Shown here: piece after piece, positions 1 to 64,000 of the stretch
Layout of the letters: each line of letters starts with the position of its first letter
Position numbering within the stretch: position 1 is the first letter of the stretch
Source of the DNA: Sphaerosporella brunnea
Lineage: Eukaryota > Ascomycota > Pezizomycetes > Pezizales > Pyronemataceae
Length of the DNA: 64,000 nucleotides
NCBI GenBank assembly: GCA_008704415.1
Contig: VXIS01000081.1
Coordinates: 1-64,000 of the forward strand
Direction: 5' to 3'
The notes under the pieces: generated by a model
Databases searched by the model: none
The model's input: the letters and a program-made list of their open reading frames with translations, nothing else
Told to the model about the DNA's origin: nothing
Translations under genes and position numbers: made by a program

Positions 1-1700
1 TATTTCGTGACTATATTCTATGCCCAGAGCGATAGTTTTTTTTTGTTGGCTCCCTCTGGCAGGAGAAGGAACATTGCCGCCTAGAAAGAGGCTGCGCAAT
101 GTTTCGCTCAACGTCTAATCTGAAAGCTTTGGATGCCAAAGTCGCTAACAGCGGCGCTCACAATCAGTTTCCGTCCAGAACCTCGTGCTATGTTCACCCA
201 GATGTCCGTTGGGCTGAGAGTGCAATGCTAAGAGCTATTATCATAAAAAAGGGTGTTATAGGTAGATATCCTCCTGCCCAGATTGTAATTCTGTAGGCCT
301 ACAGACTACTCTACCGGCCTACTTGCTAGAAATAGTTTTGGCGCGTACCGCCCAGGAGACAGTCTAGACAGACGATCTTCCTGGCAGGACGATCTCGGGT
401 GTCGCAGTGAAAACGTGTAAAGTTCTACCTCCGAAACCAGCAGCCACCCTCAACCGCCATCCGTGACCTCCGGGCCTCCACCACGTGATGCCTAAAACAG
501 GTCTCTCATCCGCCAGCATAAATTCTTCAAGGGGATGGGTGGCGGGGGGGGGTGGGACTGGCAATTGTTTAGCACCAATCACGGTCGAGGGTTACTGGGA
601 ATTTGGTAAATGCCTTCACTCGCAAGAAAATCGAATACCTACCGTGACCAGTCGCAGTCACGGTAACCAGCCAACGTCGTGACTTCCATCATAGTGGAGA
701 CTTACCAAGGAAAAGCACCTCCGAGTACAACAAACAAGCAATGGCAGCAAGCCAGAGAAAGGACCTGATGAGATTACCGGTGGATCAGGTAGCGTAGCGA
801 AAGCGGGAAGAGAGAATGATAATACTGTTTCTGCGAGATAAGTTTATTGCACTCTGGTCCAGCCAGGACAACAGCAGGATACGCTGCAGCCGTCATTCCG
901 GCACGGGCGCTCCGGCGCAGTGCGGCCATTCTTGATTCCATCGCTAAAAAGCGATGGTCAACGTTATCGACTCGCAGCCGAAACCGACGAGGAACAAGGC
1001 CGCGTACAGGAAACTCGTCGGATAGAGTGATGTTCGAACGGGTTCACCTTCAGCCGAAGCATGCGGGGTGTGAACGGAGTGGCCAAGCTGATTACGGAAC
1101 GCCACGATGGAGTTCTACCAGTGCGCCGCGAATTTCAGTCTCCGGAAACTGTAAGCCGCCAAAATGTCCAGGGCGACGCTAATGAGTTCGCATTAAAGTC
1201 AAATGCTCGGTGCTCTGGCTTTGGTTGTGGCAGGTTTGGTTGTCTTTGGGATAGAATTGGAGTTGGTCGCGCGGACTGTCTGGTGCAGAGGGAGCTGGAC
1301 TTGGAGAACGAAGACCATGTTGATCAAGGTCCGGCTGACAGTGGCTCTGAGTTTGCAAGTGTTGACGATTTATATCTGGAAGGCCCAAGAGCAACCTGTC
1401 GTGCGGCATACTAGCAGGGGTTTCCAGCGTAAGAGAAAAGCTCCAGCAGCGGTACCTGTAGAAAACTCACAAAGAGCACTTAGTGAAAGGAAGGGGTAGT
1501 AAATAGTGTTGGTCCAAAAAAAAACACACAAAAGAAATTGCGTGGATCGCCTGGGAGGGCGTTGCGTCTACCGAGTAGGCTGGCCTGCCGAGAATACCGG
1601 TTTGTAGGCGGCCGGCATACCCGTCTGTAGGCCTACAGGCTATCTTCTGGCCAGGGTAGAACACACAGCTAACAGAACACGGGCAGCCGGAGACAAACCT
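1..1700. other. No supported gene
   Basis: Only scattered overlapping short frames on both strands (longest about 117 codons, 1,061-1,414 plus), with no recognisable domain, leader or splice sites. The 14-bp palindrome CTGTAGGCCTACAG occurs near 290 and again near 1,625. The partner of this region would lie beyond the right window edge. Confidence 0.5.
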
Positions 1701-1753
1701 ATAGGTACATGGCCAAAGTCAACACACAGGGTGCTGTCCATCTCACGTGGTCA

Positions 1754-1821
1754 CGAGCTGCTGTCCCCACAGAAGCCATTTGATATTCGAGCTGCTGTCC
1801 CCACAGAAGTCATTTGATATT
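1754..1821. repeat. 34-bp direct tandem duplication
   Basis: Two nearly identical 34-bp units begin at 1,754 and 1,788, each starting CGAGCTGCTGTCCCCACAGA. They differ by one C/T change. They sit upstream of the inverted repeat and TATA box at 1.9-2.15 kb, so they could be upstream elements of the same promoter or of a solo LTR. Confidence 0.85.
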
Positions 1822-1867
1822 CGATTCCGGGCCTCAGCATCGCCCGGCGGTATATCACACTTTACAA

Positions 1868-2099
1868 ATACCGCATAAACTCGCCAGCAAGAGACTCGGC
1901 GGCGCGAAAAGAGTAGTAGGAAAAGCCGTCAGGTGTGGGTGAAAACTAGCAATGTGCACCGAGAGCCGAGGGAAATTTTACTAGTCGGTTGACCTGCACA
2001 CCACGTCATAAAATCTGCGGATTAGGTAGTTCATTCCACCCCTTTCCCTACTACTCTTTTCGCGCCGCCGAGTCTCTTGCTTGCGAGTTCGTGCGGTAT
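1868..2099. repeat. 53-bp inverted repeat with 126-bp spacer
   Basis: Arms at 1,868-1,920 and 2,047-2,099 are reverse complements with only a few mismatches; both contain GAGACTCGGCGGCGCGAAAA or its complement. The spacer has no recognisable content. A TATA box begins 40 bp downstream. The inverted repeat could be the terminus of a small element or a large stem upstream of a promoter. Confidence 0.85.
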
Positions 2100-2138
2100 G
2101 ACCTGATGTTATGACATCACGTATTCGGCATCGTTGGC

Positions 2139-2146
2139 TATAAAAG
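2139..2146 (+). promoter_or_regulatory. TATA box
   Basis: TATAAAAG lies in a plausible core promoter: a TGACATCA (CRE-like) site about 25 bp upstream and a CTT-repeat leader downstream. The first downstream ATG is at 2,256. The arrangement would also fit the promoter of a solo LTR, but I could not find matching LTR ends or target duplications. Confidence 0.5.
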
Positions 2147-2255
2147 CTGCGAGCTTTTCCTACATTCATTGTTCTTCTTCTTCTTCTTCTTTCGATACGG
2201 CCTTTCGAGCAGCCCCGATTGTATCGACTATCATCAGTAAATACTGAGTTGATCA

Positions 2256-2393
2256 ATGACCTGTTTTCAGGTATCTACCAAGTCCGGTACGCAAAAGGTT
2301 CTGAGTTTATTTGCATCTGTGAAACAGTGGATCTTACAAGCTCGCGAAAAAAAGGTTACAGTGTCTCACGAAGCTGTGTCCCCCAGAACGTAG
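2256..2393 (+). CDS. Possible 45-codon ORF downstream of TATA box
   Basis: First ATG after the TATA box at 2,139. It reads 45 codons to TAG, beginning MTCFQVSTKS and ending EAVSPRT. There is no recognisable domain. It is offered only because it has a promoter and an ATG-free leader of about 85 nt. It could be chance. Confidence 0.2.
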   Translation: MTCFQVSTKSGTQKVLSLFASVKQWILQAREKKVTVSHEAVSPRT

Positions 2394-3316
2394 GTGTGTT
2401 CCGGTCACAAACGCCCGGAACTTCGCCAGTTTGAAATGCTGTGAGGCTCATTGAATCAAATCAAATGGTAGTAGATTATACGGTTTCAAGTCCTCCATGG
2501 TAGAATTTGAAGTGGTGGAGGCAAGGTGGTTGTGATAATGGCTCTGGGGACTCCTCCACCGCGCACCTCGATACCTACTCTTTCTACACATAATGTCACT
2601 CTTCAAAGCGGCTCCAAACTTCACAGAGTTGACATTGAGGACAGGACCAGCTGGTTGAGGCACTTTTGGGAGGGTGCAGCGAAATTCAGACCCCCTGCTC
2701 CCTACAGCCTACTCGGAGGGCAGAGTCTGCAATCCGCGATCCAAAGATCCAGGCACGGCACAGCCTAATATACTGTTCGCTGGTGCTTATCTATGAGGAG
2801 GTGCTTTGAGTACCGCAGCGATATCACTGGTGATTGAAGTCCGCAACCCCCACCACTGCGATGAATATAATCGTCGGCAAAAAAAACAGGTAGCCTGCAG
2901 AGAGTCGGGTCCATTCCGCAATGTGTCTTTCCCTTTGTACACCGGGCCTCGATCTCTCCAACCACAAGTCGCCAAGAAAGCGGACGGCGGGTAGCTCTAC
3001 GACACCCGAGCGGCACATGCCTGTTACAAATCTCATATAGGGCTCTTGGTGAGATATTTTGAAGAGTCTACAGCGGCGTGAACAGTGCCTGTAGTACCAG
3101 TTCACCGCAGCAGGGGTTGCGGTCAGCAGGCGGGTGAGTTTCTGTGACGTGGAGTTTCTGCTCACCGATGGACTAGAATCTTGCTCTCACTCCTCACCTC
3201 AAGATGAGAAAGGAAAGTATTTACTAGTTGAACTCCAAACTTCACTTCATCCCCCGGTACCGCGTTTTTCATCATGATGTACGCTCATCACTGCGATCCA
3301 AGTGATCAAGCGCGAA

Positions 3317-3931
3317 AAAGAAATCAAATCTCACCACCTCGCAAGCAGCCAAGCAGCAAGATTTTTTTGTTTCGCCGTCGTCGACTGAGCCGACGACGGC
3401 CAGGAGGAAATAAGCCTCGCGGCATCGCCGGGGCCTTAAAAACCCCCTGCATCACCGTTTTTGATTATATAAAACCCGCAGATGGTAGGTCACGAGCCGC
3501 CGCTTCATCACAGCGGGGTTGGTGGACCAGGGAATGGCGCCTACTGGTCTTGGGCAGCCCTCACTCGAGGTGGACACGAGCCACTGGCGCTCCAGTGAGG
3601 GTGTGTCGTCACGCGTCCGGCGCTGGTCTTGTATTCTTTTCGAAGGCATCGGGCGGGATTACCTTAGAGTGAGCGATGAACATGTACGGCTCCGCCTCTT
3701 GCGTATGCGCATCGAGAACCCGGAAAGGATATTCTCAGTAAAGATGGCGTCCCTGTGGAGATAGGGGCATCCCCAGCCGAGATGGAAGGAGGTGTGAAAA
3801 GTAGCGGAGAAGGTGAGGAGTAGGCGGTACTTATAGTTATCTGAATGCCGGTAAGAGGGGTTGTTTTGGCCGACAATCGGGGGCTGCGGCAATATTTGGT
3901 CACATCATAGCTGTTGCCGCCATCAGGTGTC
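3317..3931. repeat. Dispersed repeat A, copy 1
   Basis: About 615 bp that recurs at 16,638-17,270 with high similarity, starting GAAATCAAATCTCACCACCT and ending near CGCCATCAGGTGTCAC. The plus strand carries an 81-codon frame (3,519-3,764, start MVDQGMAPTG) that is almost unchanged in copy 2. On the minus strand a TATA-like and C/T-rich stretch (about 3,790-3,850) precedes a short frame starting MFIAHSKVIP. Coding strand and function are unknown. Without a third copy the element boundaries are approximate. Confidence 0.85.
3374..3400. repeat. 10-bp hairpin inside repeat A
   Basis: GCCGTCGTCG and CGACGACGGC flank a 7-nt loop (ACTGAGC). Copy 2 (about 16,697-16,723) has one change in the right arm (CGACGACAGC), so the stem is shortened there. 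Confidence 0.8.
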
Positions 3932-5040
3932 ACTCTGCTCCTGGTGATCTAGCTAACCTACGCTCACATTCCGTCAGGAACGAATTGAAGCCAATCACAG
4001 AGACAACCAGCAACGTGATACAGGTTGTACAGATGCCTTTCATCATGCTTGATTGTGAGTGCCTTCCAGAACGCTTTGTGCGGCCCTTCGAAGCCTTCTA
4101 CGGCTGCGAGTCAGCAAAGAATCGCAAACCAAGCCAACATCTGACCAAAAACAAATGAATGGCGTTGAATTCTGGAGCCGTCTGCTTGTTTGTTTGTCCA
4201 ACAGCCACGGCCATCCTTGGCTTGTGGCACGACTGCCGGCCTGAAAGGCAACATCTTTTGATTGAAATATTGTTGGAATGCTCAATATTCATTGAAACAG
4301 ATTAATTGTGAGCTCGTGGGGTGCGGCTCCAAGGCCAGGCTCCAAGGCCGAGTGAGCACCAGTGAGACAACTCGGGGTCAACCCCACGCCCACTCGGCGC
4401 GTGCTACTCAGACTCTCACAGGTTTCACCCCAGCCCACAGTTGTGGGAATGGTTTCCCCCAGATCGATTCCTGGGCCAACCTCTCGGACCCTCCTATTGA
4501 GCAACCGTTCCGCTCCTCGATAGTTTGAGTGTTTCCTTTCCACCAAGACACGGCCGCGCGACAACACTCTTCCTCATTCACAGCCTTCGACTGCGGTCGG
4601 CAATGGCAACTCATCAACCATGCGCTACCTCCATGTCCGGTGCGTTCGCCTTGTGGTCGCAAACGCACAGCGGGCCGCACTCGACAAGCCAATTGCGTCC
4701 TCATGGAGTTTGCGAACGAGGACCGCGAAGCAAAGAGAGGCTGAAGACGCGCTCTGTCGCGAGGTCTGGCAACGAGAGTTCGAACTCAGCACCCCCCGCT
4801 TTCCCGTACGGCGAGCATTCGCACAGCACACCGAGCCGGAGCGCAAGGTAGCCTCCGGCAAATGGTGGTGCATGCAGCTCACGGATCTTCCGAGCTGGAG
4901 ACGAAGTTGAACCTGGATAGAGTCTCGCAGATGCAGAAACGAGCCGTGTTGGGGGACTTCTAGGTACAAAGGGGTTTTCGTTTGTTCTATTTTGTTTGTT
5001 TTATTGTAATTCAGTTTGTCTTTGTTGTGTTTGTTTCTTT
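3932..5040. other. No supported gene
   Basis: Overlapping frames around 4,408-4,969 on both strands (up to 114 codons) have no recognisable domain. A frame at 4,620-4,910 has a plausible helical, charged stretch (REAEDALCREVWQREFEL) but no leader, splice sites or homology that I recognise. The 3' part is T-rich and leads into a reversed LINE tail. Confidence 0.4.
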
Positions 5041-5044
5041 ATAA

Positions 5045-5095
5045 TCAGGTTTATTGTCTGCATTCGACCGCGAACGATCATGACAGACCCGTCGT
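5045..5095 (-). mobile_element. LINE 3'-tail fragment
   Basis: On the minus strand it reads GTCATGATCGTTCGCGG, then CAGACAATAA, then an A-rich run. The same order occurs at 13,216-13,268 and 33,719-33,763, where it ends a non-LTR retrotransposon fragment. Only the tail is recognisable here. It lies next to the promoter side of the 111-codon gene at 5,311. Confidence 0.55.
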
Positions 5096-5310
5096 TGTTG
5101 TGTTTATTGGTTATTATACGACTTCAAGCTCAAAAGTAAGATTTTGATTCTGGCTGCTGGTGATTTTCTTGCGTTTGCCAAATCCCGCGCCCAAAGAATC
5201 AACCCCACCACCCTACCCCCATCACCCGCTTACCTCCATCACCTCACCATTACCCCCGCCTCAAGTTCGCCTCGTACTCAACAATCTCCAGCTCATCTCC
5301 ACCCGCCACG

Positions 5311-5646
5311 ATGTGCAGCAACGAGTCCACCAACGGCGACGATAGCAGCTCCTCGGGGTACCTCGACGACGACGACGACACCTCTTCCAACGCCTCCACG
5401 GTCTACGTGCACGCCAACCACCCGCACGTGATCATGGCTCTCAAGCATGACCTCGCCCAGGCCGTCGAGATCCTGCTCAACGCCGGGGGCCGCCTTTCCG
5501 ACCAGCAGCGAGCCAAGAGCGAGGCTGCCGACAGCGTCGACAAGCTGATGCTTGAGCTGTTGGTCATGCGCTGTCGCGTTGCTCGTGCCGTGCGTCTTGC
5601 CGAGTACTACTATGAGCGCAGGGCTACCGTTGAAGAGGGTGGCTAG
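5311..5646 (+). CDS. Orphan protein, 111 aa
   Basis: Function unknown. The ATG follows a leader of about 190 nt that is very rich in C and has no upstream ATG, typical of fungal 5' UTRs, which is why this start was chosen. The N-terminal third is acidic and low-complexity (GDDSSSSGYLDDDDDTSS). From about residue 38 it becomes helical (IMALKHDLAQAVEILLNAGG, later KLMLELLVMRCRVARAVRLA). No transmembrane segment or signal peptide is seen. Codons end mostly in C or G, unlike the surrounding sequence, which supports real coding. A likely intron starts 4 nt after the stop. The mirror copy would lie outside the window. No TATA box is obvious. Confidence 0.6.
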   Translation: MCSNESTNGDDSSSSGYLDDDDDTSSNASTVYVHANHPHVIMALKHDLAQAVEILLNAGGRLSDQQRAKSEAADSVDKLMLELLVMRCRVARAVRLAEYYYERRATVEEGG

Positions 5647-5649
5647 AGG

Positions 5650-5700
5650 GTGAGTCCTCTGTGAAATGCGGGGGCGGTGCGCGTTTGCTAACGGCGGCAG
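5650..5700 (+). other. Predicted 51-nt intron in 3' UTR
   Basis: GTGAGT donor, TGCTAAC branch site and GGCGGCAG acceptor within 51 nt, all matching fungal consensus. It begins 4 nt after the TAG of the 111-codon gene, too close to the stop to be expected to trigger nonsense-mediated decay. The quality of the three signals supports real transcription in the plus direction. Confidence 0.6.
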
Positions 5701-6469
5701 GTTGTGGTGGTCGCGCTTGCGAACGACGGAAACGTTCTGGGTCATTCTCGGTACTTGATGTTGCTTCACGGGCTGGTCTTCAAGGGTGTGCACCTCGCGT
5801 GTATCGTTCATAGCTGTATAATGCAGTGCAACTTGCGCAGATTTTCGCTACGGTTTCTGAAGGGAATTTGATGTCATTTGCGAATTGCTGCCAACAGTTG
5901 CCATTTCATTCGGTTCCGCGTTGATAGTGTACAGGTCTCTGATGGTCCAAGTGGAGGTTTGGCTTTCCTCCCCATGGCGTTATGCATAGCGTTGAAGATC
6001 ATGCGCCGTTCGATTTAGCGTTGTTCAAAATCCCAGCAACACAGTTTTGCAGTTATGAAATGCTTCAGCAACCGACGGAAGAGAAATGGCACTACTAACC
6101 CCCCTGGTGTACTTTGACCGAATAGGTTTCAGTTTCGGTATATGAACGATGATCACTGACCCGCACGTGCTGAAGCTCTGTATACACCCCGATCAGTGAG
6201 TGCAAGGCCGAGGAGTATCATACAGGCAGGGCTAGGGAATCATGATCCCCGAACGGGGTGCTGCCATTGCACTTGCCAGTGTAGACAACCGCCAGCGTTT
6301 TCCCCGTAGTACCTCAAAGTAAACCATGCCAGACACATTCAGGACGGCGGCCTGCGTCGGACGCAGTGAAAGGGAATGATTTTTGCAGGCATACAGCCTA
6401 TCCAGAGCTCCTCATCCCAACCCAAGCCCTTCCATCAACGGAGGACAAACAGTACCGAAAATCGTAGGA
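5701..6469. other. Intergenic, nothing recognised
   Basis: No frame with coding character, no clear repeat. The palindrome pairing visible in the window begins at 6,046. Confidence 0.5.
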
Positions 6470-6763
6470 ATTAAATAACGGCTTTTATGCCCTGTGCCCC
6501 CCAAAACATAGCGAAATGTCCAGTGTACCCCCCCGGAAGCTTTTTCTATGCCCCAGAGACCTCCGCCTCACCTCCCAATGTGCGCGCACCTTAGCATCGT
6601 TCGTATAGCTTAAAGAAAGGGAAGATCATAGGTCTTCATTTAGAGTCCAACAGTATTAAATTGACAACGCAAAAAAAGAGAAACCAGGCGGTAGCTCAGA
6701 GCTCCTTTCTGCAGATCGTTCTCTGTCCCCCTGCACATCTGTGTTCCCTCCCACGCTCCTCAC

Positions 6764-7108
6764 CTATGGGCCTCTCTGCACTTTACACTGTCCAATTGGA
6801 GCATCCGAAAGCTCAGAGTCAGAATCAGACTCGTCATGGTTGAAGTTTCCAGCTTGGCCCCGGGCTGTATGATTAACCGTCTCTGTAATACGCTGATCGG
6901 CAGCCTTCTTCAGATTTCTAACATCTTCTTGCTCGATAGGGACCATAGCAGCACTGTAGGTGTCCAGCCAGCTGTGCGCATGCACAAACGTAGGCATATA
7001 GTCCAGAGGAGCTTTTTTGAGACAGTTAATGACCGCGACTGCATGTCTACAAGGGATACCTGTATCTACAAAGCGTGTACAGGTACAGCTGCGAGCACCA
7101 AGCTCCAT
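6764..7108 (-). pseudogene. MULE transposase C-terminal fragment with SWIM zinc finger
   Basis: Reads SCTCTRFVDTGIPCRHAVAVI, the CxC...CxH pattern of the SWIM domain found near the C terminus of MULE transposases. The frame opens about 12 codons before the ATG (VLQISDRRFFTMELGARS) directly after a TGA, and that extension also fits the family. The tail is acidic and serine-rich (DESDSDSELSD). It lies inside the TIRs and has lost the catalytic domain, so it is a relic. Confidence 0.85.
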
Positions 7109-7581
7109 AGTAAAAAACCTCCTGTCACTGATTTGTAAAACTCAACCTTTGGTATGGCTACCGGTTCCCATCCGTACAGGATTGCCACCGGCATAAGAAA
7201 CGGAAGCTTTCAGGAGGGCGAGTCCCCAATCTGTAAGTCGTTGACCAGCGGGCAGTGCCATAGCTTGCTCATGACGTAGGAATCGACGGTGCATTTGATT
7301 GTGTTAAATCCAAAAGAGGATATCCAACACAGGCTTTGATCGTTTCTCCTGATACAGAGCATTAGCTGACTACACAATGTCCGACGTCAAAAAGCCAAAC
7401 CGTGAGCCAGGGAAAAAAAGCTCGTGCCTAGAAATACTCATGGCTACTTGGCTTGAGCTCTTTCAATTCTTTCATCGCTTTTTTTCAAACCCACGCAGCG
7501 TGCAAGCCTTTGCAATTGTCCAGAAAGCTTGACGAGCTCCAACACCGAATTTTTCCTGAATGTTTGGTTCGACACGGACAA

Positions 7582-7878
7582 TCACATTTTTTTCTGACGG
7601 TTGGACTTCTTAAAGTGAGGCTTAAAACCTTCAGAAACAGCCCAACGTGCCAGATATTCTTTGAAATCTTGAAATGTGGGAAACCCCTGCCCAACATTCC
7701 GTGCCCCCACCCTAGTTGCTAGGGGTGCAGTCACAGTGGCTGCGGTCGGGGTTGTGGTTTCTGGCCGCCAGTGTGTCGACATTGTTGGGTACGAAGAAAC
7801 TGACCGACAGCAGTGTTGATGGTGTGGGTGGATGGGTGCGGTGGTGAATATGTGGTGGATTGGTGTCGGGAAAGTCAC
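7582..7878 (-). pseudogene. MULE transposase N-terminal fragment
   Basis: GFPTFQDFKEYLARWAVSEG followed by FKPHFKKSNRQK resembles the N-terminal region of MULE transposases ahead of the zinc-binding part. A run of 7 T here versus 6 A in the right-arm copy shifts the frame: the left copy stops soon after KSNRQKK, while the right copy runs on to 62,562. It belongs to the same element as the SWIM fragment at 6,764. Confidence 0.55.
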
Positions 7879-8007
7879 TGATAATCTCGAGTCACAGTTT
7901 GAGGTGCGGGCATTGGGGGGTATGGGGCATAAAAAAAACTTCAGGGGGGTACGCTGGACATTTCACTATGTTTTGAGGGGTACGGGGCATAAAAGCCGAT
8001 TAAATAA

Positions 8008-9380
8008 TCAGACAGAACAAAAGGAAAGGTCAACAGAAACACCAGAACTGGCTTGGACCGCCTAGCCGTTACCATCCCTGGTTTCCTTTGATTCAGGGAA
8101 TGCGAATTCTCTAGATTTCCCCTCCCTATACAATACTCTGATTTTCACCTGTTAATCACCTCGTCGCATTGCTTGATTGCTTCTGCTCAGTTCCGTATAA
8201 GAGCGTGGCTCTGAGGAGGCCAAAAGTTGTCTAAACGAGCCTGTATTCTTGCCTAAAAATGCTGAGGCAGATCAAAGCAACCTCGAGAAAGGAAGCAAAA
8301 GCTATAGCCAGCTGGATATCGTAATAAAACAGGAGGTAAAGTTGCCACCGCAGTTCTACCGCAGTGACAAAAAGATAGAGTTATCACTGGGTATTTGCTC
8401 GCGAATGAGAGCCTCTCTCGGGGCCGAATAGAAGAATTAACTATCTGCGAAATCGTTCCAAACCGACAGTTGTTATAGACAGAGGGAGCTTCAACCCCTG
8501 TTCCATTCAATCGATCGGCGTGAAAGGATGATTGTTTGTTGCAATAGAACATCGGTCGATTCTGCCGACGGAAAGGCCCCCAATACTGTGGCAAAATGGC
8601 AGCGATACCGTACATACGGAGTTCATGAAGTCGTACAACCAGCATAGGCTCAAAACCATAGAGCAGTGTTGCCAATAGCCTGGCATTATGGTAAAAGCTG
8701 GAAATAGCTCATACTAGATTGCCGACAATGGGATCGCACTTTCTGCCACTCTTAACCGTCACTTCATGCGATCTCTCGCCCCAGATCGTTTTCATGGCTT
8801 ACGTGAGGTAGTGCCTCAACAACACCGCCCGTCGATCAGAAATTACCCCTGAAGGGATACCTTCATGGCTAATTCTGCTCGAACGACTCTGGTCCACCGT
8901 GAGTCGATTGTACCAATCGATGCGGATCACTGCAGTTGCATGTGAAGTTCAATTTGGTTCAATGGGTCTGGAGTGCTTCTCGTAGTGCAATTTCCTTGGT
9001 TTCTTTTATTTTTGTGGTCTGCTTGTGCATGGTGCTACGCCGGAAGCCAACAATTATCGCCTACCTTTGCGACAATATTGCGGGTCATCTCCACGGCGAT
9101 CGTGCAAGCACGCTCAGTTAAATTTGCAAGCACAGCTCTTTGAGTGCCATTTCCAGCCCACAGTTACGTATCTATTTCAACCAGTCACCTGCTACTATGG
9201 CTCGACGTAGGCTCCAACCACCAGACACAGGTGTATAGATTGCTATCGAGACCACTCAGGAAGCAGGATATATACTGGCATATATCTCCCGACTGGCAGA
9301 CTGACTGCTGACAACGCGAAAAATCCCAGAAGGACTAGAATTCAGTGAAGCACCGCAGGGCGACGTCCGCACATCAATTT
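8008..9380. other. No supported gene
   Basis: The largest frame is a 140-codon minus ORF (8,253-8,675) without a recognised domain, promoter or splice site; it is identical in the right arm (61,373-61,795). Nothing else was seen until the promoter at 9,385. Confidence 0.45.
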
Positions 9381-9384
9381 TGTC

Positions 9385-9393
9385 TATAAATAC
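9385..9393 (+). promoter_or_regulatory. TATA box of the 251-aa gene
   Basis: TATAAATAC, followed by about 145 nt of C/T-rich leader with no ATG, then the ATG at 9,538. The same TATAAATACC core occurs in repeat A and at about 16.15 kb. Confidence 0.75.
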
Positions 9394-9537
9394 CCAGAGC
9401 ATCCCTCCGAGTCTTCTTCACTTCACCTCCACTTACCTTCAACACCCTCCCTTTCAAACCCACGACCTCTATCCCACGAACATCCCCATCCTCGCCCCCC
9501 TCGCCGACGCTTTTTTCACCATCAAAAGCCTCAGGAA

Positions 9538-10293
9538 ATGCCGATTACCGACTACCGAGACGCGCTCGCTGCTGCTGCCGAGCGCTTGCGTCGCGGTGGA
9601 GCCTTCTCCGCTCGGATCTCCTACGAAAAGCTCACGACTGAGTACCTCCACGGGCCGGTTACGACCACGATCGCTATCCTGACCGCACAAAAGCGCGACG
9701 TAAACCAAATCATGGCAATCGCGAGTGAGTGGATGGCAGGTTCTCGACGAGTGGACGAAGACGCCGCCGCGGGGCCGGAGGTCCTTGCCGCGATCATCGA
9801 GCGGATCCAGCAGCTCGAGATCCTCCAGGAACATGAAAACGTCGAGAAGGCTCGCGATGGTGACAAGGCTCAGCGCACCACCACCAAGTCTTCGCCAAAC
9901 CCTGTGGCCGACGCTTCGGCTGGCGATGAGATCGTCCGCTACCGTATCGATGAAGATACACTCGAGGATGCGATTTTCTTCGTGCAGATGCAGAGCCTGG
10001 TCGAGATTTTTCGATCCAACCCCCGCGCTGCCATGATCAGCTACGACGACACCACGGCTGTTATGCATGCGATTAGAGTGGCCAGCGAGGACACCACCAA
10101 CACTGATACCATCGCCTCCGACGGCGTCGGCACGTTGCGTGACGACCGCGTCGCCACTGACAAGGTTGATTCCCACGGCGACAACGGCCGTCAGGACGGC
10201 AGCAAGAAGAGGAAGAGGCCGCGTCGCAGGCCTAAGCGTAAGAACCGTAACAACGGTCAGAACGACAACGTCCAGGGAGAACAGGACAACTGA
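9538..10293 (+). CDS. Orphan nuclear-type protein, 251 aa
   Basis: Function unknown. This is the best-supported gene in the window: a TATA box 150 nt upstream, an ATG-free C/T-rich leader, an uninterrupted frame and strong preference for C/G-ending codons. Residues 1-110 are predicted helical (DYRDALAAAAERLRRGGAFS; PEVLAAIIERIQQLEILQEH). Residues about 135-180 form a second ordered stretch. The C terminus is strongly basic (KKRKRPRRRPKRKNRNN), a likely nuclear localisation or nucleic-acid-binding tail, followed by Asn/Gln/Asp. No signal peptide or membrane segment is seen. The right-arm copy at 59,755-60,510 encodes the same 251 residues. No relative that I can name. Confidence 0.8.
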   Translation: MPITDYRDALAAAAERLRRGGAFSARISYEKLTTEYLHGPVTTTIAILTAQKRDVNQIMAIASEWMAGSRRVDEDAAAGPEVLAAIIERIQQLEILQEHENVEKARDGDKAQRTTTKSSPNPVADASAGDEIVRYRIDEDTLEDAIFFVQMQSLVEIFRSNPRAAMISYDDTTAVMHAIRVASEDTTNTDTIASDGVGTLRDDRVATDKVDSHGDNGRQDGSKKRKRPRRRPKRKNRNNGQNDNVQGEQDN

Positions 10294-12503
10294 GCTGGGA
10301 TAGTGGTCCGGTCGGTTTTGCGGTGGATGGTTGCTGTTTACCGCTTCGTGTGTTGTGCTTTGCGTGTTGTGCTTCTCACGGTTTCTTTTGAAACTGAGCT
10401 CCGTCGTCTTTGTACTTAGCGATCGTCACCGTTTCATTAGGACGGCGATGTCTCAATAGGAACAAACATTCGGCGTTCACATCTGGTTTCTTTTGGATAT
10501 TGATAAACTGTAGCATCTTTGATCGTAGTGAGGGCAACTGCGCGATATGTATTCTATCCAACATTTTATCTCCTCAAATATCAGTACAGCACCGCCATTT
10601 CCGGTGCGAAGTGGCGAGATGTCAAAGTATAGCGGCTCCGGACACCGAATCCCATCCTATAGGAAACACAGTGTGAAGAATATGATGACAACAAGGACTT
10701 CACGTGTTCGCAAAGTAAAGCTTCTAATCCCTTGCATATTCCGTAAACCTTCGGAAGTCGCTTCAGGACTTCACGTAAACATGCTATCTAGAGAGAAAAA
10801 TAATTCACGAGAATTCGTAATATACGGAAGCTGCTCTCTCGTGCAAATCTAAAGTGTGCCTGATAATCTGTGAGTTGTCATGGATCTCAGCCGTAACAGC
10901 GGGGACAACCTTGCCCCACATCACCTCATTACTTCTCCTCAACGCTGGTAACAGCCAACACGCCCCCTCCCTCGTCACCCACATCAGCACCCATCGCAGC
11001 CGCCATCATCTCCGCGTCGAAGGAACAGCGCCAATGGCTGGTATCGATAGTATCACCACCCTTCACGAGGCCACCTCACAGCTGAAGCTGTGGACGCCGC
11101 ACTTACAGCAACGAAAATTGGACAGCACAACGCGAGTTTTCATGTGTGACTGTTATCAGGAATGGTAGAAAACGGTTTCGTAGCATAGTTCAGAGCTTGG
11201 GATTGATATTGAGGGAAATAGCTGATAGAAAGATAGTGACGGTACGCCGAAAACTCTCCCAAAGGCATCGGGGAGACGAAGGATGTGTTCGACGCAAAGG
11301 CAAGGCGGTGGGAGATTATGGCGACAGGTACCTGACCGGCCGTGCTTTGATGTGCACAGAGCACCTTTTTTACAACACCTCGAGGCACATTTAAGACGTC
11401 TGCACATATTTTATCTCCATGAGCTCACATAGTTAAATGCTGTTCGGCCATCGATCGCCCATGGATTGTCGACCTCAAGAGATACCAAACAAAGTTTGAG
11501 AGATTCTGCATACATACATCATACAGTGGAGGTCTGTCACACAATTTCCGCAGGCAGTGCGACCCTACACCGATACGAACACGAAGAGGTTGACTTGTCT
11601 CGAAGGCATCAGTGTATGAAAAGAATCAATACCTTCCCAGCACTATGGTGACGAGGAAAGATAAGGCTGGTTGCAACCACCACATCGTCACCAAGCCTAC
11701 GGTGGCTTTTCATATCCGCGGCAAGGTCGGAACCGACATGCAGAAAGATACCAAGTCCATTCTGAAATCTGAATCGACCCCCGGGCGACAAATTAAAACA
11801 GCCAAGCACGAATGTTGGAAGAAATCAGGCTTGATGATGGGGCAGTTTTCGAGAGCACAGGAGAATAAGTCGGCAACAGGCTTGTTCTTCAACGATGCAA
11901 GCAATATCTCTCAGGCCCCCAGACTCGAGGCGGGCTTCGGTTCCTGCCTTCGCAGAAACTATTCCGCCTACGCTACGTCATGGATGATGCATTGCTTATA
12001 CCGGATCTCATTGACGCGTCGTTTCAGTATTCCAGGATGCAACACACAACGAGGCCTGTCCATCCAAGGCAACGATAAACGGCGAGACAGCAAGTCCCAC
12101 GGTTGTGTCCGGAGCTTGATATAGACGGGCACAAAAACCGCATCAAGAGGGGCAAGTTGAGGGACAGCTTCCAAGGCCTCAAGCTTTGCATGATAAAGCA
12201 CAGCGTACGATTACAGGCTGAGTGTTTCAATGGGATGTCAACTTCCTTCCGGATCGGTTATGAAGGCATGATGACCGCAGGCATGCGTGGTTACATGTGG
12301 ATGGAGGGCTACGCTACAACGGGGTTGTTGCAAGTTTCTGTCGACCGGCATAACCCTTTTCAGGCTCCTTTCAACACGGGTTGATATATATACTGCGTCA
12401 CTGTTGCAGCAGACGCGAAGTACGAAAAGAGCTATTCGAGTTATTGTTATACTCCAAACTCAGTATCAAGGATTAAGAGGTCTTAACGGGGCCCGGCATA
12501 AAC
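10294..12503. other. No supported gene
   Basis: Frames such as 11,612-12,124 plus (170 codons) and several of 60-105 codons are present and duplicated in the right arm, but none shows a domain, coding-type codon use or promoter. The region is more AT-rich than the gene upstream. It may hold decayed repeats. Confidence 0.45.
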
Positions 12504-12559
12504 AAAGTATCAATCGAATCCCGAACCCAGGACCGGCCTCAACACCGGCCTCACATACC

Positions 12560-12812
12560 GCCCACTACCCCAGTTGGAGCCCTTCTGGACCGTGGAAAGC
12601 CATCGCCGCGGAGGTGTTTGATGCCGAAGTCTACGCAATCTACCGAGCCGTCCACCGTTTTAACCAACGCTCAGAGAGTGGCCAGGCATACACCATCTTT
12701 GCCAACGCCCAGACGGCACTGGAACGATGCAAAGGCGACTGTATGGACTCCGAGCAGTGGATGGCTCGCCGCATCATCAAGTGGAGTCGGAGGAGAAGGC
12801 CACCTACATATC
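12560..12812 (+). pseudogene. LINE RNase H domain fragment
   Basis: AEVFDAEVYAIYRAVHRF followed by YTIFANAQTALERC and QWMARRIIKW matches the middle of RNase H in fungal Tad-type LINE ORF2. The Glu after the beta strand is kept (FDAE), but the position that normally carries the catalytic Asp reads Asn (IFANAQ). The domain start with its first Asp is absent, and a MITE-like element interrupts the 3' side. The enzyme is therefore dead. The family is recognised from motif order; no alignment was run. Confidence 0.65.
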
Positions 12813-12955
12813 AGGGCCGCTCAGACGGGCGTTTTTGACTTGGATATCCGAATTTTCAACCGGCTGTTTATCGATGTCTGTAAGCCATTTGACGCCGAAA
12901 CTGGCCTTAAATCCAGAAACGTCGAAAAAATATAAACGCCTGTCTGAGCGGCCCT
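12813..12955. mobile_element. 143-bp MITE-like element in the LINE
   Basis: Terminal inverted repeats of 22 bp, AGGGCCGCTCAGACGGGCGT at one end and its near-perfect complement at the other (one mismatch). No coding capacity. The target duplication is not clear; flanks read ATATC and ATCCT. The AGGG terminus and size would suit a hAT-type MITE, but that is a guess. Right copy: 57,093-57,235. Confidence 0.7.
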
Positions 12956-13494
12956 ATCCTGCATTTTCGGCGGTATACCGCATACGAAAGTTGGCCAACC
13001 CGTGGTGCAGGAAGATTACTTGTCATCATCGGCTGAAGAGGAATCAGAGGGGTGGCCATGGCTTTGTTTCCGTTGTTACGGGCATGTTTTTCTTTCTTTT
13101 GTCATGTTTTCCTCTTACTAACTTTTCCTTTCTAGTATGTTAAGTAGCCGCAGTTGACACATGAAACAGCATCAATAATGGGGCGAACAGGATAAGTGAG
13201 GGGATGAGGAGGGGGCCTGTCATGATCGTTCGCGGCCACATACAGACAATAACCTTGATTACAAACATAAAGTATCAATCGAAATCACAAGCAAAGCAAT
13301 ACGACCACAGCATCTGAATACCCCTGGAAGAGGGCACATGGCCTAAGAACACGAAGGCACGCTCAGCTTGACCGGCCCAGACTCTGGTTGAAGGTATTCT
13401 ACTATATGGGAGTTTTGCAGCGCCTAACTCTCCTGGAAAATCATTAACTCGTCTACAGCATCCACAAAAAGCTAACTATGGCAAGCGTCGAGAG

Positions 13495-13625
13495 GGGGAG
13501 GAAGAGGAGGAGCGGTAGGAGGTGGAGGAGGAGCGGTTATGCGGTCCTGGTGGCCATGGCAATCTAGGCCCCTTTTGGGTCTGTTTCTTTCCTGTGCTAT
13601 TTCGCTTATCATTGGCCCATCATCC
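13495..13625 (+). mobile_element. Second LINE 3'-region fragment
   Basis: Purine-rich GGAGGAGGAG, then GGTCCTGGTGGCCATGG and CTGTTTCTTTCC in the same order as at 33,535-33,610, and similar to 13,030-13,110. Only the upper part of the tail is present; the terminal GATCGTTCGCGG block is not found here. Confidence 0.45.
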
Positions 13626-14630
13626 TTATTGCATATTCTCTTTCCACATAACTAGTGTTATGTATGGTGCACGCAGTTTATGAAAGGGATGCAAGAAGAC
13701 GGGCTGGGCATCAGCTTCTTAGAAGACTTTAGTTTGATATATTTGATGACTTTCAGCGTGTTGAATCGTGCGGTTGTTATGGAGTAGTGGTGCTGCTGTT
13801 GAGGTCACGCGTTGATGGCTTTGGTTTCTGAGCAGCTACACCTCCTTACAGCACTTTTTCCTGCTGAATGTTCGGTGGCAACATAGAGGGATATTAGCTT
13901 GAAGACCTCCTAGCGTGTCGCGATATTTAACGGTCTATAATACTGAGAAACTGGGTAAAAACTGGGTCTCCGGAGATGTCCCCAATTGTGCCCTTGAGTC
14001 TGCAAGAAAATAGACACCGGAAATCAATTCTACACTATCGATTTAGGTATCCTAGGGGCTCGCTGCCTTTGATTTCTGTGTGGTTGTGGTGTGGCCTCAT
14101 GCTTTTGTTTTCCTGAACCTCGACCACTGCGGACACTCTAGAGCCCAGGATTGTTCAGATAGGAGAACCAACCAAGAAAGATAAACAGAAAGCGTGGGAG
14201 ACTATTTTCCTCATATCTAGAATTTTTTATATGCACAGACTTGCTTGGGCACGGGACGGTTTTCACCATACACAGTGCTTGAACGCCGTTACTGATATCT
14301 TATTGTCCTTGTATCCGCAAGGTAAAACAAAGCTGTTACATGGCAGTGCTCCTCTTGCTCCCCAGCCTGACAGATTGCTTTTGTCTATCCAATCGCTGAA
14401 CGCCGATTTATCGCAGTCGCTTTCTTCGCCCCAATTATAGACTGCGTGCACCATAGGTGTATTCAGCACTTTTAAGTTTCAACACTGCGGGAGAGGGCAG
14501 TATTCAGGGTTGCCGCAGTTGAGGCATGAGATTGTACCAATAAGGCGGTGGATAGGACATGGGGGGGATGGGAAGCCTCTTTCGCGACCAAGATCCCGGA
14601 GTGATAGATAGATAGTGGATCAACCTGGAG
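13626..14630. other. No supported gene
   Basis: AT-rich sequence with frames below 70 codons. It contains the place (about 14,050-14,060) where the right arm carries its extra 0.9-kb insert. Confidence 0.5.
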
Positions 14631-14633
14631 TAA

Positions 14634-15341
14634 TTTTTATTTGTCAAACTACCATCAAAAATCACCGCACTCGCACACGCGCTAACACCTGCTGGCGCTC
14701 CGTTCCACGGATCGCTTCACCTAAAATCGGGTCACCGCTTTACCAGACCCACGGATCCTCACACACTTCGTTCGCCATGGGTCGCCAATTCTGCCACCCA
14801 GACGCTGTCCGCACCCGCACCCCCGCCCCCGCCCGCAACGACGGGGGCGGAATCGCCGGCAGCTCCACCTGCTGCGCCAAAGTCGAAACGCAAGCGCTCC
14901 GGGCCGCCTAGCCCGGCGCAGAAACCGACAAAGCACGCACGGGAGATCTCCCCCCCCCCCCCCTCCCTGATGCATTCGAAGCATGCAGGGCCGAGCGACG
15001 CACTGGTTTCGGTGCGCCCAACGCCTGGCACGCGAGATGCGCCAGCCCCGTCCGCCCCCCGCGATGAGGCTGAGGCGAAAGAGGGATGGAAGAAGGTTGA
15101 GAGAAAGAAGCGCAGGCGGCCCTCGGGCCGTACCGCGGCACAGTCAGCCGGGAAGAGCGTCCCGTCCTGGGCCCAAGTGGCCGGTGATGGAGCCGTGTGC
15201 TTCAACTTCTACATAGGAGGAGCGGGCAACACCAAGCCACGCACGACGCGCAAACCCCAGGGGGGCAAAAAGAAGGAGAAGGAGAAGGGGAAGAGGAAGG
15301 GGAAGGAGAGGGAGCAGCGGGCTTCGGACGTGCGGGGTTGA
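14634..15341 (+). CDS. Pro/Ala- and Lys/Arg-rich frame, possible retroelement ORF1
   Basis: Open from a TAA at 14,631 to TGA at 15,341, with the first in-frame ATG only at 14,970. The upstream part is Pro/Ala-rich (PAPPPPPATTGAESPAAP) with basic KSKRKRSG. The downstream part has KEGWKKVERKKRRRP, then SWAQVAGDG, then a Lys/Glu-rich tail. Basic clusters with a WAQVA motif resemble N-terminal (ORF1) proteins of fungal LINEs, but no zinc knuckle is seen and nothing downstream encodes endonuclease. The right-arm copy (53.69-54.42 kb) is broken by many indels. A spliced cellular gene is the alternative. Confidence 0.4.
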   Translation, partial: FLFVKLPSKITALAHALTPAGAPFHGSLHLKSGHRFTRPTDPHTLRSPWVANSATQTLSAPAPPPPPATTGAESPAAPPAAPKSKRKRSGPPSPAQKPTKHAREISPPPPSLMHSKHAGPSDALVSVRPTPGTRDAPAPSAPRDEAEAKEGWKKVERKKRRRPSGRTAAQSAGKSVPSWAQVAGDGAVCFNFYIGGAGNTKPRTTRKPQGGKKKEKEKGKRKGKEREQRASDVRG

Positions 15342-16130
15342 AGAGGGGATGAAACACAGTCCTTTCTGTATACTTTTTGCGATTTCCTTGATTTTCTTTC
15401 CTTCGGAGGAGCAGGCCCCAGAGTAGGACCCCGAGCCTAGGGGTAGCGATGATTCTGATTTACCTATATTTCATGGCCGCAAGCGGCCGAATACATTATG
15501 ATTGAAACAAAACAAACTTCGTTTTCAATCGCAAGAGCTGTCAACGTCGGACCCCAGCGTGCCGGCGCCTTCTAAGACTGTGAGCTGGTGCCGCAAGGTA
15601 CGCATACCGGGGACATCAAGTACGCTGAGTTCATGGAACTAAATCCATATGGCCCATCGCTGTTGCGATGTCGGCAGAGGTGCCTAATGCTTAGGTGTCC
15701 GCTATGTAGAGTTTGAGGATGCGGAGCATTATGCCGGCCAGAGCCTCTCCTTCTTGCAAACTTAAGGTATAGCAGTCTGCTTCATGATATTTAGGCTGCT
15801 GAAAGTGGTGATCCTGACGACCTTGCGGCGCGGTGGTGCGTGCTGATGAACCAATTGCCGAGCATGTGAAATATTATTGGAGAAGCCCGTCGCATGAGGC
15901 GCCGGCGTGACACATTTGAAGAAGTCAAAAACCTCACTCTCTCGCCATCAGCCAGAGAAGTGATGTTTTTTTATAGAGGAAAAACCCTCAAAGGGGACAA
16001 AAACCTCTGCCACATGTCGGGTTATTCTTTCTTCCACGTTTCGGGGGCCCTGCAGTATGCCATTTGCTCTTATCGTGCACAGTTACACATTGTTCTTTTT
16101 CTTGTTCTGGGGAGAAAAAGAAGGAGGAAA
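15342..16130. other. No supported gene
   Basis: Only short frames and no clear repeats. Precedes a promoter-like segment on the minus strand. Confidence 0.45.
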
Positions 16131-16139
16131 GGAGGGAAA

Positions 16140-16205
16140 GTCGGTATTTATTGGCGAGGATGAGGCTCTGCAGGGTTTTGGCCGACGTTTTGGCCGACAT
16201 TCTGG
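16140..16205 (-). promoter_or_regulatory. Promoter-like segment related to repeat A
   Basis: On the minus strand two GTCGGCCAAAAC copies are followed by AATAAATACC and a pyrimidine-rich stretch. Repeat A has the same order (GTCGGCCAAAAC, ATAAATACC, C/T-rich). This is a third partial relative of that promoter module. Confidence 0.5.
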
Positions 16206-16637
16206 TAGAGTGCCTCCATGTGGAGCAAGAGTGCCAGTCAATTTGAATTTAGGGGTAGTTACGCTACATTGACAAGAAAAATGGGGCCACTAAAGTCTTT
16301 GGGGGTACCAGGCATGGTAGCTGTAAATATCATTGCTCACACATCACACAATGGCAAGCGAAGATCCGACTGACACTGCCTGCTCGCGAGTGATCGAGCA
16401 TGAAAACAATCATAAGGGCGCAATTTCGGGGATAATGAAGCGGATAAAAAGGAACGGGACGGTAGCCCTACAACGAGTCAAGGAAGTAGAGACCGGCGAT
16501 TTGCAGGTTGAACGATTTCTTTAGCTGCGGCTAGAGAGTGTTTTCGGCTGAGTTCTGTTTTCACCACAAATATGATCTACCCTAAAAGACCTGAATCTGG
16601 CTAACTTGTCCTCACATTCTAAAACAATGAAGAGAAC

Positions 16638-17270
16638 CAAAGAAATCAAATCTCACCACCTCGCAAGCAGCCAAGCAGCAAGATTTTTTGTTTCGCCGTC
16701 GTCGACTGAGCCGACGACAGCCAGGAGGAAATAAAGCTCGCGGCATCGCCGATATTGCCTTAAAAACCCCCTGCCTCACCGTTTTTGATTATATAAAACC
16801 CGCAGATGCTAGGCCACGAGCCGCCGCTCCATCACAGCGGGCTTGTGGACCAGGGAATGGCGCCTACTGGTCTTGGGCAGCCCTCACTCGAGGTGGACAA
16901 GAGCCACTGGCGCTCCAGTGAGGGTGTGTCGTCACGCGTCCGGCGCTGGTCTTGTATTCTTTTCGAAGGCATCGGGCGGGATTACCTTAGAGTGAGCGAT
17001 GAACATGCACGGCTCCGCCTCTTGCGTATGCGAATCGAGAACCCGGAAAGGATATTCTCAGTAAAGATGGCGTCCCTGTGGAGATAGGGGCATCCCCAGC
17101 CGAGATGGAAGGAGGTGTGATAAGTAGTGGAGAAGGTGAGGAGCAGGCGGTATTTATATTTATCTGAATGCTGGGTAACAGGGGTTGTTTTGGCCGACAT
17201 TATGAAGTGCTATGGCAATATTTGGTCGCATCATAGCTGGTTGTTCGATGTTGCCGCCATCAGGTGTCAC
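16638..17270. repeat. Dispersed repeat A, copy 2
   Basis: Second copy of the element at 3,317-3,931, about 633 bp. It keeps the 81-codon plus frame with few changes (ends ERIFSVKMASLWR in both). On the minus strand it has a clear TATA-like ATAAATATAAATACC at about 17,150-17,166, preceded by GTCGGCCAAAAC. The 18-bp excess over copy 1 lies near the 3' end. Right-arm partner: about 51,687-52,310. Confidence 0.85.
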
Positions 17271-20200
17271 ATTCATTCCAGCATATTTTTAGTGTTCTTG
17301 ACGACGTTTTTCCAGTCGGAGAGCGAAATCCAAGCTGGCCGCGACTCCTAAAAGCGGAATCTGATTAATATTGATTCTACTCTGCCCACCAACACTAGTA
17401 CCCAGTGAATGGTTACCGAAACTGCCAGGAGGTGTATTTCCTCCTCCTGGCTCATAGCCTTCATCCTCCACCCCGAAGTACTGGCTTCTAACTCAACCGC
17501 TGGCATGAGGCTGCAAAACGTGCAGCTTGAGGCTGGATTAGTTCCCTGTTTTCGTTTTTGGCCCGTGTGCTTCTCAATGCTCCTGCTCGCTCTTCTCGGT
17601 GCTGGCTGTTCTCACGCGGGAATAATCGAGCCTTATATCCCCCATCCGAGATAGCGGCCACCTGTTCTTAAGAGACAGTAAAAGCTTCACCACAATTCGC
17701 ATTTTGTAAATTGAAATAGCCCGTGTCTTTCTCACTTATAGAGGGAGCGGGTGCTTCTTTGCGTGCCTGCAATACAGGTGGCATGAATGCTATTCAACAA
17801 ATTCTGGATTCAAATTTGCAGTTCAATTCAAGAGGTTAACAAACCGTGAACATTCATTTCCACACACCCTACACAACACCATTTCCCACTCAACGAGAAT
17901 ATCCAATCAACTGCTTGCTTTCCATTCGCCTTCACAGCCACTCATTCCTTGCGATACCGCCTGACGTCTGTTGGTGAAACAGGTGGCCGCTTGGTGGCGT
18001 AGATCTATCCGAGGGTCCGGGGCACCATCGCCACGCACGCACTCTCACGACTGCCAACTGGAATTAGAAAAAGCTCGTGTTTCTGCTGAGGAAAGGTGCA
18101 TACCAGTCGCCCCCGGGAATGAGATGGTAGGTGGCTGGTACATACAGTTCCTTATGAATCCTTGCGAACTCACATGTATCGCTCATCCCATGGCTTGCAC
18201 ACCAACACACACTTCACGCTCCCCGCAGGGTGCACAAGTCGTAGGAACAAAGCGGGTTGTGGCAGGAGATTATGCTGACTCGCTTTGTTCACACCTCGGA
18301 GCCCCCACCTCCTCAGAGCAACGGCAATGCTATGCGGGGAGGCAGGATATAGTGCGCAGAAGCTGAAAACCAGCAGCTGCCTCAAGAGAATCCCGAACAC
18401 ATTCTTCTCTCTCTCTCGAAGACGCCATTAGGTTTCCCCCCATTCTCAACGTAGGGAGGGAAGGAATACCATCCTGGCGGACTGGGAAACCAGACGCTTC
18501 ATAGCCATGGTGGCAGATGAATGCGGTAACACATCTCTGTTTTGTTTTTTTTTCAAAAAATGAAAACGCAACTTCCTAGGCATGCCAGGTCGGCGTGCCT
18601 TGAGGGGATCGCTGTAATCTATCAGTTTATTAGTCACCGTCGTCCTCTTCTTCTTCATGGGAAGGTACGATCTTACATCCTGGGAAACCGACGCGAGTAT
18701 GTCACGCCTGTGGCTGTGGAGGTGCGCCCCTCCGTTGCGTGCGATGATGACATCCGACATCATGTTGCGGCCAATGATCTCGTGTCCGGAGCGTTACTAC
18801 CCAGAAAGCTGGCCATACCTGACGCCCGAGGCGTGGCCGCACGTGCCTGACAGCACATGCTCCCGCGAGAGTGAGTGTAGAAACCGTGTGGTTCGTTGCG
18901 GAAAGTGGGAACAGCAGGTTGCCAATAGCCGGCGGCTGGTGTATCGAGGTGGTGGTTGGGAGCGAAAGGAAAGAAACAGGCTGCGTGTTGGTGGTTGTTG
19001 CTAGCAGATGTTATGATACCTACCTTAGCATCTCGAGGATCGTGTTGTGTTCGTAGGCAACTTCGAGATCACTGCATAGCACTCGCAAGCTGATACAAGT
19101 GCCGTGAGACGTGATGGCATTTTATTCTACACCCGTGGGCGGTGGTGTCTTGCATGTGCTTTAGACTGGATTAAGACTTCCCGGGAGCGGCTGTTTACTA
19201 CTGTCTGGGAATGAGTGCCTGCCTGCTCGCATTTACGTTTTTGACGCGGATGGACAAGTTCCCGAGGTACGGCTTGCAGGGACAAGATATGGCTTTCCCA
19301 CAATGTTTTTCCAGGGAACATGGACGATGGATCTGCATTGTGCTTTGTCTTGTACGCTGCAATTTTAGTGATCCCTCTCCCACACCCTGGTTTGCTCGAC
19401 GTGCGTCGCGACTATGATATTGAATATCTGAGGCAAAAGTGTTTCGAATTCGCCATACGGTAGAAAAGAACCGCCGATCTCAAAAACCTCCGCGACTCAA
19501 GCGTTGCATTCCTCCGCCACTAGTCGATCTCCTCGTCTTCTTATTCATGATGAAAAACCGCTTGGCGCACAGATCCTGTGTGATCGTGCATGTGAGTTGC
19601 TCTCTTGAGCATGGGCGACCTCTGTAATCCATTAGTATCTCAGCTCCCGGGGAATTAGATTCTGATGTGTATTGACCTATGTTCAGGCCGAGGTGATGTT
19701 GTTTTCCCTCGTCAAGGTCTTGCAGGTTCGTGGGAACCGCAATGCATGTCTGTTTCTATTGCCAACTCTGCCGCCCGGTCGCACCGGATCGGTACTGGCC
19801 CGGGGGATGCAGCTCGCATCAGTTTGATCGCCCTGTTGTGCGCCGCCCCCCCCCCCCCCTCTTCGCCCGGTTCTCCGTGCGTAACTGTCAAACCCGAAGT
19901 CTGCGCTATGCCTGGTGTGGTGAGTCCAAAGCCTTGGGTGATTTCACTTTGACAACACCTTCAGATGTTGCCACGGCAGAATGGGGACTGTCGAACCGTA
20001 TCGTGTGAGAGAAGATGTTTGCTGGAGTGGATCTTTGTTAAACACTTACGGTGATGTGTCACTGACACGGAGGTGACAATCTCGAAGACAACAGATAAGC
20101 AGTGTCTCTCTAGCCCGCTCGGTCGACACGCACATTACGTCAGGATGGATATTCCAACACTTTTGTTGTCACGCGCGCCTTCAGCGAGGCTTGGCTTTGG

Positions 20201-22850
20201 AGGCCCCACATGATTAAAACATGTGTCTGTTGACGTGTCAGCATGAGCGTTAAACAGGTAGAGGTAAGAAAATTGAGACATACGCCCAATCGATCGGGTG
20301 CCAGTGTTTGTGGCGTGCCTCATCCAGAACAGCATACCGCTCTTTCATCATTCGGTTCTCGCACGGTCTGGACAGAACCCCTGTGGTGGCGTCCCGGTCG
20401 CCTTCGGCTCCTCCTCCGCCTTTTCGCGGACGTGGAGGAAATATCGTTCTGGGTTGCATTTCCGGAAGTTCCTCACAGGGTAGGCTGGTGCTAAGCTGGA
20501 CCGCGTCCCAGCTATAAGCTGTACCCAAGGTTGGCGGGGTGCGTGTGCAGGGCGGTCGTGGGGTTGGGCTGCTCGTCTCTCATCCTTCGGTGTGATCTGT
20601 GCAGTCGACTGCACTAACTACTGCGGAACGCTCAGTTCGAGTCTCTGCCGGTTTGAAGAAATAGAGACAGCCGGAATGAGGGGACGGGGGCTTACACAAT
20701 GTACTGTGGCTAGCAGCCCTTTAACTGCACCGGAACCACGGAATCGGCCAGCATTACCAGTCAAGGATCGGGTCGGTGGTTTGTGTGTGTTTGTGAGGTT
20801 TGGAAGGCGCCAGAGACCAGAGAATACCAGTCGCCGAACTGTCGCTGGCGCGCTGAGCGACCTACAGCTCCAGCTGGAAAAGAGCGAGAGCGAGTTCGCT
20901 CGTGTTGCTCGTATCGTTGCGATTGAGTCGTGTTGACTTGTGTTGGTGAGGAAGGTTCGGTCGTCAAGGGATGGATTGCCAGCATCATCTAGAAGGAATC
21001 GCCACGACAATGTTTTCAGAGCAAATGCAAGAAAATCTTCCACCGGATGCCGGATGACTCTTTGCTTCCTATGTTTTCCAGATAACACGGGAAATGCTGT
21101 TCTCAGAACAAAATCATGTGTGGCTGCCAACAAATTTGTGCATTTCTGAATACCTGCACATCCCGCGGTGTGACCCTTCATTCACGATCCATGGTTTTCG
21201 CCGGCCAGCCATCACTCTGTGAAATACAGTCCGCGATAGCAGGCCCCCTAAGGCCAAAATCCGGTCCCAGTCGGGCTATCCACATAGCCGGACTTCTATC
21301 AGACATGCATATTCCAGTAACGTAACGACGATGCTTTTCACCAGCTTTTATCCAACTGCATCCCCCCCCCCCCCCCAATTGCGTCAAGTCTCAATTTTAG
21401 CAGAAGAAATCCCTTTCTTGTTCCTCCTGCGACTGAAATCCTCCAAATGAGCGATCCTTATGTAATCCTCCACCCTCTCGCGCCGCCGTCGCCTTCGCAA
21501 TCAGCACGTTCATTTCGGCACTCTGCTTCCAGCGTGTACCCTGAGTTTGCGCTCAGCGACTCGCAGCAAACACCCACCTGCGACCCAAGCCTCCGGTCTG
21601 CCGGTTTCAAAGATTTCCACCACCGTCGACGTCCAAGCTGTCGTTTCTTCTGTCTCGATGATATCGTTTGCCATGCAGCCAAGTGATCACACACTCCAAC
21701 GCGACAAAGACTTCTGGCCTTCCGAGTCGACCTACCGGCTTGCTTGGTTCCAGGGTTATAACGACCAGCTATGCGGCGGCATCTACAACAACCGCACTCA
21801 CAAATATCGCATCAGTTTTGCTGCATGCCCAACTGAACGCAAAAATAAGGGTCGGGGGGTTTTGGCTCGACGGAAACACAGGCTTGTTGTCCCGGGAACA
21901 GGCGGTGAAAGTGTTGCGTAGGGAGATAGTGTTAATAAGTGAAGTTGAAGAAGTGAAAAAGCCGAACCTTCGAAAACGTTGGTGGTACGTATTCAGTTCG
22001 ACGTGCAGTTCGAAGCAGGGTTGGGAAGATTCCCGGTGTCTTTGACGTGAATATGATTCGGATTTGCTTGGGAGGGACTTCCCGTGACATCATTTCCGCG
22101 TGCTATTATTGCTGGGCCTGGTCCTGTGCCCAGTAGCTATAACACGGTGAATCGGCGGTTTTTCGTGGCCTGGAAAAGCACTGTGTTAAGCTATATGCGA
22201 CGATGTGGATGGCTTCAATTTCCCACAAAGAGGGACTCAACAACATTGTTTGTCATGTGAATGCCCCTCTTCTGGGGTAATAAATTCAGACAAAAGCTAC
22301 CCAATAACTACGCCTCTTGCGTACCCTGCTACCCTGCTGCGGTTGCAGGTGGTTTCCTGCCAACCACTGCATCACGATAGTTCAACGCCAGGGTCCATTG
22401 CGTCCATTATGGCAATCGCAAGCGCTCGTGCGCTGATACTCCCAGCTTATATTGCTCCATTGATGCCGTTCCTCCAATCGGGTCTCTTCAATTTCTATAT
22501 AGCCGGGCACAGACAGATGCACCGGTTTGGTGGAGGGGAGGCACGGGAAGTGCCAGGTATGAGTTCCAACCGACACTGACCTGGTCGCTGGATGTTGGCG
22601 CCGGGACCGAAGTCGTCTTGTGTGATCGTCACAGCCAGGTCACCACCCCCCGCACCCCTCTCCGATCCGAAACCACGGCCACATAAACACCAGGTTGAAG
22701 CTGTAACTTTCGGCTTAGCGGTATCCTTCTCTTCTGGGTATAAGCAAAAGAAGCAAGGATGCTTACGTGAGATGTCGTTGTGGCCGCTGATTTGAACTCT
22801 GGCAGTCTGATGGACGAGGAAGTATCGTCGGCGGATTGATGTCGTTCCTG
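17271..22850. other. Long stretch without a supported gene
   Basis: Many overlapping frames of 60-190 codons on both strands (for example 20,618-21,181 minus, 21,547-21,921 plus), none with a domain, leader or convincing splice sites. Poly-C tracts occur near 19,848 and 21,362. The right-arm partner of this region is the noisy zone, so frames cannot be cross-checked there. Confidence 0.4.
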
Positions 22851-23319
22851 CTCTCGAGCTACGACATACTTAGCGTGCTTCGTGAAGTATAAATATAGAC
22901 GAGTATTCGGAGGGTAAGTACCTTTTCTTCCGTTTCGCTCAACTGAGTCGTTCTCTGCATCCAAGCTCCCCAGGCAAGACCTGGGGAGATCGAGTTGACG
23001 CGGATCTGGAGGTGCGTAGCGCTTTTGACCTGGTCTTCTTTCTCGCCGATTCTATCGCGCGCTCCACGTCTCGCAACCCAGGGCAAGGGAGATGACCTGC
23101 GCGGGAGAGCACCGATCGCCCGCGCCGTCTTTACCGTTTCTTCGTAGGCGTGCTATCGAGTGGCTCGGCATCAATCTTTGTTCAGCTAGAGCCAATAGAG
23201 ACGAGAAGCCTTACGTTGACTCTGCACCTCCCTTGGGAGTATTGTGCGCAACCTCCGAAATCGCGCGTTGCACGGCGTTGCATGTGTGGTAAGTAAGATT
23301 TCCGTAGCCCCTCTTTTGC

Positions 23320-23368
23320 CTACAAACATCAGTCAGTAAGCCGAATTGTGGTGGATCGGAATACTTAC
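23320..23368 (-). other. Predicted 49-nt intron
   Basis: GTAAGTATTCC donor, TTACTGAC branch region and TTTGTAG acceptor. The donor extends well beyond the usual six bases and matches those at 26,348 and 26,047. Identical in the right arm (45,557-45,605). Confidence 0.65.
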
Positions 23369-23454
23369 TTTGGGCTTCCCCACGATGTGGTAAGAGGGAG
23401 ACCCGTAGCCCTCATACCGAACGTGTAGCATCGCAAGCTCCAGCAAGCGGAGAG

Positions 23455-23515
23455 CTAGATATCGACAGTTAACATGCACCACCCTTTTGCAGGCGCTTAT
23501 CGGAGTTACACTTAC
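23455..23515 (-). other. Predicted 61-nt intron
   Basis: GTAAGTGTAACTCC donor, GTTAAC branch region and ATCTAG acceptor. It leaves an 86-nt exon before the next intron. Right-arm copy 45,410-45,470. Confidence 0.5.
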
Positions 23516-23864
23516 GGGACGTGGTCGACCCGCTCTGCAACCGCCAACTCCGCCGGTTGGCTGTCCTGAAGGGCTAACGGGAGTGGAAGAAACCTTCCCA
23601 AGGGAGCGGGTAGCGGTGTGGGATTTTGGCTGGGTTTGCGGTCCTTTGAAGACCGTAAACCTCGCTGCTATGCACTGCTGCGGGAGCAGGCTGGGGTGCA
23701 GTGTGATTGGATGGTGTTCGTCGTGGTGGGGTAAACCTGTGTAGCGTTGTCGGCAGTGGGAGAACGTGGCATTATTGTTGGCGATGCTCTTGTAGCTAGT
23801 AGTAGCAATGTGTAGTCGAAAACCTCTGAGCAAACACTGCGGTCATGGAATAAAGTCATCGAAG

Positions 23865-23915
23865 GCGGTGATGGTACCGTAAATATTTGGGGTGTAAAGA
23901 GCTGGGGTGGGTGTG
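23865..23915 (-). promoter_or_regulatory. Conserved block B, outer copy
   Basis: On the minus strand: GCACACCCACC, then TTTACACCCCA, four bases, then TTTACGGTACC, followed within 20 nt by an ATG. The same order and spacing occurs at 31,365-31,410. Position just upstream of a unit suggests a core promoter. Confidence 0.45.
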
Positions 23916-24679
23916 CGCTGGGACTGGGTGATTAAGCAACGGCAGGCAGCAACGCTACTGTATTGATGCTCGACTATCTTGCGAGTAGACCGTTAAGAGT
24001 AAATACAGGGGACATTGCATCCCTTCAGTAAGGAATCCCTTGGACCTCAGCAGTCGCAATCTCTACATCGAGTCCTCGCAACAGTGAGATCTCATAGCTC
24101 ACAGATATCATCTCAGTATCTGGCCCACTGCTTGAAAGGCAGTGACCAGTGGATAACTGCATAGCGTCAATCGCAAACCACCCGCCCTACCACCGGCATG
24201 GAAAGATCGTAGGGGAGACGCAAATTTGGGAAGGCAGGTATTTTGCTGCCGAATACTTTCCGGCATAATCCTACCACTTCTGCTCTGGGTTTGGATATGG
24301 AGGTGGGAGCAACACGGTGTAATGAGGGGAGTGACGTAATGGGGATACAACGCCTAGGATCTGTCTGTCGATATGTATAAGGCGGGGGTTATGGTCATAG
24401 AACTCTTTCCATGGTCCCGGGCTAGGTTGCTTCAACGATGGGCTGGCAATATGGATGGAGAGAACCGTGTGGGGATTCCGTTCAGTAATATTGATTTCAA
24501 CTGAACGCACAAGAACATGTGACAACAACAGATGTAGCAGAGAAAGAAGAGAACTAGCCACACATGCCAAGTTACAGGACACGCAATCTCTGCCATCCTC
24601 CTGATCCAGTGGGACTGGAATCTTGGTCCAAGTCCGACCTCTCTAACTTGTCCAACATTTCCGGCGGTTGCCTTCCCCT

Positions 24680-25132
24680 TCACCGCAAGCAGTTTCGCTT
24701 GAAAAAAGCTAAACTCTCATACTGTTGAAGACGCACCATGTTCACCGGCGTTGTCAACGCTCTCGGTTGATCGTGAAAATCTAGTTGTCGGTTTAGTATC
24801 GCTGGGGCTTCGTAGGCCTCGTAGACTTCGAGTTGAGGCCCCGCTACGAGTATGTTCTTGAGCACGGCGTTCCCAACAATCGGTCTAGCATGTCTGGCAA
24901 CGAAGTTGAAACCGAGCTTGTTGTGGACTTTGACCGTCAAGTCCTGCTTGCGGATCCTTTCAATCTCTGGCATCACCCACGGAAAGTAACTTTTCCGTGT
25001 ACTCCACGGCCGTAAGATCGACGCGCAGGCTCGCTTAGCAATACGTTGTCGTATCAGATAGCTCCGACTCGACACGCCAACGTAGTTGATTGGTTTAGTG
25101 GTGTGCTCTAGACCAGTAAAATGAGACGGCAA
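24680..25132 (-). CDS. Hypothetical ORF, about 150 codons
   Basis: Longest frame of this interval on the minus strand, with internal stretch KVHNKLGFNFVARHARPIVG and a tail differing between the arms (FFKRNCLR here, longer in the right arm because of a one-base homopolymer difference). No domain recognised, no clear leader. A second minus frame follows (24,271-24,582). It may be part of the unit array. Confidence 0.25.
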   Translation of the reverse strand: MPSHFTGLEHTTKPINYVGVSSRSYLIRQRIAKRACASILRPWSTRKSYFPWVMPEIERIRKQDLTVKVHNKLGFNFVARHARPIVGNAVLKNILVAGPQLEVYEAYEAPAILNRQLDFHDQPRALTTPVNMVRLQQYESLAFFKRNCLR

Positions 25133-25504
25133 CCGTCAGAGGTGGATTCAACGGAACTCTGCGCTCAGTGGGGAGGGTCTTACAGGGTGTGTCATCTCTC
25201 GACGTCTTGCGGATCTGGCTTGCTGCTGCTGCGGCAATGGCCTGAGCTGGAGTTGGCTGTGTGATATCGAGTGGTATTTGTTTAATTTAATGAACCGGCG
25301 GGGCTACCTGATGGCCGGCAGCAGCGTGGTTTGCTTTCGTGGGGAGCTTGGGGAGGTTTGGTTGCGGCCAGTGTATTGGGTTGGGTAAGCTTCACAACCT
25401 AGCACTCGCACCGGGACCAGCGATATCCGACACGATACGATGCGGCAGAGCTTCGGCTCCTTGAATATCAGTAGGTGCATAATAATCGAGCTCCGGCTTC
25501 CGGC

Positions 25505-25605
25505 GTATTTCGAGTGCCGAGCTGGTGAATTCGCGTTTATGGAATGCAATTTGGTCACGGCTGCGCATGTCCACGCTGGGAGCAGGCGAGGATTGCATTT
25601 TATAT
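25505..25605 (-). repeat. Block A, copy f
   Basis: TTTCGAGTGCCGAGCTGGTG at one end and GCGAGGATTGCATTTTATA at the other, about 100 bp apart. It contains GGAATGCAATTTGGTC. The hairpin part is degraded. Confidence 0.55.
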
Positions 25606-25829
25606 CTACCGGACCGAAGAGAATGATAGGGACATATCATCCGTATAGCGTACTTATTCAACAATTCTACCGCCGAATTGATCCAAGATCGCGACTCCCT
25701 TCCTCCCCAACTGCAACCGTAGTACCAGCCTGCCAAGCTCCTTGCTTTTCTTGCCCCGGCTGCCGCAAATCCAGCGTGGGGTTTTTGGGTGTCCACAACT
25801 CCTCCAAAAACCTCTCGAAAGTTCCTGTG

Positions 25830-25860
25830 CCACCAGGCGAAGAGGAACTCCGCCTGGTGG
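25830..25860. repeat. 10-bp hairpin, exon copy 1
   Basis: CCACCAGGCG and CGCCTGGTGG around an 11-nt loop, inside the exon. The stem is perfect. It is repeated in the paralogous exon at 26,157-26,187. Confidence 0.85.
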
Positions 25861-26046
25861 CATCCAGCATTGTCTGGAACTTTTCTCTTTGCGCTTGGTA
25901 TCCCATCAGCAGCCTTTACCACTGCCCCCGTCCCTTCGGCCCCTCTTCTAGAGTGGGGGTAGACCCACGTCATTTTCCATATTCTTGCCCTTCTTTCGGT
26001 TTCCCCACGATAGGTTCGAGGAGAATTATCTGTAAACCATCCTCGA

Positions 26047-26097
26047 CTATAACTCATCAGCACCACCACGTAGAGGATTGGGAGTGAGGATACTTAC
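26047..26097 (-). other. Predicted 51-nt intron
   Basis: GTAAGTATCCTC donor, GTGCTGATG branch region and GTTATAG acceptor. The adjoining exon frames join in phase. Right-arm copy 42,829-42,879. Confidence 0.65.
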
Positions 26098-26156
26098 ACC
26101 CATCGTGGGAGATTGAGCTGCCACAACTGCTTCGCAACGGTCCTGAAGTCCCCGTG

Positions 26157-26187
26157 CCACCAGGCGAAGAGGAACCCCGCCTGGTGG
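26157..26187. repeat. 10-bp hairpin, exon copy 2
   Basis: Same perfect stem as at 25,830-25,860, with one base changed in the loop only. Right-arm partner 42,738-42,768. Confidence 0.85.
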
Positions 26188-26347
26188 CATCCAGCATTGT
26201 CTGGAACTTTTCTCTTCTTGGGCTTGGTATCCCACACCAGCCTTCCCACCCATTTTGTCTGGTTCATCTCGGTGTCGGTACTCTTGCCCGTATCTCGGCG
26301 TCCACCCTAGATAGGTGCGAGGGAACATCTCCGTAAACCACCCTTGG

Positions 26348-26398
26348 CTATAACAAATCAGCATCCCGGGATAGATGATTGCAGCCAGGAATACTTAC
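26348..26398 (-). other. Predicted 51-nt intron
   Basis: GTAAGTATTCC donor, TGCTGAT branch region and GTTATAG acceptor, the same length and acceptor as the intron at 26,047. Right-arm copy 42,527-42,577. Confidence 0.65.
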
Positions 26399-26454
26399 GC
26401 TCTGCGTCGGCCAGCTGTAGTAAAGTGGGCTCGCGGCGGTCTGCGATCCCCGGC

Positions 26455-26575
26455 TCCCTGAGTGAACTTGCTCGAGGTGAGGAGCGGGGGGGGGGGGCAG
26501 TGAACTTGCTCAAGGTGGGGGAGAGGGGGGGGGGGGGCAGCGTAAATTTGCTCAAGGTGGGGGAGGGGGTGTGTG
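26455..26575. repeat. Tandem repeat of about 45 bp with poly-G tracts
   Basis: Three units, each with GAACTTGCTC(A/G)AGGTG (the last reads AAATTTGCTCAAGG), separated by G runs of up to 14. On the minus strand the units encode TLSKFT(A/L)PPPP-type repeats. The G runs differ in length between arms, so the frame here is unreliable. Confidence 0.8.
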
Positions 26576-27106
26576 CGGTGAACGTGGCCGCCCGCGGTTC
26601 TTCGTGTTCGCGCTTCATTGTGGCGCTGAAGTGTTTGTAGCAAGAGAGGTAAACCAGCTGCGCCATAAAAAACAGTTTGATAACCGAAGGCGGTGGGATT
26701 GAGGGAGTGGTAGCATTGAGATAAAGATGTGAACCGTGGGTGTGGGATTGTGGGATTGTGGGTAGGGGGTGCGGTGGGAAGCCTTTTATCACAGCGCCAC
26801 ACGGAACAGAAACCTCCGACCGCAAAAGTGCAGCATGTCACTCGGTAATGATAATTTAACTAGCTATAGCAGGAGATATCATTCAGCTTTTGAGTTATCC
26901 ACGTTATTCACTATTAAAGATTATGCTAGCTAGATGGCATCACCGATTCCACAGCTACATATAACATCATTGCTTATTAAATCACCGCCCCCAAACTGCT
27001 TGTGTGTGATCATTGTATCAGTCACCGCCTATGTCCAAAGGATGGTGGATACGATATAGAACATGGCAGCATCGGGTTGACGCGGCATCCAGCACCCCCA
27101 GTATTA

Positions 27107-27322
27107 TCAGACATGACGTTGATTTTTGGACCGTATCCTCTTAAGACTTGGAATGATCAGCAGCTCATAGCCTTCTAGATGGGTTGGTATACGTACCGGG
27201 AATCTCGCTTCAAGTACCTGGCTTTCTTTGTTTTCTGTAATTTTGCCGCTTTTAGGGGATCTTTGTGCTTCTTCTTCAAGTTCATTAGTCTCAGCATTCC
27301 GTTTTGTCTTTGTATCGTGCAC
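27107..27322 (-). pseudogene. Unit 5 exon with intron
   Basis: Charged, low-complexity frame (NELEEEAQRSPKSGKITENK) ending at a donor; the predicted intron 27,147-27,196 (50 nt) has GTACGTATACC donor, GCTGATC branch region and CATTCCAAG acceptor. After splicing the frame stops almost at once. No ATG in frame after the upstream stop. Function unknown. Confidence 0.35.
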
Positions 27323-27604
27323 CCAGGAAACCTCGTCTAGAGTGGCGGTGTTTGTCTAGGTCTGTGGGGTTCGGGGCTGTCGATGATGTCTTTGAGGTAC
27401 ACCTTCGCTTTCCTAGGATCAATAGAGGTAGCTCTGAGTTAGTCAAGTTTTTTAACCAACAACAATGCCGTAAGGTGAAATGCAAACAAAACATTGTGGC
27501 GAAAGGTGATTTCCGGTATCAGCGGTGGAAATTACTCCCCTACCGAGCGTGCATACGGCCACTCCAGCCATGCATCTGTCCTGTGAAAGATATCCTCAAT
27601 ATGT

Positions 27605-27715
27605 CGCCCAGCGGTCGAGTGCGCACCTGTGTTTTCGATAGTTTGGCAATATGAGTTGGTCTTCGGTGTGCACGTGCTCGGTGAGAGCTGGTGGGGATTG
27701 CATTTTGAACTGATT
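27605..27715 (-). repeat. Block A, copy e
   Basis: GCGGTCGAGTGCGCACCTGT, then GTTTTCGATAG, and GTGGGGATTGCATTTTGAA at the other end. Confidence 0.65.
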
Positions 27716-28215
27716 GAGCCATGCTACACCTGTGTGTATACTACGCAGGAGAGGTTAATTGGTCACTGGTATCGCGAATTACGGCTGTGCTGGCATGGAT
27801 ATCACGAGTGGGTATTGGGTGCTAAAAAGGACTGAAAAAAACCACAGATCGAGCATATCATTCTGAAAGCTACCGATGCCCGCAATTGCCACGGAAGCCA
27901 CAAACAACGCAAATATCTATTATCTAGCCGATCCTTCATACAGTAAAACCATAACCGCCTGCCTTTCCCAAGCTCCCCTCCGTCCGTGTAGCTTCAATAA
28001 GTACAAGCGCTGGCCTTAAAGGATTGGTCATGGCATACTATTCTCTCACCCAGGCAGTGCGGAGCCGGGTATGTACCCGATCTATTTTTCTCGTCCTCCG
28101 TTTCGATCACTTTGATCTCCCTCAACACAGCATTCGACTTCATCATCGCTTTGCCAATCTGGTGTTTGCATATTAGTACCATCAATTTCAGCTGAATTTG
28201 GGTGGCTTACTGTTG

Positions 28216-28600
28216 TTATCGCATGGCTTTTGCTACATCAGTCCCGGAGCACATGGTGGTGTCCTCGCCTTCACCGTCCCCGCCGTCCCTCGTCGCCCTC
28301 CTGATCCTCCTCGTCCTCGTCCTCCACGTCCTCGGCATCCTCCTCGTCTTCGTCTTCCTCGCCCTCCTAGTCCTCCTCGTTCTCTTCCTCGTCGTCCTCG
28401 TCGTCCTCGTCGTCTTCATCATCCTCTTCGTCCTCGTCTTCCTCGCCCGCCTAGTCCTCCTCGTCCTCTTCCTCGTCGTCCTCGTCAACTCGTCGTCCTC
28501 TTCCCCTTGCTCCGGATCCTGGTCCCCCTCCCCCTCCTCGGATTCCTCGCCGGCATCCTCGCGATCAGGAAGCTGGCTGGGCTGCCGGCAAGGTGAATGC
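28216..28600 (-). CDS. Low-complexity Asp/Glu then Thr/Arg-rich frame
   Basis: On the minus strand an acidic segment (EDAGEESEEGEGDQDPEQGE) runs directly into a long Arg/Thr/Lys-rich part (repeats of TRTTRKRTRRTRRARKT), then an acidic end and stop at 28,216. It follows a TATA box at 28,623-28,630, but I see no in-frame ATG between TATA and the acidic segment. The GAG/GAC-type trinucleotide repeats change meaning with frame, so a one- or two-base slip could have turned an all-acidic tract into the basic one. Confidence 0.35.
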
Positions 28601-28622
28601 GCGGTTTCGCCCGCTTCGTGGT

Positions 28623-28630
28623 CTTATATA
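28623..28630 (-). promoter_or_regulatory. TATA box
   Basis: TATATAAG on the minus strand, about 30-45 bp before the acidic/basic frame at 28,600. Identical in the right arm (40,296-40,303). Confidence 0.5.
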
Positions 28631-28959
28631 CCAGCAAACATCGTAATAGGGGCGGCGGAGATGGCGGCTTTCATCGTTGCCGCTTTCGTATCGTAGACGT
28701 TGCGTATTGTTTTTTTGGTAGTGGTTAGGAGTGGAAGAGGTGAATAGAATAAGCCGATACCAACCTTGTTGGTTGACCGAAGGCGGAAAACACAGTACAT
28801 TTTGGGTGTGGTGGGAATATGAAGTGTGCGGTGTCGGGGAGGTCAGAGCTTCACTAGCTCGCACTCAGGAGGATATCATCACCGCCACCGCGAACACCAC
28901 ACTGAACCACAGGCCGTCCGCCCCGATGTGCTCTGTGCAAAAGTCGCATGTTATCTGGC

Positions 28960-29083
28960 GAGGTCATGAGTTCTCGCTCAACAGCCGAGTGCGAGCTGGT
29001 GTTTTCGATGCCGTGAGAATACGCTTTAGTCGCGGATGTGCATGAAGATAGCGACAGCTAGTAGGGGCTGCATTTTTAGCTCA
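28960..29083 (-). repeat. Block A, copy d
   Basis: GAGGTCATGAGTTCTCGCTC, AACAGCCGAGTGCGAGCTGG, GTTTTCGATGCCG, then GGGGCTGCATTTTTAGC. Confidence 0.7.
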
Positions 29084-29547
29084 CCTTGTGAGTGTTTGCT
29101 ATCCTGGCTTTTTCCGCTCGTTCGTGCATGTATGTACATAGCATATTGACCAACATCGATCTCACGCACACAGCTTATAAACAGCAGATCTCTTGTCGAA
29201 CTCAATGAACGCATCTAATTGCTCCCAGTCCCCATATCACCCCCCAAAACTATCGGAACACACTTCGAATGGCTAGCCCCTACGCCCCTGCAAACCAACT
29301 CAGGAATAAATTGTTCTGGATCTAGAGAATCATGTTGTTAGAATGCTCATAGAGGGCAGAGGGATACGGGAATAAGTACCATCCCGTGTCCTTCCTCTGT
29401 TTCACCTGACTGTGGTTTCGAAAAACGTCAACACCAGCACCAGGAGCATGGCGTTGCTCATGGCTTGAGCCCAGATGCTGCGGCCTGAGTTTCGATGGTT
29501 CGAGTAGTGTCGGGCAGCACCGATGTCCAGTCCTTTAACATGCAATG

Positions 29548-29985
29548 TTACGTATACCTGGCACTTCCTTTGCGCGGTGGAGTTAACCATTCCCTTTGTT
29601 TTTCTCTTGTTGAGATTGATATCGCATATCTACCGGCACCTGGCCTCAGTGTCGATAACGTTCTTCCCGGCTGGCTGAAATAATAGATGCATTGGATATC
29701 GGCGTCCAGAATAAAAGTGTAGTGTAGTCTGGACCGCCAGATGTCTGAGCGTGAAGCCCCCTCCCCCTGCAACCGGTTAACCTTTCCGGCTGGATACTTG
29801 GTGGATTGGGGTACTTACCTTGGGCCAAAACCAGCGTATAACTACCACTCTTTCCTCAGCTAACGTAAACACTATACCACAACCGCTGATTTGACCAGTC
29901 GCTGCTTGGGGTGAACCATGGTGATGATGTTGCGCGTTAGCTTCCTCATTCTCGAGCGACTCCGCGCTATCGTCCACTCCGGTGT
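29548..29985 (-). pseudogene. Unit 3: two exons around a 52-nt intron
   Basis: The minus-strand upstream exon ends GCGIVFTLAEERVVVIRWFWPK; intron 29,767-29,818 (GTAAGTACCCC donor, GGTTAAC branch region, GTTGCAG acceptor) joins it in phase 0 to an exon of 73 codons (GEGASRSDIWRSRLHYTF...) ending TAA. The upstream exon is closed by a TGA about 60 codons back with no ATG, so either another exon exists or the gene is broken. The junction peptide PKGEG resembles those of units 6 and 7. Confidence 0.4.
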
Positions 29986-30284
29986 ATCCAGGTCCGGGCT
30001 CTCGTCCCTGGATTCAGCTTGTACTGGGAGGCACGCAGCTGCACACCGAGGGAGGCTCGCAATTCGGACCAGAGCTGGTTGTTTGGGTTGCCTTGATCGG
30101 AATCGAGGGGAATTGAGTGGTATTTGCTGATGTCGTGCGTTGTGGCTGTGATTGAGTGAAAGCACAAGCGACGTGCTTTTGCATAAACCAAGCGAAAGGT
30201 GGGGAAAACAGTACTTGAGTAGTAAACATGTGCGTCTGTGGTTTCTACGATTTTATTCGGGGTCGGAACTTTAGTGGACGCACA

Positions 30285-30400
30285 AGTTCGCACTCGGCAG
30301 CCGAGTGAGCACCCGTGACCTTGACAGGAAATGCCCTTCGGTCGTGCGCTGTGCATGTGAGCCGGAGATGAATACAGTGGTGATTGCATTTCGAGTAGCA
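30285..30400 (-). repeat. Block A, copy c
   Basis: Perfect hairpin CACTCGGC-A-GCCGAGTG at 30,291-30,307, GTGCATGTGAGCC, then GGTGATTGCATTTCGAG. Confidence 0.7.
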
Positions 30401-30452
30401 GGGCAAAGGGAATTGATATGTCAAGGGGGAAGGCAATCAAACCAGTTTGCGT

Positions 30453-30647
30453 CTAGGCACAACAAACCGCTTTTCTTCCGCACAACGAACTCATAATCAC
30501 AGATAAAACACAGCAAAACAAGGCATAATCAACGTATGTAACTATCCAAAAATCTCCATTCTTGTCCTCATACTTAAGCTTTATTCTGCCTCTGTCCCGA
30601 TTAAACCTCAAAATTCTCGCCCTTTCACCAGTTGAACTCCCCTCCAC
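30453..30647 (-). pseudogene. PB1 (OPCA-motif)-like peptide
   Basis: RIKLKYEDKNGDFWIVTYVD followed by YAL resembles the OPCA half of PB1 domains (hydrophobic strand, K-Y-x-D, acidic Gly turn, D near the end). PB1 domains mediate head-to-tail pairing of signalling proteins. Only this half is visible. The frame opens at a TGA upstream without ATG and ends in a hydrophobic Cys-rich tail. It could be chance. Right copy 38,279-38,473. Confidence 0.3.
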
Positions 30648-30783
30648 GTGGCCAGGAACTCGTTGTTTCCTTCCTCAGTTCCATCCAACTATAGCTTTGC
30701 TCAACACCAAGAACATTGGAGTTGATCGTCGTGTTTCCCGCTGCCTGGGCCAAACCATACGAGCTTACGGGGGAGGATCGAGT

Positions 30784-31256
30784 TCACCCTCCCCGGCGTC
30801 CAGCTTCAGTGTTCTCAGTATGCCGGAATTGCCGTTGCTTTTCGCTTGGTGGGATTGCAGTAGTGGTGACTATCCACACCAACACCTGCGGGCTATCAGC
30901 AACTACTCGTCGCTAGCTGCATTGATTGAGGTTCCTACCTGGCTGTAGATGTTTCCGAACCCCTTTGAGTCCGAACAGACGAGCTCCATGGGCGGAATCG
31001 TCGAAGACGAAGGAATGATGGCACCTGTCAGAAACTCAATTCTTCCATGCAAAAGGCTCCCAGTATTCGGCGGCGCCGGGTGCCCAGTCTTCTCGGGATC
31101 CTTGGTAGTCAGAGGATTGGCGGGCTGAGTGGAGAGTTCATCGACGCCCGCCGCAGAATGCTTGGAGCAGCCACGCCGAGGCGGCAATGGCCGGGCTTTC
31201 GCCATTCGGCGTGGAGAGTTCATCGATGCCCGCCGCAGAGTGCTTGGAGCAAACAC
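30784..31256 (-). pseudogene. Unit 2: two exons around a 53-nt intron
   Basis: On the minus strand a frame with CSDSKGFGNIYSQ at its end runs into intron 30,886-30,938 (GTAGGAACCTC donor, GCTGATAG branch region, CCGCAG acceptor). It is joined in phase 0 to 33 codons (VLVWIVTTTAIPPS...) ending TGA. The 5' part overlaps the 82-bp tandem duplication. No ATG opens the frame; the start listed is a GTG. Function unknown. Confidence 0.35.
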
Positions 31257-31292
31257 GCCGAGGCGGCGATTGCCGGGCTTTCGCCATTCGGC
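31129..31292. repeat. 82-bp tandem duplication
   Basis: Two units begin GTGGAGAGTTCATCGA at 31,129 and 31,211 and end GCCATTCGGC. The length is not a multiple of three, so the duplication shifts the frame. Right partner about 37,634-37,797. Confidence 0.85.
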
Positions 31293-31364
31293 GTTGAAGG
31301 GCTGTCCTCAGGCGGTCGAGTGGCAGAAGTAAAGAAACGGTTGCTTAACTGAAGGCATGAAAGC

Positions 31365-31410
31365 ACCGTAAACCTGTGGGGTGTAATGTGTGGTGAGGCT
31401 GTGTGCGATG
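31365..31410 (-). promoter_or_regulatory. Conserved block B, inner copy
   Basis: On the minus strand: CGCACACAGCC, CATTACACCCCA, four bases, GTTTACGGTGC and then an ATG. It matches the block at 23,865-23,915 in order and spacing. Confidence 0.45.
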
Positions 31411-31499
31411 GCGAAGGGGGTGTTGGAGGATTCACTCCTTAGCACTCGCTTGGTTTCGGCCCCGCATCACAACCACCTTGAGGGTGTGTTGTAAGCGCC

Positions 31500-31605
31500 A
31501 TGAGGTCTCACTCGGCTGTCGAGTGCAAGCTGATGTTTTCGCTCGGAATACGATTTGGTCGAGGGTAGGCAAGGAGGCAACGTGAGCGGGTAGAAACAGA
31601 ATTTT
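31500..31605 (-). repeat. Block A, copy b
   Basis: GAGGTCTCACTCGGCTGTCG, GTGCAAGCTGATGTTTTCGC, GGAATACGATTTGGTC, then CAGAATTTTGGG. Confidence 0.65.
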
Positions 31606-31880
31606 GGGTTGGGTGCAGCATGTTCGCAGGGAGGCGGGTGGTGGATGTTGGATCTTCCACTCAAACTACTCAGTACCAGCGAGTTGTGTTGCCTTAGGGC
31701 CGGAGGCGGATGACCACAACGACTACGTTTTATTGAACCAATCAGCGTTGCAAAACTGCGGAGACACTCTAAAGGATTTTTTTTTTTGTCTACAGAGCAA
31801 CGTTGGCTGGTCACTGATCAACGCTTGAAATTGCACTGGATACATGAATGGTTATATTGCTCGTGGTACAATTACCCAAT

Positions 31881-32020
31881 CGCCTAATATAACCAGAACA
31901 CGGTTTTCATTTTCCGAAACGGTTTTTTATGACTGCATCCTAGGCCGCATCGCCTAATATAACCAGAACACGGTTTCTTTTCCGAAACGGTTTTTTTATG
32001 ACCGCATCCTAGGCCACATC
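31881..32020. repeat. 70-bp tandem duplication
   Basis: Two 70-bp units start CGCCTAATATAACCAGAACA at 31,881 and 31,951 with a few differences. No coding content seen. Right partner 36,906-37,045. Confidence 0.9.
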
Positions 32021-32046
32021 GCCGCTTAGTCCCCAATCGTAGAACC

Positions 32047-32590
32047 TCAACTCACTCTTCACCGTTCAGCCAGCTCATTGGCTTGGATGGCCGAGCTCTC
32101 ACGCGGCTGGCTCGCTGAGGCCCGGCCTTTGTTGGAGCAGCGTTACCGTCATCGCCAGCCGGGTCCGCCGAGTCCGCCGAAAGGCGGGCATATCCCATCG
32201 CCGCCGTCCCCCCGTCAACTCAGTCTTCAACGTTCAGCAAGCTCATTAGCTTGGACGGCCGAGCTCTCACGCGGCTGGCTCGCTGAGGCCCGGCCTTTGT
32301 TGGAGCAGCGTTACCGTCATCGCCAGCCGAGTCCGCCGAGTCCGCCGAAAGGCGGGCATATCCCATCGCCGCCGTCCCCCCGTCAACTCAGTCTCCAACG
32401 TTCAGCCAGCTCATTCGCTTGGATGACCAAGCTCTCACGCGGCTGGCGCAGGCACTCTAACTGCCGGGGTGAATATCTTTTTCGCTGAGGCCCGGCCCTT
32501 GTTGGAGCAGCGTTGCGATTTTCGTCAGCTGAGACCACCGAGACCGCCGAAAGGCGAGCATATCTCATCGCCGCCGTCCCCCCCCTTCCT
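32047..32590. repeat. 168-bp tandem repeat (56 codons), about 3 units
   Basis: Units start at 32,047, 32,215 and 32,383 (TCAACTCA...). The period is exactly 56 codons, so frames on both strands repeat: plus frame 32,078-32,488 shows ELSRGWLAEARPLLEQRYRH twice; the minus frame repeats the second exon of unit 1 (ANELAER). The third unit has about 35 extra bp that, on the minus strand, encode RYSPRQLEC. Right partner about 36,336-36,879. Confidence 0.9.
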
Positions 32591-32838
32591 CCCTTAGACC
32601 TACAACAATCAGTATTCTGGCAGGATGGTCAGTGGTGTGGGGGTACGTACCATAACGGATAAGGGAGGTTCCCGCAACCGCGAACGCATGTAACTCGGCG
32701 CAATCGCCGGCAATAACCACTTTGGCGATAGTCAGCACCAGACGCTGGCAAGGAGGAACAGGTATAGTTACCCACGGAATATATAGTGGTCGGGGTTTGT
32801 TTACCGCAACCAACTATGCACTCGGCTCTACCGGCCAC
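32383..32838 (-). pseudogene. Unit 1: two exons around a 51-nt intron
   Basis: On the minus strand an exon ending CGNLPYPLW is joined through intron 32,600-32,650 (GTACGTACCCC donor, TACTGAT branch region, TTGTAG acceptor) to 71 codons starting SKGGRGGTAAMRYARL and ending RYSPRQLECLRQPRESLVIQ plus ANELAERWRLS before TGA. The last stretch has helix-turn-helix-like spacing, but this is not diagnostic. No in-frame ATG after the upstream TGA. A TATATAT-type sequence lies inside the first exon. Right copy 36,088-36,543. Confidence 0.4.
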
Positions 32839-32984
32839 TGCATTGCCTCTTCTCTCTCTCTCTCTGGTTGAGCGCAGTCAACTCCCCAGTCTCGGACTGG
32901 TGGTACAGGTTGGGAGTCCAATACGCCGAGTTGTCCTCCTGCAGTGATCGTCCTCGGGCTCCCGCAACTGTGGGAGCTCTGGGA

Positions 32985-33170
32985 GGATGGCAACGCTGGA
33001 AGTTCTTGGGAGGGTCTCGAGAAGCGGGGCAGTGGGAGCTCTGGGAGTATGGCAACCCTGGAAGTCCTTGGGAGGGTCTCGAGGAGCGGGGCAGAGGGAG
33101 AGCAGGGATGATGGCAACCCTGGAAGTCCTTGGGAGGGTCTCGAGGAGCGGGGCAGAGGTGGAAGGCAAG
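32985..33170. repeat. Minisatellite of about 60-63 bp, 3 units
   Basis: Units start ATGGCAACSCTGGAAGT at 32,987, 33,050 and 33,110 and share TTGGGAGGGTCTCGAGRAGC and GGGGCAG. Period 60-63 bp keeps frame; minus-strand frames encode Pro-rich repeats (PAPRDPPKDFQG). Right partner about 35,756-35,945, with one-base indels that break the frame. Confidence 0.85.
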
Positions 33171-33534
33171 GCCTTCTGTGTTCGAAACGGAGAGGTCTCG
33201 GTAGCGCTGAGGTGGTTGGGAGTAGCAGAGGTAATTACCGGCTGCTAACCTGAAGAAACCTGAATAACCATAACTCAAGGCTGGGAAAAAAACTTTTAAC
33301 CGAGAAGGGTGTGAGGTGCTCGTTGAGGACACAGCATGCGCCGATGTCGGGGGCAGAGAGGTTCACTGGCTTGCACTCGGTCACACTATCAAATTGACGT
33401 GGGGTGAGTTGAGAATTACGAACTACAGGATTTTTATCCTCGGAAACAAGGGTCCCCCACATATCCTGCAGTTCTTGCGGCATACCAAGATTGGACAATC
33501 GGTGGCGGAGGAGCATAATTCGTTATCGTCGTAT

Positions 33535-33763
33535 GGAGCGCAGTCAGGGAGGAGGAGTGACTCGGTCCTGTGGCCATGGCTTTTACCTGTTGTTACTGGC
33601 CTGTTTCTTTCCGTTGTTCTTTCCTACTCTGCTTTCCTTTTGGTATCAGGGTGGCCGCCGTTGACTCATGTGATAGCATCAATAAGGGTGCGGGCAGGAT
33701 AAGGACGGGGGAGTCTTTTATGATCGTTCGCGGTGAAATACGGACAATAAACATGACTACAAA
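33535..33763 (+). mobile_element. LINE 3'-tail copy
   Basis: Shares with 13,030-13,268 the order GTGGCCATGGCTTT, a T-rich stretch, GTTGACTCATG, GCATCAATAA, ATGATCGTTCGCGG, GGACAATAA and CTACAAACAAA at the end. The upstream boundary is uncertain. Right copy 35,167-35,393. Confidence 0.6.
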
Positions 33764-34397
33764 CAAAGCCAGGCGAGGTCATGGAGTCTCGCTCGGAGGC
33801 CGAGTGACCGCTCGAGATTTCGATCCGATGCCGATAAGATCTGATGCCAACAAGATCCGTTCGCGGATCATGTGCCATCGATGACGAGAGCCTGTGTGGA
33901 CCGCACACAGCAAAAAAAATGGCAGCCTTAGCGTCCTTCTGGCATCGGAAATCAGCCGCCATAATCCGGCATTCATCTGGATTTATTTGTATTACGGTAG
34001 GCTGTCTCTTCATGGGGGGCCAATGGCTCTCCGTTTTTAATACAGTACGTATCAAATCCAAAAATCTCTCTTTCACGTACAAAAAAATGTATACGCTCTC
34101 TTGGAGCATCTCCGATCGCTGCCACTCCGGACCCTCCTCCCCCCCTCTTGTACTCCACGAATTCCAAGCCACGCTTCCCATTAACCACCTGCGAAGATAT
34201 CGCGCTCCTGCAAACCGACCGGATGAAAACATTACACATTGCTGTAGAAACCGAGCTGCTACTTTGTGAGCTTCGCCTTCCAAGTGACTAAAGAGGCAGT
34301 AACGGCGTCTCGCAGGGGCATGAGCGGGATCATACTTCTGCATGAGTACCCACTTCTGCTCGAAGTCCTGATCTTTCCATTTGTCAAACTCCCCCAT
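33666..34397 (-). CDS. 243-codon frame next to palindrome centre, possibly gag-like
   Basis: ATG at 34,397 starts MGEFDKWKDQDFEQKWVLMQ, followed by YDPAHAPARRRYCLFSHLEG. Trp/Lys-rich helices and a LEGEA-type segment recall retroelement gag proteins, but this is weak. The frame is open about 20 codons further upstream into the spacer. From about residue 125 it crosses repeat block A and its end lies in the antisense of the LINE tail, so the real protein is probably shorter. The right-arm copy is shifted by single-base losses in homopolymers. Alternative: first exon of a cellular gene. Confidence 0.4.
   Translation of the reverse strand: MGEFDKWKDQDFEQKWVLMQKYDPAHAPARRRYCLFSHLEGEAHKVAARFLQQCVMFSSGRFAGARYLRRWLMGSVAWNSWSTRGGEEGPEWQRSEMLQESVYIFLYVKERFLDLIRTVLKTESHWPPMKRQPTVIQINPDECRIMAADFRCQKDAKAAIFFAVCGPHRLSSSMAHDPRTDLVGIRSYRHRIEISSGHSASERDSMTSPGFVCSHVYCPYFTANDHKRLPRPYPARTLIDAIT
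33775..33975 (-). repeat. Block A, copy a
   Basis: GAGGTCATGGAGTCTCGCTC, GGAGGCCGAGTGACCGCTCG, GATTTCGATCCGATGCCG. The far end is less clear and the block is longer than in other copies. It follows directly on the LINE tail. Confidence 0.6.
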
Positions 34398-34441
34398 TAC
34401 ATGATTGGGAACGTTTTTGCTCGTTCCTTCTGCTTCATCCC

Positions 34442-34487
34442 ACTGTAACGTCGATTAAACCTTTGCCGGGGCCCGATCTCGCTCTGG
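34442..34487. other. Unpaired 46-bp spacer at palindrome centre
   Basis: The arms end at TGCTTCATCCC on the left and GGGATGAAGCA on the right. The 46 bp between them are not self-complementary. As far as I can judge they do not resemble a standard SMRTbell hairpin adapter. The spacer lies between two divergent copies of the same frame, whose ATGs are at 34,397 (minus) and 34,533 (plus). A unique loop of this size is what a fold-back event or template switch leaves. Confidence 0.9.
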
Positions 34488-34532
34488 GGGATGAAGCAGT
34501 AAGGAACGAGCAAAAACGTTCCCAATCATGTA

Positions 34533-34955
34533 ATGGGGGAGTTTGACAAATGGAAAGATCAGGACTTCGAGCAGAAGTGGGTACTCATGCAGAAGTATGA
34601 TCCCGCTCATGCCCCTGCGAGACGCCGTTACTGCCTCTTTAGTCACTTGGAAGGCGAAGCTCACAAAGTAGCAGCTCGGTTTCTACAGCAATGTGTAATG
34701 TTTTCATCCGGTCGGTTTGCAGGAGCGCGATATCTTCGCAGGTGGTTAATGGGAAGCGTGGCTTGGAATTCGTGGAGTACAAGAGGGGGGGAGGAGGGTC
34801 CGGAGTGGCAGCGATCGGAGATGCTCCAAGAGAGCGTATACATTTTTTTGTACGTGAAAGAGAGATTTTTGGATTTGATACGTACTGTATTAAAAACGGA
34901 GAGCATTGCCCCCCATGAAGAGACAGCCTACCGTAATACAAATAAATCCAGATGA
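34533..34955 (+). pseudogene. Right-arm copy of the frame next to the centre
   Basis: Identical to the left copy (33,666-34,397) for about 123 residues, then shifted: two one-base homopolymer shortenings near 34,905 (GCATTGCCCCCC here) change the frame and end it at 34,955. The two ATGs face away from each other across 135 bp that include the spacer. Confidence 0.45.
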
Positions 34956-35166
34956 ATGCCGGATTATGGCGGCTGATTTCCGATGCCAGAAGGACGCTAA
35001 GGCTGCCATTTTTTTTGCTGTGTGCGGTCCACACAGGCTCTCGTCATCGATGGCACATGATCCGCGAACGGATCTTGTTGGCATCAGATCTTATCGGCAT
35101 CGGATCGAAATCTCGAGCGGTCACTCGGCCTCCGAGCGAGACTCCATGACCTCGCCTGGCTTGTTT

Positions 35167-35393
35167 GTAGTCATGTTTATTGTCCGTATTTCACCGCGAA
35201 CGATCATAAAAGACTCCCCCGTCCTTATCCTGCCCGCACCCTTATTGATGCTATCACATGAGTCAACGGCGGCCACCCTGATACCAAAAGGAAAGCAGAG
35301 TAGGAAAGACAACGGAAAGAAACAGGCCAGTACCAACAGGTAAAAGCCATGGCCACAGGACCGAGTCACTCCTCCTCCCTGACTGCGCTCCAT
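35167..35393 (-). mobile_element. LINE 3'-tail copy, right arm
   Basis: Mirror of 33,535-33,763. It has lost a few bases relative to the left arm around 35,330-35,360. Confidence 0.55.
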
Positions 35394-35755
35394 ACGACGA
35401 TAAACGAATTATGCTCCTCCGCCACCGATTGTCCAATCTTGGTATGCCGCAAGAACTGCAGGATATGTGGGGGACCCTTGTTTCCGAGGATAAAAATCCT
35501 GTAGTTCGTAATTCTCAACTCACCCCACGTCAATTTGATAGTGTGACCGAGTGCAAGCCAGTGAACCTCTCTGCCCCCGACATCGGCGCATGCTGTGTCC
35601 TCAACGAGCACCTCACACCCTTCTCGGTTAAAAGTTTTTTTCCCAGCCTTGAGTTATGGTTATTCAGGTTTCTTCAGGTTAGCAGCCGGTAATTACCTCT
35701 GCTACTCCCAACCACCTCAGCGCTACCGAGACCTCTCCGTTTCGAACACAGAAGG

Positions 35756-35945
35756 CCTTGCCTTCCACCTCTGCCCCGCTCCTCGAGACCCTCCCAAGGA
35801 CTTCCAGGGTTGCCATCATCCCTGCTCTCCCTCTGCCCCGCTCCTCGAGACCCTCCCAAGGGACTTCCAGGGTGCCATACTCCCAGAGCTCCCACTGCCC
35901 CGCTTCTCGAGGACCCTCCCAAGAACTTCCAGCGTTGCCATCCTC
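35756..35945. repeat. Minisatellite, right arm
   Basis: Mirror of 32,985-33,170. Single-base gains and losses (for example CCCAAGGGACTTCC) differ from the regular left-arm units and break its frame. Confidence 0.8.
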
Positions 35946-36087
35946 CCAGAGCTCCCACAGTTGCGGGAGCCCGAGGACGATCACTGCAGGAGGACAACTC
36001 GGCGTATTGGACTCCCAACCTGTACCACCAGTCGAGACTGGGAGTTGACTGCGCTCAACCAGAGAGAGAGAGAGAAGAGGCAATGCA

Positions 36088-36543
36088 GTGGCCGGTAGAG
36101 CCGAGTGCATAGTTGGTTGCGGTAAACAAACCCCGACCACTATATATTCCGTGGGTAACTATACCTGTTCCTCCTTGCCAGCGTCTGGTGCTGACTATCG
36201 CCAAAGTGGTTATTGCCGGCGATTGCGCCGAGTTACATGCGTTCGCGGTTGCGGGAACCTCCCTTATCCGTTATGGTACGTACCCCCACACCACTGACCA
36301 TCCTGCCAGAATACTGATTGTTGTAGGTCTAAGGGAGGAAGGGGGGGGACGGCGGCGATGAGATATGCTCGCCTTCGGCGGTCTCGGTGGTCTCAGCTGA
36401 CGAAAATCGCAACGCTGGCTCCAACAAGGGCCGGGCCTCAGCGAAAAAGATATTCACCCCGGCAGTTAGAGTGCCTGCGCCAGCCGCGTGAGAGCTTGGT
36501 CATCCAAGCGAATGAGCTGGCTGAACGTTGGAGACTGAGTTGA
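36088..36543 (+). pseudogene. Unit 1, right-arm copy
   Basis: Same exon pair as 32,383-32,838; intron 36,276-36,326, stop at 36,541-36,543. Small differences around 36,390-36,420 alter the frame of exon 2 relative to the left arm. Confidence 0.35.
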
Positions 36544-36879
36544 CGGGGGGACGGCGGCGATGGGATATGCCCGCCTTTCGGCGGACTCGGCGGACTCGGC
36601 TGGCGATGACGGTAACGCTGCTCCAACAAAGGCCGGGCCTCAGCGAGCCAGCCGCGTGAGAGCTCGGCCGTCCAAGCTAATGAGCTTGCTGAACGTTGAA
36701 GACTGAGTTGACGGGGGGACGGCGGCGATGGGATATGCCCGCCTTTCGGCGGACTCGGCGGACCCGGCTGGCGATGACGGTAACGCTGCTCCAACAAAGG
36801 CCGGGCCTCAGCGAGCCAGCCGCGTGAGAGCTCGGCCATCCAAGCCAATGAGCTGGCTGAACGGTGAAGAGTGAGTTGA
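36336..36879. repeat. 168-bp tandem repeat, right arm
   Basis: Mirror of 32,047-32,590, about three units. Confidence 0.9.
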
Positions 36880-36905
36880 GGTTCTACGATTGGGGACTAA
36901 GCGGC

Positions 36906-37045
36906 GATGTGGCCTAGGATGCGGTCATAAAAAAACCGTTTCGGAAAAGAAACCGTGTTCTGGTTATATTAGGCGATGCGGCCTAGGATGCAGTCATAAA
37001 AAACCGTTTCGGAAAATGAAAACCGTGTTCTGGTTATATTAGGCG
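36906..37045. repeat. 70-bp tandem duplication, right arm
   Basis: Mirror of 31,881-32,020. Confidence 0.9.
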
Positions 37046-37669
37046 ATTGGGTAATTGTACCACGAGCAATATAACCATTCATGTATCCAGTGCAATTTCA
37101 AGCGTTGATCAGTGACCAGCCAACGTTGCTCTGTAGACAAAAAAAAAAATCCTTTAGAGTGTCTCCGCAGTTTTGCAACGCTGATTGGTTCAATAAAACG
37201 TAGTCGTTGTGGTCATCCGCCTCCGGCCCTAAGGCAACACAACTCGCTGGTACTGAGTAGTTTGAGTGGAAGATCCAACATCCACCACCCGCCTCCCTGC
37301 GAACATGCTGCACCCAACCCAAAATTCTGTTTCTACCCGCTCACGTTGCCTCCTTGCCTACCCTCGACCAAATCGTATTCCGAGCGAAAACATCAGCTTG
37401 CACTCGACAGCCGAGTGAGACCTCATGGCGCTTACAACACACCCTCAAGGTGGTTGTGATGCGGGGCCGAAACCAAGCGAGTGCTAAGGAGTGAATCCTC
37501 CAACACCCCCTTCGCCATCGCACACAGCCTCACCACACATTACACCCCACAGGTTTACGGTGCTTTCATGCCTTCAGTTAAGCAACCGTTTCTTTACTTC
37601 TGCCACTCGACCGCCTGAGGACAGCCCTTCAACGCCGAATGGCGAAAGCCCGGCAATCGCCGCCTCGGC

Positions 37670-38142
37670 GTGTTTGCTCCAAGCACTCTGCGGCGGGCAT
37701 CGATGAACTCTCCACGCCGAATGGCGAAAGCCCGGCCATTGCCGCCTCGGCGTGGCTGCTCCAAGCATTCTGCGGCGGGCGTCGATGAACTCTCCACTCA
37801 GCCCGCCAATCCTCTGACTACCAAGGATCCCGAGAAGACTGGGCACCCGGCGCCGCCGAATACTGGGAGCCTTTTGCATGGAAGAATTGAGTTTCTGACA
37901 GGTGCCATCATTCCTTCGTCTTCGACGATTCCGCCCATGGAGCTCGTCTGTTCGGACTCAAAGGGGTTCGGAAACATCTACAGCCAGGTAGGAACCTCAA
38001 TCAATGCAGCTAGCGACGAGTAGTTGCTGATAGCCCGCAGGTGTTGGTGTGGATAGTCACCACTACTGCAATCCCACCAAGCGAAAAGCAACGGCAATTC
38101 CGGCATACTGAGAACACTGAAGCTGGACGCCGGGGAGGGTGA
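37670..38142 (+). pseudogene. Unit 2, right-arm copy
   Basis: Mirror of 30,784-31,256; intron 37,988-38,040. Includes the mirror of the 82-bp duplication (37,634-37,797). Confidence 0.35.
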
Positions 38143-38278
38143 ACTCGATCCTCCCCCGTAAGCTCGTATGGTTTGGCCCAGGCAGCGGGAAACACGACGA
38201 TCAACTCCAATGTTCTTGGTGTTGAGCAAAGCTATAGTTGGATGGAACTGAGGAAGGAAACAACGAGTTCCTGGCCAC

Positions 38279-38473
38279 GTGGAGGGGAGTTCAACTGGTG
38301 AAAGGGCGAGAATTTTGAGGTTTAATCGGGACAGAGGCAGAATAAAGCTTAAGTATGAGGACAAGAATGGAGATTTTTGGATAGTTACATACGTTGATTA
38401 TGCCTTGTTTTGCTGTGTTTTATCTGTGATTATGAGTTCGTTGTGCGGAAGAAAAGCGGTTTGTTGTGCCTAG
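38279..38473 (+). pseudogene. PB1-like peptide, right-arm copy
   Basis: Same peptide as 30,453-30,647, identical in sequence. Confidence 0.3.
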
Positions 38474-38940
38474 ACGCAAACTGGTTTGATTGCCTTCCCC
38501 CTTGACATATCAATTCCCTTTGCCCTGCTACTCGAAATGCAATCACCACTGTATTCATCTCCGGCTCACATGCACAGCGCACGACCGAAGGGCATTTCCT
38601 GTCAAGGTCACGGGTGCTCACTCGGCTGCCGAGTGCGAACTTGTGCGTCCACTAAAGTTCCGACCCCGAATAAAATCGTAGAAACCACAGACGCACATGT
38701 TTACTACTCAAGTACTGTTTTCCCCACCTTTCGCTTGGTTTATGCAAAAGCACGTCGCTTGTGCTTTCACTCAATCACAGCCACAACGCACGACATCAGC
38801 AAATACCACTCAATTCCCCTCGATTCCGATCAAGGCAACCCAAACAACCAGCTCTGGTCCGAATTGCGAGCCTCCCTCGGTGTGCAGCTGCGTGCCTCCC
38901 AGTACAAGCTGAATCCAGGGACGAGAGCCCGGACCTGGAT

Positions 38941-39378
38941 ACACCGGAGTGGACGATAGCGCGGAGTCGCTCGAGAATGAGGAAGCTAACGCGCAACATC
39001 ATCACCATGGTTCACCCCAAGCAGCGACTGGTCAAATCAGCGGTTGTGGTATAGTGTTTACGTTAGCTGAGGAAAGAGTGGTAGTTATACGCTGGTTTTG
39101 GCCCAAGGTAAGTACCCCAATCCACCAAGTATCCAGCCGGAAAGGTTAACCGGTTGCAGGGGGAGGGGGCTTCACGCTCAGACATCTGGCGGTCCAGACT
39201 ACACTACACTTTTATTCTGGACGCCGATATCCAATGCATCTATTATTTCAGCCAGCCGGGAAGAACGTTATCGACACTGAGGCCAGGTGCCGGTAGATAT
39301 GCGATATCAATCTCAACAAGAGAAAAACAAAGGGAATGGTTAACTCCACCGCGCAAAGGAAGTGCCAGGTATACGTAA
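38941..39378 (+). pseudogene. Unit 3, right-arm copy
   Basis: Mirror of 29,548-29,985; intron 39,108-39,159, second exon to TAA at 39,378. Confidence 0.4.
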
Positions 39379-40295
39379 CATTGCATGTTAAAGGACTGGA
39401 CATCGGTGCTGCCCGACACTACTCGAACCATCGAAACTCAGGCCGCAGCATCTGGGCTCAAGCCATGAGCAACGCCATGCTCCTGGTGCTGGTGTTGACG
39501 TTTTTCGAAACCACAGTCAGGTGAAACAGAGGAAGGACACGGGATGGTACTTATTCCCGTATCCCTCTGCCCTCTATGAGCATTCTAACAACATGATTCT
39601 CTAGATCCAGAACAATTTATTCCTGAGTTGGTTTGCAGGGGCGTAGGGGCTAGCCATTCGAAGTGTGTTCCGATAGTTTTGGGGGGTGATATGGGGACTG
39701 GGAGCAATTAGATGCGTTCATTGAGTTCGACAAGAGATCTGCTGTTTATAAGCTGTGTGCGTGAGATCGATGTTGGTCAATATGCTATGTACATACATGC
39801 ACGAACGAGCGGAAAAAGCCAGGATAGCAAACACTCACAAGGTGAGCTAAAAATGCAGCCCCTACTAGCTGTCGCTATCTTCATGCACATCCGCGACTAA
39901 AGCGTATTCTCACGGCATCGAAAACACCAGCTCGCACTCGGCTGTTGAGCGAGAACTCATGACCTCGCCAGATAACATGCGACTTTTGCACAGAGCACAT
40001 CGGGGCGGACGGCCTGTGGTTCAGTGTGGTGTTCGCGGTGGCGGTGATGATATCCTCCTGAGTGCGAGCTAGTGAAGCTCTGACCTCCCCGACACCGCAC
40101 ACTTCATATTCCCACCACACCCAAAATGTACTGTGTTTTCCGCCTTCGGTCAACCAACAAGGTTGGTATCGGCTTATTCTATTCACCTCTTCCACTCCTA
40201 ACCACTACCAAAAAAACAATACGCAACGTCTACGATACGAAAGCGGCAACGATGAAAGCCGCCATCTCCGCCGCCCCTATTACGATGTTTGCTGG

Positions 40296-40710
40296 TATAT
40301 AAGACCACGAAGCGGGCGAAACCGCGCATTCACCTTGCCGGCAGCCCAGCCAGCTTCCTGATCGCGAGGATGCCGGCGAGGAATCCGAGGAGGGGGAGGG
40401 GGACCAGGATCCGGAGCAAGGGGAAGAGGACGACGAGTTGACGAGGACGACGAGGAAGAGGACGAGGAGGACTAGGCGGGCGAGGAAGACGAGGACGAAG
40501 AGGATGATGAAGACGACGAGGACGACGAGGACGACGAGGAAGAGAACGAGGAGGACTAGGAGGGCGAGGAAGACGAAGACGAGGAGGATGCCGAGGACGT
40601 GGAGGACGAGGACGAGGAGGATCAGGAGGGCGACGAGGACGGCGGGGACGGTGAAGGCGAGGACACCACCATGTGCTCCGGGACTGATGTAGCAAAAGCC
40701 ATGCGATAAC
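40296..40710 (+). CDS. Asp/Glu then Thr/Arg-rich frame with TATA box, right arm
   Basis: Mirror of 28,216-28,630: TATATAAG at 40,296-40,303, then the acidic and basic tracts. The end of the frame differs from the left arm because of one-base losses near 40,645-40,680. Confidence 0.3.
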
Positions 40711-41602
40711 AACAGTAAGCCACCCAAATTCAGCTGAAATTGATGGTACTAATATGCAAACACCAGATTGGCAAAGCGATGATGAAGTCGAATGCTGTGT
40801 TGAGGGAGATCAAAGTGATCGAAACGGAGGACGAGAAAAATAGATCGGGTACATACCCGGCTCCGCACTGCCTGGGTGAGAGAATAGTATGCCATGACCA
40901 ATCCTTTAAGGCCAGCGCTTGTACTTATTGAAGCTACACGGACGGAGGGGAGCTTGGGAAAGGCAGGCGGTTATGGTTTTACTGTATGAAGGATCGGCTA
41001 GATAATAGATATTTGCGTTGTTTGTGGCTTCCGTGGCAATTGCGGGCATCGGTAGCTTTCAGAATGATATGCTCGATCTGTGGTTTTTTTCAGTCCTTTT
41101 TAGCACCCAATACCCACTCGTGATATCCATGCCAGCACAGCCGTAATTCGCGATACCAGTGACCAATTAACCTCTCCTGCGTAGTATACACACAGGTGTA
41201 GCATGGCTCAATCAGTTCAAAATGCAATCCCCACCAGCTCTCACCGAGCACGTGCACACCGAAGACCAACTCATATTGCCAAACTATCGAAAACACAGGT
41301 GCGCACTCGACCGCTGGGCGACATATTGAGGATATCTTTCACAGGACAGATGCATGGCTGGAGTGGCCGTATGCACGCTCGGTAGGGGAGTAATTTCCAC
41401 CGCTGATACCGGAAATCACCTTTCGCCACAATGTTTTGTTTGCATTTCACCTTACGGCATTGTTGTTGGTTAAAAAACTTGACTAACTCAGAGCTACCTC
41501 TATTGATCCTAGGAAAGCGAAGGTGTACCTCAAAGACATCATCGACAGCCCCGAACCCCACAGACCTAGACAAACACCGCCACTCTAGACGAGGTTTCCT
41601 GG

Positions 41603-41818
41603 GTGCACGATACAAAGACAAAACGGAATGCTGAGACTAATGAACTTGAAGAAGAAGCACAAAGATCCCCTAAAAGCGGCAAAATTACAGAAAACAAAGA
41701 AAGCCAGGTACTTGAAGCGAGATTCCCGGTACGTATACCAACCCATCTAGAAGGCTATGAGCTGCTGATCATTCCAAGTCTTAAGAGGATACGGTCCAAA
41801 AATCAACGTCATGTCTGA
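41603..41818 (+). pseudogene. Unit 5 exon, right-arm copy
   Basis: Mirror of 27,107-27,322; intron 41,729-41,778. Confidence 0.35.
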
Positions 41819-42083
41819 TAATACTGGGGGTGCTGGATGCCGCGTCAACCCGATGCTGCCATGTTCTATATCGTATCCACCATCCTTTGGACATAGGCGG
41901 TGACTGATACAATGATCACACACAAGCAGTTTGGGGGCGGTGATTTAATAAGCAATGATGTTATATGTAGCTGTGGAATCGGTGATGCCATCTAGCTAGC
42001 ATAATCTTTAATAGTGAATAACGTGGATAACTCAAAAGCTGAATGATATCTCCTGCTATAGCTAGTTAAATTATCATTACCGA

Positions 42084-43534
42084 GTGACATGCTGCACTTT
42101 TGCGGTCGGAGGTTTCTGTTCCGTGTGGCGCTGTGATAAAAGGCTTCCCACCGCACCCCCTACCCACAATCCCACAATCCCACACCCACGGTTCACATCT
42201 TTATCTCAATGCTACCACTCCCTCAATCCCACCGCCTTCGGTTATCAAACTGTTTTTTATGGCGCAGCTGGTTTACCTCTCTTGCTACAAACACTTCAGC
42301 GCCACAATGAAGCGCGAACACGAAGAACCGCGGGCGGCCACGTTCACCGCACACACCCCCTCCCCCACCTTGAGCAAATTTACGCTGCCCCCCCCCCCCT
42401 CTCCCCCACCTTGAGCAAGTTCACTGCCCCCCCCCCCCCGCTCCTCACCTCGAGCAAGTTCACTCAGGGAGCCGGGGATCGCAGACCGCCGCGAGCCCAC
42501 TTTACTACAGCTGGCCGACGCAGAGCGTAAGTATTCCTGGCTGCAATCATCTATCCCGGGATGCTGATTTGTTATAGCCAAGGGTGGTTTACGGAGATGT
42601 TCCCTCGCACCTATCTAGGGTGGACGCCGAGATACGGGCAAGAGTACCGACACCGAGATGAACCAGACAAAATGGGTGGGAAGGCTGGTGTGGGATACCA
42701 AGCCCAAGAAGAGAAAAGTTCCAGACAATGCTGGATGCCACCAGGCGGGGTTCCTCTTCGCCTGGTGGCACGGGGACTTCAGGACCGTTGCGAAGCAGTT
42801 GTGGCAGCTCAATCTCCCCACGATGGGTGTAAGTATCCTCACTCCCAATCCTCTACGTGGTGGTGCTGATGAGTTATAGTCGAGGATGGTTTACAGATAA
42901 TTCTCCTCGAACCTATCGTGGGGAAACCGAAAGAAGGGCAAGAATATGGAAAATGACGTGGGTCTACCCCCACTCTAGAAGAGGGGCCGAAGGGACGGGG
43001 GCAGTGGTAAAGGCTGCTGATGGGATACCAAGCGCAAAGAGAAAAGTTCCAGACAATGCTGGATGCCACCAGGCGGAGTTCCTCTTCGCCTGGTGGCACA
43101 GGAACTTTCGAGAGGTTTTTGGAGGAGTTGTGGACACCCAAAAACCCCACGCTGGATTTGCGGCAGCCGGGGCAAGAAAAGCAAGGAGCTTGGCAGGCTG
43201 GTACTACGGTTGCAGTTGGGGAGGAAGGGAGTCGCGATCTTGGATCAATTCGGCGGTAGAATTGTTGAATAAGTACGCTATACGGATGATATGTCCCTAT
43301 CATTCTCTTCGGTCCGGTAGATATAAAATGCAATCCTCGCCTGCTCCCAGCGTGGACATGCGCAGCCGTGACCAAATTGCATTCCATAAACGCGAATTCA
43401 CCAGCTCGGCACTCGAAATACGCCGGAAGCCGGAGCTCGATTATTATGCACCTACTGATATTCAAGGAGCCGAAGCTCTGCCGCATCGTATCGTGTCGGA
43501 TATCGCTGGTCCCGGTGCGAGTGCTAGGTTGTGA
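42084..43534 (+). pseudogene. Unit 6, right-arm copy
   Basis: Mirror of 25,392-26,825 with introns 42,527-42,577 and 42,829-42,879 and both hairpins. Poly-C tracts are shorter or longer than in the left arm and one extra C lies just before the second intron, so its frames differ. Confidence 0.4.
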
Positions 43535-43793
43535 AGCTTACCCAACCCAATACACTGGCCGCAACCAAACCTCCCCAAGCTCCCCACGAAAGCAAACCAC
43601 GCTGCTGCCGGCCATCAGGTAGCCCCGCCGGTTCATTAAATTAAACAAATACCACTCGATATCACACAGCCAACTCCAGCTCAGGCCATTGCCGCAGCAG
43701 CAGCAAGCCAGATCCGCAAGACGTCGAGAGATGACACACCCTGTAAGACCCTCCCCACTGAGCGCAGAGTTCCGTTGAATCCACCTCTGACGG

Positions 43794-44282
43794 TTGCCGT
43801 CTCATTTTACTGGTCTAGAGCACACCACTAAACCAATCAACTACGTTGGCGTGTCGAGTCGGAGCTATCTGATACGACAACGTATTGCTAAGCGAGCCTG
43901 CGCGTCGATCTTACGGCCGTGGAGTACACGGAAAAGTTACTTTCCGTGGGTGATGCCAGAGATTGAAAGGATCCGCAAGCAGGACTTGACGGTCAAAGTC
44001 CACAACAAGCTCGGTTTCAACTTCGTTGCCAGACATGCTAGACCGATTGTTGGGAACGCCGTGCTCAAGAACATACTCGTAGCGGGGCCTCAACTCGAAG
44101 TCTACGAGGCCTACGAAGCCCCAGCGATACTAAACCGACAACTAGATTTTCACGATCAACCGAGAGCGTTGACAACGCCGGTGAACATGGTGCGTCTTCA
44201 ACAGTATGAGAGTTTAGCTTTTTCAAGCGAAACTGCTTGCGGTGAAGGGGAAGGCAACCGCCGGAAATGTTGGACAAGTTAG
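43794..44282 (+). CDS. Hypothetical ORF, right-arm copy
   Basis: Mirror of 24,680-25,132. One A fewer in the run at the end replaces FFKRNCLR by a longer tail to 44,282. Confidence 0.25.
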   Translation: MPSHFTGLEHTTKPINYVGVSSRSYLIRQRIAKRACASILRPWSTRKSYFPWVMPEIERIRKQDLTVKVHNKLGFNFVARHARPIVGNAVLKNILVAGPQLEVYEAYEAPAILNRQLDFHDQPRALTTPVNMVRLQQYESLAFSSETACGEGEGNRRKCWTS

Positions 44283-45299
44283 AGAGGTCGGACTTGGACC
44301 AAGATTCCAGTCCCACTGGATCAGGAGGATGGCAGAGATTGCGTGTCCTGTAACTTGGCATGTGTGGCTAGTTCTCTTCTTTCTCTGCTACATCTGTTGT
44401 TGTCACATGTTCTTGTGCGTTCAGTTGAAATCAATATTACTGAACGGAATCCCCACACGGTTCTCTCCATCCATATTGCCAGCCCATCGTTGAAGCAACC
44501 TAGCCCGGGACCATGGAAAGAGTTCTATGACCATAACCCCCGCCTTATACATATCGACAGACAGATCCTAGGCGTTGTATCCCCATTACGTCACTCCCCT
44601 CATTACACCGTGTTGCTCCCACCTCCATATCCAAACCCAGAGCAGAAGTGGTAGGATTATGCCGGAAAGTATTCGGCAGCAAAATACCTGCCTTCCCAAA
44701 TTTGCGTCTCCCCTACGATCTTTCCATGCCGGTGGTAGGGCGGGTGGTTTGCGATTGACGCTATGCAGTTATCCACTGGTCACTGCCTTTCAAGCAGTGG
44801 GCCAGATACTGAGATGATATCTGTGAGCTATGAGATCTCACTGTTGCGAGGACTCGATGTAGAGATTGCGACTGCTGAGGTCCAAGGGATTCCTTACTGA
44901 AGGGATGCAATGTCCCCTGTATTTACTCTTAACGGTCTACTCGCAAGATAGTCGAGCATCAATACAGTAGCGTTGCTGCCTGCCGTTGCTTAATCACCCA
45001 GTCCCAGCGCACACCCACCCCAGCTCTTTACACCCCAAATATTTACGGTACCATCACCGCCTTCGATGACTTTATTCCATGACCGCAGTGTTTGCTCAGA
45101 GGTTTTCGACTACACATTGCTACTACTAGCTACAAGAGCATCGCCAACAATAATGCCACGTTCTCCCACTGCCGACAACGCTACACAGGTTTACCCCACC
45201 ACGACGAACACCATCCAATCACACTGCACCCCAGCCTGCTCCCGCAGCAGTGCATAGCAGCGAGGTTTACGGTCTTCAAAGGACCGCAAACCCAGCCAA

Positions 45300-45960
45300 A
45301 ATCCCACACCGCTACCCGCTCCCTTGGGAAGGTTTCTTCCACTCCCGTTAGCCCTTCAGGACAGCCAACCGGCGGAGTTGGCGGTTGCAGAGCGGGTCGA
45401 CCACGTCCCGTAAGTGTAACTCCGATAAGCGCCTGCAAAAGGGTGGTGCATGTTAACTGTCGATATCTAGCTCTCCGCTTGCTGGAGCTTGCGATGCTAC
45501 ACGTTCGGTATGAGGGCTACGGGTCTCCCTCTTACCACATCGTGGGGAAGCCCAAAGTAAGTATTCCGATCCACCACAATTCGGCTTACTGACTGATGTT
45601 TGTAGGCAAAAGAGGGGCTACGGAAATCTTACTTACCACACATGCAACGCCGTGCAACGCGCGGTTCGGAGGTGCGCACACATACTCCAAGGGGAGGTTG
45701 CAGAGGCAACGTAAGCTTCTCGTCTCTATTGGCTCTAGACTGACAAAGATTGATGCCGAGACACTCAGATGCACGACTACGAAGAAACGGTAAAGGCGGC
45801 GCGGTGGCGATCGGGGCTCTCCCGCGCAGGTCATCTCCTGCCATGGGTTGCGAGGACGTGGATGCGACGCGATAGAATCGGCGAGAAAGAAGACCAGGTC
45901 AAAAGCGCTACGCACCCAGATCGCGTCAACTCGATCTCCCAGTCTTGCTGGGGAGCTTGG
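45300..45960 (+). pseudogene. SDR-like relic, right-arm copy
   Basis: Mirror of 22,900-23,600 with introns 45,410-45,470 and 45,557-45,605. From about 45,620 on it departs from the left arm by many small indels; the IRVNSISP stretch is still readable near 45,921-45,944 but broken just after. Confidence 0.35.
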
Positions 45961-48900
45961 ATGCACGAGAACGACTCAGTTGAGCGAAACGGAGAAAAGT
46001 ACTTACCCTCCGAATACTCGTCTTCTATATTTATACTTCACGAAGCACGCTAAGTATGTCGTAGCTCGAGAGCAGGAACGACATCAATCCGCGACGATAC
46101 TCTCCTCGTCCATCAGACTGCCAGAGTTCAAAATCATGCGGCACAACGACATCTCACGTAAGCATCCTTGCTCTTTGCTTATACTTCAGAGAGAAGGATA
46201 CGCTAAGCGAAACGTTACTAGCTTCAACCTGGTGTTATGGGCGTCGTGTTCGGATCGGAGAGGGGATGCGTGGTGACTGCGCGGTGACGATCACACACAA
46301 GACGACTTCGGTCCGCGCCAACATCCAGCTGACCAGGTATCAGTGTCGGTTGGAACTCATACCTGCACTTCCCGTGACTCTCCTACACGCGTGCATCGGT
46401 CTGTGCCGGCTATATAGAAATTGAGAGACCCGATGTGGAGGAACGGCATCAATGGAGCAATATAAGCTGGGAGTATCAGCGCACGAGCGCTTGCGATTGC
46501 CATAATGGGACGCAATGGACCTGGCGTTGAACTATCGTGATGCAGTGGTTGGCAGGAAACCACCTGCAACCGCAGCAGGGTTAGCAGGGTACGCAAGAGG
46601 CGTAGTTATGGGTAGCTTTTGTCTGAATTTATTACCCCAGAAGAGGGCATTCACATGACAACATGTTGTTGAGTCCCTCTTTGTGGGAAATTGAAGCCAT
46701 CCACATCGTCTGACATATAGCTTAACACAGTGCTTTCTCAGGCACGAAAAACCGCCGACTCACCGTGTTATAGCTACATGGGCACAGGACCATGGCCCAG
46801 CAATAATAGCACGCGGAAATGATGTCACGGGAAGTCCCTCCAAGCAAATCCGAATCATATTCACGTCAAAGACACGGGAATCTTCCCAACCCTGCTTCGA
46901 ACTGCACGTCGAACTGAATACGTACCACCAAACGTTTCGAAGGTTGGGGTTTCGGCTTTTTCACTTCTTCAACTCACTTATTAAACACTATCTCCCTACG
47001 CAACACTTTCACCGCCTGTTCCCGGGACAACAAGCCTGTGTTTCCGTCGAGCCAAAACCCCCGACCTTATTTTTGCGTTCCAGTTGGGGCATGCAGCAAA
47101 AAAGTGCGATATTGTGAGGCGGTTGTTGTAGATGCCGCCGCATAGCGGTCGTTATAACCCTGGAAACCAAGCAAGCGGTAGGTCGACTCGGAAGGCCAGA
47201 GAAGTCTTTGTCGCGTTGGAGTGTGTGATCACTTGGCTGAATGGCAAACGAATATCATCGAGACAGAAGAAACGACAGCTTGGACGTCGACGGTGGTGGA
47301 AATCTTTGAAAACGGCAGACCGGAGGGCTTGGGTCGCAGGTGGGTGTTTGCTGCGAGTCGCTGAGCGCAAATCAGGGTACACGCTGGAAGCAGAGTGCCG
47401 AAATGAACGTGCTGATTGCGAAGGGCGACGCGGCGCGAGAGGGTGGAGGATTACATAAGGATCGCTCATTTGGAGGATTTCAGTCGCAGGAGTAAGCAAG
47501 AAGGGATTTCTTCTGCTAAAATTGAGACTTGACGCAATTGCGGGGGGGGGGGGGGGATGCAGTTGGATAAAAGGTGGTGAAAAGGCATCGTCGTTACGTT
47601 ACTGGAATAATTGCATGATCTGATAGAAGTCCGGCTATGTGGAGAGACCGACTGGGACCGGATTTTGGCCTTTAGGGGGCCTGCTATCGGGACTTTATTT
47701 CACAGAGTGATGCTGGCGGCCGAAAACCATGGATCGTGAAGAAGGGTCACACCGCGGGATGTGCAGGTATTCAGAAATGCACAAATTTGTTGGCAGCCAC
47801 ACATGATTTGTTCTGAGAACAGCATTTCCCGTGTTATCTGGAAAAACATAGGAAGCAAAGAGTCATCGGATCCGAGTGGAAGACTTCTTGCATTTGCCTC
47901 TGAAAACATTGTCGTGGCGATTCCTTCTAAGATGATGCTGGCAATCCTCTTGACGACGAACCTTCCTCCACCAACACAACGTACAACACGACTCAATCGC
48001 AACGATACGAGCAACACGAGCGAACTCGCTCCTCGCTCTTTTCCAGCTGGAGCTGTAGTCGATCAGCGCGCCAGCGACAGTTCGGCGAATGGTATTCTCT
48101 GGTTCTGGCGCCTTCCAAACCTCACAAAACACACACAAACACCGACCGATCCTTGACTGGTAATGCTGGCCGATTCCGTGGTTCCGGTGCAGTTAAAGGG
48201 CTGCTAGCCAAGTACATTGTGTAGCCCCCGTCACCTCATTCCGGCTGTCTCTATTTCTTCAAACCGGCAGAGATCGAACTGAGCGTTCCGCAGTGTAGTT
48301 AGTGCAGTCAGACTGCACAGATCACCACGAGGATGACGAGACGAGCAGCCCAACCCCACGACCGCCCTGGCACACGCACCCGCCAACCTTGGGTACAGCT
48401 TATAGCTGGGACGCGGTCCAGCTTAGCACCAGCATACCCGTGTGAGGAACTTCCGGAAATGCAAACCAGAAACGATATTTCCTCCACGTCCGCGAAAAGG
48501 GCGGAGGAGGAGCCGAAGGCGACGGGGACGCCACCACAGGGGTTCTGTCTCCAGACGTGCGAGAAAGAATGATGAAGAGCGGCTATGCGTTCTGGATGAG
48601 GAACGCCTCAAAAATTGGCAAACCGATCGATTGGCGTATGTCTCAATTCTTCTTACCTCTAACTGTTTAACGGTCATGCTGGACGTCAACAGACACATGT
48701 TTTTGTAATCATGGTGGGCACACTCAAAGCCAAGCCTCGCTGAAGGCAGAGCGTGGACAACAAAAGTGTGGAAATCCGATCCTGACGTAATGTGCGTTGT
48801 CGACGGCGAGAGCGGGCTAGAGAGACACTTGCTTATCTGTTGTCTTCGAGATTGTCACCTGCGGGGCAGGACAATCACCTAGTGTTTAAAAAAGATTCAC

Positions 48901-51686
48901 TCCAGCAAACATATGTCTCTCACACGATACGTTTTTCGGACAGTCCCATTGCCGTGGCAAAACATCTGAAGGTGTTGTCAAAAGTGAAATCAACCAAGGC
49001 TTCGGACTCCCCACACCAGGCCATAGGCGACTTAGGGTTTAGACAGTATCGCACGGAGAACCGGGCGAAGAAGGGCGGGGGGGGGGGCCGGCGCACAACA
49101 GGGCGATTCCACATGATGCGAGATGACATCCCCGGGCCAGTACCGATCCGGTGCGATCCGGGCGCAGAAGTTGTGGCAATAGAAACAGGACATGCATTGC
49201 GGTTCCCACGAAACCTGCAAGACTTGACGAGGCGAAAACAACATCACATCGGCCTGAAATAGGTCAATACACCATCAGTAATTCTAATTCCCGGACGCTG
49301 AGATACTAATGGATTTACAGAGGTCTCTCCCCTGCCCTCAAGAGAGAAACCACATGCACGATCACACAGGATCTGTGAGCCCAAGCGGTTTCATCATAGA
49401 ATAAGAAGACGAAGGAGATCGAATAGTGGCACGAGGAATGCACGCTGGAGTCGCGGAGGTTTTTGAGATCGGCGGGTTCTTTTCTACCGTATGCGAATTC
49501 GAAACACTTTTGCCTCAGATATCAATATCATAGTCGCGGGGACGACGTCGAGCAAACCAGGGTGTGGGAGAGGGATCACTAAAATTGCAGCGTACAAGAC
49601 AAAGCACAAAGCAGATCCATCGTCCATGTTCCCTGGAAAACATTGTGGGAAAAGCCATATCTTGTCTGCAAGCCGTACCTCGGGAACTTGTCCATCCGAC
49701 GTCAAAAACGTAAAATGCGAGCAGGCAGGCACTCATTCCAGACAGTAGTAAAACAGCCGCTCCGGAAGTCTTATATCAGTCTAAAGCACATGCAAGGACA
49801 CCACCGCCACGGGTGTAGAATAAAATGCAATCACGGTCTCACAGGCACTTGTATCAGCTTGCGAGTGCTATGCAGTGATCTCGAAGTTGCCTACGAACAC
49901 AACACGATCTCGAGATGCTAAAGGTAGGTATCATAACATCTGCTAGCAACAACCACACAACACGCAGCCTGTTGTCTTCCTTTCGCTCCAACCACCAACT
50001 CGATACACCAGCCGCCGGCTATTGGCAACCTGCTGTTCCCAATTTTCCGCAAGCGAACCACACGGTTTCTACACTCACTCTCGCGGGAGCATGTGCTGTC
50101 AGGCACGTGCGGCCACGCCTCGGGCGTCAGGTATGGCCAGCTTTCTGGGTAGTAACGCTCCGGACACGAGATCATTGGCCGCAACATGATGTCGGTGTCA
50201 TCATCGCACGCAACGGAGGGGCGCACCTCCACAGCCACAGGCGTGACATACTCGCGTCGTTTCCCAGGATGTAAGATCGTACTTCCCATGAAGAAAAAGA
50301 GGACGACGGTGACTAATAAACTGATAGATTACAGCGATCCCCTCAAGGCACGCCGACTGGCATGCCTAGGAAGTTGCGTTTTCATTTTTGAAAAAAAAAC
50401 AAAACAGAGATGTGTTACCGCATTCATCTGCCACCATGGCTATGAAGCGTCTGGTTTCCCAGTCCGCCAGGATGGTATTCCTCCCCCCTACGTTGAGAAT
50501 GGGGGGAAACCTAATGGCGTCTCGAGAGAGAGAGAAGAATGTGTTCGGGATTCTCTTGAGGCAGCTGCTGGTTTTCAGCTTCTGCGCACTATATCCTGCC
50601 TCCCCGCATAGCATTGCCGTTGCTCTGAGGAGGTGGGGGCTCCGAGGTGTGAACAAAGCGAGTCAGCATAATCTCCTGCCACAACCCGCTTATGTTCTAC
50701 GACTGTGCACCATGCGGAGACCCCAGGGAGCGTGTGAAGTCGTGTGTTGGTGTGCAAGCCAGGGATGAGCGATACATGTGAGTTCGCAAGGATCATAAGG
50801 AACTGTATGTACAGCTCCACTCACCATCTCATTCCGGGGGCGACTGTATTGCACTTTCTGCAGCAGAAAACACGAGCTTTTCTAATTCCAGTTGCAGTAC
50901 GTTCAGTCGTGAGAGAGTGCGTGCCTGGCGATGGTGCCCGGACCCTCGGATAGATCTCGCCACCAGCGGCCACCTGTTTCACCAACAGACGTCAGGCGGT
51001 ATCGCAAGGAATGAGTGGCTGTGAAGGCGAATGGAAAGCAAGCAGTTGATTGGATATTCTCGTTGAGTGGAAATGGTGTTTGTGTGGGGGTGTGGAAAGA
51101 AGTTTCACGGTTTGTAACCTCTTGAATTGAACTGCAAATTTGAATCCAGAATTTGTTGAATAGCATTCATGCCACCTGTATTGCAGGCACGCAAAGAAGC
51201 ACCCGCTCCCTCTATAAGTGAGAAAGACACGGGCTATTTCAATTTACAAATGCGAATTGTGGTGAAGCTTTTACTGTCTCTTAAGAACAGGTGGCCGCTA
51301 TCTCGGATGGGGGATATAAGGCTCGATTATTCCCGCGTGGAGAACAGCCAGCACGAGAAGAGCGAGCAGGAGCATTGAGAAGCACACGGGCCAAAAACGA
51401 AAACGGGAACTAATCCAGCCTCAAGCTGCACGTTTTGCAGCCTCATGCCAGCGGTTGAGTTAGAAGCAGTACTTCGGGGTGGAGGATGAAGGCTATGAGC
51501 CAGGAGGAGGAAATACACCTCCTGGCAGTTTCGGTAACCATTCACTGGGTACTAGTGTTGGTGGGCAGAGTAGATTCAATATTAATCAGATTCCGCTTTT
51601 AGGAGTCGCGGCCAGCTTGGATTTCGCTCTCCGACGGAAAAACGTCGTCAAGAACACTAAAAATATGCTGGAATGAATGTGACACT

Positions 51687-52310
51687 GATGCGGCAACATC
51701 GAACAACCAGCTATGATGCGACCAAATATTGCCATAGCACTTCATAATGTCGGCCAAAACAACCCCTGTTACCCAGCATTCAGATAAATATAAATACCGC
51801 CTGCTCCTCACCTTCCTCACTACTTATCACACCTCCTTCCATCTCGGCTGGGGATGCCCCTATCTCCACAGGGACGCCATCTTTATGAGAATATCCTTTC
51901 GGGTTCTCGATTCGCATACGCAAGAGGCGGAGCCGTGCATGTTCATCGCTCACTCTAAGGTAATCCCGCCCGATGCCTTCGAAAAGGATACAAGACCAGC
52001 GCCGGACGCGTGACGACACACCCTCACTGGAGCGCCAGTGGCTCTTGTCCACCTCGAGTGAGGGCTGCCCAAGACCAGTAGGCGCCATTCCCTGGTCACA
52101 AGCCCGCTGTGATGGAGGGCGGCTCGTGGCCTAGCATCTGCGGGTTTTATAATCAAAAACGGTGAGGCAGGGGGTTTTTAAGGCAATATCGGCGATGCCG
52201 CGAGCTTATTTCCTCCTGGCTGTCGTCGGCTCAGTCGACGACGGCGAAACAAAAAATCTTGCTGCTTGGCTGCTTGCGAGGGTGGTGAGATTTGATTTCT
52301 TGGTTCTCTT
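51687..52310. repeat. Repeat A copy 2, right arm
   Basis: Mirror of 16,638-17,270 with several small losses. Confidence 0.8.
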
Positions 52311-52740
52311 CATTGTTTTAGAATGTGAGGACAAGTTAGCCAGATTCAGGTCTTTTAGGGTAGATCATATTTGTGGTGGAAAACAGAACTCAGCCGAAAA
52401 CCACTCTCTAGCCGCAGCTAAAGAAATCGTTCAACCTGCAAATCGCCGGTCTCTACTTCCTTGACTCGTTGTAGGGCTACCGTCCCGTTCTTTTTATCCG
52501 CTTCATTATCCCCGAAATTGCGCCCTTATGATTGTTTTCATGCTCGATCACTCGCGAGCAGGCAGTGTCAGTCGGATCTTCGCTTTGCCATGTGTGATGT
52601 GTGGAGCCAATGATATTTACAGCTACACCATGCCTGTAACCCCCAAAGACTTAGTGGGCCCCATTTTTTTGTCAATGTAGCGTAACTACCCTCTAAATTC
52701 AAATTGACTGGCACTCTTGCTCCCAGGGAGGCACTCTTCC

Positions 52741-52815
52741 AGAATGTCGGCCAAAACGTCGGCCAAAACACCCTGCAGAGCCTCATCCTCGCCAATAAAT
52801 ACCGACTTTCCCTTC
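52741..52815 (+). promoter_or_regulatory. Promoter-like segment, right arm
   Basis: Mirror of 16,140-16,205: two GTCGGCCAAAAC copies, then AATAAATACC and a C/T-rich stretch. Confidence 0.45.
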
Positions 52816-53689
52816 CTTTCCTCCTTCTTTTTCTCCAGAACAAGAAAAAGAACAATGTGTAACTGTGCACGATAAGAGCAAATGGCATACTGCAGGGCCC
52901 CCGAGAAACGTGGAAGAAAAGAATAACCGACATGTGGCAGAGGTTTTTGTCCCCTTTGAGGTTTTTCCTCTATAAAAAAAACATCACTCTCTGGCTGATG
53001 GCGAGAGAGTGAGGTTTTTTGACTTCTTCAAATGTGTCACCGCCGGCGCCTCATGCGACGGGGCTTCTCGTCATATAATATTTTTGCAGAATTCGATGCT
53101 CGGGCATATGGTTGCATCGAGCACGCAACCATCTTCAGCGCGCAAGGTCGTGCAGGGTCACTACACTTCAAAGCAGCCTAAATGAGGCATGAAGCTAGCA
53201 CTGCTATACCTTAAGTTTGCAGAGAGGAGAGCTCTGCCGCATAATGCTGCCGGCATCTCTAACTCTACATAGCGGAGCGGCCTAAGCATTAGGCACCTCT
53301 AGCCGACAGTCGCAAGCAGCGATGGCTCATATGGATCTTTAGTCACATGCGAACTCAGCGTACTGATAGTCCGCCGTATGGGCGTACCTCTTGCGGCTAG
53401 GCCAGCTCACAGTCTATAGATTGGCGCCGCTTATGCGCTGGGGTCGTGCGACGTGAGCAGCTCTCTATGCGATTGAAACGCAAGTTGTTTTGTTCAGATC
53501 ATAATGTCACTCGCGCGCGTGCGGACTATGAAATATAGGTAGATTCAGAATCATCGCTAGCCTTCCGAGCTCGGTGTGCCTACTCTAGCGCTCGCTCCGT
53601 CCGAAGGGCAGAAAATCAAGAGAAATCGCAGATAGTATATCAGAAAGGACTGTGTTTGCATCCCCTCTATTCACCCCAGTATGCACGTC

Positions 53690-54415
53690 CGAAGCCCGCT
53701 GCTCCCTCTACGCTCTTCTCGGCCTTCTCTTCCCCTTCTCGCTGTCATTCCTTCTTTTTGCCCCCTGGGTCTTGCGCGATCGTGCGTGGCTTAGGTGTTA
53801 GCCACGCATCCTACCTATGTAGAAGTTGTAAGCACAGCGGGCTCACATCAGCGCCACTTGGGCCTCAGTGACGGGACGCTCTTCCGCGCTGACTGTGCCG
53901 CGGTACTGCCCGAGCCGCCTGCGCTTCTTTCTCTCACTCTTGCTTCATCCTCTTTCGCCTCAGCCGCATCGCGGGTGGGCGGACGGGGCCGGCGCGGATC
54001 TCGGCGTGTCCAGCGTTGGGCTCGCCTACCTAGCCGAAACCAGTGCGCTCGCTCGCCCTGCATGCTTCGAATGCATCAGGAGCGAGGAGATCTCCCGTGC
54101 GTTGCTTTGTCGGTTTCTGCGCCGGCTAGCGCCCGGAGCGCTGCGTTTCGACCTTGGCCGCATGGCAGGGGAGTTCTGCCGCGATTCCGCCACCCCGTCG
54201 TTGCGTGCGGGCGGGCGGGCGGGGTGCGGGTGCGGACAGCAGTATGGTGTGCATGAAGTGGCTGACCCATGGCGAAGCGAAGTGTTTCGTGAGGATGCCG
54301 TGGGTCTGTAAAGCGGTGACCGATCGATTTAGGTGAAGCGATCTCGTGACGGAGCGCCAGAGCAGGTGTGTTAGCGCGTGTGCGAGTGCGGTGATTGTGA
54401 TGGTAGTTGACAAAT
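53690..54415 (-). pseudogene. Broken copy of the Pro/Lys-rich frame
   Basis: Mirror of 14,634-15,341. It aligns by eye along its whole length but with frequent insertions, deletions and substitutions, so no long frame survives on the minus strand. Confidence 0.6.
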
Positions 54416-55070
54416 AAAATTAGCATCCAGTGATACCTCCCTACTATGCTATCTATCACTCCGGATCGTGTCGCGAAGAGCTTCGTCCCTCCCCACGGAT
54501 GTCCGTACTCCACCGCCTTATTGGCTACACGATCTCATGCCTCAAGCTGCGGCAACTCCTGATATACTGCCTCTCTCTCGCAGTGTGAATTACTAGACGT
54601 GCTGAATACAGCCTATGGTGCACGCAGATCTATAATGGGGTCGAGGATAGCGGACTGCGATAATGCGTGCGTTCAGCGATGTGGATAGTACAAAGCATCT
54701 GTCAGGCTGGTAGCTACAGAGGAGTCACTGCCATGTAACAGCTTTGTTTACCTTGCGGATACAGGACATATAAGTATATCATGTAACGCGTCAGCCTGTG
54801 TATGTAGAAAACCGTACCCCAAGTGCCTAAGACCCCGTGGCTTAAAGCTGATAGTCTGATGCTATATAACAAAATTCGTAGATATGAGGAAATAGTCTCC
54901 ACGCTTCTCGTTATCTTTCATGTTGCAGTCTCTCCTATCACTGAACAATCCTAGGCTCTAGAGTGTCCGCAGTGTGTCGAGTGTCAGGAAAACACAAAGG
55001 GCATGAGGCCACACACAAAACACAGAAATCAAGCAGAAAGCAGCGTCAGGAGCAGTAAGCGAGCCCAGAA

Positions 55071-55967
55071 GGCATCAGAAGCGAAGCAGCGACCTAGCAC
55101 CCTAAGAACGGCTTAGAGTGGGGGGGGGGGGGTACGCTACGAGGCAAGCCCTACCCCCCCAACCTCGCCCAGCGAGAGAGCCCAGCAGCGAAAAGGTCAT
55201 CAAAACAGCAGCGAACGCAGAACTTACAGTCCAAACAGCCAAGAATGAGGTCAGCAGCGAATAGCAGCATGCAAGAGCGAAGATTACAGCGATTATTTCG
55301 AGGAAGCACAAAGAGAAGAGCAGACAGCGCAGGGATCCAGAAAAAGTAATCAAGAAGAGTCAATCGTAGTCACCGCAGAGGCGATTTGAGAGCGATGCTC
55401 CCAGAAGAGAAAGCGATAGCGAGCAAGGCAAGCAGCTCATTAGCAGCCAGGACTGGCAGCGAGAGTAGAAGCAGCCAGAAGAGAGAGCAGGAAGACCACA
55501 GAGTGAGCGAAGGTCATACGCCAGCACACACACAGAGTTCAGTAGCAGGCAGAAGAAGAAGACAAGGTAGCGAACAGCAAGCCCACACTGTCCATATCGC
55601 CCCAAGCCAGGTGAGCACCACCCCCAGAAGCAGCGCGCCCCAGCTTCCCATTCCGTACAGCCCAAACCCCACGCATGCCAGACATCCCCCAAGCCCAGCC
55701 TAGACAGGCCCACCCAAACCACCCATCCCCGCCCCCCCCCCCCCCACCCCAGTCCCAGCGCCCCCCAAGCCCCCCCCCACAGACCCAGCCATCAGCACCA
55801 AACCACCCCCCCCCGCACCCTCCCCTCCCCCCCACAGCCTCACCCCCCCAGCCTCAAGCAGACCAGAGCAGCCCCGCGAAGAAGATGCCTGCCCAGCGAG
55901 CTAATAGGAGGCGAGCAGAGAGGCGAACGATCGAGAGAGGAGAGACCAATATCAGTAGCCAAAGCGA
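55071..55967. other. Unpaired T-poor insert, about 0.9 kb, right arm only
   Basis: The left arm reads continuously across the corresponding point (about 14,050-14,060), while here about 897 bp are inserted between GCGAGCCC and CCCCTAGG. The plus strand is strikingly poor in T: the first part is built from A, G and C (AGCAGCGAA-like strings) and the last part is C-rich with runs up to about 14 C. No terminal repeats, no target duplication beyond three C, no frame with a recognised domain. Confidence 0.8.
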
Positions 55968-56422
55968 AGTCCCCTAGGATACCTAACGATTTTTTTTGTT
56001 TGTTTTAGGTTGCAGAATTGATTTCCCGGCACGTGTCTATGATTGCAGGGACTTCAAGGGCACCAAATTGGGACAATCCTCCGGAGGACCAGTTTACCCA
56101 GTTTTCCAGTATATAGACCGTTAAATATCGCGACACGCTAGGAGGTCTTCAAGCTAATATCCCTCTATGTGCCACCGAACATTCAGCAGGAAAAAGTGCT
56201 GTAAGGAGGTGTAGCTGCTCAGAAACCAAAGCCATCAACGCGTGACCTCAACAGCAGCACCACTACTCCATAACAACGCACGATTCAACACGCTGAAAGT
56301 CATCAAATATATCAAACTAAAGTCTTCTAAGAAGCTGATGCCCAGCCCGTCTTCTTGCATCCTTTCATAAACTGCGTGACACCATACATAACACTAGTTA
56401 TGTGGAAAGAGAATATGCAATA

Positions 56423-56553
56423 AGGATGATGGGCCAATGATAAGCGAAATAGCACAGGAAAGAAACAGACCCAAAAGGGGCCTAGATTGCCATGGCCACC
56501 AGGACCGCATAACCGCTCCTCCTCCACCTCCTACCGCTCCTCCTCTTCCTCCC
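56423..56553 (-). mobile_element. LINE 3'-region fragment, right arm
   Basis: Mirror of 13,495-13,625, near-identical. Confidence 0.4.
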
Positions 56554-56763
56554 CCTCTCGACGCTTGCCATAGTTAGCTTTTGTGGATGCGTGTAGACGA
56601 GTTAATGATTTCCAGGAGAGTTAGGCGCTGCAAAACTCCCATATAGTAGAATACCTTCAACCAGAGTCTGGGCCGGTCAAGCTGAGCGTGCCTTCGTGTT
56701 CTTAGGCCATGTGCCCTCTTCCAGGGGTATTCAGATGCTGTGGTCGTATTGCTTGCTTGTGAT

Positions 56764-57544
56764 TTCGATTGATACTTTATGTTTGTAATCAAGGTTATTG
56801 TCTGTATGTGGCCGCGAACGATCATGACAGGCCCCCTCCTCATCCCCTCACTTATCCTGTTCGCCCCATTATTGATGCTGTTTCATGTGTCAACTGCGGC
56901 TACTTAACATACTAGAAAGGAAAAGTTAGTAAGAGGAAAAACATGACAAAAGAAAGAAAAACATGCCCGTAACAACGGAAACAAAGCCATGGCCACCCCT
57001 CTGATTCCTCTTCAGCCGATGATGACAAGTAATCTTCCTGCACCACGGGTTGGCCAACTTTCGTATGCGGTATACCGCCGAAAATGCAGGATAGGGCCGC
57101 TCAGACAGGCGTTTATATTTTTTCGACGTTTCTGGATTTAAGGCCAGTTTCGGCGTCAAATGGCTTACAGACATCGATAAACAGCCGGTTGAAAATTCGG
57201 ATATCCAAGTCAAAAACGCCCGTCTGAGCGGCCCTGATATGTAGGTGGCCTTCTCCTCCGACTCCACTTGATGATGCGGCGAGCCATCCACTGCTCGGAG
57301 TCCATACAGTCGCCTTTGCATCGTTCCAGTGCCGTCTGGGCGTTGGCAAAGATGGTGTATGCCTGGCCACTCTCTGAGCGTTGGTTAAAACGGTGGACGG
57401 CTCGGTAGATTGCGTAGACTTCGGCATCAAACACCTCCGCGGCGATGGCTTTCCACGGTCCAGAAGGGCTCCAACTGGGGTAGTGGGCGGTATGTGAGGC
57501 CGGTGTTGAGGCCGGTCCTGGGTTCGGGATTCGATTGATACTTT
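56764..57544 (-). mobile_element. LINE insertion with target duplication, right arm
   Basis: Mirror of 12,504-13,283. The 15-bp direct repeats are at 56,764-56,778 and 57,530-57,544; the RNase H fragment is at about 57,236-57,488. Confidence 0.65.
57093..57235. mobile_element. 143-bp MITE-like element, right arm
   Basis: Mirror of 12,813-12,955; both terminal repeats present. Confidence 0.7.
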
Positions 57545-59754
57545 GTTTATGCCGGGCCCCGTTAAGACCTCTTAATCCTTGATACTGAGTTTGGAGTATA
57601 ACAATAACTCGAATAGCTCTTTCGTACTTCGCGTCTGCTGCAACAGTGACGCAGTATATATATCAACCCGTGTTGAAAGGAGCCTGAAAAGGGTTATGCC
57701 GGTCGACAGAAACTTGCAACAACCCCGTTGTAGCGTAGCCCTCCATCCACATGTAACCACGCATGCCTGCGGTCATCATGCCTTCATAACCGATCCGGAA
57801 GGAAGTTGACATCCCATTGAAACACTCAGCCTGTAATCGTACGCTGTGCTTTATCATGCAAAGCTTGAGGCCTTGGAAGCTGTCCCTCAACTTGCCCCTC
57901 TTGATGCGGTTTTTGTGCCCGTCTATATCAAGCTCCGGACACAACCGTGGGACTTGCTGTCTCGCCGTTTATCGTTGCCTTGGATGGACAGGCCTCGTTG
58001 TGTGTTGCATCCTGGAATACTGAAACGACGCGTCAATGAGATCCGGTATAAGCAATGCATCATCCATGACGTAGCGTAGGCGGAATAGTTTCTGCGAAGG
58101 CAGGAACCGAAGCCCGCCTCGAGTCTGGGGGCCTGAGAGATATTGCTTGCATCGTTGAAGAACAAGCCTGTTGCCGACTTATTCTCCTGTGCTCTCGAAA
58201 ACTGCCCCATCATCAAGCCTGATTTCTTCCAACATTCGTGCTTGGCTGTTTTAATTTGTCGCCCGGGGGTCGATTCAGATTTCAGAATGGACTTGGTATC
58301 TTTCTGCATGTCGGTTCCGACCTTGCCGCGGATATGAAAAGCCACCGTAGGCTTGGTGACGATGTGGTGGTTGCAACCAGCCTTATCTTTCCTCGTCACC
58401 ATAGTGCTGGGAAGGTATTGATTCTTTTCATACACTGATGCCTTCGAGACAAGTCAACCTCTTCGTGTTCGTATCGGTGTAGGGTCGCACTGCCTGCGGA
58501 AATTGTGTGACAGACCTCCACTGTATGATGTATGTATGCAGAATCTCTCAAACTTTGTTTGGTATCTCTTGAGGTCGACAATCCATGGGCGATCGATGGC
58601 CGAACAGCATTTAACTATGTGAGCTCATGGAGATAAAATATGTGCAGACGTCTTAAATGTGCCTCGAGGTGTTGTAAAAAAGGTGCTCTGTGCACATCAA
58701 AGCACGGCCGGTCAGGTACCTGTCGCCATAATCTCCCACCGCCTTGCCTTTGCGTCGAACACATCCTTCGTCTCCCCGATGCCTTTGGGAGAGTTTTCGG
58801 CGTACCGTCACTATCTTTCTATCAGCTATTTCCCTCAATATCAATCCCAAGCTCTGAACTATGCTACGAAACCGTTTTCTACCATTCCTGATAACAGTCA
58901 CACATGAAAACTCGCGTTGTGCTGTCCAATTTTCGTTGCTGTAAGTGCGGCGTCCACAGCTTCAGCTGTGAGGTGGCCTCGTGAAGGGTGGTGATACTAT
59001 CGATACCAGCCATTGGCGCTGTTCCTTCGACGCGGAGATGATGGCGGCTGCGATGGGTGCTGATGTGGGTGACGAGGGAGGGGGCGTGTTGGCTGTTACC
59101 AGCGTTGAGGAGAAGTAATGAGGTGATGTGGGGCAAGGTTGTCCCCGCTGTTACGGCTGAGATCCATGACAACTCACAGATTATCAGGCACACTTTAGAT
59201 TTGCACGAGAGAGCAGCTTCCGTATATTACGAATTCTCGTGAATTATTTTTTCTCTCTAGATAGCATGTTTACGTGAAGTCCTGAAGCGACTTCCGAAGG
59301 TTTACGGAATATGCAAGGGATTAGAAGCTTTACTTTGCGAACACGTGAAGTCCTTGTTGTCATCATATTCTTCACACTGTGTTTCCTATAGGATGGGATT
59401 CGGTGTCCGGAGCCGCTATACTTTGACATCTCGCCACTTCGCACCGGAAATGGCGGTGCTGTACTGATATTTGAGGAGATAAAATGTTGGATAGAATACA
59501 TATCGCGCAGTTGCCCTCACTACGATCAAAGATGCTACAGTTTATCAATATCCAAAAGAAACCAGATGTGAACGCCGAATGTTTGTTCCTATTGAGACAT
59601 CGCCGTCCTAATGAAACGGTGACGATCGCTAAGTACAAAGACGACGGAGCTCAGTTTCAAAAGAAACCGTGAGAAGCACAACACGCAAAGCACAACACAC
59701 GAAGCGGTAAACAGCAACCATCCACCGCAAAACCGACCGGACCACTATCCCAGC

Positions 59755-60510
59755 TCAGTTGTCCTGTTCTCCCTGGACGTTGTCGTTCTGACCGTTGTTA
59801 CGGTTCTTACGCTTAGGCCTGCGACGCGGCCTCTTCCTCTTCTTGCTGCCGTCCTGACGGCCGTTGTCGCCGTGGGAATCAACCTTGTCAGTGGCGACGC
59901 GGTCGTCACGCAACGTGCCGACGCCGTCGGAGGCGATGGTATCAGTGTTGGTGGTGTCCTCGCTGGCCACTCTAATCGCATGCATAACAGCCGTGGTGTC
60001 GTCGTAGCTGATCATGGCAGCGCGGGGGTTGGATCGAAAAATCTCGACCAGGCTCTGCATCTGCACGAAGAAAATCGCATCCTCGAGTGTATCTTCATCG
60101 ATACGGTAGCGGACGATCTCATCGCCAGCCGAAGCGTCGGCCACAGGGTTTGGCGAAGACTTGGTGGTGGTGCGCTGAGCCTTGTCACCATCGCGAGCCT
60201 TCTCGACGTTTTCATGTTCCTGGAGGATCTCGAGCTGCTGGATCCGCTCGATGATCGCGGCAAGGACCTCCGGCCCCGCGGCGGCGTCTTCGTCCACTCG
60301 TCGAGAACCTGCCATCCACTCACTCGCGATTGCCATGATTTGGTTTACGTCGCGCTTTTGTGCGGTCAGGATAGCGATCGTGGTCGTAACCGGCCCGTGG
60401 AGGTACTCAGTCGTGAGCTTTTCGTAGGAGATCCGAGCGGAGAAGGCTCCACCGCGACGCAAGCGCTCGGCAGCAGCAGCGAGCGCGTCTCGGTAGTCGG
60501 TAATCGGCAT
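59755..60510 (-). CDS. Orphan nuclear-type protein, 251 aa, right-arm copy
   Basis: Encodes the same 251 residues as 9,538-10,293, with the same leader and a TATA box at 60,655-60,663. If the palindrome is real, the genome carries two identical copies facing each other about 50 kb apart. Confidence 0.75.
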   Translation of the reverse strand: MPITDYRDALAAAAERLRRGGAFSARISYEKLTTEYLHGPVTTTIAILTAQKRDVNQIMAIASEWMAGSRRVDEDAAAGPEVLAAIIERIQQLEILQEHENVEKARDGDKAQRTTTKSSPNPVADASAGDEIVRYRIDEDTLEDAIFFVQMQSLVEIFRSNPRAAMISYDDTTAVMHAIRVASEDTTNTDTIASDGVGTLRDDRVATDKVDSHGDNGRQDGSKKRKRPRRRPKRKNRNNGQNDNVQGEQDN

Positions 60511-62265
60511 TTCCTGAGGCTTTTGATGGTGAAAAAAGCGTCGGCGAGGGGGGCGAGGATGGGGATGTTCGTGGGATAGAGGTCGTGGGTTTGAAAGGGA
60601 GGGTGTTGAAGGTAAGTGGAGGTGAAGTGAAGAAGACTCGGAGGGATGCTCTGGGTATTTATAGACAAAATTGATGTGCGGACGTCGCCCTGCGGTGCTT
60701 CACTGAATTCTAGTCCTTCTGGGATTTTTCGCGTTGTCAGCAGTCAGTCTGCCAGTCGGGAGATATATGCCAGTATATATCCTGCTTCCTGAGTGGTCTC
60801 GATAGCAATCTATACACCTGTGTCTGGTGGTTGGAGCCTACGTCGAGCCATAGTAGCAGGTGACTGGTTGAAATAGATACGTAACTGTGGGCTGGAAATG
60901 GCACTCAAAGAGCTGTGCTTGCAAATTTAACTGAGCGTGCTTGCACGATCGCCGTGGAGATGACCCGCAATATTGTCGCAAAGGTAGGCGATAATTGTTG
61001 GCTTCCGGCGTAGCACCATGCACAAGCAGACCACAAAAATAAAAGAAACCAAGGAAATTGCACTACGAGAAGCACTCCAGACCCATTGAACCAAATTGAA
61101 CTTCACATGCAACTGCAGTGATCCGCATCGATTGGTACAATCGACTCACGGTGGACCAGAGTCGTTCGAGCAGAATTAGCCATGAAGGTATCCCTTCAGG
61201 GGTAATTTCTGATCGACGGGCGGTGTTGTTGAGGCACTACCTCACGTAAGCCATGAAAACGATCTGGGGCGAGAGATCGCATGAAGTGACGGTTAAGAGT
61301 GGCAGAAAGTGCGATCCCATTGTCGGCAATCTAGTATGAGCTATTTCCAGCTTTTACCATAATGCCAGGCTATTGGCAACACTGCTCTATGGTTTTGAGC
61401 CTATGCTGGTTGTACGACTTCATGAACTCCGTATGTACGGTATCGCTGCCATTTTGCCACAGTATTGGGGGCCTTTCCGTCGGCAGAATCGACCGATGTT
61501 CTATTGCAACAAACAATCATCCTTTCACGCCGATCGATTGAATGGAACAGGGGTTGAAGCTCCCTCTGTCTATAACAACTGTCGGTTTGGAACGATTTCG
61601 CAGATAGTTAATTCTTCTATTCGGCCCCGAGAGAGGCTCTCATTCGCGAGCAAATACCCAGTGATAACTCTATCTTTTTGTCACTGCGGTAGAACTGCGG
61701 TGGCAACTTTACCTCCTGTTTTATTACGATATCCAGCTGGCTATAGCTTTTGCTTCCTTTCTCGAGGTTGCTTTGATCTGCCTCAGCATTTTTAGGCAAG
61801 AATACAGGCTCGTTTAGACAACTTTTGGCCTCCTCAGAGCCACGCTCTTATACGGAACTGAGCAGAAGCAATCAAGCAATGCGACGAGGTGATTAACAGG
61901 TGAAAATCAGAGTATTGTATAGGGAGGGGAAATCTAGAGAATTCGCATTCCCTGAATCAAAGGAAACCAGGGATGGTAACGGCTAGGCGGTCCAAGCCAG
62001 TTCTGGTGTTTCTGTTGACCTTTCCTTTTGTTCTGTCTGATTATTTAATCGGCTTTTATGCCCCGTACCCCTCAAAACATAGTGAAATGTCCAGCGTACC
62101 CCCCTGAAGTTTTTTTTATGCCCCATACCCCCCAATGCCCGCACCTCAAACTGTGACTCGAGATTATCAGTGACTTTCCCGACACCAATCCACCACATAT
62201 TCACCACCGCACCCATCCACCCACACCATCAACACTGCTGTCGGTCAGTTTCTTCGTACCCAACA

Positions 62266-62562
62266 ATGTCGACACACTGGCGGCCAGAAACCACAACCCC
62301 GACCGCAGCCACTGTGACTGCACCCCTAGCAACTAGGGTGGGGGCACGGAATGTTGGGCAGGGGTTTCCCACATTTCAAGATTTCAAAGAATATCTGGCA
62401 CGTTGGGCTGTTTCTGAAGGTTTTAAGCCTCACTTTAAGAAGTCCAACCGTCAGAAAAAATGTGATTGTCCGTGTCGAACCAAACATTCAGGAAAAATTC
62501 GGTGTTGGAGCTCGTCAAGCTTTCTGGACAATTGCAAAGGCTTGCACGCTGCGTGGGTTTGA
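62266..62562 (+). pseudogene. MULE N-terminal fragment, right arm
   Basis: Mirror of 7,582-7,800. With 6 instead of 7 bases in the homopolymer the frame continues past KSNRQKK into CDCPCRTKHSGKIRC, 32 residues further, to a stop at 62,562. Confidence 0.5.
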
Positions 62563-62937
62563 AAAAAGCGATGAAAGAATTGAAAGAGCTCAAGCCAAGT
62601 AGCCATGAGTATTTCTAGGCACGAGCTTTTTTTCCCTGGCTCACGGTTTGGCTTTTTGACGTCGGACATTGTGTAGTCAGCTAATGCTCTGTATCAGGAG
62701 AAACGATCAAAGCCTGTGTTGGATATCCTCTTTTGGATTTAACACAATCAAATGCACCGTCGATTCCTACGTCATGAGCAAGCTATGGCACTGCCCGCTG
62801 GTCAACGACTTACAGATTGGGGACTCGCCCTCCTGAAAGCTTCCGTTTCTTATGCCGGTGGCAATCCTGTACGGATGGGAACCGGTAGCCATACCAAAGG
62901 TTGAGTTTTACAAATCAGTGACAGGAGGTTTTTTACT

Positions 62938-63282
62938 ATGGAGCTTGGTGCTCGCAGCTGTACCTGTACACGCTTTGTAGATACAGGTATCCCTTGTAGA
63001 CATGCAGTCGCGGTCATTAACTGTCTCAAAAAAGCTCCTCTGGACTATATGCCTACGTTTGTGCATGCGCACAGCTGGCTGGACACCTACAGTGCTGCTA
63101 TGGTCCCTATCGAGCAAGAAGATGTTAGAAATCTGAAGAAGGCTGCCGATCAGCGTATTACAGAGACGGTTAATCATACAGCCCGGGGCCAAGCTGGAAA
63201 CTTCAACCATGACGAGTCTGATTCTGACTCTGAGCTTTCGGATGCTCCAATTGGACAGTGTAAAGTGCAGAGAGGCCCATAG
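62938..63282 (+). pseudogene. MULE SWIM fragment, right arm
   Basis: Same 114 codons as 6,764-7,108, with the CxC...CxH motif. Confidence 0.85.
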
Positions 63283-64000
63283 GTGAGGAGCGTGGGAGGG
63301 AACACAGATGTGCAGGGGGACAGAGAACGATCTGCAGAAAGGAGCTCTGAGCTACCGCCTGGTTTCTCTTTTTTTGCGTTGTCAATTTAATACTGTTGGA
63401 CTCTAAATGAAGACCTATGATCTTCCCTTTCTTTAAGCTATACGAACGATGCTAAGGTGCGCGCACATTGGGAGGTGAGGCGGAGGTCTCTGGGGCATAG
63501 AAAAAGCTTCCGGGGGGGTACACTGGACATTTCGCTATGTTTTGGGGGGCACAGGGCATAAAAGCCGTTATTTAATTCCTACGATTTTCGGTACTGTTTG
63601 TCCTCCGTTGATGGAAGGGCTTGGGTTGGGATGAGGAGCTCTGGATAGGCTGTATGCCTGCAAAAATCATTCCCTTTCACTGCGTCCGACGCAGGCCGCC
63701 GTCCTGAATGTGTCTGGCATGGTTTACTTTGAGGTACTACGGGGAAAACGCTGGCGGTTGTCTACACTGGCAAGTGCAATGGCAGCACCCCGTTCGGGGA
63801 TCATGATTCCCTAGCCCTGCCTGTATGATACTCCTCGGCCTTGCACTCACTGATCGGGGTGTATACAGAGCTTCAGCACGTGCGGGTCAGTGATCATCGT
63901 TCATATACCGAAACTGAAACCTATTCGGTCAAAGTACACCAGGGGGGTTAGTAGTGCCATTTCTCTTCCGTCGGTTGCTGAAGCATTTCATAACTGCAAA

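Follow-up and report, generated by a model that had tools for sequence, protein, structure and literature searches.

A giant palindrome at a contig start in the draft Sphaerosporella brunnea assembly and its probable origin as a long-read artefact

Palindromic reads have been described for several long-read systems and are the closest known parallels to the structure analysed here. For PacBio reads, the Pacasus report gives palindrome frequencies of 45.8% in amplified Arabidopsis, 11.8% in gorilla and 0.5% in a non-amplified control, and states that missed SMRTbell adapters yield the same read structure as the palindromes formed by amplification (PMC6218980). It also records that inverted duplications were visible in the published gorilla Y assembly and that none was detected in its corrected version (PMC6218980). 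In the Breakinator paper, foldback reads are put at about 0.55–0.6% in ONT genomic data, with virtually none in PacBio HiFi (PMC12870357). Palindromic reads are also described as pervasive in amplified tardigrade DNA in a further study (PMC13265396).

Here we analyse a giant palindrome in a draft assembly of S. brunnea that comprises 640 contigs and 50.57 Mb. The structure lies at the start of contig VXIS01000081.1 (152,373 bp; hereafter C621), and the window, the whole 64,000-nucleotide stretch of DNA that was analysed, corresponds to its bases 1–64,000. Judged from sequence comparisons, the palindrome of C621 is very probably an artefact of long-read sequencing and assembly and not a structure of the organism. 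With the whole-genome-amplification palindromes treated by Pacasus (PMC6218980), it and similar structures in other contigs have in common head-to-head copies, variable turns, occurrence at many loci and the appearance of inverted duplications in assembled contigs, which are known here from the assembly alone. In the foldbacks handled by Breakinator, the forward strand is likewise succeeded by its reverse complement, either directly or after a stretch of unmapped sequence (PMC12870357). They differ in that an adapter found in another contig of this assembly, C289, points to PacBio, the technology for whose HiFi reads that paper saw virtually no such structures.

Geometry of the palindrome and differences between its arms

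The original prediction described a giant palindrome with a 46-bp loop, and self-BLAST of the window confirmed that such a structure is present in the assembled sequence, with its centre at 34,442–34,487. On the minus strand, positions 6046–14034 match 64000–56011 at 99.5%, and 14069–55032 pair with their own reverse complement at 95.9%. Partner positions in the window sum to 68,929 at the centre and to 70,045–70,059 outside, in keeping with the predicted values of about 68,926–68,930 and about 70,048; the jump between the two, near 14 kb, arises because the right arm holds a net excess of about 940 bases. This excess falls in a noise tract at about 55,033–56,010 (minus strand) made of long C/G runs and AGCAG/AGAG patterns, which is lacking from the left arm, where its counterpart has only about 34 bases. 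Comparison of the whole contig with itself showed that base 1 partners base 70,058, and pairing thus reaches the contig start. The predicted arm length of at least 28 kb therefore holds, the arms being in fact about 34.4 kb (left, plus strand, 1–34441, starting at base 1 of the contig) and about 35.6 kb (right, minus strand, reverse complementary to the left, covering 34488–64000 of the window and extending in the contig as far as 70,058). The proposed start at 6046 does not stand, since this position merely partners the last base of the window. The length and identity of the arms exclude an origin by chance.

The palindrome is terminal, with a flank beyond the right arm only and a left arm that ends with the contig. 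Beyond 70,058, the remaining approximately 82 kb of C621 (to 152,373) contain no large inverted repeat. A natural inverted duplication would be expected to carry different unique sequence outside each arm, and the left arm has no flank; an artefact would be expected to leave its second arm at the edge of the contig, unflanked by unique sequence, as observed.

The arms were compared by anchored alignment and their differences counted in four bins of the left arm. The bin 1–13,100 contains 0 substitutions and 5 indels, the bin 13,100–24,000 contains 107 and 597, the bin 24,000–33,900 contains 1 and 15, and the bin 33,900–34,441 contains 0 and 3. Over the four bins indels exceed substitutions (620 versus 108), as would be expected of an artefact. 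The pattern is probably that of poorly corrected long-read sequence, since evolved divergence should have put substitutions in the clean parts of the arms too.

The diverged block occupies 13100–24000 in the left arm (plus strand) and 44926–56947 in the right arm (minus strand). Among single extra bases, 165 of 262 in the right arm lie outside homopolymers, against 199 of 244 inside homopolymers in the left arm (Fisher p ~6e-25), and by this measure the right arm behaves as the error-laden copy. If it does hold the errors, they consist of random insertions and of runs that have lost bases: in its part of the block, single-base insertions are scattered outside homopolymers, and homopolymers are shortened. 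An open frame of 235 aa is present in the left-arm block at 14634–15338, and the right-arm block has no open frame of at least 200 aa. Because no Pfam domain was found in the seven left-arm ORFs tested, the arms were judged from ORF lengths, from indel context and from an outside repeat copy. The last of these is provided by a direct repeat of 600 bp (94%) at 3317–3916 and 16639–17243 of the window, within the left arm and mirrored in the right, whose outside copy served as an error yardstick for both arms. Relative to it, 24 substitutions, 3 deleted and 5 inserted stretches were counted in the left arm, compared with 25, 10 and 6, respectively, in the right. With its open frame and its fewer deletions the left-arm block is the cleaner copy; the near-equal numbers of inserted stretches (6 right, 5 left) are a point against an artefact. 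The asymmetry of errors is indecisive on its own, because polishing of one arm also fails in real inverted repeats.

Fold-backs in other contigs and an adapter in C289

A survey of the 40 tips of 20 other contigs, taken as every 32nd contig number, revealed terminal or whole-contig fold-backs in six (C1, C225, C289, C417, C449 and C481), the recurrence at unrelated loci that an artefact would be expected to produce. Among the 15 left tips for which a self-match was obtained, four fold back (C1, C225, C417 and C449), with inverted partners at 98–100%, as does one of the 18 right tips with a self-match (C481). The two tips of C289 are mutually reverse complementary over 500 bp (99.4%, 0 mismatches), and this contig turns near its middle. 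The turns of all six are present in the examined DNA: that of C1 has a 69-bp spacer (26 gaps, 2 mismatches), that of C289 a 237-bp spacer and that of C225 a short unpaired centre, and those of C417, C449 and C481 are symmetric; in C225, C417, C449 and C481 the spacer is so short that the BLAST alignment stays unbroken. When the 400-bp centres of C621 and the six others were compared, only one 14-base match was found in common, so no common element is seen that would make the turns.

As an interior control, 15 pieces were fetched, of which nine were fully queried with a self-match returned, and none of the nine has an inverted partner among the matches listed. The difference between 4/15 left tips and 0/9 interior pieces is not significant alone (Fisher p = 0.26), and the weight of the survey lies in the near-perfect inverted partners found again and again at the ends of contigs, not in the contrast between tips and interior. 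The left tips of C65, C97, C353, C513 and C289 and the right tips of C225 and C289 are outside these counts; the left tip of C289, queried in part, and the right tip of C225 gave no self-match. The left-tip searches scored the best 40 of 90 and the best 40 of 219 candidates and, in the third, 11 of 11; the right-tip searches scored the best 40 of 255, 148 and 85 candidates, and the interior control the best 40 of 257. Negative results of the survey are weak, because the best 40 candidates were scored and dispersed repeats crowd the right-tip lists; a repeat search of four right tips (C321, C417, C449 and C481) revealed the fold-back of C481, which had been missed before. A match between the left and right tips of C65 (95%, 200 bp) was not counted, being common to C353 and taken as a dispersed repeat.

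The SMRTbell adapter has a length of 45 nt, to which the 46-bp spacer of C621 is close. The adapter sequence was scored at the seven turns against shuffles of each centre (n = 300) and, for C289, C449 and C621, against shuffled-adapter decoys (n = 200). A PacBio SMRTbell adapter is present almost in full at 22,814–22,865 of C289 (score 58, reached by 0/300 shuffles and 0/200 decoys), where it adjoins the start of the right arm after a T/C-rich noisy stretch. The turn of C289 is an unrecognised SMRTbell adapter, and this is demonstrated for one fold-back of the assembly only. No adapter was detected at the turn of C621 (34442–34487), whose score is reached by 63 of 300 shuffles and 197 of 200 decoys, and no clear one at the turns of C1, C225, C417 and C481, where 280, 197, 101 and 273 of 300 shuffles, respectively, reach the score. 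At C449, none of 300 shuffles reaches the adapter score, but 9 of 200 decoys do. Outside C621, a missed adapter is thus found at C289 and not clearly at the other five turns. An adapter-like score of 39.5 at about 70,980, the best in C621, was taken as chance, because random Markov contigs of equal length give 35.5–41.5 (8 runs) and no inverted repeat surrounds the site. Compared with missed SMRTbell adapters as the Pacasus report presents them (PMC6218980), the fold-backs studied here agree in their head-to-head structure and, at C289, in the near-complete adapter at the turn; they differ in that the spacer sequence of C621 lacks an adapter match and in that spacers vary from contig to contig.

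Origin of the palindrome and its consequences for the assembly

The original prediction had left the choice between a notable natural structure and a fold-back artefact of assembly. The artefact is favoured because of the terminal position of the palindrome, the indel-type divergence concentrated in one block, the recurrence of fold-backs in six of the 20 other contigs sampled and the adapter in C289, and the natural options found no support in these comparisons. The adapter in particular makes an artefact more likely, and the rival explanations, including a native cellular process, less so. For C621, we infer that a self-inverted read was the cause, that the genome holds a single copy of the locus and that its reads were shared out between the two arms. 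On this view, the self-inverted read or molecule would have turned back near 34,465 and so linked the true locus, followed forward from 70,058 to about 34,488, with its own reverse complement. The assembler would then have traversed the locus once more up to the point where the reads gave out, at what became base 1, and reads divided between the two layouts would have left one arm poorly corrected over about 10 kb. Such a second pass over shared reads must be assumed, because about 35 kb, the length of each arm, is a long stretch for a single read to cover. The turn of C621 may be due to a missed adapter or to an amplification chimera; the high rate of fold-backs would be in line with amplification of the library, or with older PacBio data in which many adapters were missed.

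A real and recent inverted duplication, whether a fold-back, a product of breakage-fusion-bridge cycles or a head-to-head fused chromosome end, is in our judgement very unlikely. Arms that are near identical over about 23 kb and separated by a short spacer are what a young duplication would look like, and the spacer of C621 carries no adapter; yet the divergence is dominated by indels and confined mainly to one block, the arm stops exactly at the contig end, and the same structure is present in 6 of 20 other sampled contigs with unrelated centres, one of them with an adapter at its turn. Less probable still is a native process that would have generated many recent terminal inverted duplications of about 3–35 kb at chromosome or fragment ends, for example by fold-back end repair. 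Symmetry alone would suit a palindromic linear plasmid, mini-chromosome or amplicon with its arms joined at the spacer, but this is barely credible given that the right arm runs in the same contig into the 82 kb that lack a large inverted repeat, that no Rfam match in the window reaches the gathering threshold and the seven arm ORFs tested have none in Pfam, and that the tandem-repeat list includes no evident telomere-type array.

With the long-read artefact as the preferred explanation, the consequences extend beyond C621. Six of the 20 sampled contigs carry apparent false inverted duplications, and C289 keeps a sequencing adapter inside the contig. If other contigs are affected at this rate, estimates of genome size, numbers of genes and calls of duplications would all be inflated. 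The contig ends of the whole assembly need to be screened and trimmed before use.

Copies of the arm sequence and dispersed repeats

Four segments of the C621 arms, about 15 kb in all, were searched against the assembly (window positions 33000–34600, 1–6045, 24000–28000 and 54000–57500), with the full list of matches scored for 24000–28000 and the best 40 for the other three. Among the matches listed, none is full-length outside C621, and only shorter dispersed repeats were found. The window holds 0 tRNA genes and 0 RNA genes, and yields no Rfam match at gathering thresholds. Three dispersed repeats stand out in the arms. The stretch 57091–57238 (about 150 bp, with its mirror in the left arm) has at least 37 copies on other contigs at 96–99% identity and is a young dispersed repeat that matches no Rfam family at gathering thresholds. 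Another, of about 310 bp at 33455–33767 and mirrored in the right arm, has at least 39 copies elsewhere at 71–79% identity. The third, of about 255 bp at 2107–2361, has at least 34 copies on other contigs at 82–85% identity. Some of these copies form pairs of like orientation separated by about 7.3 kb (C9, C44, C133 and C142), as expected for the LTRs of retrotransposons, and about 12 of the listed copies are no more than about 1.4 kb from a contig start. Close to the far end of C621, at 150,078–151,058 on the minus strand, a retrotransposon polyprotein fragment is present that has a chromo domain match, together with a Tf2-1-like SH3 match below the Pfam cutoff.
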